64,000 nucleotides of DNA from Nereocystis luetkeana. Taxonomy: Eukaryota; Sar; Phaeophyceae; Laminariales; Laminariaceae. Of this stretch, positions 1 to 64,000 are shown one piece after another (position 1 is the first letter of the stretch; each line of letters opens with the position of its first letter). The notes beneath the pieces were generated by a model, which saw nothing but the letters and a program-made list of their open reading frames with translations, ran no database searches and was not told the DNA's origin. The stretch covers positions 9,971,562-10,035,561 of the forward strand of contig JARUPZ010000020.1 in assembly GCA_031213475.1 (NCBI GenBank), read 5' to 3'. Made by a program: the position numbers and the translations under genes.

Positions 1-190
1 ACTCAAGTCCAAACACCCTACAACCCCACCTCTCAACCTCCGTCTCCTGCTCCCTACAATACGGATGCGACACTTGTCTTCCGTCGCGGCTCCATATTGC
101 CGCGACATGGACTACATCTCGCAAAGCAGCAGGGTGCAGTGGGCAGTGGGCAGTATCGGCTGGGTCAGCGTCAGAAATCAAGCCAGTTCG

Positions 191-753
191 TGTTACAGCT
201 GCCTCTTCCTGTGTGCCGCTATCGGCTCGGTCTCACCTCGATAGCCAGCTGTTGTCGTTCGTTGAGAGAGTCCTCATGGGGATTTCCTCCGTACCTCGCT
301 CCTAAATCCTCTCAGGCCACGGGGTGGCCAGACCCCACGAGAGTTGAGTGTTGGTATTGCTCAGCGAATGCGACGTGGGATTAACTGACATGCACGTTAT
401 GGGCAACTGACATGAATGTGGTGGGCAAGACTCATGCACGGTGTGTGAACAGGATATGGTTTGACTTGTTTCTTTCGTTCTTTGGTGGGATTGACTAACC
501 CCAGGTAGGGCCAGAGAGCACCCGCATCGACCATTACAGCCGATACGGGGTTTCCATGACCCAGACAATGGCCTCCCCCGCCGGGGACACTCCATTGTAT
601 ACCTACATCGATATGACAGCGAGCCATCCTACGGCTTTATCGCTGCCTTACACGATGCACCCTCCGTGCGTCACTGGTCAGGTCAGTCAACGTACATCAC
701 AGAATACCCTGTCGCCCACCTGGGCGACTCCTGAAGCCCGTAGCGCTGCAACA
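191..753 (-). repeat. 3' LTR of the LARD-like element
   Basis: It is 563 bp and near-identical to 7770-8332. On the minus strand it is preceded by a G-rich polypurine tract, the primer site for plus-strand DNA synthesis. The ends are TGTT and AACA. The few differences from the partner LTR imply a fairly recent insertion. Confidence 0.8.
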
Positions 754-765
754 CCCCCCCTGCCC
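754..765 (-). promoter_or_regulatory. Polypurine tract of the LARD-like element
   Basis: The minus strand reads GGGCAGGGGGGG immediately upstream of the LTR start. Its position and composition fit a PPT and are what orients this ORF-less element. Confidence 0.6.
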
Positions 766-1814
766 GACGCATAACTATCGTCGGTGCACAGCGGGTATCC
801 CGGCCACTACCCGGTAACAGCGTGGGCAACTCCTCCTCCATATCCCCGACGAACCGGCTGCCGCGTCCTTCCTTATCCGTTCGACGATTAACGAGCTTCG
901 GCCACGTACGGACATCCCCGATGCTCGTGACGCGGCTCCTACGCCTTCCGCTTCTCCTTTTGACGGTCACTGCTGCTGTTTCGGCTTCTGCGGCGGCTGC
1001 AGTTGCCGCTGCTGCTGACGACACAGTTGCTGCGCCTGATGCTGTTCCACCTCTTCCTCCTTCTCCTGCTGGGCCGGCTGTTTACGCTCCCTCCACGGCG
1101 GCGGAGGTGGTGGACCTGATTGCCCCCCCGTCCTGCGGGTTCCCGTTGCCGTGCTCGGTTGCTGCTACTGCGGTTGCGCTCCTGCGTGGCACTCCTGCTA
1201 CGGCGGTGGTGGCTGCTACGGCGGTCACGACTGCGACAGCGGCTCCGTGCATCTAACTTGAAAATGGTACGATGCTTTAGCATCCTTTGCCGCTTATGTA
1301 ACGGGGTACACACAAACCTACCCGACCCCTGATCCGGCGTCCTCTCATAGACGCTTGATAGCTCAGACAGGGCTGTTCGACGGAAGTGATTCGCTACCCC
1401 CCGGTCCAATGCTCGTGCGCCCGATTCGCGTGGATGACTTCCCTTCCGCGTTTGCTGGCCGCCTCCTTGATCAAGACCCTGTTATCCCCCCAGCGTCTGC
1501 TCACCCGAGGAACTCCTCTGAGTTGCCGCGTCGTCCCGCGCTCTTCTGGGGCTCTTTTCCCCCTGCTGTCTCGTGAGTATCCCTCTCAGCCTCCAGAACA
1601 TCTGCTGCCTCTCCACCACGAAATTGGACGAATTCGAGCCTCATGTGGTTCGGCCGCTCATGGAAGATCTTGAGTTTGGCTGCCAATACCCCAAGACCAG
1701 CTGTGCAATCGAGGATTTCGTCGAAACTCATCTTTGCAAGCTCTGTGTGAAACTTCGCTCAGGAATGTTTGGTGCACCCCTAGTGTGGTCTTTTGGAGAT
1801 ACTGACGTTTGACT
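766..1814. other. LARD interior, no secure gene
   Basis: Several overlapping open frames exist on both strands (for example 822-1256 plus and 939-1409 minus). They are low-complexity Ala/Pro-, Arg/Ser- or Gln-rich frames, and no frame shows a recognisable domain. A minus-strand frame at about 960-1120 is Gln- and Pro-rich and could be the remains of a Gag C-terminus, but no zinc knuckle is visible to support this. Confidence 0.4.
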
Positions 1815-2275
1815 CCAAGAAAGTAAGTCGTTTGAAGGTTCAGACGTTCACGCCACCCCCTCAAGTACTGACGTGACTCCGAGTAAGCAGATCGTTTGAG
1901 GGCACTGACATTCACGCCACGTTTGAAGGTATTGACGTGATTCCGAGTATGTAAGTCGTTTGAAGGCACTGACGTTCACCCCACGTTTGAAGGTACAGAC
2001 ATGACTCCGAGTAAGTAAGTCGTTTGAAGGCACTGACGTTCACGCCACGTTTGAAGGTACAGACATGACTCCGAGTAAGTAAGTCGTTTGAAGGCACTGA
2101 CGTTCACGCCACGTTTGAAGGTACAGACATGACTCCGAGTAAGTAAGTCGTTTGAGGGCACTGACATTCACGCCACCTTCACTGACGTGCCTCCGAGTAA
2201 GTAAGTCGTTTGAAGGCACTGACGTTCACGCCACGTTTGAAGGTACTGACATTCACGCCACCTTCACGCCACCCC
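1815..2275. repeat. 64-bp tandem satellite
   Basis: About seven head-to-tail units contain GTAAGTCGTTTGAAGG, then ACTGACGTTCACGCCAC, then a second TTTGAAGGTA and ACTCCGAGTAA. Three consecutive units are almost identical with a 64-bp period (starts near 1953, 2017 and 2081). The flanking units carry deletions. The small ORFs here simply repeat the unit and are not genes. Confidence 0.85.
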
Positions 2276-3562
2276 CCCAGCCCGAACAGTGTCCACTGGT
2301 GAGACCCTTTCGTGCTAAAACTAATTCACGAGTCCTCAAACGTCATTCATCCACCACCACTTCAAGATCGTACCCCTTGTATAACGGTTTCGTGAAAGTG
2401 GTTGTAGAAAGGTGGTGGCAAACACCCCCCCAGCACGGAAACTACCTACTGCATATTGGCATCCCAATCCCACCTTTCGCTTCGTGTCTCCAACACTGGG
2501 CCACTAATCTTGGAGAGTCAAATAGGAAGGTATCCTGCTCGGTTACACCATACCTACATCATGTTTTCCAGCATTAGTCATGCAGTTTAGAATTCCTACT
2601 AACGTTCTTCTCCGATCAGGCGGATCGCCCGATGCTTGGGAGACGGACGACACAACAGGTGCGTGGTACGCTCAACCACTTCACGATCGCGTTCGCAAAT
2701 GAAGGGAACCTTTAGTTTGGGCATTGGGCATATGTGGCCTCGCCTTTATAGAACTGCCCTCCCCATGCGGGGACGAAGCACTTGAAAATTAGGGTCAACC
2801 TTATGTGCATGTACAGCAGTGCAGTACTCAAACGGTGAAGATGCCCAATCGTCATTGGGAACCATGTCAAATACTTGAACAAAGTCAAGCTCGTTTGATT
2901 CTCCGTTCACTGCGTCAGCGACTAAGACGGCGCGGGAGTATGCGCGCTGGGGAGGGGCTTTGTTTTCCTATCGGAAACTACCAGGTTTTCTCTCCTCAGT
3001 TTGATTTGCATTGTGTATCTCGTATCCACTGCTTAGGATGCATGTATTTGCTCTGGAAGAGCAGACACCCTTGCTACAGGCAAAGCGCTCCGGATAGAGG
3101 CCAGCGCTCCGAGGTCCTTTCAGTACGAATGTAAAACAAACGCCTGTTTTCACGGTTTTCAAATATTCGTGCATGATACTATCAAGTAACTGTTCACGCA
3201 TCCCCCAGTATTCGGGCGCTGTGATCACGGGATTGCAACTATTTATGTGTGTGATCCCCGATTCTGTGACACAAACTGCTGTGTCGACATCCTGGTAGTC
3301 GATAATCTAGTGCCGGGTGGTTTGTAACTACCTGTACTAATATGCCCGGTGCCACTAGGTTGATAGGTTTTATTTATTCGTTGGTGTCGCACTGCTATCT
3401 CTCTCTGCTCTTGGACGGAATGCGTGCGTCGTGCCTGCCGTATCCAGTGTGATGTGATACCAGCTCGGTATGCTGAATGAAGATAATATACATACTTTAC
3501 AGCAGTCGGGATGAATAAGGTAATGCGGCCGTATGTGTTCGACTCGTACTCTGCACGTATTG
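2276..3562. other. LARD interior, no feature recognised
   Basis: No long ORF, no tandem structure and no similarity to other parts of the window were seen. The region ends where a LINE 3' UTR fragment begins. Confidence 0.4.
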
Positions 3563-3690
3563 TGTATGTGTTCTTCGCCTTAAACCATTCTTTCTACCCG
3601 TCGACATCCAGCACAACCAGTGTCCGTGCCCTTTATTTGATCCTAGAGAGAGATTTTTCCTGTGGTCACAAACTACACCACAGTCATCAC
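3563..3690 (-). repeat. Diverged RTE LINE 3'-end fragment
   Basis: It matches the last bases of the window's RTE LINE 3' UTR in reverse: GTGTTCTTC, then TTAAACC, then CTACCCGTCGACATCCAGC and the following 80 bp. It is more diverged than the copies at 46 kb and 53 kb, so it is an old insertion. Confidence 0.65.
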
Positions 3691-4199
3691 AATATACGTG
3701 GATTTATCGAAAGTTCCATGTTTGCCAGCCGACAATGCACGTTGTTGTCCAGGGGTTCATCGTTCTAAAGGGTGGTTTTGTACGCCCAAACAGCGTAAGG
3801 CTCGACATTGTTAGTTTCCGTTATCAGTTAACCGAGCAAACGGTCCACGAGAGCATGCGTGTATTAGTACGTACGGGACCTATGGCTTGTATCGACACCT
3901 GTCGGTTGCATTTGGTTTTGAAGACATTATGTGGTCAATCGCATGCAGGCATTTATTAACGAACATGCATGTGTGTGCGATCATGAAAAACGAGCGAACA
4001 TACGAGCACAAGCAACAGGCAAACGGAGCACGAGCAACGAGTATGCCTGCATGCATTGACCAGACAAGTATCTTCAAAGCCTCACGAAACAACAGGCAGA
4101 GCACCATCGGCAGCGTGAATACATAACCGCATATCACACAAATCACCGTCCTACAAGGCAGGCAACACCGAAAACATGTGGATGTATGCATATAACGAG

Positions 4200-4491
4200 T
4201 ATCCCGTAACATAGCATGCAAGATGGAACGTGGGATTATAGAAAGAACACGATCACCTCATATCACAGTTTTGCAAACATTCCCATCGCCTGGGTTGTCC
4301 GTTCTTATTTCTTATAATTGACGGACTAATTATGTGCGCGGAAGCTAGAACATACTGGTAGTATGCAAAATAGAACTTGGGATTATACAAAGAGCATGAT
4401 CACCTCATATCACAGTTTTGCAAACATTCCCATCGCCTGGGTTGTCCGTTCTTCTTTCTTATAATTGACGGACTAATTATGTGCGCGAAAG
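4200..4491. repeat. Tandem duplication of about 146 bp
   Basis: Two adjacent units (about 4200-4345 and 4346-4491) share a block of about 115 bp from GGGATTATA to GTGCGCG with only a few substitutions. The second copy is followed by unique sequence. No coding potential is preserved. Confidence 0.75.
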
Positions 4492-5514
4492 CTAATGAGT
4501 ATGGTTGTTCCCTATGGCCACGTACCGGGTCAAAAGACCAGGGAAAGCCAGTGAAATGCCAACGTACCGGGTGAGGAGACCCGAACGGGTGAAACAAGTG
4601 CAATTCCAGGGTATCGGGTACTTGGAGATCATAACAACCCGCTATGACTCTCGTGGTGTGCCCTCAGTTGTTTCAACATAGCTTTCATCTACCCCCGAAT
4701 GGTAACATGCCGTACACTGCACAGCTGAACGGCTTCCCAACAACATTACTTTGCTCCGGTAGTAGGGGACACTCATCCCGTACGTGTGTAGGGATGTGTG
4801 GGGCCAAAGTTAAACGTCTCCACGCTTGTGAAAGCAAGAGGAGCGATGGACCCAAGGATCTAGAGAGCTTTTGCCGTGCGACCTTCAGTCCCATGAACGG
4901 TTATATTGATAGTTATTAATAGTGGTATGAATACTGCTGTATATACTGTGGATACATCCTCCACGTATGATATGTGGCCTTCGACTAAAACTCGTCATTT
5001 CTACCCAGCTTCATCACCGTAGTATGCCCCGTATGAATCCCAGATACCTGGTACTCGTGTGCATACATACGGTGTGTGTGATACATCCTGATATATACCT
5101 GGTATGTCGCTTTTCAACGCGTTATCATGACTCGAAAAGATGGGAAGAGAGATGTACGAAATGGTCCCTAAGGATTTTGCCATACGGCCTACCAGGTACC
5201 AGGTACCTGGTACAGTTTTACGGGAGTGTGTAGTATTATATATAGCCCATAAACGCCCTTTATTGATGTTGTCAAAAGCATACATACTGCGAGCCACCCC
5301 CCCTGTATGCTTAACCGTGTATCAAGAGCTCACCCTGTTCGGGGTAGAAAAAATAAATAAAAAACTGCAGGTACAGAGTAGAGCAGTAGTAGTAGGAGTA
5401 TGGTTTCCTATTTTTTTTCCACAGTACATGTACTATCGTTAATATTCATATTCTTAGTCGTGTACGCACGGTAATGCAACTCGTCGTATAATATACCCTG
5501 GTATACCATCTTCT
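4492..5514. other. LARD interior with clustered TACCWGGTA motifs
   Basis: No gene was seen. The stretch holds five TACCTGGTA or TACCAGGTA units (5045, 5096 and a run of three sharing TA dinucleotides at 5190-5212), the densest cluster in the window. It also has short repeats of GTACCGGGT around 4520-4620. Confidence 0.4.
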
Positions 5515-5692
5515 CTGCTTCCCTGGTGTCCGCAGTGGTGGAGTGCGTATGCCTGTTTTTTGTTTTTTTTTGCCTCTGTTTTTACTTGAGGTATTTCTTC
5601 CACTCACTCCAGAGTTATTGGAGCCTGTCCTGCGACCACGGACTGCATTGAATTGTGAGTTAATGTGAGAACAACAACAACAACAACAACAA
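5515..5692 (+). mobile_element. Retroposon W, truncated copy with (AAC)n tail
   Basis: A non-coding element reads 5' to 3' on the plus strand and ends GTTAATGTGAGAAC followed by (AAC)n. Other copies lie at 28817-29117 (minus) and 42819-43329 (plus, interrupted). The simple-repeat tail and 5' truncation are typical of target-primed retroposons. It faces the tail of a retroposon Z copy about 45 bp away. Confidence 0.6.
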
Positions 5693-5737
5693 CTTCTCAT
5701 ATTTTTGAGCATCGTGTGAAACTGCGTACCAGGTAGT

Positions 5738-6692
5738 GTTGTTGTTGTTGTTGTTCTCTCATTAACTCTCTGACGAAGGAGTCCGTGGTCACACAAAGGT
5801 GCTGGAGCCCTAGGAAGATCCGAAAAACGAAAAAAATCGAAAATTTGGCTGCCTCAAAATACACGAGACGGAAAAAGCGCACACAAGATAAAACCAATGT
5901 GCAAAACTGAACTAACATGGCCGCGGGTATATCCTCTCAACTATAATATAGAAGAGTACCCCCGTTCCCACCACTAACCAACTCGTGGCTGCTGACTACA
6001 GCGGATGCTGTCTGAAGTGCCGCCTGCACCGTACGAAACGCACGGTAGTCGTGAAAACGAAAGAGGAACACACCTGCCTGCTATCTGGAGTGCTGTCAGA
6101 GTGAAGACTCGCGGATATGCAGTGAAAAAAGGAGCAATCGAACCTTACTGCCACACGAATATCAACGATCGCCATCTCTTCCTGGACTGTCTGACACAAA
6201 AAGGTGCAGCACAGTTATGATACCACGTCCCTGATAATTGCGTAGGTTATTCCCCATGAAGGGTGTACAACTCGTTAAACTACAAAAACCAGTGACGAGT
6301 ACCGGTAGATACTATTCTGCCTCGTGAAAAACAAAACCAGGAAAAAACAAACTATGACTGCTTCTCTCGTGATGATAGTATGCGCGCAAATCATGGGTCT
6401 CCATGCACCGTCTTCCTGCCGCTCTTCATGGCCGCATCATCGCCTTGGCCCAATCCACCCGCTCCTTTGCGCGTGCACTCGTTGCCATTCCCTTCCAGTC
6501 GTTTCCCTTTCTTCGTCATCCTGAAAAACAAAATGCTCCTCGCACTTGCGGTTCTGATCTGGGAAATAAAAATTCTCGCGCAGGGGGAGGTCAATCCGTC
6601 TCTTCCCCGCACGTCGACGCTCAGTCTCCCTCCTCCCTCGTCGTCGAATCCAGCCTCCTACCGGCGCAATAGACTGTGCCGTAGTGTGGAGT
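5738..6692 (-). mobile_element. Retroposon Z, long copy with (AAC)n tail
   Basis: This element of about 950 bp appears three times: here, at 49535-50497 (inverted) and at 62309-62990 (cut by a copia LTR). On its sense strand it ends GTTAATGTGAGAAC plus (AAC)n. An open frame near its 5' end (6437-6799 minus) is kept almost unchanged in the 49.4-49.8 kb copy, but it is Arg-rich and shows no domain. I do not call it a gene. It could be a non-autonomous LINE derivative. Confidence 0.65.
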
Positions 6693-7470
6693 GTGTATAG
6701 ACTACTGATGGAATTGTAGACGGGGATACGGCTTTTCTGTGTAATTTTCAAGTTGAGGCGCCTTTGCTCCAGGCAGCTATTACTCAGTGCTCGGGGCATG
6801 GTAGGTTATCGGTTCCTGCGTACAACTTCAAACTTAGAACCATCTACGGAAAGCGCTCCTCCCGCAACGATATTCAAAGGTACTCCCTGTTTCGATACCA
6901 GCAGCGAGGTATACTTCAACAAACAGCAGTTACATGTGACATGTGACCACGAAAATACTGCTGTCGCTCAGGTTGGGCTGATTATTAGAGTCGTACGCAT
7001 ACGTATTGCCATGGTAGTCTAAATGAATACAGCCGACACCCCCCATTTTTTTTCTCGAGGAGTACCGCACAGCAAGAAAAAAAACCGGCCGCACCAAAAA
7101 ACACAGACGAGATGTGCGGGGCCGAAAACAAAAACAATCGAGAGTGACGCCTGAGGCGGAGAACGGCCGCAAAAAAACGAGAGTTACACCTGAGGCGAAG
7201 GCCGGCCGCAAACAATCGTCAAGGCGTGCGCGGGAACAAAAAACAAATCGAGGGTCAGGACGGAGAGATTTGTGGCCTTCTTCTTTTTTTGGTGCTGCCT
7301 TATCGCGAGTATGCGATGATGGTGGCTACCTGCCGTGACTACTGTTTCCTGATACGTTATGCATGGTCACTGCTATAAACAGCAGTAGTGCTACCCGAAT
7401 ATATGTACTCTATCGTAGTTTCTATTAATACGTGTATCCCTCGCCGCTGGTACCCATCAGACTCCATCAT
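6693..7470. other. LARD interior, short imperfect repeats
   Basis: At 7110-7250 a unit of about 40 bp containing CGCCTGAGGCG and CGGCCGCAAA is repeated two to three times imperfectly. No gene was seen. Confidence 0.4.
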
Positions 7471-7690
7471 CCCGGACAGAACTCGGGGCTCGATACTTGG
7501 CCACCCATCATAATCCATCCCGGAAAAGCTCGGGCAGAGACACTGATCCCACCCAGGGAAAACTCGGGCCCCGATGTTTGGGCCTCATTCCGCCCAGGAG
7601 GACTCTCGGGCCCAGTTATTCGGGCCCTCGTTCCGCCCGGGAGAAAACTCGGGCCCATGTGCTCGGGGCCGAACAAATTCCCTGGGTACC
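7471..7690. repeat. CTCGGGCCC minisatellite inside the 5' LTR junction
   Basis: At least four imperfect units of 35-45 bp carry AAAACTCGGGCCC and a following CCGCCC segment (about 7480, 7550, 7600 and 7640). It lies just inside the right-hand LTR, in the position of the element's leader. Confidence 0.6.
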
Positions 7691-7769
7691 GATCTCTCGT
7701 GTCCCCGCCAGAGCTCATGACCTTGCGCTCCAATCTCCCCCTCTCTCTGTCATCGGCCTGGGTTCATCA

Positions 7770-8332
7770 TGTTACAGCTGCCTCCTCCTGTGTGCCGCTA
7801 TCGGCTCGGTCTCACCTCGATAGCCAGCTGTTGTCGTTCGTTGAGAGAGTCCTCATGGGGATTTCCTCCGTACCTCGCTCCTAAATCCTCTCAGGCCACG
7901 GGGTGGCCAGACGCCACGAGAGTTGAGTGTTGGTATTGCTCAGCGAATGCGACGTGATATTAACTGACATGCACGTTATGGGCAACTGACATGAACGTGG
8001 TGGGCAAGACTCATGCACGGTGTGTGAACAGGATATGGTTTGACTTGTTTCTTTCGTTCTTTGGTGGGATTGACTAACCCCAGGTAGGGCCAGAGAGCAC
8101 CCGCATCGACCATTACAGCCGATACGGGGTTTCCATGACCCAGACAATGGCCTCCCCCGCCGGGGACACTCCATTGTATACCTACATCGATATGACAGCG
8201 AGCCATCCTACGGCTTTATCGCTGCCTTACACGATGCACCCTCCGCGCGTCACTGGTCAGGTCAGTCAACGTACATCACAGAATACCCTGTCGCCCACCT
8301 GGGCGACTCCTGAAGCCCGTAGCGCTGCAACA
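7770..8332 (-). repeat. 5' LTR of the LARD-like element
   Basis: It is 563 bp and near-identical to 191-753, followed by the TTCG target duplication at 8333-8336. As the 5' LTR of a minus-strand element it would contain the promoter, but I cannot point to a specific TATA or start site. Confidence 0.8.
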
Positions 8333-8336
8333 TTCG

Positions 8337-8671
8337 TGCCAGAAACCGAGGTTACTCGTTAGATAACGAATCGCATCATTATGCACTACCAGGTATGTCT
8401 ACGAGTAGAATCATGCCATCAACCCCCCCCTCATGATTTCACTCAAAACAATGGTGACAAGACAACGTCAGTACCGATTTCTATTCATAGTTGGTCTTCC
8501 TCATATTCAAGTGGGTAATTGGCAACGCAGGTACGTCCGTTTTGCCATTACAACTCGCGGCCTGGGTAGACACAGCAGTATGGAATCAGGTATCAGACGT
8601 GGTACGGTTTCCTCATACCCTCTGGTTAATATACGGGCACGTATACAGCAGCTGCGGTGGAAATGCTTCAG
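8337..8671. other. Unassigned sequence
   Basis: There is no gene or repeat copy found elsewhere in the window. A TACCAGGTA lies at 8387 and a doubled one at 8684-8699 just beyond. Confidence 0.3.
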
Positions 8672-9523
8672 TCATAAAAGACATACCAGGTACCAGGTAC
8701 ACCACACCTTCCGCAATATTGCACACTTCATTTGAGAACATATCAGGCAAACACAAAGAAAGCACAGGAAAGGACAAACAAAAAAGATCCAGTCCACCAA
8801 AACTAAAAGTGGGCGACACTGGAAAAATATTACATGCCTGTTTCCCAGGGTCGAACGGGAAATCTCGCTTGCCGCTGCTGCTGCCGCTGCTAGTCCCCGC
8901 CCCCTCGTAATCCCCGTCTCCCCATCCGCCACCATACCCCCCCAAACCGAGTCAGATCCGTATTCCCAGCCACTCGGTGCCAGCCTCGCCCATATGAGTT
9001 TTCCCCGGTCGAAGGGGTACGTTGACCCCCCCTTCTGACCGGAGTTGCGCACGTCGGACACAGCAACACCAAGCTCCACCACCTCAGGCTCAGCATAACC
9101 AAGGCCCACCACCTCGGACACAGTAACACCAAGCTTCACCACCTCAGGCTCAGCGTAGCCAAGGCCCACCACCTCGGACACAGTAACACCAAGCTTCACG
9201 ACCTCAGGCTCAGCATCACCGAGCTCCGGCACTTCGGACACAGCAACACCAAGCTCCACCTCGGACACAGCAAGACCAAGCTCCACCACCGCAGGCACGG
9301 CAACACCAAGCTCCACCACCTCAGGCTTAGCATCACCGAGATCCACCACGTCGGACAAAGCAACACCAAGATCCACCTCGGACACAGAAATACCAAGCTC
9401 CACCACCTCGGACACGGCAACACCAAGCTCCACCTCGGGTTTAGCATCACCGAGCTCCACCATGTCGGACAAAGCAACACCAAGCTCCACCTCCTCAGGC
9501 TTAGCATCACCGAGATCCATCAC
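8672..9523 (-). repeat. Minisatellite encoding decapeptide repeats (open frame)
   Basis: From about 9540 down to 9045 the DNA is a 30/60-bp minisatellite. Its minus-strand frame is uninterrupted and encodes about 17 imperfect ten-residue units of the type E-V-V-E-L-G-V-A-V-S alternating with L-G-D-A-K-P-E-V. The frame runs on to 8672 through unrelated sequence with an Ala run and a hydrophobic end. Just upstream on the same strand lies a decayed Gag zinc knuckle, and the single unit PEVVDLGVA is read before the array in another frame. The array may therefore be an expansion inside a retrotransposon polyprotein. Whether any protein is made is unknown. Confidence 0.5.
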
Positions 9524-9559
9524 GTCGGAAAAAAAGCAACACCAAGGTCCACCACCTCA

Positions 9560-10420
9560 GGGTAATCCTGCTGCAGCACAGACGTTACACGCGGCTCTTC
9601 AGCATCACAGAGCTTGTTCGGTGGAGGCTCGCGTCGGCAACTCCACACCACATCGGTTGAGTAGCTCGTTGCCAAGCTCGTCGCTGTCGGCTCCACCCGT
9701 GGCTTCTGGGGCGCCGGCGTTCCAGCCTGCGGCGTACTGTAGTAGTTCGGCGCGTAGACGACAGCAGGCTGGGCAGTGATACACTGCCTGGCCATGCGAC
9801 CATGAAAGATGAAGTCGTCGCACACACTGTTGGGTGCACGGCAAATCACATACCTATGCCCTCGGGCGCCACACCGTGCTCACATGTAGGATCCGTACAT
9901 CGACGCTGCTGCAGGCGGAGGGGACTCAGGCTGATACCGCACGCGATCGGTGTTACCAGCCGCCCCAGTGCACCACTCCGAAGCAGCATGTGGCTGCTGC
10001 CGTTGCTGCTGCTGCTGCTGCTGATGATGATGATAACTCTGCCCCCCCCCCCAGCGTTGCTGCTGTTGAGGCTGAAGCTGTTGCTGCCCTCGGCCTCCAT
10101 ACTGCCGCCGATGATGCTGCTGCTGATAACTCCGGTCTCCACCCCAGCGTTGCTGCTGTTTCCCACCAAGGTGCTGCTGCTGAGGCCGGGGCTGTTGCTA
10201 CCCTCGGCATCCATACTGCCCCTGATGATGTTACTGCTGATAACTCTGGCCTCAACCCCAGCGGTGCTGCTGTTGCCCACCAAAGTCATACTGCTGGTAC
10301 TGCAACCGCGCGTCACCTCCATACCGTCGTTCCTGCTGCGCCTCCATACCAAGCAGCTCCTCCATTTGCGCCATACCACCACAGGTGCCCTACCACCAGT
10401 AGGTGCTCTACTCTAACACA
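9560..10420 (-). pseudogene. Decayed copia-type Gag with Gln-rich region and zinc knuckle
   Basis: One minus frame reads a Gln-, Gly- and Tyr-rich segment (about 10000-10370) interrupted by stops. It is followed at about 9840-9890 by C-G-A-R-G-H-R-Y-V-I-C, the second half of a CX2CX4HX4C zinc knuckle. The position where the first Cys is expected reads TGA. The Gln-rich block before the knuckle resembles the layout of the copia element at 29.5 kb. Long ORFs on the other strand are shadows of CTG/CAG runs. The assignment rests on the knuckle spacing only. Confidence 0.45.
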
Positions 10421-10540
10421 GTATAACCCTTCAGCGTCCTCCGGGCCCGGAGTCACGACATCGTGTTTGATCACAGGAGCTGTCGGACGCGTGCACGTGA
10501 TACACGCGTGGTCTACACCATGATGGTTGAGGAAGAGCAA

Positions 10541-10872
10541 ATAAAATACTAGTTACAATAAGCCAAACACAACACACACCAGGTGAGTCAATACCGTTCT
10601 GTCAGAGACCCCACAACATAAACCACACACAGGAGGTAAGCCGCACCAAGATTGTCACCGGCTGCACCACTCACATATAGACAGGCAGCATCATTATCAT
10701 CAAAGCCTGGGCCATATCATTAACATCAGCGACTGCTCCCGGAGGAGCAGCTCCATCCCTCCATCCACGAGGCACACTAAATAGTGCCCCGATACATACT
10801 ATGAAACCCATAAACATTATAAACCCCCAATATCCGCAGACCCGTATCAAGCTACCACATACCACAAACACT
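10541..10872. other. Unassigned sequence
   Basis: No gene was seen. An open frame crossing this stretch on the minus strand is only read-out from the neighbouring LINE fragment. Confidence 0.3.
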
Positions 10873-11490
10873 CGGAACTCCCTAAGGTCTTCGACTATGC
10901 ATCTATGCCAAGTCTTACACTGCCCGCCTGGTCTCGGGTTCTCCCCACCAGCTATCGTCCCGAACAGTACCCGACTGGGTAATCGCTCTTTGCTTTGCCG
11001 TGCCACGCCCCCCGCAAAGAAGAGCCGCCGTTTTCGAATGGTTGTTTCGATGCTCTCGCAACGTGTCATCTTGAGGGCCTTCGCGTACGAGAGGGTGGCG
11101 TGGTCAGTACGAAGTCGGCGCTGGAAGCCAATGACTCGCAACAGGACTTGGTGGTGAGCCGTTCGAAGCTTAGCAAAGTGTTCCGCTCTGAGGGTCCACG
11201 TCACACACCCGTACAGCAGGGTCTCAATCACCTCGGCCTTCAGCATTCGGACTTTGAGGCTAAGGGGGGCGGTCGTCCTATCATACAACTCCGGGCCGAA
11301 CCGTTTGAGGCATGCTCGCATGAGCCGGATCCGTCGGTCGATTTCGAGCGAGAGGTCAGCGTTTTCGTGGATAATGCCGCTTAGGCACAATAACTGGGTC
11401 GTCTGCTTATACCTCTGGCCTGTGCTGTTTCGATGACGAGCGGTGGTGCGAGGGTTGTCTGGTCTGGTGTTTGTAGAAGCATTGTCTCTG
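10873..11490 (-). pseudogene. RTE LINE fragment, RT C-terminal part
   Basis: The minus frame matches the LINE ORF of the other copies from the segment after YADD (around [14 protein letters not shown]) to LREFR. It is truncated at both ends, so it lacks the endonuclease, the catalytic YADD and the 3' UTR. It overlaps in content with the plus-strand copy that begins 90 bp away, so the pair is not a single twin-primed insertion. It shares a small indel near 11410 with the copy at 60.2 kb, which marks a subfamily. Confidence 0.8.
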
Positions 11491-11579
11491 CAACTGCTGT
11501 TGCTCTATACGTATTGTATTCATATATAGTGGTATGGGAGTTGTGCACAAGCTTTGATAACATGTATATATATATATTG

Positions 11580-13345
11580 AAAAGCTGTCGGGCCAGATGG
11601 TCTCTGGGCCGAACTCCTGAAAATTGTCCTCCCGGCAGTCGCCCAGTGCTTTCACAACATCCTTGTCAACGTTTGGGTAACCGGAGAAGTCCTCCAGCAA
11701 TGGAAATATGCGATCATCAAGGTCCTTCACAAAAGGAAGGGCCGAACTGACTGCAACAACTACAGAGCGATTTCGCTTGTTGCCCACGCAGGCAAACTTT
11801 TGTTGAAAATCGTCGCGTCCCGCCTCAGCAACTACTGCAAGACAGAGGAATTACTCCCTGAGGAACAGGGCGGCTTCCGCCCCGCACGATCAACGATTGA
11901 TGTGTTGTTCGTCGTGTGCCGATTGCAAGAACTCGAACGACAGAGGAAAACCCCCCTGTACGTGTGCTTCATCGATCTGCAGAAAGCGTACGACTCTGTC
12001 GACCGAGAGCTGTTATGGAAGGTACTCACACGCTTTGGCGTACCAACCAAGATGCTGAGAATTATCCGTAATTTCCAGGATGGCATGCGGGTTCGCGTGC
12101 GTACTGATGACGGCGAGCACGCGGAATGGTTTGCTGTCACGCAGGGACTGCGGCAAGGCTGTGTACTATCACCGTTACTGTTCAACGTGTGCTTCGCTGC
12201 TGCGCTACACGTCGTACTATCAATAGTACGCTTCAGCCAAGACGAAGCCATTGTAAGGGATTTGGTCCAACTCAGTGATGCTGGAGTAGTTCGAACAGGA
12301 GCCGTTGGCGTGCGCGAAAAGGGCTGTATGGGGCATGTTGTACGCCGATGATGCAGGAATTGTCTCGAAGTCGGCTGAAGGGCTCGCGAAAATGATGACA
12401 GTCATCGTGACTGTCTTCGAAGCAGCAGGCCTCACGGTGTCGGAAAATAGGACAGAGATAATGGTCCTACAAACACCAGACCGGACAACCCTCGCACCAC
12501 CGCTCGTCACCGAAGCGGCAGGTCAGAGGTATAAGCAGACGACCCAGTTCTTATACCTAGGCGGCGTTATCCACGAAAACGCTGCGCTCTCGCTCGAAAT
12601 CGACCGACGGATCCGCCTCATGCGAGCATGCCTCAAACGGTTCGGCCCGGAGTTGTATGATAGGACGACCGCCCCCCTTCGCCTTAAAGCCCGAATGCTG
12701 AAGGCCGAGGTGATTGAGACCCTGCTGTACGGGTGTGTGACGTGGACCCTCAGAGCGGAACACTTTGCCAAGCTTCGAACGGCTCACCACCAAGTCCTGT
12801 TGCGAGTCATTGGCTTCCAGCGCCGACTTCATACTGACCATGGCACCCTCTCGTACGCAAAGGCCCTCAAGATGATACGTTGCGAGAGCATCGAAACGAC
12901 CATTCGTAAACGGCGGCTCTTCTTTGCGGGGGGCGTGGCACGGCAAAGCAAGGAGCGGTTACCCAGTCGGGTAATGTTCGGGACGATAGCTGGTGGGGAG
13001 AACCCGAGACCAGGCGGACAATGTAAGACTTGGCATAGAATCATAGTCGAAGACCTTAGGGAGTTCCGAGCCACGGAAGGGTCAACGGTAGTTGCCCCCT
13101 TGGTGTTTGGAGTTGAGACCACGTTGTGGCCTACTGCAGCCACAAAGGTGGAGAAGTGGTACCGGGGGGTAATCAAAGCAGCCGAACGGTTCATGGTGAG
13201 GTGGCACGAAGCTGAGATGAGTAGGCAGCGCCGCGCATCCGCCGTGGATGGTGTCCAAGGGAATGGGGGTGGAGGGGGCAACAGGAGAAGTGGCAGAAAG
13301 CCCTACCAAGGGAATGCGGAGAGGGGGGGGGGGCAGGAAGAGTAG
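11580..13345 (+). pseudogene. RTE LINE ORF, 5'-truncated and frameshifted
   Basis: The copy begins abruptly at the codons for KAVGPDG in the RT fingers and runs to the normal ORF end. RT motifs are visible: [29 protein letters not shown], then LYADD after a frameshift near 12300. Before the shift the frame ends at 12351; after it, 12305-13345 stays open. The endonuclease domain is missing. RTE elements normally encode an apurinic-type endonuclease followed by RT in one ORF, and this is the RT half only. There are several nonsynonymous changes relative to the other copies, so it is older. Confidence 0.85.
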
Positions 13346-13820
13346 AAGGGAAACGGCGGTAGACGAAAGTAGGAAGGAGATGGCAGACAGGGTAGCAAGG
13401 CACCAGTCCGACTAGGAAGTAGAACATGACCATACTACTACTAGTGCCACCAACTGGTGCGGTTGGTTCGAACGTGGTCCTCCTTTGTCATCTCTTTTTG
13501 TTTTGTTTTTTCCTTTCTTGCGCTGACTCTCCGTGATTTCATTTTATTTCGTTTCTCTTCCTTTTCTGATTGATAAGCCGTACTGAAGGAGCCGTGTGGC
13601 GTGGTTGGATGACGAACCTGCTCTGCTCGTTTCGTATTGTCTGACGTTAAGGGGCTGGGCATAGTTGACGAACGCAGGGCGGAGACGGCTGTCTGGGTAG
13701 CAAGGTAACAGGCGGATTAACAGGGGGAACCTGGCTATACTACTCGTACCACAAACTGCTGCCGCCGCCTGGAGGGTGTTTGGGCTTTGGTCTGCCTGTT
13801 ATTTTCCCTTTGCTATTTTC
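13346..13820 (+). repeat. 3' UTR of the 11.6-kb LINE copy, cut by a minisatellite
   Basis: It follows the LINE 3' UTR closely (GATTGATAAGCCGTACT, GGGCTGGGCATAGTTGACG) up to CTTTGCTATTTTC. There it switches to AAGCCTTATCAC and then to the GGGACGGGACGG array. The intact UTR continues another 500 bp in other copies. Confidence 0.8.
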
Positions 13821-13837
13821 AAGCCTTATCACAGTGA

Positions 13838-14250
13838 CTGAGAATCGTGACCGGACGGGACGGGACAGATGTTTCTTGTTTGGCGGGGAAAAAAATGAGA
13901 ACGGGACGGTAAAATGAAGACATAAAAAGTTGGCGGGACGGAACGGGACGGGACGGCGGGTGCACAATTTCTCGACGGGACGGTAAAATTCAACGGGACA
14001 GAGTTTCACGGCGGGACGGGACGGTAATTATGTTTTCCTCCGGCGGGACGGGACGGTAATTGTTTTTTCCTCGGCGGGACGGGTCGGTAAATATTTTTTC
14101 CCTCGGCGGGACGGGACGGTAAAAATATTTCCCCTCGGCGGGACGGGACGGTAAATATGTTTCTCACGGCGGGACGGGACGGTAAATTTGTTTTCTTTCG
14201 ACGGGGCGGGACGGTATTTTTTTTCCCTTGGCTGAACGGGACGGTAGTTA
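13838..14250. repeat. GGCGGGACGGGACGGTAA minisatellite, copy 1
   Basis: About ten units of 30-40 bp each contain GGCGGGACGGGACGGTAA followed by a T-rich spacer. The same unit recurs at 28150-28540 and 29326-29522. Runs of GGG and GG on one strand give it G-quadruplex potential. Confidence 0.85.
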
Positions 14251-15341
14251 ACACTGGTATACCAGGTATATTTCTTTTTTCCTGCTGCAAGGTCGGCGCG
14301 GTTGTACGTGAAGACTTTCCCGCACTACTGATTGCGCGAAGGGAGCCGGCCTGACGCAGGCATTGTTCTTCTCGACCCGCGGGCCACAATCTCCGAGAAG
14401 TTCTACCACTACGCGGGCGACGTTTTTTTTCAATTTTTTTCTCACCCCTGCCCCAAGTACTCTTCTTGTTGCCGTGCCAGCTCATGGTGGCTGTTCTGAT
14501 GATTATTGTGCTTGCGCTGGGTTCCTGGTGGTTGTTGTGGAGGTAGGTGGAGATAGGTGGTGGAGGTGGTGGCGGCGGCGGTGATTCTAATGCCGCTCGC
14601 TGCTAATCGATCGACCCAGCCCGTGAGATAGGCATCCATGGCGTCCGTACCGGTCTTACCAAAGATGCTAGGAGACAGCATTTTTACATTCTTACCCAGG
14701 GGTGCACGCGGATCTGAATCCCAGATACCCCACTACCCCCCCCCCCTATATTGGAGGAGAAAAAAACATTTTTTTTTTTTTTTCCCGTGTTTTTTGTTTG
14801 TCTCGCGCCTGCTGACGCTGCTCTATGTATGTGTGTCTAGCGTCTACGAGTACTTCGTACTGCTTGGCTTTGGGTGTACACTGGTGTACACAATAGTTTG
14901 TACAAGGTTTGTATGATATGCACAAGAATGTGTTGATACTGTCGGGAGGGTCGGAGTTGGGGAACCGCCACCACGCTCGCCACACCAGCCACTCGTAACA
15001 AGATTGATAAAAAAACTGCGTTGTGAAATATACCGGCGTGCGAACCTGGGTGGAAGGTGCACGTGCCGACAGTCGCGCGTACTATTAATAGAATAACACC
15101 ACTGCCATCTTACACTACGGTGTCCACTACCCGGGTCTTCGAAAAAACAAAATCCGACACCACACCAGACTACCTCGATGTTGCTCCAAGATATACTACA
15201 GTAGTACAAAGCTTGCGTCAAGGTCAATTGAAGCTGTCGTACCGTGTGCCGGTGATAATCCCCTAGCACGACAGTATCCCACGATCGTGCACAATAACCC
15301 GAGCGAAACATACTAAAGACAAATCTACGTACGTACCCGAA
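14251..15341. other. Unassigned stretch with a weak minus ORF
   Basis: The minus frame 14442-14681 (79 codons) is Thr- and Pro-rich after a start that reads MLSPSIFGKTG. It has no recognisable domain and ends in a repetitive CCACC region. A (C)12 run and a (T)16 run lie at 14740-14790. Nothing else was recognised. It separates the minisatellite from the 3' end of the five-exon gene. Confidence 0.3.
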
Positions 15342-18300
15342 TCAACCCAACTGACTCCACTGCCTCTTCGACGTGCAGCGCCGCCCGGTTCTGCTTACAG
15401 CGTAAGGCGTTGCTGCCCCTACCCCCCGACCCCCACGCCCGCAATCCTTATTTCCTACCCCATCGACTCCCCGACTGTCGTCCTCGTTGTTCCCCCCCCC
15501 CCTCTCTTCCTCCTTGTCTTCCTCCTCCTCCTCCTCCTCCTCTGCTTCGATGTTTCCTTCCTCTTCCTCCTCCTTGTCTTTTTTGTGTTCGTCCTCCTCC
15601 TCCTCATTCACCCCCTCTTCGTCCTCTTCCTCTTCGTCTTCCCCGTCTTCCTCCTCGTCGCTCCCCTCGTCCTCCTTGTCGTCGCCCTCTTCCTCCTCGT
15701 CGTCCCCCTCTTCCTCCTCGTCGTCCACCTCGTCCTCCCCGTCGTCGTCGTCGTCCTCCTCCTCCTCCTCCTCGTCCTCCTCTTCGTCCGACGCATCGAT
15801 GTCGATGGGAACGCCGCTTGCTTGCTGTCGGGTTCCTTTTCCTCCCCTTCCACCCGATCTCTTGCGTGGTCCGTGAAATCCGGGCTTTCTTCGCTGTGCT
15901 GTCACTCACCGAACGTTCCCGGATCTTCTCGCACACCGACGTTGCTCCAGGAAATCCTGCTCCTTGGTGCAACGCTACCAGCATAGCTTGTCCTCCGAGA
16001 CGCATTGCAAGAATCGCCATGTCAACCTCCTTGTCGCTGTACCCCCCTGCCCTGTACTTGCCCTCAAATGCCTGCTCCAGCCTGTGCAGCATGGCCTTCG
16101 CAGACAAGCCATCTCGCAGCGATTGACTCAGCACTCTCCTCACACCGCTCACCTCGTTGTCCGCCAGAAAAATGAGGATGCGCTTCTGCAGTGCGACGTG
16201 ACGATGCAGATTGGTGACCTTTCTCAGTAGGTTGAATACCCTGAGCCTAGTTATTTGCTGTTTTTGCTTCCACCCATTCGACCGGTCTTCAACTTGTTGT
16301 GGGGTCAACAGCGGAAACGAAAGGTTCCTCACGTCTTCGTGCGTCCCGTGTTTCGCAGCTCGTTGGACCATACCTGCATAAATAAAGCCAGGGGTCGGGG
16401 AACATGCGTCAAAGTTCGTGCATACCGCGTCAACACTACTGACAGGTACGACTGGTACAAATTATATTTCGAAAATGCAATATAAATTCAAATCAAAGTA
16501 GTTTTTTAAGCCTGATTCGCAACTTCAGCACTTCGTGTTTCGCGTCCAGTTGTGTCCTAGCCCGTCTCACCTCTGTACGCCCGCGAGAACTTAACGGCAC
16601 AACACGCGTCGCAAGTGTCCCCCGGCTGGTCCACCATCGTCGTACACCCTCGTGCCTGAGCTCCCGCGGTCGTACTTTCCACAGCATGAAGAGAGAGTCG
16701 ACCCGCCCTTACCCGTGTCTCCCACGGAAGTCGCTGACTGGCAACACTGTGCAAAGTCACCGGGTAGTTCCTGACTCGAGGCTCAGGGACGTCAGGTGAA
16801 AGCCCCGTGCAAGGGTAGGAGGTTTCCGCCCGTAGAACGCTGCTGGTCGTCGCGGACAAGATTGCTTCGGTGCTACTATAGTCGTCTACCTTTGGCCCGC
16901 CTAATGATGGCGGCGAAACCACCTCGACCGCATCCCTTTCGGAACCTTTGCCGCTGTCCTCCATCGCCGATGATGTTTTCGCGGTCTTCTCTGTGGTGCT
17001 ACTCGCGGCAGACTGGAAATAGCCAAACAACGTCTTCCTGGTCTGTGTCGACGTAACGTAGTCCCTGCCGGCACGAAAACATGAACACGGCCGATCGTTT
17101 GTTAGTCACCCCGTGCATCAATTTACGTTGCCTACCGTATGTCTTAATTGCTGTACCACTGCAACCCGACGAAAGTAGGGCCTACTCGTAGTCGACAAAA
17201 CGTGTTTTTTTGGGGCGCCCTGGGTGAGCAGTAGTGAGGCGACCAATGGAAAATAACAGTGGCGGGGATCCATGCTCTCACTTGTGTTTGGTTGAAGCCT
17301 CATGCTGCTGCACGTGCGTGCCGGTGGTCTTGCATGGGTCAACCCCAAAAGATTTCCCACACTTGCAGACCCACTTTCCACTGCTGTTCCTCGTGGCTAT
17401 ACGTGCCAACGGCCAATCACGCTCGGTGACCTTCACTGGGCTGCACGTACACGGAGGTTGTGAAACAAACGTACGGGAAGGTTTCATTTTCTGTCGCTTC
17501 GAAGAGTTTTTTTTTGTGTTCTTCGTGCTCTCCCGGTGGCTACGTATACGAGTAGCTGCTATTACTAGTACGAGGAACGAACGCCTGCTCCTGTATTCTC
17601 CCTTCTCAACTTGCGGCACCCCTGGTATTCCAAGTCAACCACAATCCCGAAGGGGAGCCTTCTATCTCGTATTATTCCGGCGGAGGTGTGCAGGCAGGTA
17701 TGTGTGTCGCTCGAGTGCCGTGTGGTGCGACGTGCGAAGGGAGGAGGGGGTCTCCGCGTACGTCGGCATTTGTATACGTAGGGGGCATAGCGTGGACATA
17801 ACAAGAGCCTTTGATTGGCTTAAAAATGACCAAAAAAAAAGGTGAAAGTCAAGCAGAGTAGACAGAATCAGGTATACCTACAGTATGCATTGTCTGCTCT
17901 GCTTACTGCACTGTTCAGCGTAGTATCTCTGTGTCGTAGTTTTGTGACCACATAACTGGTACCTCTCTAGGATGAAGAATCGGCACGGACACTGGGTGTG
18001 CTGGATGTCGACGGGTAGAAAGGAAGGTTTAATGTGAAGAACACACACACACAGTAGGCAAAAACACGTACAACGAGTTTTGGACCAATGGCAAGACACG
18101 TGGAGTGCGTTTTCACTTGAGTTCAAGTATGTACCTGTCTTTGGCCGCAAACGGACAACGTATACCTGTTTTTGGCCGCTGCCAAGCCGCTGCCCCGGTA
18201 TTTATCTACAAGTTTGTACCAGCTTGAAACTCCGGCAAGAAATCATTGAGAAAGCAGCCTTTGCGAGCCTTCTATAAAATATGAGAACATTTGCTGCGAG

Positions 18301-18589
18301 TCAACCGAGTCAAGATATCGTGATTTATGATACATACTCGACCCAGTAGCGCTGCCACTCACCGTTCGTGCGCCTTGGAACACTCGTGCTCTCTAGCCAA
18401 TGCCGCGTCAAGCGTCGAACCATCCCCGAAATCATGGCCGCAGCAGCAAACCCACACGTCGTGTCCACCGCTTCCAGCGTCGCTGGAGCTCTTGCTGCAG
18501 TGACGCTGCAACCAACCCTGAGCAGTGAACGGCGCTGCTGTGCCTGCTTCCTCGGCATCGACGGTGCTCATGCTCTCGGCCGTGTCCAT
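15342..18589 (-). CDS. Five-exon gene: double Cys/His finger protein with acidic tail
   Basis: Proposed exons (minus): 18589-18363, 17440-17282, 17001-16571, 16373-15910, 15824-15342, summing to 588 codons with TGA. Every intron starts GTGAGT or GTGAGA and ends AG, and all junction phases agree. The B-C acceptor is the weakest: a better-looking CAG at 17013 is out of phase. Residues 45-76 hold W-V-C-C-C-G...H-E-C-S-K-x-H. Residues 98-128 hold a second, similar W-V-C-K-C-G...H-V-Q-Q-H...K-H. A CDACC motif ends exon C, exon D encodes a mostly helical 155-residue region, and exon E is a Glu/Asp-rich tail. The fingers suggest nucleic-acid binding and the tail a nuclear or chromatin role; this is inference. 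From memory, exon D resembles a family of uncharacterised fungal proteins. It could instead belong to an unclassified DNA transposon. Confidence 0.6.
17905..18056 (+). repeat. RTE LINE 3'-end fragment in intron 1
   Basis: It matches the last 150 bp of the LINE 3' UTR in sense orientation and ends TTTAATGTGAAGAAC then (AC)n. It lies wholly inside the proposed first intron of the five-exon gene, antisense to that gene, so it need not disturb the coding exons. Confidence 0.75.
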
Positions 18590-19479
18590 GCTTTTTCTTC
18601 CCCAGAGTGTTCAGCTACAAGCAGAAACGCTGGGTGGTGTTGTATTGTCTAGAAGGCCTTGCGTACCCTCGGGAATGCGGGGACGATTCAATCTCATCCC
18701 CTGCTATTGGTGTATATAGGTTTTAGTATGGATTCGGATTATATAGGAAATAGTATGGTACTGCGCTTTATGGGTGGTCTGATTTCGTTTATATAGGATT
18801 TAGTGTGGTGTGCACCCCCCTATACGCCGAAGGGTGCCTAAATAAAAAACTTGACACCCCCCCCCCTATATTTGGTTTCCCAAAAATAAATTTTGGAGTG
18901 TGGTGTCGTTTTTTTTTTTTTTGTGCACCCCTGTCTTTCCCCTTGACAGACAGCAAGTTTGCCTTGAGACAAATACATACCTGGTACATGTTTTGACTGA
19001 CACCAAACTACTAGGTTTAGTGTGGAACACTCGGCCCTACATCGTTGACAGCGCACGTTTTGCGTCTCGCTTCATGACAGGTCACCTGACATCTTTTTGG
19101 GCCACACCAGTGTATACTGGTGGTGTGGCCGTGAGTTGAATGGTCTCTGTTCCAGTCGTGTGTAGTGGCGAGCTTGCGGCTACTACTGCTGTGGCAGTAC
19201 TTACTTTCATTTCAACATACAAAAATAAAGTCCAGCCAGATACAGCAAAGCTATTAATAGTAATAGCTGCTGATCATCAACGCCAGCACCTTTTGTGCTA
19301 AAAAAATAACTAAAGGAGGTGCGGAGCAATTTCATACCTGGTATTTTCCAAGATGAAAGTGATGAATACGAATATACGTCTGTCTTCAGTCATCAGCTGT
19401 GAGTTCGCCCGGTTTTTGGTTCTATAGTATTGATATTAATAGTTGATACACTCAATTTTCAATTTTGCAAGCTGCGTAA
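18590..19479. other. Upstream region of the five-exon gene, no gene seen
   Basis: The region should contain the promoter of the minus-strand gene, but no TATA box or initiator can be singled out. It has three spaced copies of TATATAGG-N3-TAGTRTGG (18713, 18738, 18790), C and T homopolymer runs, and TACCTGGTA at 18978 and 19335. Confidence 0.35.
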
Positions 19480-20353
19480 TGTGTGTGTGTTCTTCAAATT
19501 AAACCGTTATTTTTCCCCGTCGATATCCAGCACAACTAGTGTACGTGCCGATTCTTCAATCCTAGAAGAGATACAAGTTCTGTAGTCACAAAGCTACGCC
19601 ACAGAGATACTACGTTGCCACGTGTGCAGTATGCACTGCAGTGGGCAATGCAAAGCCATGTCATCATACTAGATACGACAGGCACGACATACGCAATCTA
19701 TGAAATAGTGAAACGAAAAAGAAACAATCAAAGAGAAAAAAAAAACAAGGTAGTAGACAAATCGAAAGAGAAAAAGTAAAAAAAATGAAAGCAAAATCTA
19801 GGAGAAACAATCTGTCGTGCCCCCCCCCCGCAGGCGAGGTGGCCGACACTTGGAAAAGAACGAGCTGGAAACAAAGGAAAAAAAAAGGAAAAAAAAAAAC
19901 GAAAAAACACCACTGCTTGTAAATAGAGTAAGACAAAGAACCAAGGAAAACAATAATAAAGGGGAAATAACAGGCAGACCAAAGCCCAAAGCACCTTCCA
20001 GGTGGCGGCAGCAGTTTGTGGTACGAGTAGTATAGCCAGGTTCTCCCTGCTAATCCGCCTGGTTCCTTGCTACCCAGACTGCCGTCTCCGCCCTGCGTTC
20101 GTCAACTATGCCCAGCCCCTTGGCGTCAGACAATACGAGCCGAGCAGAGCAGGTTCGTCTTCCAACCACGCCACACGGCTCCTTGAGTACGGCTTATCAA
20201 TCAGAAAAGGGAGATAATTTTTTTTAATGAAAATCACGGAGAGTCAGCGCAAGAAAGAAAAAAAAACACAACAAAAAGAGAAGACAAGGGAAGACCACGT
20301 TCGAACCAGCTGCACCAGTTGGTAGCACTAGTAGTATGGTCATGTTTTACTTC

Positions 20354-22251
20354 CTAGTCGACTTGGTGCCTTGCTACCCTGTCTGCCATCTCCTTCCTAC
20401 TTTCGTCTACCGCCGTTTCCCTTCTACCCCTCCTGTCCCCCCCCCTCTCCGCATTCCCTTGGTCGGGCTTTCTGCCACTTCTCCTGTTGCCCCCTCCCCC
20501 CCCGTTCCCTTGGACACCATCCACGGCGGATGCGCGGCGCTGCCTACTCATCTCAGCCTCAGCCTCGTTCCACCTCACCATGAACCGTTCCGCTGCTTCA
20601 AGGATCCCCCGGTACCACTTCCCCGCCTTTTTGGCTGCAGTAGGCCACAACGCGGTCTCAACTCCAAACACGAGGGGGGCAACTTCCGTTGACCCTTCGG
20701 TGGCTCGGAACTCCCTAAGGTCTTCGACGATGCATCTATGCCAAGTCTTACACTGTCCGCCTGGTCTCGGGTTCTCCCCACCAGTTATCGTCCCGAGCAT
20801 TACCCGACTGGGTAATCGCTCCTTGCTTTGCCGTGCCACGCCCCCCGCAAAGAAGAGCCGCCGTTTTCGAATGGTCGTTTCGATGCTCTCGCAACGTGTC
20901 ATCTTGAGGGCCTTCGCGTACGAGAGGGTGCCATGGTCAGTACGAAGTCGGCGCTGGAAGCCAATGACTCGCAACAGGACTTGGTGGTGAGCCGTTCGAA
21001 GCTTGGCAAAGTGTTCCGCTCTGAGGGTCCACGTCACACACCCGTACAACAGGGTCTCAATCACCTCGGCCTTCAGCATTCGGACTTGAAGGCTAAGGGG
21101 GGCGGTCGTCCTATCATACAACTCCGGGCCGAACCGTTTGAGGCATGCTCGCATGAGGCGGATCCGTCGGTCGATTTCGAGCGAGAGCGCAGCGTTTTCG
21201 TGGATAACGCCGCCTAGGTATAAGAACTGGGTCGTCTGCTTATACCTCTGACCTGCCGCTTCGGTGACGAGCGGTGGTGCGAGGGTTGTCCGGTCTGGTG
21301 TTTGTAGGACCATTGTCTCTGTCCTATTTTCCGACACCGTGGGGCCTGCTGCTTCGAAGACAGTCACGATGACTGTCATCATTTTCGCGAGCCCTTCAGC
21401 CGACTTCGAGACAATTCCTGCATCATCGGCGTACAACATGCCCCATACAGACCTTCGCACGCACGCCAATGGCTCCTCCTTCCCTGTTCGAACTACTCTA
21501 GCTTCACTGAGTAGGACCAAATCTCTTACAATGGCTTCGTCTTGGCTGAAGCGTACTAGTACGACGTGTAACGCAGCAGCGAAGAACACGTTGAACAGTA
21601 ACGGTGATAGTACACAGCCTTGCCGCAGCCCCTGCGTGACATCAAACCATTCCGAGGGCTCACCGTCATCAGTACGCACGCAGCCCGCATGCCATCGTGG
21701 AAATTACGGATAATTCTCAGCATCTTGGTTGGTACGCCAAAGCGTGTGAGTACCTTCCATAACAGCTCTCGGTCGGCAGAGTCGTACGCTTTCTGCAGAT
21801 CGATGAAGCACACGTATAATATATATGGGGATTTTCCTCGTCCGAGCTCTTGCAGCCGGCGCACGACGAACAACATATCAATCGTTGATCGTGCGGGGCG
21901 GAAGCCGCACTGTTCCTCGGGGAGTGGTTTCTCGGTCTGGCAGTAGTTGCTGAGGCGGGACGCGACGATTTTCAACAACACTTTGCCTGCGTGGGCAACA
22001 AGCGAAATCCCTCTATAGCTGTTGCAGTCAGTTCGATCCTTCTTTTTGTGAAGGACCTTGATGATCGCCTCTTTCCATTGCTGAGGGACTTCTCCTGTTA
22101 ACCAAACATTGACAAGGATGTTGTGAGAGCACTGGGCGAATGCCGGGGGGTCGAGTTTTAGGAGTTCGACCGGGAGACCATCTGGCCCGACAGCTTTCCA
22201 ATTCGACATCTCCTTAACCCTCTTAGAATTGCAGTCTCGTTTTGGGGACAA
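20354..22251 (-). pseudogene. RT ORF of the 19.5-22.4 kb LINE
   Basis: The first frame (22251 to about 21690) carries [25 protein letters not shown] and the [10 protein letters not shown] motif A. A frameshift next to FHDGMRA moves the reading into frame 21679-20354. That frame holds [23 protein letters not shown] and the C-terminal [13 protein letters not shown] region. The MITE interrupts the N-terminal side. The endonuclease is absent, so the copy is dead. Confidence 0.85.
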
Positions 22252-22316
22252 TTGGGGACAACATACTTGGAATTTGAGTGGTTTGTCCTCAAAACGGGAC
22301 TGGAGTTCTAAAAGGG
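22218..22316. mobile_element. TTAA-flanked MITE (piggyBac-like), copy 1
   Basis: A 99-bp element inserted in a LINE ORF exactly at a TTAA that other LINE copies keep intact (compare 61154-61175). Left end: TTAA then CCCTCTTAGAATTGCAGTC. Right end in reverse: CCCTTTTAGAACTCCAGTC. The right TTAA has lost AA. TTAA targets and ends starting CCC are hallmarks of piggyBac-type elements. Confidence 0.75.
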
Positions 22317-22413
22317 TTGTGCTTCTGTCATCTCGTCTATTGATGGTTCATCTTCAAGCGACGTTTAGGCGGTCGCGGTGGCAAGAGGTCGATGATCGTG
22401 GGTTATAGAGTTT

Positions 22414-23086
22414 CAGCGATACGCCTGTACAATTATTTACTACCCTGGTATGTTCTATACTTATTTCATTCATACATAGTGGTATATGGGAGTTGTGTAA
22501 ATTTATGATATCAGTACCTGGTCCCTGGTAGTTTTATACCTGGTAGGAATTATTGCTATTAAGACTAAATTTTAGTACAACTCGATTTTATTTTTTTATT
22601 AATTTCGTGATTTGTGGTGGGAATGGATGGGAACAGACCACCACGAATGAATGTATCTCGCAGGGGAAGAGGCACTTAGTACTTTGCTTTCGAAGTTGTA
22701 CTATATTAATGCGCAACCCCCCGCCCGGAGAAGGGGGCTGGAGGAGGGGTGATCCCCCGGGGCTGCCGCAACAGCAACCCCACGCTAACATCCGTATACT
22801 CGAGTCAACTCCCAACCCAACTGGCGGCATAGAACTCTCGACGCCAGCTTCCATCGACCCAAATGGGAGTCGACCCTATTTACGGATGTACTCTCACGGC
22901 CCCTTTCCCCCTGACTTGCAATATCATAGGGAACGCAAGTAATACCACACTTCGTCATAGTTTCACTTCTGCCTAGTCAAATCTAAGAGTGAGTTAACCC
23001 GCCCCAACTCTGTGCCCTGGCCCGGCTGAATCCCACCGCTAATTCCTTCATGGGCCATCACGTCGGCTACCCAACTGGCATCCTTT
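22414..23086. other. Flank of LINE and 3' side of the DIRS-like element
   Basis: No gene was seen. The part next to 23086 is presumably the 3' terminal region of the DIRS-like element, but I found no repeat shared with its 5' side. TACCTGGTA-type motifs lie at 22515 and 22537. Confidence 0.35.
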
Positions 23087-24130
23087 CTATGAATGACTGC
23101 GAACATACGTCTTGTACGCATCGGACGCCCATCGGCCCTCACGCTGCAACACCTCTGGTGTTGCCCCCCCCGCCGACAAGTGAGTTGCGCCTCCAATCCT
23201 CAGAAAGTGCAAAGCGTACTCCTCCGCACGCACGCCCGCCAACGCAACCACTTTTCGCAGAGCTGCCGTCGCTTGCTGCTGTGTCCACATGGGCCATCTG
23301 CCATTACCAACACCAAAAGCGGCAAGTGGGGCCGACGAGGGAAGAAACAAATAGCAAGACATCAATTCGATCATGAGATCGACAGCACCGCCACCGTCGC
23401 CCACGCGCAACGCCGGACCACAACGTACGCGCGTCAAAATCGCCCCTTTCCGCAGTTGGTCCCCTTTCGACCCACGAAACCTAACCTCAACGCGGTCTGC
23501 AGGAGACCACTGCGACGCGGTAAGCTGAATATTCTCGCGAAAAAACGCAACATCGGCCCGTCGCAAGCAATAAGTTTCGTGCACACGCGACCGAGTTTCC
23601 GCAAACATTTCTGACGCGCGAGTCAAAAAACAAAAGGAAGCGCAGAGGGCAAGCCACAAGACACGACCCCCCGTCTGCCATGTGGAGAACAAGTTTTCGC
23701 CCGCGATCAACATTTCCCACGAAACAGGCCGACGAACGGTTGCTTGGTTACCAGCGTCGGCATGCGAACGAGCGGCTCCTTTGAGGGCATTACCCAAAAC
23801 AGGATGGGTAGTGTCCAGTTCGAACCCTCGTGAAATTCGATGGAAAAACTTGATCGCTGACAAATGGCTCTCGATAGTTGCCGACCGCAATTTCTTAGTG
23901 GCAAAGGCGTACGCTACGTACTCGAACAAATGCCACACGTTAGTCATGCTGTCTCCGCCACGCTCTAGGAATACAGGCATGTCACAACGTACCCGAAAGT
24001 CTACCCATGCGCCAAAATGCCCCTGATAAGTGCGTTCAGACGAGGTCGCAATGGCGTTTCGCATGAGTTCGAGGCCAACACCGAAGTACAGAGGGATGTG
24101 CCCGCACCCCCCAGGTCCTGCTCCTGCCAC
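23087..24130 (-). CDS. Tyrosine recombinase of the DIRS-like element
   Basis: 347 codons ending in TAG, with no interruption. The family integrates the circular cDNA by site-specific strand exchange. The catalytic set is visible: Arg in C-F-L-T-R-A-S-E-M (about residue 170), H-F-L-R in the block H-F-L-R-I-G-G-A-T-H-L (about 308-318), and the nucleophile Tyr in the final segment G-R-W-A-S-D-A-Y-K-T-Y-V-R. The N-terminal 130 residues fit the SAM-like core-binding domain (T-Y-Q-G-H-F...W). The start overlaps the end of the RNase H frame by about 130 bp, as in other DIRS elements. It is the best preserved ORF of the element, and which of the two C-terminal Tyr residues is the nucleophile needs an alignment. 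Confidence 0.85.
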   Translation of the reverse strand: MAGAGPGGCGHIPLYFGVGLELMRNAIATSSERTYQGHFGAWVDFRVRCDMPVFLERGGDSMTNVWHLFEYVAYAFATKKLRSATIESHLSAIKFFHRISRGFELDTTHPVLGNALKGAARSHADAGNQATVRRPVSWEMLIAGENLFSTWQTGGRVLWLALCASFCFLTRASEMFAETRSRVHETYCLRRADVAFFRENIQLTASQWSPADRVEVRFRGSKGDQLRKGAILTRVRCGPALRVGDGGGAVDLMIELMSCYLFLPSSAPLAAFGVGNGRWPMWTQQQATAALRKVVALAGVRAEEYALHFLRIGGATHLSAGGATPEVLQREGRWASDAYKTYVRSHS

Positions 24131-26341
24131 GGAATGTCGGGTCGAGCAGGACGCAAATTAACGAGGACGGAGGCACAATCCCACCGTGAGATACCATCAG
24201 CGGCCACGTTAAAAATTCCACGTACGTGTTTTGCGTCAAAGTGCCAACCAGAGGACAACTCGAGCACCCCGAGGAGACGCATTAATGCGCCAGATCTCGG
24301 CTCCTTTCCCCCTCGACAACGCCGCACCTACTCGACGGCTGCTTCGTTGTCGCCACGGAACAACACACAGTCCCCCATGGCGAACGGAACTCGATCCACA
24401 AAATCGAGACCGCTCTCCTGCGTCAAGCTCGTATCTCCAATACACCCCAGTTTCCAAGCAAAAACCCCCGACAGCGGTTTTAGATGCGTCCGAAAAAGGA
24501 GTACGTCTAGGGGGGCGCTCAAGCAAATTATACATCGGAGCCGACAAGGTTCCTCCGCGCGCGTCCCACCCTTCCTCAACGAACCACCGCCAGAACTCGA
24601 GGTCACCATGGAACTCGGGTCCCAGGGCGAGACGCCGCCCGGGGTTTGCCATACGGCAATCAAAATTAGCTCCGGCGGCAATGCGCGGCATACCAACTGA
24701 AGCTAACAAGCGGTTAACGAAAAAACGCCCCGGACGTACAGCAAAGGAAACATGCGTGAGAAAGCCAACGAGCTGCGACACCTGCTTCGCAGAAGCAGAT
24801 GCACGAGACGAGGGCCACTCCTTGAGGATATTGTGCAGCTTGAGGCGCTTATGGGGCGGCAACGTGACCGTAAGCGCCTCAGTATCAATGATCCATCCCA
24901 AAACTTCCCGTTGCGTGTCCCAATTAGTAATTTTCTTGCCTGACAGGAGGGGCGGATCGGAAACACCACGTTCGCCCAACAAGCGAAAGTGGTCCGACGC
25001 CAGTGACTGTACAGCACGCAAGCAACGGCGGCCGTCCGGCCACCATTGCAACGCGACAAGAATGCCATCGTCCACGTAGTACCTCACAAAACAACTGCTC
25101 CCGGTGTTGCCCCCTGAACCAGGAACGGGCCCACAATCACGCGGGATAGCAACGACCCGAACTCCCCGCGGCGGGGAGAGTTCAACGTGCGCAACGGCGG
25201 CAGCCCCTTGTTGGGAAACGTCTGCGCCTTGAAAGGTAGAGTGGGTATGAGCATGCTCGAGCGCAGATGCCATTAACCCCCAAAACCCAGGACTATTGCG
25301 CCAACCAAACTGCAAGCGCAAATCCACGACAACGTGATCACCGAAAACGTATCCAAAATTCGGCGCGCCTGCCGGATCAACCAAAACCTGCCGAAAAGCG
25401 TCTTTGACATCCACACGGCACAACAGGATTCGAGCGCGACTACCATGCGTCTGTCGCAAAAACAGCACCCGTAACAGCACATCACGAAGCACATGGCCGA
25501 GCTCACACGATGGTGCGGAGTTAAAGTCAGTGTCACCATTAACGCTGGTCCGACCGCCCTCGCGCGCAAACGTAAGATCGTGAATAATCCTTAATTGGGG
25601 TTCGAGAACGACACTCAGCGGTGAAAGGCGAAGACCCTGAATCTCGTCTGCATGTCGCAAATCAAACACCACCGCTCGGCCGTGCACCACGTCTGCGCAT
25701 ATCTTATTGTGGATATCCCCCGCATGCGTGGCGACGACCGGGTGATTACCATACGCGAGTTCTGTGGTCAAATCCCCCCCCCGTGCGACGCCGACAGGCG
25801 CGCCCGGCGCCAGCACACGAAGCAACAGAGAAATACGAGGGAATTTCTTGATCTCACCAAACCAGTGCTGTACGACAGCAACGTTAATATGCGGAGAGAA
25901 AATTGAGGAGCCGATGGTGGACAGAAAAAGGTGAACACTGCCTTGACACTGTCGCAAGAGTGAGGAGCTGAGTGACGCGACCTGATCGAGGCTCGCTGAG
26001 CCTCGCGCGGACACCGCTTGCACCACTACCTCCCGAGCGGCAAGCCACGCATCTACCTCATCTACTCGCAACGCATCCAGACGCACGTCGCCGACCTCAC
26101 CTTGTACGTACGCCGTGTCAACTGGCAAATATCTCGCACGCACGCCCATACCCGTATCTTTCTCTGAGAAGGGAACCGAACCCGGAGTCACAGCGACGCT
26201 ATCACGCCCGACGCCGACATCGCCAGCCAGAGCTCCTAACGCACGCCTACGCAACCCCCCCGCTCCTTCGCGGGTGGCCGGCCGAGTGCCCGTTCCACAA
26301 CTGGCGACGTGCGCCGTCGCCGCTCCGCCACCGGCCCGCAC
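24001..26341 (-). pseudogene. RT-RNase H polyprotein of the DIRS-like element
   Basis: The frame is open from 26392 to 24236. RT motifs: C-R-V-D-V-K-D-A-F-R-Q-V (motif A), R-L-Q-F-G-W-R-N-S-P-G-F-W-G (motif B) and Y-V-D-D-G-I-L (motif C). The connection and RNase H follow, starting F-S-D-A-S-K-T-A-V-G-G-F near 24440. About 60 bp later the correct RNase H continues in another frame (R-G-D-N-E-A-A-V), so there is a 1-nt indel near 24400. In that frame a TAG at 24328-24330 precedes the last block H-V-R-G-I-F-N-V-A-A-D-G-I-S-R. Gag and RT share one frame separated by a single TGA. Confidence 0.85.
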
Positions 26342-26392
26342 CGCCGCCGCCCCCCCAGGTGTTGGCCCAACCGACAGGAAGGGCCCGTGTCT

Positions 26393-27913
26393 TCATCCCG
26401 AACCCGAGCCACCACCACCCCCGGCCCCCCCGCGACCACCATCTGGGCGGAGCACCAGAGCCCGCATCCCGCTAGCTTGCGCCGCCGCTCCACCTCGCGT
26501 TCCCCCAGCTGGAGACGCCGATCCGCCGCCGAGAAGAGCTGCAGGAGAGGAAGAGTTGGCCGGGGTATTCGCATGCACGAATTTGCAGTCTGAATACCGG
26601 CATAGGCCCGTGGAAGCGAACATCCTGCACAGCGCGGCGCTCTTCTTTCTGGCCGGACCCGTCTTGGCAGGGGCGAGGCTTTGGCCCCGCTTGGGTGCCC
26701 CATCCCTGCTGTCGCGTAGAACTTGGAGACCTTCCACGAGCTTCAGGACGTCGCCACCGGACGAGCAAAAGTTGCGTGTACGACCAAACGCTGGGACAGG
26801 CGGCGCGTTAAACACGGCGTTGAACTGAGGGGGAACAATCAACGGACGAACTTGCTGGGCAAACCTCATGAGGTCGTTCACCCACAGGCGCAGGTCGTCG
26901 TTCACCATGTCGCTCATAACAGCCCGCGACGCGGAGCCGGAAAGCAAAATTATGTTGCTTAGAGTATGCCGGCGAAGACCGGCCGCCGCGGATGTGAACG
27001 AGACGTCGACGGGTGCCAGCCGGTCCAGGCACGCGCGGTCGTCGGCGACGTCAGCTGAGAGTCCAACTGTAATAACCGCCATAAGAGCCTGGCGCAAAAG
27101 GTCCAGGCGGTCAGCGACAAACACCAGGTGGTCGACAGGGCGGTCGGCACGTGGCCCATACATGCTCACGTCAAAGTTGCTGACAGCGCGAAGCTGAGCC
27201 GCCACCCCCGCCGTAACGTCGACGCTCTCACCCACGAATGACTGAATATCTGCGGCCGACTCGCCGAGGTTCGGAGGCAAGCGTCCCCGAAGCAGCCAGT
27301 GTTTGCGTGACGACATTTTTTTCCAAAGGGCCGTGTCGTCAGTCAACTGTGATTTCTGGACGTGCCGCTCCCTCGCATCCCCGCCGTCTCGCACGGAAGG
27401 CTCACGGTCGGCAAAGTTGTCCACAAACTGCTGAATCAGGACCTCGACGTCGGCTGTCTTGGATGCGCCGCCGGCGACGGCGTCCCAAAGGCTCGCAACA
27501 GACAGGAGCACGTTGTCCAGAGATGACTTGACGCCGAGGATCTCCGTATCCATGCGGGAAAACTCGGAGGACACCTGGTTTTGCCAATGCCGCACGTCAG
27601 CTGTCGATACCACACCCCCCGAGGCTGCCGGCATAGATGGAGGACTAGCCGTAGCAGCAGGAGTAGCAGCCGCAGCAGCAGTAGCAGCAGCATCGTTGGC
27701 CTGGCGAGAGGCCACAGCAGCGTCGGTGGCCTGGCGAGCCTCGGCTTCGGCTCGTCCAGCACGGCGTGCGTCGACCTCCGCTTGCACAGCAGCTACAGAA
27801 GCATGAGCATTCGCCTCGGCTTGTGTTTGCGCAGCAAACAACGCAACCTGCACACCTCGCGCCGCAGTAGCCGCGTTGGCACCGGCCTCCGGCGACTTGC
27901 TCTCGTCGGACAT
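26393..27913 (-). CDS. Gag-like protein with CCCH finger, DIRS-like element
   Basis: 506 codons starting ATG (MSDESKS). The N-terminal third is Ala-rich with a long heptad-like, coiled-coil tendency (residues about 20-110). The middle is a mixed helical domain without a family match I can name. Near residue 425 there is C-x8-C-x4-C-x3-H (C-R-M-F...L-C...D-C-K-F-V-H), a CCCH-type finger that probably serves nucleic-acid packaging in place of a CCHC knuckle. A Gly-rich tail ends at TGA; the same frame then stays open into RT. Position upstream of RT-RH-YR identifies it as Gag by context. Confidence 0.7.
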   Translation of the reverse strand: MSDESKSPEAGANAATAARGVQVALFAAQTQAEANAHASVAAVQAEVDARRAGRAEAEARQATDAAVASRQANDAAATAAAAATPAATASPPSMPAASGGVVSTADVRHWQNQVSSEFSRMDTEILGVKSSLDNVLLSVASLWDAVAGGASKTADVEVLIQQFVDNFADREPSVRDGGDARERHVQKSQLTDDTALWKKMSSRKHWLLRGRLPPNLGESAADIQSFVGESVDVTAGVAAQLRAVSNFDVSMYGPRADRPVDHLVFVADRLDLLRQALMAVITVGLSADVADDRACLDRLAPVDVSFTSAAAGLRRHTLSNIILLSGSASRAVMSDMVNDDLRLWVNDLMRFAQQVRPLIVPPQFNAVFNAPPVPAFGRTRNFCSSGGDVLKLVEGLQVLRDSRDGAPKRGQSLAPAKTGPARKKSAALCRMFASTGLCRYSDCKFVHANTPANSSSPAALLGGGSASPAGGTRGGAAAQASGMRALVLRPDGGRGGAGGGGGSGSG

Positions 27914-28149
27914 CCCGAACTCAAACTAGTCTGTATCACACCTTGAACCTGTAGCGTTGCCTCTGCTTCACTGCGCTGTTGCGTGTAGGCTGCGGCTACG
28001 TACCAGACAAGGTGTATGCACCAAGGGCTACGATTCATGCTACCGTGAAACATCGCATTCATCTGATTGGCTAAACTTCTTACGTACGTACAAAACTCAC
28101 ATTCTCTCACTCTTCCGAGAATACTCTGCGTTATGTCCGCCGGAGACCA
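27914..28149. other. 5' flank of the DIRS-like element
   Basis: No ORF of note. It should include the leader of the DIRS-like element. I could not match it to the 3' side as inverted or split direct repeats. Confidence 0.3.
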
Positions 28150-28540
28150 TAATTCGCGGGAGAGATTTTATCGGCGAGACGGGACGGTAACTTTTCATTG
28201 TCAGGGCGGGACGGGACGGTAATTGTTCGGTGTCCCGGCGGGACGGGACGGCAATTGTCCGGTGTCACGGCGAGACGGGACGGCAATTGTTCGGTGTCAC
28301 GGCGGGACGGGACGGTAATTGTTCGATGTCACGGCGGGACGGGACGGTAATTTTCAACGGGAGAGATTTTATCGGCGGGACGGGACGGTAATTTTTAAGG
28401 GGAGAGATTTTATCGGCGGGACGGGACGATATGTGACGACGGCCCGGGAATTTGTCGGTGGGACGGGACGGCGGGACCATTTTGACGGCGGTTTTACCGT
28501 CCCGTCCCGTCCCGCCGTTACCGTCCCGCCGAAATACCGT
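28150..28540. repeat. GGCGGGACGGGACGGTAA minisatellite, copy 2
   Basis: At least eight units of 30-39 bp are followed by an inverted segment (TTTTACCGTCCCGTCCC) and the ending CCGAAATACCGTGATAAG. The right edge abuts LINE 3' UTR at the same UTR point where copy 1 interrupts another LINE. Confidence 0.85.
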
Positions 28541-28544
28541 GATA

Positions 28545-29325
28545 AGCCTTGGTTTTTTTCCATTACTTATTTTTTTCCTTGGTTCTTTGTCTTACCCTGT
28601 GTACAAGCAATGGTGTTTTTGGTATTTTTTCTTTTTTTCCAGCTTTTTCTTTTTCGAGTGTTGGCCACCTCGCCTGCGGGGGGGGCACGACAGTTTTTTT
28701 CTTCTATTTTGTGGTTTTATTTTTCTCTTCCGATTTGTCTACTTTTTTTTTGTTTTCTCTTCGATTGTTTCCTTTCGTTTATCTATTTCATAGAATGTGT
28801 ATGTCGTGCCTGTCGTATGTTGTTGTTGTTGCTGTTCTCACATTAACTCACAATTCAATGCAGTCCGTGGTCGAAGGACAGGCTCCAATAACTCTGGAGT
28901 GGAAGAAATACCTCAAGTAAAAACAGAGGCAAAAACAAAAAACGAGCATACGCACTCCACCACTGCGGACACCAGGGAAGCAAAGAGGAGACTATTAATA
29001 GCAGACAAAAACCTAAAAAAGAAGATGAAGCTAAGCAAAAAAAAACAGAACAAAACAAAAACAGACGCAGATATATAGCAAAACGCAAAAAATAAAAAAA
29101 TAAAAAAATAAAAAAATCTAGTATGATGGCACGGCATTGCATTGCCCACTGCAGTGCTTACTGCATACCAGGTACTTGGTACGTGGCTACGTAGTATCTC
29201 TGTGGCGTAGCGTTGTGACCTCATAACTTGTATCTCTTCTAGGATTGAAGAATCGGCACGGACGCTGATTGTGCTGGACATGTATGTCGACGGGTAGAAA
29301 GGACGAAGGATACACACGAACACAC
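28545..29325 (+). repeat. RTE LINE 3' UTR, split by retroposon W
   Basis: 28545-28816 and 29118-29325 are consecutive parts of the LINE 3' UTR (from CTTGGTTCTTTGTC to the (AC)-rich end). They are separated by a 300-bp W element. At 29166-29181 the motif TACCAGGTACTTGGTA sits where other copies have only two bases. Confidence 0.8.
28817..29117 (-). mobile_element. Retroposon W, 300-bp copy
   Basis: The plus strand begins with GTTGTTGTTG, the complement of the (AAC)n tail, and the element ends at an A-rich 5' side. It is inserted in the LINE 3' UTR between GTCGTA and TCTAGTATG. No clear target duplication was found. There is no ORF beyond 90 codons with any recognisable motif. Confidence 0.65.
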
Positions 29326-29522
29326 GGCGGGACGGGACGGTAATTTTTCGATGTCACGGCGGGACGGGACGGTAATTTCCAACGGGAGAGATTTTATCGA
29401 CGGGACGGGACGGTAGGTGACGACGGTCAGGAATTTCTGGGCTGGACGGGACGGGACGGGACGGCGGAACCATTTTGACGGCGGTTTTACCGTCCCGTCC
29501 CGCTGTTACCGCCGTTACCGTC
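29326..29522. repeat. GGCGGGACGGGACGGTAA minisatellite, copy 3
   Basis: Three to four units, then the inverted TTTTACCGTCCCGTCCC segment. The array is cut at GTTACCGTC by the copia insertion and resumes at 38186 (CCGTCCCACCGAAAT). Confidence 0.8.
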
Positions 29523-29780
29523 TATTGACTGTGCTCAATAGACACGACGTAGATGTTTCATTTAGTATCAGGGAGTTCCATATATTGATGTGGGATTATA
29601 AGAGCGGGAGATTAATTGTGCCTGCAATGTGATGGATAATCGTGTGGATGCGCCGCCACCTGAGTCACTCGACAGCACTGATACGTAATAATATATATAA
29701 GAGAAGTTCCGTGTTATTGTCTGGAGTCAACCACGCGTTCCCGTGCCAGCTGCGTCTATACCTTTAGAGATCAATCAACA
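29523..29780 (+). repeat. 5' LTR of the copia element
   Basis: It is 258 bp, near-identical to 36119-36151 plus 37961-38185. It begins with the small palindrome TATTGA-N6-TCAATA. A TATATATAAG at about 29690 could be a TATA box for element transcription. Confidence 0.85.
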
Positions 29781-29852
29781 CACTAGTGGACCGGTGATCT
29801 TCTATTGGCAAGCGTAGCCGAGGCCAACCTAGAGAGGTGGGAACCTTCCGAC

Positions 29853-30951
29853 ATGTCTGGTTCAGATGGCATATCTAGTCAGGAAACAAGCGTGGCCATG
29901 GAAGAGATGCTGAGGATGAAAGAGAAAATCGAGATCCTGGAGAAGATGATAGAAGAGCAGAAGCTGGGCGCCGAGAAGAACGCGCCGCAAGAAGGAATGG
30001 AAGGGGGGGCCGGTGGGGGGGCGAGGGGAGAAGCAGCTGCGAGGGAACCAGCAGCATCGACGGTGACGACACCTGGGCTGGGAGCCCGTCCAGGCATGTC
30101 ACCAAACACTTCTTTATACCGCCCTAGTTTGTCCCGGTCGAGACCCCCCAAATTCGATAACATAGAAGCCCACTTTAGTATGTACGTGGCGTAGCAAGTT
30201 CGAAGCGTACCTGTCATCCCTAGGGTGCCTTCATATGTTAAGCACGTCAACCCCTGTTATGGTTGGTGACGTGAGGGTGTCGGAAGAGGAGCTAGCATCG
30301 AGGCATTCTCCTCAGGAGATTAGGGATGCCCGATTAGTTTATGGATTGATGATGGAAGCAATGACTGGATACGCAATGGCTGAGTTCAGAATGCAGAAGG
30401 CAATGTCGCCAAGTGGTGCATGGAAGGAATTAGAAGATTACTACATGCCAAGGACAATAGCGGCCACCCATAGACTGAAGAGAGAGTTTACAACCATCAG
30501 AATGGTCGAGGACGAAAACCCCGTGCTGTTCCTAGGGAGGGTGGATAAGGCAGCAGATGAGCTGGCCATGCTTGGCTGTGGGATGAGTGTGGAAGAGGTT
30601 AACCGACATATCGTGACGAACCTCTCGCCTCTATATATGATACAAAGCAAGTCCGTTCTTTCCCGCCCGTCCATCCCCCGTTCCGAGATCGATGAGATCA
30701 TCCGCGATGCGTACGCAAACGATAGGGCAGATAAAGAGATGGTTTCCAAGGCGTTGGGTGTGCAGGGAGTGGGAAACCAGCATGCTTTGTACGCCGGAGG
30801 TGCGCAGCCTGCCAGTGGTGGAGGTGCGGGTCCAGGAAGGGAAAGGAGGGACAGGAGAGGCGGGAGGTACAAGGGTGGGCAGCAGCCGCAGCAGCAGCAG
30901 CAGTATCAGCAGCAGCAGCAGCAGCAGTATCAGCAGCAGCAGCAGCAGTAG
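29853..30951 (+). pseudogene. Gag of the copia element
   Basis: The N-terminal part (from ATG at 29853) includes a coiled-coil-like E-M-L-R-M-K-E-K-I-E-I-L-E segment. The frame is lost near 30180, just before the conserved copia Gag start W-R-S-K-F-E-A-Y-L-S-S-L-G, which is read in the next frame. The helical Gag core follows (A-W-K-E-L-E-D-Y-Y, M-S-V-E-E-V-N-R-H-I), then Arg/Gly and a long Gln run coded by CAG. A TAG replaces one CAG at 30949. The same frame then continues to 31147 and beyond. Confidence 0.85.
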
Positions 30952-31146
30952 CAGCAGCAACCGCAGCAGCAGCGGCAGCAGCAGCAGCGACCCCAGCAGC
31001 AGCAGCAGTACCATCAACAGCAGCAGCAGCAACAACTCCAGCAACAGCAGTACCAGCAGCAGCAGCATCGTCCCCGTCGGCATGATGGCAACCGGGGAGG
31101 AGCTTCGCCGGGGGGAGTTACCGGCCCCAAATGGCGTTGGGATGCC

Positions 31147-33897
31147 GTGGCCTGCAGGTACCGTTGGGATAACTCCGGTCCCGACCCCTTCGGTGCGGGT
31201 GGGACGGTCCCGCCCATGGGTTGGGTACCTACCGAGCCACCACCAGGGGCAATGCCCCCTATGCCCCCGCCGCCCGTAATGACTCCGGCGGGCTGGGGTT
31301 TCCCGCCGAACAACACGCAACCGAGGAGCAAGGGGGTCTGTTTTCGGTGTGGCAAACACGGCCACTACGTCGCAGCTTGCCCGGTAGCCGCCCCGCAGAT
31401 GAACGTCGCAGTCCCGAGTACTGCTGCCCCTCCCCCTCAACAGATATACTACGGAGGTGGCTGGCAGCAGGAGACGCCCTACGGCAGTGGTGGGTATACC
31501 TCAGCCGGAGCTTTCCCGCCACAACAACCCTCCTCGAGCACTTTCCCTTCCCCTGGCCCAGCGAACAACGGCAACCCTACGCCTACGTTCGACCCGCACC
31601 TCCTCACCGCGCAGTTTGCGCACCAAGGCAAGAGTATTTTTAGCGACGATTTGTTTTGGGCTAGTGGGAGGGAAGAGTGGGTAGCGGATTCGGGAGCAAC
31701 CTTTCACGTAACTGGTAACCCCTTTGGTATGGTAGGCTGTTACCCCCCTCCCCCCGGTAAGAGTAGTTTGGTCGTCGGTGACATGAGGTCACTGAAGGTC
31801 AAGTACTTCGGACAGATTCCGATGGTAATGCACAGCCCGCAGTGTGATGTCCAGGTTAGGCTTTTGGACGTAGCCTACGTGCCCGGTGTTCGGTTCAACC
31901 TGTTTTCACTTCACGCAGTAATGCTGAAATGCCCGGTGACTTTAGATTCCCAGGGAGCTCACTTGTTGGATGAGCAATTGTCCTTCATGCGTAAGGACGC
32001 AGGTTCGTACGTAGACGCCACGCGGACTGTAGAGACCCCGATTGCTGCCGCTGTTTTGGCCCCCGGAAAAATGCGGAGGATTGATATTAACGACCTTCAC
32101 GTTTCCCTTGCCCACTCCCATGCTGACACTCTCCGTGAGACGGCACGCCAGGTGGGCATTAAGGTTTTTGGGGAGTTGGTTTCGTGTGCTGGATGTTCTG
32201 AGGCGAAGGGGAGGAGGATGGCGGTACCGTGGACGACCGAGTGCCGCTCCACCAGGCCTCTGGAACGTCTGTTCGTGGATCTGTCGGGACAGCAGTCGAC
32301 GTCTGCTGGCGGTGCGCAGTACATGATGATGATCGTCGACGACTACTCGCGACTGGGATGGCCGTATTTCTTGAAGCGGAAGTCCGACGTCCCGAAGGTC
32401 TTCGCTGGTTTTCTGGCCGACATCAACGCCAAGGGTGTTCCGTCCATCGTGGAGTGCCTTCGCTCGGACAACGGCACCGAGTTCACAAAGGCGGAGTTCG
32501 TGGAGCTGCTCAACCACCACGGTATCCGCCGCGAGCACACGCCCGTCGATTCTCCGAAGCATGACGGCGTGGTCGAGCGGCGAATTGCGATGACGCTGGA
32601 GCTTGCAATGGCGTCCCGCCTGGAGGCCCCCCGCCTGTTCGGCGATGCAAGGATGCCGGCGACGCAGCCCCTTTGGGCTGAGTCCTGCGTGTACGCGAGC
32701 GACGTCATCAACATGACGGCAAGGGTGAGGGACAAGCCGGAAATGCACTCGCCGTACCGCAAATTTTACGGGAGAGCACCGTTTGCGCGGCTGCTCCCAT
32801 TTTTGAAGCCAGGTTTCCACCACGTCAGGAGGAGCTTGAAGACCGAGCCGAAGGCGGAGGCTTGTTTCTACCTCAACGGCGGCAACCACCACGCAGCTGA
32901 CTGCAGCAAGATTCTGCTGGCATCTGGCCGGAGGTCGTTCTCCCGCGACGTCACTTGGGAGCACCCGAGGAAGCCGTTCGTGGGGTTACTGCCTTCGGAG
33001 GAGGAGAGCTCCCCGCCGCCGCCGTTGCCGTCACCACCGCACCCGGGTACGCCGGAGCCTCTGAGAGGCCCTGACGTATGGCCCGAATTACCGTCCCCAT
33101 CTCCACTGCTGCCGCCGCTACCGCCGTCATCACCGCCGCTACCGCCGTCGCCGCCGCCGTCGCCGTCGCCACCGCCCCCGCCGTCACCGTCGCCGTCGCT
33201 GCCGCCGTCATCGTCACCGCCGCCGCCACTGCCACCGTCACCGCCACCGCCGTCGCCACCGCCGCCGCCGCCGCCGTTGCCGTCGCCGCCGAGATCATCG
33301 CCGTCGCCGCCGCAGCAGCCATCGCAGCCACAGCGTTCGCAGCGTGCTGCTCGGGAACTGGGTTCTTATATCCCGGACCCGGAGGATGGCGACGTACTGA
33401 GGGGGCGGACCAGGGGGGAGACTGCACGGCACCAGGAAAGTGGCGGCGGTGTACAGGGTGGTCGGACAGTGGGGGAAGCTGGACGACCCCCGGAGGAAGG
33501 GGACGTACTGAGGGGGCGGACAAGGGGGGAGACTGCACGGCACCAGGAGGGTGGTGGCGGTGTGCAGGGTGGTCGGACAGTGGGGGAAGCTGGACGACAC
33601 CCGGAGGAAGGGGACGTTCTGAGGGGGCGGACAAGAGGGGAGACCGCGCGGAACCGCGAGGCTATGGGGCATGGGCTGCTATCGCTGATGGCAGCACGGG
33701 AAGGTATAGGCCATGTACTTTTCCACCAAGCCCCACCGCGCGAGAATCCTCCCCTTCCCACGCGCCCGGCAAGCGAGCTTTCGACGCCGAACTCGTATGC
33801 TGAAGCGTGTGTGGACGAGTATTCGACGATCTGGAGGCAGGCGATGGACAAGGAATATCATGGACTGGCGGACGCGGGGACGTTTGGAGCGACGTAG
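31147..33897 (+). pseudogene. Copia zinc knuckle, protease and integrase, Pro-rich linker
   Basis: This frame is contiguous with Gag. Visible in order: CX2CX4HX4C knuckle (C-F-R-C-G-K-H-G-H-Y-V-A-A-C, about residue 65); protease with W-V-A-D-S-G-A-T (about 180); pre-integrase H-x3-H...C-x2-C finger (about 317-352); and integrase core with D in F-V-D-L-S-G, D in L-R-S-D-N-G-T-E-F and E in G-V-V-E-R-R-I. Then comes a low-complexity Pro/Ser stretch of about 90 residues and Gly/Arg repeats of about 40 residues (33370-33660). The frame ends at a TAG (33895) inside the sequence leading into RT, so the stop is a mutation rather than the natural end. Confidence 0.9.
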
Positions 33898-35303
33898 CAA
33901 CCAGAGGGGCTCAACGTCATCTCGGCGAAGTGGGTGTTCACCTGGAAGTCCAACGAGCATGGTGATGTGGTGCGGGCGAAAGCAAGGCTGGTGGCACGAG
34001 GTTTCAAGCAGCGTGAGGGTATTGATTTCTTTGAGACTTTTGCTCCGACCCCTGTTTCCGTTTGCTGGGTGCCGTTGCGTGCGAGTTGGGTCTGGATTTG
34101 TGTCATGTTGATGCTGAGCAAGCGTTCGTGCAGTCGAGTTTGGATGAGGATGTTTTCATGCGACTGCCCCCTGGCTGCGGCGAAATGTCCGGTAAGGTAG
34201 TCAGGTTGAACCGCAGTCTCTATGGCTTGAAGCAAGCGTCGAGGTCGTGGCACAACCACCTTCTCACTCACATGAAGAGTCTAGGCTTTGAGCAGAGCCC
34301 CGCTGACGCGTGTGTCATGAGGTTGGTCGAGTCGGGCTCTGTCTCCATAGTAACAGTGGTTCATGTGGATGATATTTTTGCTGTAGGGCGCAAGGCTAGG
34401 TGCGATCAGTTCTGTGAAGACCTGAACAGCCTTGTTCCGATCAACAATCTGGGCGAGTTGCGGTGGTATGCTGGTTGTTGTTTTTCGAGGAATTGGGATG
34501 CTGGTACTTTGACGATTTCGCAGCAGGCGTTCGCTGAAAGGACCGCGGCGAGGTTTGGTGATAGTTCTGGGAGGAATAATCCGCTTTCGACTGGTGTGAA
34601 GCTCGAAGAGTTCGACGAGAATGAACCCGTGGGTGATTGGCCTTTCCGCGAGTTGGTGGGGTGCTTGATGTGGCTTGCGAACCAAACACGACCGGATATT
34701 GCGAACGCGGTGAGGGCGGTAGCGAGGTACACGAATAGGCCGAGGGAAGTACACTGGGAGACAGCGGTCGGTATTTTAGAGTATGTTTTTTCTACGAGTG
34801 ATTTCGGCATTACGTTTCAGAAGGGTAGCGGGCTTGAACTGGTAGCGTTTGCGGATGCGGACTACGCCAACAAAGCCACTGACAGGAGGTCAGTTTCAGG
34901 TGGGGCTATCATGTGTGCTGGGGCGTGTGTGTGCTGGTTTTCTAGGACGCAGAAATGCGTTACACTCTCGACCACTGAGGCTGAATATGTAGCACTAGCA
35001 GACACTATCAAGGAGGCGATGTTCTTGCGCTACGTTTGGAGCTTCATTTTTCCGGGGTTCGGGGAGCGATGCATTACGGTTTTCGAGGATAACGAGGGGG
35101 CAAGGCACCTGGCACAAAACCCAGTGTGCACGTCGAATTCTAAGCACATCGACGTTCGACACCACTTTTTGCGAGAGCTTATATCCAAGGGGGAGTTTGT
35201 TATTACCCATGTAGAGTCGGAGGAGCAGCGCGCAGACTTCTTAACAAAGCCGCTCAACAACATGGTTTTTCGTTACCACCGGGATTTTCTGATGAACCTT
35301 TGA
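33898..35303 (+). pseudogene. Copia reverse transcriptase and RNase H
   Basis: RT begins directly after the TAG with [10 protein letters not shown] and [11 protein letters not shown] frameshift near 34060 moves it into the frame 34062-35303. That frame has [21 protein letters not shown] and the catalytic V-H-V-D-D-I-F. RNase H follows with F-A-D-A-D-Y-A-N-K, L-S-T-T-E-A-E-Y-V-A-L and E-D-N-E-G-A, and the C-terminal S-K-H-I-D-V-R-H-H. It ends with a TGA after M-N-L. All catalytic residues are present; only the two lesions inactivate it. Confidence 0.9.
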
Positions 35304-36118
35304 CGCCTTGTTTCCGAGATGTTTTATTTTACTTTTTTGAGTGAAGAATGTGTTTGAACTATAAAATCGTTTTGTTTCTGGTAACGGATTTTAAAAGTTT
35401 TTTTTTGGTGTTTTCCGAGTGGTCGCAACGTCAAATAAGTTTCTAGTAGTGGGGAAACGTATGTGCTATCTCGCATTACCGTCGCGATCTGTGTATCTAT
35501 GGCGGGAGTAGGGGATAAGGGGAGACTCTTGTCCGGAGGAACGGGGTTCCTCGCGATCTTTGGCATTAAGTTTCTTGACTTGATTTTGTTTTGATTGGCA
35601 TGACCACTCCTGTGGTATTTTTCTGATGATACTTGTGATTTAGGTTTTTGACAAGGCTGAAGTGAGACTAGGAAGCGCCTGGGGGCGTGTGCGGTCCACA
35701 TGAAAATGTTTTCCGACGAGGGAAGGTCTGGATAGTATTCGGAAATTGAGAGAGGTCGGTAGGACTGAAGAGACACTGATATATTTGAATCAATTCCGCG
35801 GAAAATGCCGTTTTACCTGGCTGAATCCGAGAAGAATGCCGTTTTACCTGGCATTGGATTTCGGTATGTTTATATGTTTGCAACGGAGAGAGGCTATGGA
35901 TTTGAGTATTAAATTTTGAATACTGGTTTGAGGATTTGAGTGTTGATTCGAGAATTTGATTTTTGAGTCACATGTTGGGTATTTGAGTTTCTGAAGTTCA
36001 TATGAGTTGGTCATAAAGAAGAGATATATCGACCCAGCGAAGTCGTACATTGTCATGTTGCCGACCTGGGGGGATATTGAAGTATGGTCTGTGTATAGTG
36101 AGCAGGGAGGATATGGGA
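35304..36118 (+). other. 3' UTR of the copia element with polypurine tract
   Basis: About 815 bp without a gene lies between pol and the 3' LTR. The block GAATGCCGTTTTACCTGGC (first copy slightly diverged) is duplicated at about 35803 and 35834. The last 20 bases (about 36098-36118, AGTGAGCAGGGAGG then ATATGGGA) form the polypurine tract. Confidence 0.6.
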
Positions 36119-36151
36119 TATTGACTGTGCTCAATAGACACGACGTAGATG

Positions 36152-37952
36152 CGTATAGGCTTAATCTTCTAAGACGAGCGAAGCGAGCCGTAAGTCGGAC
36201 TGGGAATTCGAGCGCAGCGAGGTATTAAGACGGCCGCAGGGCGATTTTTTTTTAACTAAGTCGCGCGAATTTCAATCGTCTTAACCCTTTTAGGACCCCA
36301 GTCCCGTTTTGGGGACAAACTACTTACAATTAGAGCGTTTTGTCCCCACATATAGGAGTGCGGTTCTAAAAGGGTTAATCCATATTTTGCGTCTTAGCGC
36401 GTCTTGGACTCGTCTTAGCGCGTCTAAGCGCATCTTAGACTCGTCTTAGCGCGCCTTAGACACGTCTAGGCACGTCTTAGGTTCGTCTATAGGCACGTCT
36501 AAGCTCTTGGCAGTACTATTAATAAAGCAAGAATTATGTCGAAAACTAACAGTTAGCTACTTCAACGAGCCACGGGTACAGCAACATACAGCAACCACAC
36601 AACAACGTAGAGCGCCAGTAAATACGGCAATAATCCAAGTATCAAGCTACCGGTACCTGACAAGTGCGATTATTACGTGTAATGATGGACGAACAGCATT
36701 ATCACGTACCTGGTACTCCTACGTGGTAGTTCCTTGTTTGTTGGCATTTGACGTCACGCACAGCAGTACATAATTGATACCAGGTAGTACCTGGTATATT
36801 TGAATATCTATAGGAGGTATGTGTGTCTTTGTACATTAATTCGTACATACGTGCCCATATTCGAAGTGAAAGCTCCGAAATCGCATTGCTAATAGAAGGC
36901 ACCAGGTACCTGGTTATATTGCGTCGTTTGTTTTCCACGAGGACGAATATCATACCGTCAGCAGCCAGCCGTGGATACCAACAAACTCAGATATATTTTT
37001 TCACGTATTAATAGTGTTAATACGAAGTAGTATTATTAATATTAATAGCAGCCTACCAAGCCACCAACGGAAAACAGAGAGTCTCAAGAGATAACTGCAG
37101 TATTTAGTATTTATTTGTCCTAAACGATGTTGTTCAAAGAACGACACGTTGCTACCGATTGTAGTGATGCATCCGCGGTGTGAGCATACCAACGGATTTT
37201 GCGCAAATTATAACAATAGTAACTGCCCTGCCCACGGAACACAGAAAGAGAGCAGTTGTTGTCCTATCTATGTTGGGCGTCCCTAATAAGGCATTACAAT
37301 ATGTCACCTACCGGTATATAGTATTATACCGATGTACCACGGTTAACGTAGGAACAAAAATAGCAAAAAAGAACGAGAAAACGAACAGCAGTATAGACTA
37401 TAGTCGCCCTAAAGCATGCAACTTTTGTTTTGCAACATATATTACGACGTTGAGAATCAACACAACTTGAAACAAAACAGACGTAGCAGTAATCCTAAGG
37501 TATCAATATTAATAGTAGTATGTCGAAGAAATTGGAGTGGACCTTCACCATCACACCCATCTGCCAAGTGGCGAGAGAGGATAGATATCGTGTTTTATTT
37601 TTCGTTTTTTTGAAGATAATAATGCCATCCTCGAAAATACGGAGAACCGGGTTCGATGTCCCCGGTGACAGGAAAAAGCGCACGGAGGCCCGAGAAAAGA
37701 AGGTTCGAAAGAAGCACGTTGGAGTAGTCGATTAGTTTGTCGTCCCCGCTTTGTTTCCACCCATTTCCACAGCTCGCTGTGGTCGTGTCGACCCCCTAAG
37801 ACGCCTCGACCGGCGCCTGGTGCATTCTAAGACGAATCTAAACGTGCCAAGACGAATCTAAGACGTGCCAAGACGTGATATAGCGAGTAAGACGGGCCTC
37901 TCTCTGAGAAACGTATTTTAAGACACGTCTTAGAAGATTGGGCCTCGAGATG
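36152..37952. mobile_element. 1.8-kb non-autonomous TIR element in the copia LTR
   Basis: Its ends are inverted: GGCTTAATCTTCTAAGACG at left and, in reverse, GGCCCAATCTTCTAAGACG at right. It is flanked by CGTAGATG at 36144-36151 and 37953-37960; the intact 5' LTR has this octamer once. Subterminal GTCTTAGCGC-type repeats are clustered at both ends (36385-36500 and 37795-37930). No ORF encodes a transposase. An 8-bp duplication is usual for hAT and a few other superfamilies, but the first bases do not fit the hAT consensus well, so the superfamily is left open. Confidence 0.8.
36285..36374. mobile_element. TTAA-flanked MITE (piggyBac-like), copy 2
   Basis: 90 bp with TTAA on both sides (36281-36284 and 36375-36378). 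The ends read CCCTTTTAGGACCCCAGTC and, in reverse, CCCTTTTAGAACCGCACTC. It contains GGGGACAAAC and its inverted partner internally. It is nested in the TIR element, which is nested in the copia LTR. Confidence 0.8.
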
Positions 37953-38207
37953 CGTAGATGTTTCATTTAGTATCAGGGAGTTCCATATATTAATGTGGGA
38001 TTATAAGAGCGGGAGATTAATTGTGCCTGCAATATGATGGATAATCGTGTGGATGCGCCGCCCCCTGAGTCACTCGACAGCACTGATACGAAATAATATA
38101 TATAAGAGAAGTTCCGTGTTATTGTCTGGAGTCAACCACGCGTTCCCGTGCCAGCTGCGTCTATACCTTTAGAGATCAATCAACACCGTCCCACCGAAAT
38201 CCTAACC

Positions 38208-40898
38208 CGTCAAGTCCATCGACCTAGAGTACAAGATGCGAAAGTCGTCCCACAGCCTCCTGCCCCAGCTAAGGCTGACTCAGACCACAACATCTTGTAT
38301 ATCAAAGTCCGACTCGGTGGTCGTTTTGCGCCCAACAGACAAATACGTAGACCGACGAAACGCCGAGAGTTCGACAGGCAGCTTTTTATGTCCGATGGAA
38401 ATTGTCGTGAACGAGTAGTCTCCAGGATCATCTCCACTCTCAACCAGCCTATCCAGCCCCGTAATACGTCTGGTATGGTTGAGATTTTCACTGCGGCTGT
38501 TATTGATGCGGTCGAAAAAGAGGTACCACCCCCTGCACGTCGCCACCGCAGACATGGATGGTGTGAGTCTGCCGAAACCTTGGCCGCATTCATGCCAGCA
38601 TGGACAGCGAGGGAGGATGCACGACAATTCTTGCGTGCCCACCCCCGGGACAGAACCGCGTGGAAGACCCTGAGATCTGCGTGTGCGAACCTGCAGAAGG
38701 TGATTGCCGCAGGACTGCATGCGTACTTCGAAGCGTACCTTGCCGAAACCGAACGACTCCTAGCGAACAACGACCAAAGAGGCTTTTACAAGCACCTTAA
38801 GAGTACGGTAGGATTGGAAGGGACTAAAGCGAGGAGCGAACAGTTCATTAGGGACGAGGATGGCACGATCCTACGGGATAAGGTGCGAATTCGTGAACGA
38901 TGGGCGGGGTTTTATCACAAACTCTTGAACACGAAGTCGCTGAAACTCGATCCCACGATCATCGACCTCTTGCCACCGCGACCGCCTAAACTGTCGCTTG
39001 AAGATGAACCATCCATAGACGAGATGACCGAAGCACTGAAGGGGATGTCGAATTGGAAAGCTGTCGGGCCAGATGGTCTCCCGGTCGAACTCCTAAAAAT
39101 CGACCACCCGGCATTCGCCCAGCGCTTTCACAACATCCTTGTCAATGTTTGGTTAACAGGAGAAGTCCCTCAGCAATGGAAAGATGCGATCATCAAGGTC
39201 CTTCACAAAAAGAAGGATCGAACTGACTGCAACAACTATAGAGGGATCTCGCTTGTTGCCCACGCAGGCAAAGTGTTGTTGAAAATCGTCGCGTCCCGCC
39301 TCAGCAACTACTGCGAGACCGAGGAACTACTCCCCGAGGAACAATGCGGCTTCCGCCCCGCACGATCAACGATTGATATGTTGTTCGTCGTGCGCCGGCT
39401 GCAAGAGCTCGGACGACAGAGGAAAATCCCCTTATACGTGTGCTTCATCGATCTGCAGAAAGCGTACGACTCTGTCGACCGAGAGCTGTTATGGAAGGTA
39501 CTCACACGCTTTGGCGTACCAACCAAGATGCTGAGAATTATCCGTAATTTCCACGATGGCATGCGGGCTCGCGTGCGTACTGATGACGGCGAGCTCTCGG
39601 AATGGTTTGATGTCACGCAGGGGCTGCGGCAAGGCTGTGTACTGTCACCGTTACTGTTCAACGTGTTCTTCGCTGCTGCGTTACACGTCGTACTAGTACG
39701 CTTCAGCCAAGACGAAGCCATTGTAAGGGATTTGGTCCAACTCTTGGAAGCTGGAGTAGTTCGAACAGGGAAGGAGGAGCCATTGGCGTGCGTGCGAAGG
39801 TCTGTATGGGGCATGTTGTACGCCGACGATGCAGGAATTGTCTCGAAGTCGGCTGAAGGGCTCGCAAAAATGATGACAGTCATCGTGACTGTCTTCGAAA
39901 CAGCAGGCCTCACGGTGTCGGAAAAGAAGACTGAGACAATGGTCCTACAAACACCAGACCGGACAACCCTCGCACCACCGCTCGTCATCGAAGCGGCAGG
40001 TCAGAGGTATAAGCAGACGACCCAGTTCTTATACCTAGGCGGCGTTATCCACGAAAACGCTGACCTCTCGCTCGAAATCGACCGACGGATCCGCCTCATG
40101 CGAGCATGCTTCAAACGGTTCGGCCCGGAGTTGTATGATAGGACGACCGCCCCCCTTAGCCTTAAAGTCCGAATGCTGAAGGCCGAGGTGATTGAGACCC
40201 TGCTGTACGGGTGTGTGACGTGGACCCTCAGAGCGGAACACTTTGCCAAGCTTCGAACGGCTCACCACCAAGTCCTGTTGCGAGTCATTGGCTTCCAGCG
40301 CCGACTTCGTACTGACCATGCCACCCTCTCGTACGCGAAGGCCCTCAAGATGACACGTTGCGAGAGCATCGAAACGACCATTCGCAAACGGCGGCTCTTC
40401 TTTGCGGGGGGCGTGGCACGGCAAAGCAAGGAGCGATTACCCAATCGGGTAATGCTCGGGACGATAGCTGGTGGGGAGAACCCGAGACCAGGCGGACAGT
40501 GTAAGACTTGGCATAGATGCATAGTCGAAGACCTTAGGGAGTTCCGAGCCACCGAAGGGTCAACGGAAGTTGCCCCCTTGGTGTTTGGAGTTGAGACCGC
40601 GTTGTGGTCCACTGCAGCCAAAAAGGTGGGGAAGTGGTACCGGGGGATCCTTGAAGCAGCCGAACGGTTCATGGTGAGGTGGCACGAGGCTGAGGCTGAG
40701 ATGAGTAGACAGCGCCGCGCATCCGCCGTGGATGGTGCCCAAAGGAACGGGGGGGGAGGGGGCAACAGGAGAAGTGGCATAAAGCCCGACCGAGTGAATG
40801 CGGAGAGGGGGGGGAACAGGAGGGGTAGAAGGGAAACGGCGGTAGACGAAAGTAGGAAGGAGATGGCAGACAGGGTAGCAAGGCACCAAGTCGACTAG
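38208..40898 (+). CDS. RTE-type endonuclease (C-term) and reverse transcriptase, open
   Basis: The frame is open for almost 900 codons. The ORF caller's start at 38148 lies in the copia LTR, so the true N-terminus is missing. The endonuclease's last catalytic motif, S-D-H-N, is present near the start. RT motifs follow: [36 protein letters not shown] (A), [10 protein letters not shown] (B) and L-Y-A-D-D (C, about 39819). The C-terminal Y-G-C-V-T-W-T-L block and [11 protein letters not shown] are typical of the RTE clade. It stops at TAG after R-H-Q-V-D. Without most of the endonuclease it cannot nick its own target. Confidence 0.85.
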
Positions 40899-41788
40899 GA
40901 AGTAGAATATGACCATACTACTAGTGCTACCAACTGGTGCAGCTGGCTCGAACGTGGTCTTCCCTTGTCTTCTCTTTTAGTTTCGTTTTTTTTTTTTTTT
41001 TTCTTTCTTGCGCTGACTCTCCGTGATTTTCATTTCATTTTTTCTCTTCCTCTTCCTTTTCTGATTGATAAGCCGTACTCAAGGAGCCGTGTGGCGTGGT
41101 TGGAAGACGAACCTGCTCTGCTCGGCTCGTATTGTCTGACGCCAAGGGGCTGGGCATAGTTGACGAACGCAGGGCGGAGACGGCAGTCTGGGTAGCAAGG
41201 TACCAGGCGGATTAGCAGGGAGAACCTGGCTATACTACTCGTACCACAAGCTGCTGCCGCCACCTAGAAGGTGCTTTGGGCTTTGGTCTGCCTGTTATTT
41301 CCCCTTTGTTATTTTTCCTTGTTACTTTCTCCTTGGTTCTTTGTCTTACTCTGTTCACAAGCAGTGGTGTCTTTTGTTATTTCTTCTTTTTTCCAGCTCG
41401 TTCTTTTTCAAGTGTAGGCCACCTCGCCTGCGGGGGGGGGGGCACGACAGATTGTTTCTCTTAGATTTTGCTTTCATTTTTCTTCTTTTTCTTTTTCGAC
41501 TTGTCTACCTTGTTTTTGTTTTCTCTTTGATTGTTTCTTTTCGTTTCACTATTTCATAGATTGCGTATGTCGTGCCTGTCGTATCTAGTATGATGACATG
41601 GCTTTTTGCATTGCCCACTGCAGTTCACACTGCACACGTGGCAACGTAGTATCTCTGTGGCGTAGCTTTGTGACCACAGAACTTGTATCTCTTCTAGGAT
41701 GGAAGAATCGGCACGGACACTGGTTGTGCTGGATGTCGACGGGTAGAAAGAACGGTTTAATGTGAAGAACACACACACACACACACAC
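38208..41788 (+). mobile_element. RTE LINE copy, best preserved ORF
   Basis: It begins at CAAGTCCATCGACC inside the endonuclease coding region, 22 bp after the copia element's target duplication, and ends in (AC)n at 41768-41788. The ORF is followed by a 3' UTR of about 870 bp with all modules seen in other copies. It is nearly identical (about 99% at protein level) to the inverted copy at 46.2-48.5 kb. Confidence 0.9.
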
Positions 41789-42535
41789 CGAAATACCGTG
41801 ATAAGTGTCTTTCAGTTTTTTTCGGTTTTTTCCAGAAATATTTTCGGGAAAAGCCGAAAACCTTCATCCCCCCAAGAAGTCGCCTCGAAGTTTTTAGGGT
41901 ATTTCAGGAAATTTAGGTACAAGGCAGTAGAGGATCGGGCAACCCCACCGCTCCAGCTACGCCACCACTCGCAAGCGCACGGAGCTGACAAGGGTCGTTC
42001 CTATGGTCACTCGCAAGTCACGGCCGAACGCAAAAGGCGCAATAGCTTTCTAGACTCTCGTGGCCGAGTTCACAAGGTAACCGCACCGAGGTGGCCGACC
42101 GACTGAGCTCGGTGACAGCAATAATAGCTGAGACTTTGTCGCTTTGGGCAAGCGTTGGGCGTTGTTGCGTGACGAGTTGGTGATGGATTTCACTCCCCAA
42201 GGCACCGACACCAGGTGACCTGCCTACGAGTCAGGCCGATGACTGTGGGGCCACCGTACGCATGGGTTCCGCGAGCGCAGCTGCTGTAGGGACGGTTCTG
42301 TGCCGGGTGGACGATTATTTCCCGAGCCAACGGAGGCACTTACTCGACAAGATTCAACCTTCGTTATATTTTGGTGAAATGCCGAAATTTCGGGAAAAAA
42401 CGAAATACAATACGCGTCCCTTGCAAATAATCCTCGGGAAGCCCACTTACAGTAGTAGTAGTATCGGTATGATGGACGTGTCAAATTCCAGATCAAAGTT
42501 TGAAAATAATAGTAAAAACGGGCTGAGAACGTGCA
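41789..42535. other. Unassigned segment between LINE tail and retroposon Z fragment
   Basis: It starts CCGAAATACCGTGATAAG, the same 18 bp that end minisatellite copy 2. It contains opposing TTTCGG/CCGAAA-rich ends (41815-41860 and 42365-42410) that could be degenerate inverted repeats of a small DNA element. There is no ORF with a recognisable domain. Confidence 0.35.
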
Positions 42536-42708
42536 TGTTGTTGTTGTTGTTGTTCTCTGACGAAGGAGTCCGTGGTCACACAAAAAGTGCTGGAGCCCTA
42601 CGAAGATCCGAACAACAAGAAAAAAATCGAAAATTCGGCTGCTTCCAAATACACGAGACGAAGAAAGCGCACACGAGCTTAAAACCAATGTGCAACCTGA
42701 ACTAACAT
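42536..42708 (-). mobile_element. Retroposon Z, 3' fragment
   Basis: It begins on the plus strand with (GTT)n, then CTCTGACGAAGGAGTCCGTGG as in the long Z copies, and ends at CTGAACTAACAT. It is 5'-truncated. Confidence 0.65.
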
Positions 42709-42818
42709 TTCTCTCTCATCCCATTCATTATCTTCGCACATCTTCTTCTCTCCTTCCAACTCGTGACTCAGATCCGGGGTCACATAGCAGGCTCTTCTCC
42801 CCCCTTCCCGCTACGTTT

Positions 42819-43203
42819 TTGTTTTTTTTGCCTCTGTTTTTACTTGAGGTATTTCTTCCACTCCAGAGTTATTGGTCGCCCCGGTGGTTCAAGTGGTTAA
42901 CCTCGAATTCTACTTGTTTGAGTCCTGGGTTCGAGCCCCAGGAGGGTCGGACTTTGACTTTATTTGCAAAAATAAAAAAATAAAAAAAAGGGATTCAATT
43001 GTTGAGAGCGCCTTGCAGCGTGGGTAGGCACAATTCGATGCGAGTCGACGAGGGAAGATAAGGCTGAAATCTTCTCGCGATAAAAAATGAAGGCACGTAC
43101 CGTAGCGGGAAGGGGGGAGAAGAGCCTGCTATGTGACCCCGGATCTGAGTTACGAGTTGGAAGGAGAGAGAGAAGAAGATGGGCGAAGATAATAAATGGG
43201 ATG

Positions 43204-43243
<40 letters not shown>

Positions 43244-43329
43244 TAATTGGAGCCTGTCCTGCGACCACGGACTGCATTGAATTGTGAGTTAATGTGAGAA
43301 CAACAACAACAATAACAACAACAACGTGC
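42819..43329 (+). mobile_element. Retroposon W copy, split by a SINE
   Basis: The left part ends CCAGAGTTATTGG (42875) and the right part resumes AGCCTGTCCTGCGACC (43251). It ends GTTAATGTGAGAAC plus (AAC)n. In the 5.5-kb copy these segments are contiguous. Confidence 0.7.
42876..43240 (+). mobile_element. tRNA-derived SINE, complete copy
   Basis: 365 bp flanked by a 10-bp duplication with one mismatch (GAGTTATTGG at 42866 and GAGTAATTGG at 43241). The head has a box A-like TGGTTCAAGTGG and a perfect T-arm, CTGGGTTCGAGCCCCAG, with box B GGTTCGAGCCC, as in a tRNA gene; these form the internal pol III promoter. A body of about 250 bp follows and the element ends in about 34 A. The tail and duplication fit insertion by a poly(A)-using LINE not seen in this window. 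Other copies: 61838-62176, 52180-52321 and fragments. Confidence 0.85.
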
Positions 43330-43366
43330 CTACATTTTTATCGCGAGAAGATTTTAGCTCGTACCT

Positions 43367-43522
43367 TCAGAGAGAGAGCGGTTTCCATAATTCGAAGAGC
43401 AGGACTGGCACGACCTAATTTTTCTGAAACACAAAGGAAAATAAGAGGAAACTACAACTGTCCGCAACACCTGCCATGTACGCTCAGACTGACTGAGGAA
43501 CAGACAGGCTAATCGAAGCACG
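43367..43522. other. Unassigned flank of the Gag-protease element
   Basis: Short unique sequence with no ORF or repeat recognised, ending at the ACAA target site. Confidence 0.3.
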
Positions 43523-43526
43523 ACAA

Positions 43527-43929
43527 TCTTAGTAGGGCCTAAGCTTCTATATGCTGCGCGGGTGTTACGAGCACCACGGCCTTCGGCGTTACGCGCCGAG
43601 GGCAACTCGTGTAAACAGCAAAAGGATGGGCAAGCTGTGTAGCTCGGACAACAGGACGAGACAGACAAAAAAGAGTGACGAGGGGGGTGCGAACGAGCAC
43701 ACCCGCCCGCCGTCTCAGTGCGTCGACATGGTGGTCCGCGGTATAGTAGGGGACACTACGCCCTAAGCGGATAAAGAGACAAGGACAAAAGCCCGTCGGG
43801 GTGTTTTAGCCCTGTCGGGGGACGCGAGTCCCTTTTGAGGGGACGGACGCCTTGGGCTCCGGTGACGTCGAACCAAGGGGTCTCCACATATATGTGTGGA
43901 ATGTTGGTACAGGGGACCTGACAGTAACA
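43527..43929 (-). repeat. 3' LTR of the Gag-protease element
   Basis: About 403 bp, near-identical to 45708-46110. The end of the protease frame reads into it and stops at 43756. Confidence 0.75.
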
Positions 43930-44523
43930 TCTAATAAATCCCAGAACATGGATGGGTAGACCGTTGGCGGCACGTAAAGACACGGCCGACGGCGGGACAG
44001 GGTTTAATGTGGTCGATCGTAAGGAAGGGTGACTTTTCAACCATGAGAGCGAGACAACTGATACATCAGTAGCTGTATCCACTGTGACATTCACAGCGTA
44101 GCCTTCGACAGAGCCGTCCACACGGACTCGTCGAGACGAAAAAGAAAGAGAAAAAGGATGTTTTTTATGTGTCAACGCGGAGTTGTACCACACTTGGTCT
44201 TTATTAATTTCCACCGGGGAACCACTCTTGGGCCCCGAACACAAACAGGAATGGGTAGGCCGCCGTGCCGTACTGGTACTCGAAACATGAGACAACGCAC
44301 ACGGGGCTTGGTCCATAAACGTTACTCGCTTTAGTGGAGCCTCGGTACGGCCAACATCTAAAACCGGTACGGGACAATCAGACAGACCATCACTCGAAAG
44401 ACAATTTTCCTCTCTAAAAAACGCGGAAACAGGGACACCAGGTACTGCGACAAGAGGAGAAGTACCTGTAGCTACTGACGTGGAGAGGTGTTTCCTCTTC
44501 ACGCCTTTTCGGGAAACCGGCAT
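43756..44523 (-). CDS. Retropepsin-like protease of the short LTR element
   Basis: 255 codons; the start ATG overlaps the end of gag by about 25 nt in the -1 frame. That allows reinitiation or a frameshift; no clear slippery heptamer is visible. The C-terminal half has the layout of a retropepsin: V-N-V-T-V-D-T-A-T-D-V-S-V-V as the flap-side active-site strand and A-V-S-L-R-A-A-N-G then H-V-L-G as the second half. The usual D-[ST]-G is D-T-A here, a known but less common variant. The N-terminal third is basic and Ser-rich, without a domain. The last third runs into the LTR. It would process Gag if active. Confidence 0.6.
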   Translation of the reverse strand: MPVSRKGVKRKHLSTSVATGTSPLVAVPGVPVSAFFREENCLSSDGLSDCPVPVLDVGRTEAPLKRVTFMDQAPCALSHVSSTSTARRPTHSCLCSGPKSGSPVEINKDQVWYNSALTHKKHPFSLSFSSRRVRVDGSVEGYAVNVTVDTATDVSVVSLSWLKSHPSLRSTTLNPVPPSAVSLRAANGLPIHVLGFIRCYCQVPCTNIPHIYVETPWFDVTGAQGVRPLKRDSRPPTGLKHPDGLLSLSLYPLRA

Positions 44524-45533
44524 CCCAACTGACCCAGACGGTAGCTCAGCTGGGCCCGGGCGACAGCAGCACGGTTCGGGACAGGAGTGAATGACATGGC
44601 ACTGACAGTGCCGCCGGCAAGGCTGGCGGCTTCGTGGCGACGTGCACGGTCAATAGCTTCGCGGAGCGAAGTGACAGGTTTGTCGGACAGTTGTAGGCAC
44701 TGGATAGCCGGGATAAGACCGTGTTGAAACAGGGTGACAGAGAACGCGGCCCACGGCGTACGACCGTGGGTCTGGCGCTCGACAGCTGACTCAAACCTTT
44801 GAGTGGTCGTGCGGAACCGAAGCGTATACTCGCTGACAGACTCGGTTGCGCCTTGCTTAAAACTAGCGAGTTTTAGTGCACATTCTTCGACACTGTTGGA
44901 AGGCATGAGCAGGTCGAGGAGGGCCGAGCTGAGCTCGGCCCACGTCTCTGGGGGTGTGAACGACCCGACAGTGCTAGTGGAGGCTTCACTCGAAGCACCG
45001 GCTACACGCCAGTCGATGGCACCAGCTGACAGTTGCTGGTATTGAGCCAGGACAGGACCATCGCAAATCAGTGACAAGTACTCGAAAGCAAGTGAGTCTG
45101 CGTAGAGTTCGTCGTTGGGACGGACAGTCTTCGCTTTGAACCCAGCGACCAAGCGGTACTGGGACAGGACGGCTGCGACATCGACATCAGAACTACCATC
45201 GAGACGGGGCTGCCGGCGTACATCGCTAGCTGTGAGTGCTGTGACTTTAGGGCTTGCGGCTACTTGCGCGAAGGACAGGGGGTTGGAACGAGAAGACAAA
45301 CTCGACGCTTGGGTGACAGAGTTCGCACTCGACAACGAACTAGACATGCTCACCAGACGCTCCATCAGCACATTAGTCTGGGCAGAAAGCACGGCGATCT
45401 CGCCACGCATGAGCTTGTCCAGCTCCTTCTCCACCAGGCGTTGGAGCTTTACTGTCGTGGACGACAGGTCGATGACGGCAGATTCGGCCACGGAGTCGGC
45501 CACGGAGTGGGCATAGCGACTCGCTAGCTCCAT
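44499..45533 (-). CDS. Retrotransposon Gag of the short LTR element
   Basis: 344 codons, ATG to TGA, intact. The central part (about residues 195-275) has the retrotransposon Gag capsid pattern W-A-E-L...L-L...F-K-Q-G...E-S-V-S-E-Y-T-L-R-F. An N-terminal coiled-coil-like segment precedes it. No CCHC knuckle is present, so RNA packaging would rely on basic residues near the C-terminus or on partner Gag. It would assemble virus-like particles in the cytoplasm. The fully open frame in a copy with near-identical LTRs suggests recent activity. Confidence 0.8.
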   Translation of the reverse strand: MELASRYAHSVADSVAESAVIDLSSTTVKLQRLVEKELDKLMRGEIAVLSAQTNVLMERLVSMSSSLSSANSVTQASSLSSRSNPLSFAQVAASPKVTALTASDVRRQPRLDGSSDVDVAAVLSQYRLVAGFKAKTVRPNDELYADSLAFEYLSLICDGPVLAQYQQLSAGAIDWRVAGASSEASTSTVGSFTPPETWAELSSALLDLLMPSNSVEECALKLASFKQGATESVSEYTLRFRTTTQRFESAVERQTHGRTPWAAFSVTLFQHGLIPAIQCLQLSDKPVTSLREAIDRARRHEAASLAGGTVSAMSFTPVPNRAAVARAQLSYRLGQLGCRFPEKA

Positions 45534-45707
45534 GTCGCTTTCGGCAGGGGTGTCTGGGGTGTCGTCGTTGGAGGCATCCGGGATGTCGTTGTTGTTGTTG
45601 TTTTGGGGTTCGGAGTTTTTTTATTCTTCGACTCCGCTCGAGTTATCGCTTTGCATCTTGGAAGCTTAGGGACAAGAGGTTCGATAAATCGAGACCGTCG
45701 ACGCCAA

Positions 45708-46110
45708 TCTTAGTAGGGCCTAAGCTTCTATATGCTGCGCGGGTGTTACGAGCACCACGGCCTTCGGCGTTACGCGCCGAGGGCAACTCGTGTAAACAGC
45801 AAAAGGATGGGCAAGCTGTGTAGCTCGGACAACAGGACGAGACAGACAAAAAAGAGTGACGAGGGGGGTGCGAACGAGCACACCCGCCCGCCATCTCAGT
45901 GCGTCGACATGGTGGTCCGCGGTATAGTAGGGGACACTACGCCCTAAGCGGATAAAGAGACAAGGACAAAAGCCCGTCGGGGTGTTTTAGCCCTGTCGGG
46001 GGACGCGAGTCCCTTTTGAGGGGACGGACGCCTTGGGCTCCGGTGACGTCGAACCAAGGGGTCTCCACATATATGTGTGGAATGTTGGTACAGGGGACCT
46101 GACAGTAACA
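45708..46110 (-). repeat. 5' LTR of the Gag-protease element
   Basis: It carries the same sequence as 43527-43929 with only isolated differences. It is followed at 46111 by the ACAA duplication. Confidence 0.75.
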
Positions 46111-46165
46111 ACAAAACGAAAAAAAAACACTCTCCGGGCAGCCGCAGCAATTTGTGCCAGGAGTA

Positions 46166-48524
46166 GCATATGTGTGTGTGTGTGTGTGTTCTTCACATTA
46201 AACCGTTCTTTCTACCCGTCGACATCCAGCACAACCAGTGTCCGTGCCGATTCTTCCATCCTAGAAGAGATACAAGTTCTGTGGTCACAAAGCTACGCCA
46301 CAGAGATACTACGTTGCCACGTGTGCAGTGTGAACTGCAGTGGGCAATGCAAAGCCATGTCATCATACTAGATACGACAGGCACGACATACGCAATCTAT
46401 GAAATAGTGAAACGAAAAGAAACAATCAAAGAGAAAACAAAACAAGGTAGACAAGTCGAAAAAGAAAAAGAAGAAAAATGAAAGCAAAATCTAAGAGAAA
46501 CAATCTGTCGTGCCCCCCCCCCCGCAGGCGAGGTGGCCTACACTTGAAAAAGAACGAGCTGGAAAAAAGAAGAAATAACAAAAGACACCACTGCTTGTGA
46601 ACAGAGTAAGACAAAGAACCAAGGAGAAAGTAACAAGGAAAAATAACAAAGGGGAAATAACAGGCAGACCAAAGCCCAAAGCACCTTCTAGGTGGCGGCA
46701 GCAGCTTGTGGTACGAGTAGTATAGCCAGGTTCTCCCTGCTAATCCGCCTGGTACCTTGCTACCCAGACTGCCGTCTCCGCCCTGCGTTCGTCAACTATG
46801 CCCAGCCCCTTGGCGTCAGACAATACGAGCCGAGCAGAGCAGGTTCGTCTTCCAACCACGCCACACGGCTCCTTGAGTACGGCTTATCAATCAGAAAAGG
46901 AAGAGGAAGAGAAAAAATGAAATGAAAATCACGGAGAGTCAGCGCAAGAAAGAAAAAAAAAAAAAAAAACGAAACTAAAAGAGAAGACAAGGGAAGACCA
47001 CGTTCGAGCCAGCTGCACCAGTTGGTAGCACTAGTAGTATGGTCATATTCTACTTCCTAGTCGACTTGGTGCCTTGCTACCCTGTCTGCCATCTCCTTCC
47101 TACTTTCGTCTACCGCCGTTTCCCTTCTACCCCTCCTGTTCCCCCCCCTCTCCGCATTCACTCGGTCGGGCTTTATGCCACTTCTCCTGTTGCCCCCTCC
47201 CCCCCCGTTCCTTTGGGCACCATCCACGGCGGATGCGCGGCGCTGTCTACTCATCTCAGCCTCAGCCTCGTGCCACCTCACCATGAACCGTTCGGCTGCT
47301 TCAAGGATCCCCCGGTACCACTTCCCCGCCTTTTTGGCTGTTGTGGACCACAACGCGGTCTCAACTCCAAACACCAAGGGGGCAACTTCCGTTGACCCTT
47401 CGGTGGCTCGGAACTCCCTAAGGTCTTCGACTATGCATCTATGCCAAGTCTTACACTGTCCGCCTGGTCTCGGGTTCTCCCCACCAGCTATCGTCCCGAG
47501 CATTACCCGATTGGGTAATCGCTCCTTGCTTTGCCGTGCCACGCCCCCCGCAAAGAAGAGCCGCCGTTTGCGAATGGTCGTTTCGATGCTCTCGCAACGT
47601 GTCATCTTGAGGGCCTTCGCGTACGAGAGGGTGGCATGGTCAGTACGAAGTCGGCGCTGGAAGCCAATGACTCGCAACAGGACTTGGTGGTGAGCCGTTC
47701 GAAGCTTGGCAAAGTGTTCCGCTCTGAGGGTCCACGTCACACACCCGTACAGCAGGGTCTCAATCACCTCGGCCTTCAGCATTCGGACTTTAAGGCTAAG
47801 GGGGGCGGTCGTCCTATCATACAACTCCGGGCCGAACCGTTTGAAGCATGCTCGCATGAGGCGGATCCGTCGGTCGATTTCGAGCGAGAGGTCAGCGTTT
47901 TCGTGGATAACGCCGCCTAGGTATAAGAACTGGGTCGTCTGCTTATACCTCTGACCTGCCGCTTCGATGACGAGCGGTGGTGCGAGGGTTGTCCGGTCTG
48001 GTGTTTGTAGGACCATTGTCTCAGTCTTCTTTTCCGACACCGTGAGGCCTGCTGCTTCGAAGACAGTCACGATGACTGTCATCATTTTTGCGAGCCCTTC
48101 AGCCGACTTCGAGACAATTCCTGCATCGTCGGCGTACAACATGCCCCATACAGACCTTCGCACGCACGCCAATGGCTCCTCCTTCCCTGTTCGAACTACT
48201 CCAGCTTCCAAGAGTTGGACCAAATCCCTTACAATGGCTTCGTCTTGGCTGAAGCGTACTAGTACGACGTGTAACGCAGCAGCGAAGAACACGTTGAACA
48301 GTAACGGTGACAGTACACAGCCTTGCCGCAGCCCCTGCGTGACATCAAACCATTCCGAGAGCTCGCCGTCATCAGTACGCACGCGAGCCCGCATGCCATC
48401 GTGGAAATTACGGATAATTCTCAGCATCTTGGTTGGTACGCCAAAGCGTGTGAGTACCTTCCATAACAGCTCTCGGTCGACAGAGTCGTACGCTTTCTGC
48501 AGATCGATGAAGCACACGTATAAG
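46166..48524 (-). mobile_element. RTE LINE copy, 5'-truncated, inverted relative to 38-41.8 kb
   Basis: (TG)n at 46170-46190 is the complement of the (AC)n tail. The full 3' UTR is present. Homology stops at 48524, directly followed by TACCAGGTACCAGGTA. It is nearly identical to 39435-41788. Confidence 0.9.
47057..48517 (-). pseudogene. RT C-terminal two-thirds of the 46-48.5 kb LINE
   Basis: 486 open codons starting inside motif A ([11 protein letters not shown]). It retains motif B, Y-A-D-D and the whole C-terminal region. It differs from the 38-kb copy at about three residues. The RT fingers and endonuclease are lost by 5' truncation. Confidence 0.85.
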
Positions 48525-49126
48525 GGGATTTACCAGGTACCAGGTACAGGTTCGTTCTCGTTCCTTTGCGTTCCTATCTACCTTTTTCTTCAGGTATTCG
48601 CAACTCAGAACCGGGCCACATATCGTTGGAGGCTCTTCTCCCTCTTCCCCATTAAATACTCTAACAGGCGATCTCGGCACGCTCTCGGCAGGAGTAACTG
48701 GTGTACATGAGGAGACGCGTACCCCCGACATCGGCACAACAAAAACTGAATAGCTATCTTCGAGGTTAACCGGGGGCGACCGCATCCCATACGTCTCAAC
48801 TGGTACGTAAGTAGTGTAACTGGTGGGCAGATATTCGTGTAAAAATTGGGGACCTCGCCGACGTGAGCAAAAAAAAAGAGAGGTCGCGTGTTCCAGACGG
48901 AGAAAGGCACAAGGATTGGGGACAGCAGCAAGAAGGACTCAACCGTTGGGTGGGCTAGATCTGGCGGGACTCTCGGGACCGCTGTGGGTCTGGCAAGAAA
49001 GTGACCGGTAAGTCGGGCGAGGAGGGTAGCGTGGAGCTTAAGGAGGGGTTACCCTGGACCGTGACTACTGTTCAGAGGACGACGGGCTAACGTATACCAG
49101 GGTAGACAGCAGTCAATACATGGTAC

Positions 49127-49129
<3 letters not shown>
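48525..49129. other. Unassigned segment with a minus-strand open stretch
   Basis: About 48544-48855 on the minus strand reads continuously (P-V-E-T-Y-G...V-N-L-E-D-S-Y-S-V-F-V-V-P...) with non-repetitive composition. It could be an exon or a decayed retrotransposon piece. No motif allows assignment. Confidence 0.3.
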
Positions 49130-49157
<28 letters not shown>

Positions 49158-49243
49158 CTCTCTTGCGCTGACTCTCCGTGATTTTCATTTCATTTTTTCT
49201 CTTCCTCTTCCTTTTCTGATTGATAAGCCGTACTCAAGGAGCT
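49130..49243 (+). repeat. Short internal piece of the LINE 3' UTR
   Basis: A run of about 27 T is followed by CTTGCGCTGACTCTCCGTG up to AGCCGTACTCAAGGAGC. The match begins and ends abruptly. Confidence 0.7.
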
Positions 49244-49534
49244 ATGTTCCGTTCCCCTCGCTGCCTCGGCAAGGAATGCTGCGAGGCATGCCCTATCAGG
49301 CTAATAGCGAGTGGGGTAGGTCTTTCTGGCGGGTGTAAGGCCGGACTCACCCTCAAGGAGTGATACCTTCTTGCTGCTGCCTGTGGCCGCGAGGCTCAGG
49401 CGGCAGTAGAGTTGGGTCGTACGTGGTGCGTCAGGCACGGAGACCTACGATTCGCGCGTCTTTTTAGGCAGCTGCGGCAGAGCAGCAATGCTCAATCGGG
49501 GTGTCCATGCGCGGAGGCAGGCGCCACCACAGGC
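49244..49534. other. Unassigned sequence
   Basis: No gene or repeat copy was recognised. It lies between a LINE UTR piece and retroposon Z. Confidence 0.3.
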
Positions 49535-50497
49535 CACACTACGGCACAGTCTATTGCGCCGGTAGGAGGCTGGATTCGACGACGAGGGAGGAGGGAGACT
49601 GAGCGTCGACGTGCGGGGAAGAGACGGATTGACCTCCCCCTGCGCGAGAATTTTTATTTCCCAGATCAGAACCGCAAGTGCGAGGAGCATTTTGTTTTTC
49701 AGGATGACGGAGAAAGGGAAACGACTGGAAGGGAATGGCAACGAGTGCACGCGCAAAGGAGCGGGTGGATTGGGCCAAGGCGATGATGCGGCCATGAAGA
49801 GCGGCAGGAAGACGGTGCATGGAGACCCATGATTTGCGCGCACACTATCATCACGAGAGAAGCAGTCATAGTTTGTTTTTTCCTGGTATTGTTTTTCACG
49901 AGGCAGAATAGTATCTACCGGTACTCGTCACTGGTTTTTGTAGTTTAACGAGTTGTATACCCTTCATGGGGAATAACCTACGCAATTATCAGGGACGTGG
50001 TATCATAACTGCTGTGCTGCACCTTTTTGTGTCAGACAGTCCAGGAAGAGATGGCGATCGTTGATATTCGTGTGGCAGTAAGGTTCGATTGCTCCTTTTT
50101 TCACTGCATATCCGCGAGTCTTCACTCTGTGACAGCACTCCAGATAGCAGGCAGGTGTGTTCCTCTTTCGTTTTCACGACTACCGTGCGTTTCGTACGGT
50201 GCAGGCAGCACTTCAGACAGCATCCGCTGTAGTCAGCAGCCACGAGTTGGTTAGTGGTGGGAACGGGGGTACTCTTCTATATTATAGTTGAGAGGATATA
50301 CCCGCGGCCATGTTAGTTCAGTTTTGCACATTGGTTTTATCTTGTGTTCGCTTTTTCCGTCTCGTGTATTTTGAGGCAGCCGAATTTTCGATTTTTTTGT
50401 TTTTCGGATCTTCCTAGGGCTCCAGCACCTTTGTGTGACCACGGACTCCTTCGTCAGAGAGTTAATGTGAGAACAACAACAACAACAACAACAACAA
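49535..50497 (+). mobile_element. Retroposon Z, long copy in sense orientation
   Basis: It is near-identical to the reverse of 5738-6692 and ends GTTAATGTGAGAAC(AAC)n at 50463-50497. The junction with a LINE 3' UTR fragment follows immediately. Confidence 0.75.
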
Positions 50498-51197
50498 GTG
50501 GCGTGGTTGGAAGACGAACCTGCTCTGCTCGGCTCGTATTGTCTGACGCCAAGGGGCTGGGCATAGTTGACGAACGCAGGGCGGAGACGGCAGTCTGGGT
50601 AGCAAGGTACCAGGCGGATTAGCAGGGAGAACCTGGCTATACTACTCGTACCACAAGCTGCTGCCGCCACCTAGAAGGTGCTTTGGGCTTTGGTCTGCCT
50701 GTTATTTCCCCTTTGTTATTTTTCCTTGTTACTTTCTCCTTGGTTCTTTGTCTTACTCTGTTCACAAGCAGTGGTGTCTTTTGTTATTTCTTCTTTTTTC
50801 CAGCTCGTTCTTTTTCAAGTGTAGGCCACCTCGCCTGCGGGGGGGGGGGCACGACAGATTGTTTCTCTTAGATTTTGCTTTCATTTTTCTTCTTTTTCTT
50901 TTTCGACTTGTCTACCTTGTTTTGTTTTCTCTTTGATTGTTTCTTTTCGTTTCACTATTTCATAGATTGCGTATGTCGTGCCTGTCGTATTTAGTATGCT
51001 GACATGGCTTTGCATTGCCCACTGCAGTTCACACTGCACACGTGGCAACGTAGTATCTCTGTGGCGTAGCTTTGTGACCACAGAACTTGTATCTCTTCTA
51101 GGATGGAAGAATCGGCACGGACACTGGTTGTGCTGGATGTCGACGGGTAGAAAGAACGGTTTAATGTGAAGAACACACACACACACACACACACACC
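50498..51197 (+). repeat. LINE 3' UTR copy with (AC)n tail, first of two
   Basis: It starts at GTGGCGTGGTTGGAAG and ends in (AC)n at about 51174-51197. Only the UTR is present, as expected for strong 5' truncation. Confidence 0.85.
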
Positions 51198-51237
51198 AGG
51201 TACCTTGGTAGTTCCTCAGTCTGGACTGTTTTCCCGT

Positions 51238-51437
51238 CGTTTTTTTTTTTTTTTGTTTTGCTCAACCCATTTATTTTTTTCGCACGTCTTCTTCTCTCTC
51301 TCCTTCCAACTCAAAACTCAGATCCGGGGTCACATAGCAGGCTCTTCCCCCTTCCCGCTACGGTACGTGCCTTCATTTTTATCGCGAGAAGATTTCGGCC
51401 TTTTCTTCCCTCGTCGACTCGCATCGAATTGTGCCTT
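51238..51437 (-). mobile_element. SINE body fragment (head lost)
   Basis: (T)14 then CTCAACCCATT...CAGATCCGGGGTCACATAG...CATCGAATTGTGCC is the reverse of the SINE tail and body. The tRNA-like head is missing. Confidence 0.75.
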
Positions 51438-52178
51438 TCTCTTCCTCTTCCTTTTCTGATTGATAAGCCGTACTCAAGGAGCCGTGTGGCGTGGTTGGAA
51501 GACGAACCTGCTCTGCTCGGCTCGTATTGTCTGACGCCAAGGGGCTGGGCATAGTTGACGAACGCAGGGCGGAGACGGCAGTCTGGGTAGCAAGGTACCA
51601 GGCGGATTAGCAGGGAGAACCTGGCTATACTACTCGTACCACAAGCTGCTGCCGCCACCTAGAAGGTGCTTTGGGCTTTGGTCTGCCTGTTATTTCCCCT
51701 TTGTTATTTTTCCTTGTTACTTTCTCCTTGGTTCTTTGTCTTACTCTGTTCACAAGCAGTGGTGTCTTTTGTTATTTCTTCTTTTTTCCAGCTCGTTCTT
51801 TTTCAAGTGTAGGCCACCTCGCCTGCGGGGGGGGGGGCACGACAGATTGTTTCTCTTAGATTTTGCTTTCATTTTTCTTCTTTTTCTTTTTCGACTTGTC
51901 TACCTTGTTTTGTTTTCTCTTTGATTGTTTCTTTTCGTTTCACTATTTCATAGATTGCGTATGTCGTGCCTGTCGTATCTAGTATGATGACATGGCTTTG
52001 CATTGCCCACTGCAGTTCACACTGCACACGTGGCAACGTAGTATCTCTGTGGCGTAGCTTTGTGACCACAGAACTTGTATCTCTTCTAGGATGGAAGAAT
52101 CGGCACGGACACTGGTTGTGCTGGATGTCGACGGGTAGAAAGAACGGTTTAATGTGAAGAACACACACACACACACAC
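51438..52178 (+). repeat. LINE 3' UTR copy with (AC)n tail, second of two
   Basis: It runs from CTCTTCCTCTTCC to (AC)n at about 52162-52178. It is almost identical to 50498-51197 and in the same orientation. Confidence 0.85.
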
Positions 52179-52179
52179 G

Positions 52180-52321
52180 CTGCAAGGCTCTCTCAACAAT
52201 TGAATCCTTTTTTATTTTTATTTTTGCAAATAAAGTCAAATGTCCGACCCACCTGGCGCTCGAACCCAGGACTCAAACACAAGCAGAATTCGAGGTTAAC
52301 CACTTGACCCACCGGGGCGAC
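52180..52321 (-). mobile_element. tRNA-derived SINE, head part
   Basis: The reverse strand carries GTCGCCCCGGTGGGTCAAGTGG (box A region) and CTGGGTTCGAGCGCCAG (T-arm, one change). The body is cut short where it meets the LINE (AC)n tail. Confidence 0.75.
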
Positions 52322-52595
52322 CGGCTACGTACTTGTAGTGTGTGAGCAGTAGTGTTGGATATCGAAACCAGAAAGCTTTCGGTTCCTCTCGCCTCTCGCT
52401 CTCCGGGGCAGAGAAAAAAAAAATTCGGTACGATGAGGCCGAAATAACTTCGATAACGATAACAATAACGATAATGGAGACCAAAACCCAAAACCGGCAC
52501 ACAAAGCCCGCACCACACGCCCGCCCATTCCACTTGTTATTGTTGTCGCGTGATCCACAAGAGACCCTGGATGATTAGCGTCTCAAGCCTCACAA
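52322..52595. other. Unassigned sequence with ATAACG microsatellite
   Basis: (GATAACGATAACAATAAC)-type simple sequence lies at about 52452-52475. No gene was seen. Confidence 0.3.
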
Positions 52596-53131
52596 CAATG
52601 ATGTCGGATTACGGCTGGAGATGCTTATCCTTACGCGTTTTTCGGCAAAATGTTTTTTTTGCGTGCTTCCGGGTAATTACGGCAAAAACAGGGAACGTTT
52701 AAGAAACATCCCCGCTAGATTCAAAAGGCTCGTCCAAAATTGTGCAGACCATTATTTTAAATATTCCTAATATGTGGCGGGCGCTGGCGGCATGACTTGC
52801 AGCTGCCACGCATGTTGGTACCCGCGCCCGGTTGGCCAGGAGGGATTTCGATGTAGAGGTCGAACTGCTCGCGTACACCTGAGTGCTTGGACTTCTTCGC
52901 GATCCAAGATGCCATCGCCATGCTCGTAGCAGGTTGCAGGGTTACAGAGCAAGCTCAAAGTCCAAATGTGGCTGGCTACTGGGAAGCAAAAATGCGGGGG
53001 TTTCATAGATATTTTTACGATTTTCGTTTATAGGGGACTGGGCGTGTAGCGTAATTTCGCCGGCCCAGTCTTATTACTTACCGCCAAAACGGCTCGCCGT
53101 AAGGACGTAGTTACGTAATCCGACATCATTG
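52596..53131. mobile_element. 536-bp hAT-type MITE
   Basis: A perfect inverted end, CAATGATGTCGGATTACG, occurs at both termini. An 8-bp duplication, CCTCACAA, flanks it (52588-52595 and 53132-53139). The end CAATG fits the hAT 5'-YARNG consensus and 8 bp is the hAT duplication length. The interior has no transposase. Confidence 0.85.
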
Positions 53132-53184
53132 CCTCACAACGTCTCTACCACGAGTTGCATAGACCAGGGATATAATTAGCTGTT

Positions 53185-53752
53185 GTGTGTGTTCTTGACA
53201 TTAAACCGTTATTTCTACCCGTCGACATCCAGCACAACCATGTGTCCGTGTCGATTCTTCAATCCTAGAAGAGATACAAGTTCTGTGGTCACAAAGCTAC
53301 GCCACAGAGATAGTACGTTGCCACGTGTGCAGTATGCGCTGCAATGGGCAATGCAAAGCCATGTCATCATACTTGTTATAGTTGAGAGGATATACCCGCG
53401 GCCATGTTAGTTCAGTTTTGCACATTGGTTTTATCTTGCGTGCGCTTTTTTCGTCTCGTGTATTTTGAGGCAGCCGAATTTTCGATTTTCTTCGTTTTTC
53501 GGATCTTCCTAGGACTCCAGCACCTTTGTGTGACCACGGTCTCCTTCGTCAGAGATTTAATGTGAGAACAACAACAACAACTAGATACGACAGGCACGAC
53601 ATACACAATCTATGAAATAGTGAAACGAAAAGAAACAACCAAAGAGAAAACAATAGACAAATCGAGAGAGAAAAAGTAAAAAAAATGAAAGCAAAAACTA
53701 GGAGAAACAATCTGTCGTGCCCCCCCCCCCGCAGGCGAGGTGGCCAACACTT
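53185..53752 (-). repeat. LINE 3' UTR copy split by a retroposon Z fragment
   Basis: It matches the UTR from CAAGTGTTGGCCACC to the (AC)n end in reverse. It is interrupted at 53374-53580. The tail of the next LINE copy abuts its truncated 5' side. Confidence 0.8.
53374..53580 (+). mobile_element. Retroposon Z, 3' fragment in LINE 3' UTR
   Basis: It starts GTTATAGTTGAGAGGATATA and ends TTTAATGTGAGAAC(AAC)n. It is inserted in the LINE UTR within 5 bp of the position where retroposon W inserted in the copy at 28.8 kb. Confidence 0.75.
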
Positions 53753-54622
53753 GTGTGTGTGTGTGTTCTTCACATTAAACCGTTCTTTCTACCCGTCGAC
53801 ATCCAGCACAACCAGTGTCCGTGCCGATTCTTCAATCCTAGAAGAGATACAAGTTTTGTGGTCACAAAGCTACGCCACAAAGATACTACGTTGCCACGTG
53901 TGCAGTGTGAACTGCAGTGGGCAATGCAAAGCCATGTCATCATACTAGATACGACAGGCACGACATACGCAATCTATGAAATAGTGGAACGAAAAGAAAC
54001 AATCAAAGAGAAAACAAAAACAAGGTAGACAAATCGCAAGAGAAAAAGAAGAAAAATGAAAGCAAAATCTAAGAGAAACAATCTGTCGTGCCCCCCCCCC
54101 CGCAGGCGAGGTGGCCAACACTTGAAAAAGAACGAGCTGGAAAAAAGAAATAACAAAAAACACCACTGCTTGTGAACAGAGTAAGACAAAGAACCAAGGA
54201 GAAAGTAACAAGGGAAAATAACAAAGGGGAAATAACAGGCAGACCAAAGCCCGAAGCACCTTCCAGGTGGCGGCAGCAGCTTGTGGTACGAGTAGTATAG
54301 CCAGGTTCTCCCTGCTAATCCGCCTGGTACCTTGCTACCCAGACTGCCGTCTCCGCCCTGCGTTCGTCAACTATGCCCAGCCCCTTGGCGTCAGACAATA
54401 CGAGCCGAGCAGAGCAGGTTCGTCTTCCAACCACGCCACACGGCTCCTTGAGTACGGCTTATCAATCAGAAAAGGAAGAGGAAGAGAAAAAATGAAATGA
54501 AAATCACGGAGAGTCAGCGCAAGAAAGAAAAAAAACAAAACTAAAAGAGAAGACAAGGGAAGACCACGTTCGAACCATCTGCACCAGTTGGTAGCACTAG
54601 TAGTATGGTCATATTCTACTTC

Positions 54623-57600
54623 CTAGTCGACTTGGTGCCTTGCTACCCTGTCTGCCATCTCCTTCCTACTTTCGTCTACCGCCGTTTCCCTTCTACCCCT
54701 CCTGTTCCTCCCTCGGTCGGGCTTTATGCCACTTCTCCTGTTGCCCCCTCCCCCCCCGTTCCTTTGGGCACCATCCACGGCGGATGCGCGGCGCTGTCTA
54801 CTCATCTCAGCCTCAGCCTCGTGCCACCTCACCATGAACCGTTCGGCTGCTTCAAGGATCCCCCGGTACCACTTCCCCACCTTTTTGGCTGCAGTGGACC
54901 ACAACGCGGTCTCAACTCCAAACACCAAGGGGGCAACTTCCGTTGACCCTTCGGTGGCTCGGAACCCCCTAAGGTCTTCGACTATGCATCTATGCCAAGT
55001 CTTCAACTGCTTGCCTGGTCTCGGGTTCTCCCCACCAGCTATCGTCCCGAGCATTACCCGACTGGGTAATCGCTCCTTGCTTTGCCGTGCCACGCCCCCC
55101 GCAAAGAAGAGCCGCCGTTTACGAATGGTCGTTTCGATGCTCTCGCAACGTGTCATCTTGAGGGCCTTCGCGTACGAGAGGGTGGCATGGTCAGTATGAA
55201 GTCGGCGCTGGAAGCCAATGACTCGCAACAGGACTTGGTGGTGAGCCGTTCGAAGCTTGGCAAAGTGTTCCGCTCTGAGGGTCCACGTCACACACCCGTA
55301 CAGCAGGGTCTCAATCACCTCGGCCTTCAGCATTCGGACTTGAAGGCTAAGGGGGGCGGTCGTCCTATCATACAACTCCGGGCCGAACCGTTTGAGGCAT
55401 GCTCGCATGAGGCGGATCCGTCGGTCGATTTCGAGCGAGAGGTCAGCGTTTTCGTGGATAACGCCGCCTAGGTATAAGAACTGGGTCGTCTGCTTATACC
55501 TCTGACCTGCCGCTTCGATGGCGAGCGGTGGTGCGAGGGTTGTCCGGTCTGGTGTTTGTAGGACCATTGTCTCAGTCTTCTTTTCCGACACCGTGAGGCC
55601 TGCTGCTTCGAAGACAGTCACGATGACTGTCATCATTTTTGCGAGCCCTTCAGCCGACTTCGAGACAATTCCTGCATCGTCGGCGTACAACATGCCCCAT
55701 ACAGACCTTCGCACGCACGCCAATGGCTCCTCCTTCCCTGTTCGAACTACTCCAGCTTCCCAGAGTTGGACCAAATCCCTTACAATGGCTTCGTCTTGGC
55801 TGAAGCGTACTAGTACGACGTGTAACGCAGCAGCGAAGAACACGTTGAACAGTAACGGTGATAGTACACAGCCTTGCCGCAGCCCCTGCGTGACATCAAA
55901 CCATTCCGAGAGCTCGCCGTCATCAGTACGCACGCGAGCCCGCATGCCATCGTGGAAATTACGGATAATTCTCAGCATCTTGGTTGGTACGCCAAAGCGT
56001 GTGAGTACCTTCCATAACAGCTCTCGGTCGACAGAGTCGTACGCTTTCTGCAGATCGATGAAGCACACGTATAAGGGGATTTTCCTCTGTCGTCCGAGCT
56101 CTTGCAGCCGGCGCACGACGAACAACATATTAATCGTTGATCGTGCGGGGCGGAAGCCGCACTGTTCCTCGGGGAGTAGTTCCTCGGTCTCGCAGTAGTT
56201 GCTGAGGCGGGACGCGACGATTTTCAACAACACTTTGCCTGCGTGGGCAACAAGCGAAATCCCTCTGTAGTTGTTGCAGTCAGTTCGATCCTTCTTTTTG
56301 TGAAGGACCTTGATGATCGCATCTTTCCATTGCTGAGGGACTTCTCCTGTTAACCAAACATTGACAAGGATGTTGTGAAAGCGCTGGGCGAATGCCGGGT
56401 GGTCGATTTTTAGGAGTTCGACCGGGAGACCATCTGGCCCGACAGCTTTCCAATTCGACATCCCCTTAAGTGCTTCGGTCATCTCGTCTATGGATGGTTC
56501 ATCTTCAAGCGACAGTTTAGGCGGTCGCGGTGGCAAGAGGTCGATGATCGTGGGATCGAGTTTCAGCGACTTCGTGTTCAAGAGTTTGTGGTAAAACCCC
56601 GCCCATCGTTCACGAATTCGCACCTTATCCCGTAGGATCGTGCCATCCTCGTCCCTAATGAATTGTTCGCTCCTCGCTTTAGTCCCTTCCAATCCTACCG
56701 TACTCTTAACCCCTTTAGAACCGCAGTCCCGGTTTGGGGACAAACTACTTGAATTTTGACTGGTTTGTCCCACAAACGGTACTGCGGTTCTGAAATTGTA
56801 AAAGCCTCTTTGGTCGTTGTTCGCTAGGAGTCGTTCGGTTTCGGCAAGGTACGCTTCGAAGTACGCATGCAGTCCTGCGGCAATCACCTTCTGCAGGTTC
56901 GCACACGCAGATCTCAGGGTCTTCCACGCGGTTCTGTCCCGGGGATGGGCACGCAAGAATTGTCGTGCATCCTCCCTCGCTGTCCATGCTGGCATGAATG
57001 CGGCCAAGGTTTCGGCAGACTCACACCATCCATGTCTGCGGTGGCGACGTGCAGGGGGTGGTACCTCTTTTTCGACCGCATCAATAACAGCCGTAGTGAA
57101 AATCTCAACCATACCAGACGTATTACGGGGCTGGATAGGCTGGTTGAGAGTGGAGATGATCCTGGAGACTACTCGTTCACGACAATTTCCATCGGACATA
57201 AAAAGCTGCCTGTCGAACTCTCGGCGTTTCGTCGGTCTCTGTATTTGTCTGTTGGGCGCAAAATGACCACCGAGTCGGACTTTGATATACAAGATGTTGT
57301 GGTCTGAGTCAGCCTTAGCTGGGGCAGGAGGCTGTGGGACGACTTTCGCATCTTGTACTCTAGGTCGATGGACTTGAATCCGCTTACGGTCATTCGGGCC
57401 GGTGCCGTTGTAAGTATGCGATATCCCACCCTTGCGCGTGCTGAAAAACGTGTTGGTGAGAGCCAACTTGCAATTGGTGGCGAACGACAGGAGCCGTCTG
57501 CCATTATCGTTACGAACATCACGTCCATACGCTCCCAGCACTCTGCTTTCATCATCACCGCACCCTTCCTTCCTCTGTCCAGTTCGCGCGTTGGCATCCA

Positions 57601-58391
57601 TCAGTACAAACAGACACTCTTTCGTCGGGATTTTTTCCACCAAGTACTCCAGCTTCTGCCAGAAAATACGTTTCAGTTCGGCGTCCTTGGTACAATCAGT
57701 TGGAGCATACGCAACGACGAAATTGACTGCCTCGCATTTGCCAGCCAGCTCAAAGCGCATAGACATTAGCCGCTCGTCAACGAACTGATGAGTATACACA
57801 GACTTACTGCACAACGATTCCTTGACAGCTAGGCCTACTCCGTACAGCCCTTGCCTGGTGGCTGTTGTTTCCTGTCCTGAACAGAAAACACGATACCCTG
57901 CCGGACCTCCGAGTTTCTTGCAGGCCAATGAAGTCACAGCCGAGTTGCCGTCCCTTCGCCAGTACCCGCTCGTCATGTCCGTACCCGTTCTTCCCCTTTA
58001 CAGCCAGGGTGCGCACATTGTAGGTCGCTACCGTCACAAGTGCCTCCTTCTGTCTCTTACGAGCCTCGCGTGCTGCTTTCTTTGCCAGCCGACGTGAGGC
58101 TCGTCCCCGCCTTCTTTTTTTCTTTTTTTGTTTCTTTTTTTTCTCTATGGCGAAAGTGGCTCTCCGTTTCGTAGCCCGGTACGCGCCTTGGTTTCCGTTG
58201 GCTGGGTGCAGCCGTCCCAACCCACGCCGACAATCCCATCCTTCCTGTCGTGCATGCATACCCACGCTGTGGCCAGCCTCTCCACTCCACCGGCTGCCCA
58301 CGTAGCGCTCTCTGCTGTGGTGATGTACCCGTCCCGCCTGAGGGATGAACTCCTCGGCGTCGGGGTTAAGGAGAAAAAACATCACCACCAC
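54623..58391 (-). pseudogene. RTE endonuclease-reverse transcriptase, longest copy
   Basis: The first frame (58391-57804) has a Lys/Arg-rich N-terminus and then the endonuclease start A-T-Y-N-V-R-T-L and L-Q-E-T-R. A 1-nt indel near 57910 shifts reading to the frame ending at 54623. That frame is open for about 1100 codons with [19 protein letters not shown], and then the RT motifs including L-Y-A-D-D (about 55680) and Y-G-C-V-T-W-T-L. The protein nicks target DNA and reverse transcribes the element RNA. About 30 foreign residues (56710-56794, MITE) sit before K-S-T-V-G-L-E-G without breaking the frame. EN-RT order and motif wording place it in the RTE clade. Confidence 0.85.
56710..56794. 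mobile_element. TTAA-flanked MITE (piggyBac-like), copy 3
   Basis: About 85 bp follow TTAA at 56706-56709. Left end CCCCTTTAGAACCGCAGTC; right end in reverse TTTCAGAACCGCAGTACCG. The right terminal bases and TTAA, with six LINE bases, are lost. The uninterrupted site in another copy is CTCTTAAGGTGC (61401). Confidence 0.7.
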
Positions 58392-58565
58392 CCCACGCGG
58401 TCCTTAAACCGAGCAGGCCACCAGCCGGACCGCGCAAGGTTCCCTACCTACGTAGTCCGAAGCTCGATGTTCGTGTGACTGTCGCTAGACCGCTGCAGGT
58501 CCTGGCAGACTTTCTCGGCCCACCCGAAGGACGGGGCAGGCCGAAGCAGGCAGAGTCAATGTGCA

Positions 58566-61440
58566 CTGCTGCAGTGGGCAATGCAAAGCCATGTCATCAT
58601 ACTAGATACGACAGGCACGACATACACAATCTATGAAATAGTGAAACGAAAAGAAACAATCAAAGATAAACAAAAACAAGGTAGACAAATCGCAAGAGAA
58701 AAAGAAGAAAAATGATAGCAAAATCTAAGAGAAACAATCTGTCGTGCCCCCCCCCCCGCAGGCGAGGTGGCCAACACTTGAAAAGAACGAGCTGGAGAAA
58801 AGAAAGAAAAGTAAAATAAAATAAGAAAAAAACACCACTGCTTGTAAACAGAGTAAGACAAAGAACCAAGGAAAAAAGTAACAAGGAAAAATAACAAAGG
58901 GGAAATAACAGGCAGACCAAGCCCAAAGCACCTTCCAGGTGGCGGCAGCAGCTTGTGGTACGAGTAGTATAGCCAGGTTCTCCCTGCTAATCCGCCTGGT
59001 ACCTTGCTACCCAGACTGCCGTCTCCGCCCTGCGTTCGTCAACTATGCCCAGCCCCTTGGCGTCAGACAATACGAAACGAGCAGAGCAGGTTCGTCATCC
59101 AACCACGCCACACGGCTCCTTCAGTACGGCTTATCAATCAGAAAAGGAAGAGGAAGAGAAAAAAGAATATGAAAATCACGGAGAGTCAGCGCAAGAAAAA
59201 AAAAAAAAAAAACAAGAAGAAGAGAAGACAAGGGAAGACCACGTTCGAACCAGCTGCACCGGTTGGTAGCACTAGTAGTATGATCATGTTCTACTTCCTA
59301 GTCGACTTGGTGCCTTGCTACCCTGTCTGCCATCTCCTTCCTACTTTCGTCTACCGCCGTTTCCCTTCTACCCCTCCTGTTCCCCCCCCTCTCCGCATTC
59401 CCTCGGTCGGGCTTTCTGCCACTTCTCCTGTTGCCCCCTCCCCCCCCGTTCCCTTGGGCACCATCCGCGGCGGATGCGCGGCGCTGCCTACTCATCTCAG
59501 CCTCAGCCTCGTGCCACCTCACCATGAACCGTTCGGCTGCTTCAAGGATCCCCCGGTACCACTTCCCCGCCTTTTTGGCTGCAGTGGACCACAACGCGGT
59601 CTCAACTCCAAACACAAAGGGGGCAACTTCCGTTGACCCTTCGGTGGCTCGGAACTCCCTAAGGTCTTCGACTATGCATCTATGCCAAGTCTTCAACTGC
59701 TTGCCTGGTCTCGGGTTCTCCCCACCAGCTATCGTCCCGAACATTACCCGACTGGGTAATCGCTCCTTGCTTTGCCGTGCCACGCCCCCCGCAAAGAAGA
59801 GCCGCCGTTTACGAATGGTCGTTTCGATGCTCTTCGAACGTGTCATCTTGAAGGCCTTCGCGTACGAGAGGGTGGCATGGTCAGTACGAAGTCGGCGCTG
59901 GAAGCCTATGACTCGCAACAGGACTTGGTGGTAAGCCGTTCGAAGCTTGGCAAAGTGTTCCGCTCTGAGGGTCCACGTCACACACCCGTACAGCAGGGTC
60001 TCAATCACCTCGGCCTTCAGCATTCGGACATTAAGGCTAAGGGGGGCGGTCGTCCTATCATACAACTCCGGGCCGAACCGTTTGAGGCATGCTCGCATGA
60101 GGCGGATCCATTCGTCGGTCGATTTCGAGCGAGAGCGCAGCGTTTTCGTGGATAACGCCGCCTAGGTATAAGAACTGGGTCGCCTGCTTATACCTCTGGC
60201 CTGTGCTGTTTCGATGACGAGCGGTGGTGCGAGGGTTGTCTGGTCTGGTGTTTGTAGGACCATTGTCTCAGTCTTCTTTTCCGACACCGTGAGGCCTGCT
60301 GCTTCGAAGACAGTCACGATGATTTTCATCATTTTCGCGAGCCCTTCAGCCAACTTCGAGACAATTCCTGCATCATCGGCGTACAACATGCCCCATACAG
60401 ACCTTCGCACGCACGCCAATGGCTCCTGCTTCCCTGTTCGAACTACTCCAGCTTCACTGGGTTGGACCAAATCCCTTATGATGACTTCGTCTTGGCTGAA
60501 GCGTACTAGTACGACGTGTAACGCAGCAGCGAAGAACACGTTGAACAGTAACGGTGATAGTACACAGCCTTGCCGCAGCCCCTGCGTGACATCAAACCAT
60601 TCCGAGAGCTCGCCGTCATCAGTACGCACGCGAGCCCGCATGCCATCGTGGAAATTACGGATAATTCTCAGCATCTTGGTTGGTACGCCAAAGCGTGTGA
60701 GTACCTTCCATAACAGCTCTCGGTCGACAGAGTCGTACGCTTTCTGCAGATCGATGAAGCACACGTACAACGGGATTTTCCTCTGTCGTTCGAGTTCTTG
60801 CAATCGGCGCACGACAAACAACATATTAATCGCTGATCGTGCGGGGCGGAAGCCGCACTGTTCCTCAGGGGGTAGTTCCTCGGTCTCGCAGTAGTTGCTG
60901 AGGCGGGACGCGACGATTTTCAACAACACTTTGCCTGCGTGGGCAACAAGCGAAATCCCTCTGTAGTTGTTGCAGTCAGTTCGATCCTTCTTTTTGTGAA
61001 GGACCTTGATGATCGCATCTTTCCATTGCTGAGGGACTTCTCCTGTTAACCAAACATTGACAAGGATGTTGTGAAAGCACTGGGCGAATGCCGGGTGGTC
61101 GATTTTTAGGAGTTCGACCCGGAGACCATCTGGCCCGACAGCTTTCCAATTCGACATCCCCTTAAGTGCTTCGGTCATCTCGTCTATGGATGGTTCATCT
61201 TCAAGCGACAGTTTAGGGGGTCGGGGTGGCAAGAGGTCGATGATCGTGGGATCGAGTTTCAGCGACTTCGTGTTCAAGAGTTTGTGGTAAACCCCCGCCC
61301 ATCGTTCACGAATTCGCACCTTATCCCGTAAGATCGTGCCATCCTCGTTCCTAATGAACTGTTCGCCCCTCGCTTTAGTCCCTTCCAATCCTACCGTACT
61401 CTTAAGGTGCTTGTAAAAGCCTCTCTGGTCGTTGTTCGCT
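58566..61440 (-). mobile_element. RTE LINE copy truncated at both ends
   Basis: Homology runs from TCGTTGTTCGC (61440) to GCAGTGGGCAATGC (58566). The last 190 bp of the 3' UTR and the (AC)n tail are missing because the next LINE starts there. It carries the subfamily indel also seen at 11410. Confidence 0.85.
59298..61440 (-). pseudogene. RT ORF of the 58.6-61.4 kb LINE
   Basis: The frame 61544-60162 holds the RT fingers, motifs A and B and Y-A-D-D; its first 35 codons are read-in from unrelated flank. It ends early because of an indel near 60195. A 4-nt insertion near 60110 also shifts the frame before 60098-59298, which holds the C-terminal region. The endonuclease is missing. Confidence 0.85.
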
Positions 61441-61837
61441 TCGGTTGCGCTGTTGCGCTGGCGCAACATTTTGGTCAAAATGGGCGTTTTTCTGAGCCTC
61501 TTCTTCGGATTCGCCACAGCCTTTTTTTTAAGCCCTTTTTCCATAGTAGAACAAAAGAAGTTTAGGTTCTGATCCCGCTACACGCCTTTTCGAGGTGAGG
61601 GAGGCGTTTAAACGCACTTTGTTACTTGGCATGTGGGCATATATTCGCGCATACAGCAGTGTTTTGCTGCGCGCAACAGACACCGGACCACTAATTATGC
61701 TAATACTTGACGAAACTAGACCAAAATTTAGCATAAACCCCCTTTTTATTTTATTTTTATTTGCCTTCTGACAATATGCAGGGCGTTCTTAATTCAAAAT
61801 GAAAACCCCTTCATGATTTTTTTCTTCTTTTTTTCTT
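61441..61837. other. Unassigned sequence
   Basis: No gene was seen. A short GCGCTG/GGCGCAAC inverted pair lies at 61447-61470. It lies between a truncated LINE and a SINE tail. Confidence 0.3.
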
Positions 61838-62176
61838 TTTGCTCATCCTATTCATTATCTTCGCACATCTTCTCTCTCTCTCCTTCCAACTCGTAACTCA
61901 GATCCGGGGTCACATAGCAGGCTCTTCTTCCCCCTTCCCGCTACGGTACGTGCCTTCATTTTTATCGCGAGAAGATTTCAGCCTTTTCTTCACTCGTCGG
62001 CTCGCATCGAATTGTGCCTACCCACGCTGCAAGGCGCTCTCAACAATTGAATCCTTTTTATTTTATTTTTTTGCAAATAAAGTCAAAAGTCCGACCCACC
62101 TGGGGCTCGAACCCAGGAAGGACTCAAACACAAGCAAGTAGAATTCGAGGTTAACCACTTGAAACACCGGGGCGAC
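61838..62176 (-). mobile_element. tRNA-derived SINE, near-complete copy
   Basis: The reverse strand carries the tRNA-like head (GTCGCCCCGGTG, T-arm CTGGGTTCGAGCCCCAG), the AT-rich linker, the body and an A-rich tail at 61815-61845. It is contiguous where the 42.7-kb copy is split. Confidence 0.8.
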
Positions 62177-62308
62177 CTGTTTTTTTCCAATATACTGCAT
62201 AAATTCGTACCTATGGGAGGGTCTTCCCACACCGTACTGCTTGCTCTGTAGCCGTATTGTCTCTCCACCCCTCGCTGTGCAACTACTACTGTTGTAGTTA
62301 CACTTACA

Positions 62309-62990
62309 TTGTTGTTGTTGTTGTTCTCACATTAACTCTCTGACGAAGGAGTCCGTGGTCACACAAAAGGTGCTGGAGCCCTAGGAAGATCCGAAAAACG
62401 AAAAAAAACGAAAATTCGGCTGCCTCAAAATACACGAGACGAAGAAAGCACACACAAGATAAAACCAATGTGCAAACTGAACTAACATGGCCGCGGGTAT
62501 ATCCTCTCAACTATAACATACCTGGTAGAAGAGTACCCCCGTTCCCACCACTAACCAACTAGTGGCTGCTGACTACAGCGGATGCTGTCTGAAGTGCTGC
62601 CTGCACCGTACGAAACGCACGGTAGTCGTGACAACGAAAGAGGAACACATCTGCCTGCTATCTGGAGTGCTGTCAGAGTGAAGACTCGCGGATATGCAGT
62701 GAAAAAAGGAGCAATCGAACCTTACTACCACACGAATGTCAACGATCGCCATCTCTTCCTGGACTGTCTGACACAAAAAGGTGCAGCACAGTTATGATAC
62801 CACGTCCCTGATAATTGCGTAGGTTATGAAGGGTATACAACTCGTTAAACTACAACGACCAGTGACGACGTTTATAACAAGTACCGGTAGATACTATTCT
62901 GCCTCGTGAAAAACAATACCTCCAGGAAAAAACAAACTATGACTGCTTCTCTCGTGATGATAGTGTGCGCGCAGATCATGGGTCTCCATG
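62309..62990 (-). mobile_element. Retroposon Z, cut by a copia LTR
   Basis: It matches 5738-6415 in the same orientation, with (GTT)n first. It stops at GGGTCTCCATG where the LTR of the second copia element begins. It has an extra CCTGGTA (62521-62527) relative to the two other Z copies. Confidence 0.8.
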
Positions 62991-63548
62991 TGTTCGTAGA
63001 GTCCAAACCTGGATGCCCTGACCACCACGTGGTCTGATGAGATTCTTTATAGTCGTTGTATTAGAGGACAGAGGAGGAGAGAGAGAGCGGAGCCTAGCTC
63101 GTAGCTCAGGGCGGAGAACGGAGAGCGGAGAACGGAGTGCTCGAACTCTCCTCATGAACACACCGCAAAATTCACAATAACGCCTGCGAAGATATACGCA
63201 ACCCTCTACAACTTGTAACCGTCGCTGCTGGAACGATCCAAACGAACACCCTCCCTGGCTCTTCACAGCAGTGACGAGACCGAAGAGACATTCAAGACTT
63301 GCTAGGACCTAAGAACAGCCAACGACAGTCCCGCAGGAGGAAGCCCGGCCACCGGGTAAAAACCCCCTGTATAACACATATACTCCAAACCATAGCAATT
63401 AAACAACGGCCGCATTCCAAACGATGACCATGGCCAGAAAATAAAATGCCAAGCTGTGCCCTACTCCCCCATGCCCCTCAAAGTAGCGCAGGGTTGGCGA
63501 CCTGACAAATTATTCCTCGCATCACTCAAACATGGTACTCATCGAACA
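62991..63548 (-). repeat. 3' LTR of a second copia element
   Basis: 558 bp with perfect inverted ends TGTTCG and CGAACA. On the minus strand a polypurine tract (AAGGGGGTATGGG) lies directly upstream, at 63549-63562. The left edge interrupts retroposon Z. The partner LTR is outside the window. Confidence 0.75.
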
Positions 63549-63562
63549 ATGCCCATACCCCC

Positions 63563-64000
63563 TTATTCGCCGTCCAAGGCCAGATTCAACAAGAACCTAC
63601 GATGAGACTTAAAAGGGGTCGCAGCAAGGGATTTCGTCAGAATATCCGCGTGCTGCTCTTCCGAAGCTACGAACTGAATGTCGATCTTCTTAGCACGAAG
63701 TAGCTCTCTGACAAAATGAAAACGCACGTCAATATGCTTACTCCGCGCAGAACTAAGAGGGTTCTCAGCCAACGCTATGGCCCCCTGGTTATCCTCGAAA
63801 ACCCGAACACATGATCCGCTTAGCTCTGGACAAATAAACGAGAACACCGCGCCCGTAAACAAAGCTTCCTTCACCCCTTCACCCAGGGCGACATATTCTG
63901 CTTCTGCTGTCGACAACGTAACACACCTCTGCGTGCTACCTGCCCAACTGACGGCCGCACCCCCTAGGGTAATTACCGTCCCCGATACCGAGCGCCTATC
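63563..64000 (-). CDS. Copia RNase H, C-terminal part (runs off the window)
   Basis: An open frame to the window edge, 146 codons visible. RNase H motifs: D-R-R-S-V-S-G at the edge, L-S-T-A-E-A-E-Y-V-A-L, F-E-D-N-Q-G-A-I-A and S-K-H-I-D-V-R-F-H-F, then D-I-L-T-K-S-L. The ORF ends with TAA 15 bp before the LTR. It differs clearly in sequence from the copia element at 29.5-38.2 kb, so it is a separate family. No lesion is visible in this part, so it may be intact upstream. Confidence 0.85.
   Translation of the reverse strand, partial: DRRSVSGTVITLGGAAVSWAGSTQRCVTLSTAEAEYVALGEGVKEALFTGAVFSFICPELSGSCVRVFEDNQGAIALAENPLSSARSKHIDVRFHFVRELLRAKKIDIQFVASEEQHADILTKSLAATPFKSHRRFLLNLALDGE

Follow-up and report, generated by a model that had tools for sequence, protein, structure and literature searches.

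Abundant short insertions at TA in the genome of Nereocystis luetkeana, TACCWGGTA and TA-TTAA-TA, are probably transposon excision footprints

The window analysed here, a stretch of 64,000 nucleotides from the brown alga Nereocystis luetkeana (contig JARUPZ010000020.1, positions 9,971,562 to 10,035,561), carries LINE and other repeat copies among which two families of short TA-bounded words are scattered. The first, TACCWGGTA (TA-CCWGG-TA, hereafter F1), was present in exactly 20 exact copies, including all places named in the initial annotation, which had counted about 20 on the plus strand. The second, TA-TTAA-TA (F2), follows the same grammar and had not been noted before. Because reverse complementation turns the F1 motif class into itself, strand is uninformative for it, and all features listed below are unstranded; "exact" marks units from the exact motif count.

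5045..5053, F1 unit TACCTGGTA, exact
5096..5104, F1 unit TACCTGGTA, exact
5190..5212, F1 array of three TA-sharing units
5494..5503, F1 six-base variant TACCCTGGTA
5727..5735, F1 unit, exact
8387..8395, F1 unit, exact
8684..8699, F1 double unit
14260..14268, F1 unit, exact
18978..18986, F1 unit, exact
19335..19343, F1 unit, exact
22441..22450, F1 six-base variant TACCCTGGTA
22515..22530, F1 double unit, presumably decayed by one A to C change
22537..22545, F1 unit, exact
29166..29181, two F1-type units, CCAGG then CTTGG; 14 bp missing in other aligned LINE-end copies
36707..36715, F1 unit, exact
36778..36786, F1 unit, exact
36788..36796, F1 unit, exact
36900..36915, F1 double unit, presumably decayed by an outer T to C and an A to T change
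48531..48546, F1 double unit, located where a LINE copy is truncated at its 5' end
49095..49104, F1 six-base variant TACCAGGGTA
62519..62527, F1 unit, exact; precisely 7 bp gained at TA against copies 5739+ and 50488-
4904..4921, F2 units TATTGATA and TATTAATA, spaced by two bases
7423..7430, F2 unit TATTAATA, TA in one paralog
12218..12225, F2 variant TATCAATA inside a LINE open frame, from paralog alignments
15083..15090, F2 unit
19252..19259, F2 unit
19428..19441, F2 tandem TATTGATATTAATA
28993..29000, F2 unit
36517..36524, F2 unit
37006..37013, F2 unit
37034..37047, F2 double unit
37501..37514, F2 tandem TATCAATATTAATA

By chance, a mean of 0.26 F1 copies was expected in the window from 100 dinucleotide shuffles and 0.37 from 60 simulations with an order-2 Markov model, the largest count being 2 in either case. 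The resulting excess of about 54-77-fold was higher than the approximately 40-fold proposed initially. In 274 kb of the genome, window included, 77 copies stood against 2.9 expected when the order-2 Markov model was built from that sequence itself; stretches L022-L025 were left out of the density counts since they had been fetched for the motif. Over the whole genome (465 Mb), too, the frequency was far higher than would be expected of shuffled sequence, with 182,395 copies, or about 390 per Mb, against 1,744 for the reversed-word control, and 15,917 double units against 2. The motif is indeed present over the span 5045-62527 first assigned to it, but this span is a mere sample of a genome-wide feature.

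In the 274 kb, the centre base of F1 was A or T in 77 units (A 34, T 43) and G or C in 3, where 2.7 of the latter would arise by chance. In the outer flank adjoining the TA, A was enriched (46% vs 25%) and T depleted (4% vs 19%). Six-base variants of the TA-CCCTGG-TA type, noticed earlier near 5495, 22440 and 49096 and located here at 5494, 22441 and 49095, numbered 9 against 0.83 expected in the 274 kb. Units also share a TA in series, as described for three of them at 5190-5212 and for two each at 8684 and 48531, all of which we recovered. The 69 arrays in the 274 kb comprised 62 single units, 6 doubles and 1 triple, so that head-to-tail arrays are not the main form of F1 and its identity as a satellite or microsatellite was rejected. 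Series were nevertheless about 6 times commoner than predicted by random re-use of TA. Neighbouring units had the same centre base in 40 of 59 pairs (AA 23, TT 17, AT 14, TA 5), against half expected (p 0.009); these pairs were read by hand at the 59 forward double-unit places listed out of 15,917, two of which overlap neighbours. Given the excess of series and the shared centres of their neighbours, some series may be duplications.

Comparison of paralogs showed that F1 arises by precise insertion at TA. The copy at 62519, for which a clean 7-base gain had been claimed, indeed carried exactly 7 extra bases, and empty copies dominated there (4 TA, 0 other forms). Alignments spanned 28 of 111 F1 arrays, and at 9 of the 28 at least one paralog read exactly TA. 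These 9 arrays represent 8 loci, L004:1556 and L005:5533 lying in one duplicated segment. Empty copies also dominated at L019:898 (12 TA vs 4 others); at L034:1255 and L034:1275 exactly TA was found in a single alignment each, the remaining alignments having other short segments. Additional to the 9, manual reading classed the arrays at L019:831, L023:1501 and window position 29166 as empty, with a change close by. At 29166 the insertion itself held up (14 extra bases, two units), but other copies do not have the "two bases" initially described: most aligned copies read CACG where this copy reads TACG, and the empty site is therefore one substitution away from TA. In 14 of the 28 spanned arrays, several of them copies of one repeat, the motif was also present in the paralog or mixed with other forms; 1 was substituted and 4 were classed as other. 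The alignments speak for a motif that was gained rather than ancestral and lost.

F2 sites were spanned in 14 of 41 cases, 6 of them TA-empty; these are 5 loci, since L026 and L028 contain copies of one repeat. At 12218, a 6-bp gain at TA was observed inside the LINE open frame, with TA in 5 paralog alignments and 1 other. The paralog counts of both families include L022-L025, L026-L031 and L032-L035, the last of which are non-random, having been picked near the listed double-unit places. C was enriched in the F2 flanks, variants included (50% vs 25%, 274 kb). Since the F1 flank favours A and the F2 flank C, the two families have different target preferences. In a survey of repeat copies (alignments of at least 70 columns, 78% identity, insertions of 4-60 bp), 34 of 242 distinct indels were TA-bounded, some of them simple repeats, and 28 AA-bounded.

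We consider it probable that F1 and F2 are footprints left when cut-and-paste transposons of two families, both targeting TA and of the Tc1/mariner/pogo kind, were excised. Such an element would integrate at TA and duplicate it. On excision, its transposase would cut in a staggered manner inside the ends, so that the TA and 5 (F1) or 4 (F2) nucleotides of the element end would remain as overhangs. The F1 overhangs would be self-complementary, with CC and GG pairing on either side of a single A:A or T:T mismatch, and those of F2, TTAA, would be so without a mismatch. Owing to this self-complementarity, the overhangs would anneal and be joined mostly in one way, and repair of the central F1 mismatch would yield A or T. 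Later insertions could take either TA of an older footprint and so produce TA-sharing series. As in footprints of this kind, a residue is found between two TAs after insertion at TA; it is near-palindromic in F1 (CCWGG) and fully palindromic in F2, as expected for annealed ends. The TA bounds, the near-palindrome, the A/T-only centre and the stacking of units on earlier ones make this the best-fitting reading of the grammar.

The footprint of Sleeping Beauty, a Tc1/mariner element, is printed as TAG(T/A)CTA and thus resembles F1 in its TA on both sides, palindromic arms and A/T centre, but it has 3 bp instead of 5 between the TAs and a known source element (PMC2874221). Stowaway/Osmar5, mariner-like elements of grasses, likewise leave short end fragments between two TAs, and new insertions into the TA of earlier footprints have been reported; their residues, however, measure 1-4 bp and take several forms per site, whereas F1 has one dominant 5-bp form in huge number (PMC1925063). 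For mPing, mismatched middle bases in annealed overhangs alter repair (PMC4561436). Tc1/mariner footprints are quoted as 2-4 bp long (PMC7913693), a range that includes the 4 bp of F2 but not the 5 bp of F1, and that of Passer as 0-4 bp (PMC9976928). F2 shares the letters TTAA with piggyBac and other TTAA elements, but where its insert is absent the site reads TA, usually preceded by C, rather than TTAA, and piggyBac reportedly excises without a footprint (PMC2874221). Identity as PIF/Harbinger or piggyBac, which would call for a 3-bp TWA or a TTAA duplication and for precise excision, was rejected because empty sites are TA and a residue stays. In the brown alga Ectocarpus, Mariner-Tc1 DNA transposons are abundant, with 17 families and almost 12,000 copies; the paper's main text on these elements and MITEs does not use the words footprint or excision (PMC12477816). 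No comparable footprint word spread over a whole genome was described in the paper listings and passages covered, and a word search for the 9-mers returned, among the matches listed, none relevant by title. The scale, the uniform 5-bp length and the absence of a found element are the surprising aspects.

The insertion at TA and the grammar partly support the footprint reading already proposed initially, but the element with CCAGG or CCTGG ends that it called for did not turn up. TA-flanked elements with CCWGG inverted ends were found neither in the window nor in the window plus L001-L025 (about 286 kb), nor were shared half-site extensions marking such ends in about 344 kb; an intact element ending in CCWGG or TTAA was not found in the sequence searched. 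F1 half-sites occurred at close to chance frequency (50 vs 47.8, and 49 vs 37.7 expected), and intact F1 ends can therefore amount to at most a small fraction of the footprints; an excess of about 20 one-mismatch forms at outer positions covers the approximately 13 surplus half-sites. DDE_1 domains gave 28 matches genome-wide, 15 without stops, and no link to F1 was established. Inverted ends were not seen in the single DDE_1 gene that was read (L036, 2.8 kb). DDE_3 transposases were absent from 30 candidates, and the lack of Transposase_1 matches is uninformative, as its control matched nowhere either. The triple F1 unit and the LINE protein had no match in viral contigs, a collection that may omit records of this genome.

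Since no CCWGG-ended element was found and the transposase domains are unlinked, the "very small inserted unit" also considered initially has to be weighed. A domesticated DDE_1 transposase, a repair pathway at TA breaks or some other enzyme might add the 7-bp CCWGGTA directly, without a resident element, and units would then multiply in series too. The unseen filled element, the near-chance half-sites, the excess of series with same-centre neighbours and the DDE_1 domains with open frames agree with this. We nevertheless regard it as unlikely: a W-only centre and six-base variants are predictions of element excision, and excision of different elements would likewise predict that F2 differs from F1 in insert and flank preference. 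We know of no enzyme that writes a 7-bp unit directly into TA. That such micro-insertion was self-sustaining seems a little more doubtful still. In this reading, (TA)CCWGG would have been written into TA about 180,000 times although no parent element survives, for example because a domesticated transposase cut at TA and the breaks were filled with a fixed palindromic insert.

TACCWGGTA might also be a protein-binding motif of regulatory or chromatin function, selected and multiplied, its clusters being regulatory modules. The near-palindrome would suit this, as would the clustering (29% of gaps below 200 bp vs 5% by Poisson) and the presence of only 2 of the 20 window copies within 20 long open frames, chosen by us out of 43, that cover 43% of the window. 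An exact 7-bp insertion in LINEs and other repeats would, however, be an unusual origin for binding sites, and neither TA-sharing series, nor F2 as an unrelated insert with the same grammar, nor the decay of F1 towards one-mismatch forms (ratio 0.35) fits, which makes this reading very improbable. Spread as a tandem repeat of 7 bp or by inheritance within larger repeats, for which TACCWGGTACTACAGCAGTA (95 matches, 7 of 8 aligned copies sharing both flanking sides) and the occurrence of series could be cited, has hardly any probability left in view of the empty paralogs, the 38 of 69 arrays in the 274 kb that pass the flank-similarity filter for independent flanks, and the 62 single units against 7 longer arrays.

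To our knowledge, excision scars have mostly been studied one site at a time. If the F1 units are footprints, such scars make up one of the short words in greatest excess in this genome of 465 Mb, and their abundance would allow past transposition to be counted from scars alone, even after loss of the element. They would also suggest a rule by which self-complementary end overhangs give uniform scars, which may allow an element to leave its site with little burden on the host. Should a DDE_1 element have matching ends, the excision products TACCAGGTA and TACCTGGTA would be expected in about equal numbers.

Several candidates for element ends or inserted units were rejected. TACAGCAGTA (24 vs 0.83 expected, 274 kb) was inserted at 0 of 9 spanned sites. 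TA-CGAAG-TA looked inserted at one locus (two duplicated copies), yet later none of 4 spanned sites was TA-empty; TA-CGAG-TA looked inserted at L020:587, with a two-letter gap at 3 of 18 spanned sites, and later 0 of 24 were TA-empty. For TACTAGTA, 5 of 6 window copies lie in one long context, that of LINE copies, and CCTGGGGTGTATGTACG proved to be sequence common to copies on both sides. The 53-bp palindrome at L008:388-440 resembled a mini-element, but sister copies suggest a local inverted duplication. TACCAGGTACTACAGCAGTA (95 matches) resembled an element end but is probably an inherited part of a repeat, since 7 of 8 aligned copies share both sides. In its L030 copy, however, the homology starts exactly at TACCAGG (L030:1501), and the preceding sequence is unrelated.

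The unit TACCWGGTA was present in 20 exact copies in the window, where 100 dinucleotide-preserving shuffles averaged 0.26 and 60 order-2 Markov simulations 0.37 (largest value 2 in both). Among TA-N5-TA words, CCAGG/CCTGG formed the top class (20; runner-up 9); since the word is its own reverse complement except for the centre base, A and T at the centre represent the two strands of one class. The excess reported in the initial annotation was borne out and grew at genome scale: 182,395 occurrences in 465,085,209 bases versus 1,744 for the reversed word, and 15,917 double units sharing TA versus 2 in the control. The window sits at C20:9971562-10035561 of this genome, whose gene and repeat style may be that of a brown alga. 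In 274 kb, made up of the window and 21 further 10-kb stretches, 77 units were found where an order-2 Markov model predicts 2.9. They formed 62 single, 6 double and 1 triple arrays, 38 of the 69 passing an independent-flank filter.

These units arise by insertion at TA, not by substitution. The copy at 62309-62990, previously proposed to carry a clean insertion, indeed reads ACATACCTGGTAGAAG where the aligned copies 5739+ and 50488- read AATATAGAAG. The extra sequence claimed for the LINE end region at 29166 was likewise recovered, as 14 bp (TACCAGGTACTTGG) without counterpart in the other aligned copies. Over the window and stretches fetched from the same genome (labelled with L), an alignable paralog spanned 28 of 111 arrays. 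At nine, at least one paralog read exactly TA; these are eight loci because L004:1556 and L005:5533 belong to one duplicated segment. The remainder comprised 14 "same" (motif in a paralog, no paralog exactly TA), 4 "other" and 1 substituted; by eye, L019:831, L023:1501 and window 29166, all "other", are empty sites with a change alongside. One repeat copy in L034 carries two insertions 20 bp apart, with TA at both places in two L004 relatives. The empty form predominates at window 62519, L019:8865 and L019:898, which makes gain the simpler reading.

A second TA-bounded family follows the same pattern:

Window 4904-37514, 12 places: TA-TTAA-TA and variants TCAA and TTGA, with a preference for C next to TA

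Its word TATTAATA occurred 27 times in 274 kb (1.35 expected) and also forms series with shared TA. A paralog read exactly TA at 6 of 14 spanned sites (five loci), and at window 12218, inside an open frame of a LINE, 6 bp were gained at TA relative to five paralog alignments. C stood beside TA in 50% of flanks, variants included (background 25%, p 1e-5), while TACCWGGTA was flanked by A in 46% (25%, p 8e-5) and avoided T. Two inserts and two target preferences under one grammar point to two elements of the same type.

Insertion at TA stands; the best though unproven explanation, as first suggested, is that a TA-targeting transposon was excised, and the source element is missing. After staggered cuts, each side would keep TA and the five terminal bases CCAGG. 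Such overhangs would pair at four of five positions with an A:A or T:T clash in the middle, which repair would turn into A or T in equal numbers; a four-base TTAA palindrome would be mismatch-free and give a single form. We infer this from centre and variant counts in 274 kb, where the centre was A in 34 and T in 43 units, C or G in 3 (2.7 by chance). The six-base forms TACCCTGGTA/TACCAGGGTA (9 versus 0.83 expected) look like imprecise repairs. The Sleeping Beauty footprint, given in PMC2874221 as TAG(T/A)CTA, has the same design but three bases, and for mPing PMC4561436 showed that a middle-base mismatch in annealed overhangs alters repair. Against excision, the five-base residue exceeds the 2-4 bp quoted for the Tc1/mariner superfamily in PMC7913693.

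Also against it, the window and the fetched stretches yielded no element with CCWGG or TTAA ends, the CCAGG/CCTGG ends proposed as a search target included. Half-sites lacking a second TA were close to chance (50 versus 47.8 and 49 versus 37.7), the remaining excess being covered by a surplus of outer-position one-mismatch forms; intact elements must therefore be scarce relative to scars. Pfam DDE_3 gave zero matches, as did Transposase_1, for which the control was silent too. DDE_1, a family to which pogo and Tigger transposases belong, matched at 28 places; 15 of these matches had no internal stop, and none was linked to TACCWGGTA. Just one match was inspected, in L036: its open frame is 352 residues long, and 2.8 kb showed no inverted ends. 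At L030:1501, repeat-family homology starts exactly at TACCAGG after unrelated sequence, a boundary that could be an element end.

Series were about six times commoner than random TA re-use predicts (8.8% versus 1.4%). Of 59 listed pairs of neighbouring units, 40 had the same base at both centres (p 0.009). Stowaway has been recorded to re-insert into an old footprint (PMC1925063), but some of the series here may be plain duplications. The one-mismatch excess was 0.35 of the exact excess, by 8d/(1-d) roughly 4% change per base in our estimate, assuming neutral decay. Arrays were clustered (29% of gaps below 200 bp, 5% under Poisson scatter), and 2 of 20 window copies lay inside 20 long open frames, hand-picked from 43, that cover 43% of the window. 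These two results are consistent with insertion into open, non-coding DNA or with loss from genes, composition being uncontrolled.

TACAGCAGTA/TACTGCTGTA was enriched (24 versus 0.83 in 274 kb; window 4932 and 23 other places), unlike the CTGCAG (0) and CAGCTG (1) forms; its insertion was seen in no paralog. A repeat carrying TACCWGGTA and TACAGCAGTA contains a perfect 53-bp palindrome (L008:388-440), apparently a local inverted duplication. A MITE-like element recurs in four stretches:

L011:8207-8315, L012:9319-9427, L014:4459-4561 and L018:1406-1514: mini-element with TA on either side, about 103-109 bp long, whose inverted ends TACGGGGGACCATAGTTAATAGG are nearly perfect

Two LINE ends each adjoin a TACCAGG unit (window 48531-48546 and 49124-49157), the first 5'-truncated at 48534, the second with a poly(T) run from 49131 after GGTACCAGG. 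Large minus-strand open frames run through window 23087-27925, two without Pfam match; we take them to resemble a DIRS/Ngaro retrotransposon. Tandem repeats based on CGGCGGGACGGGACGGTAA occupy window 13944-14246 and 28151-29508.
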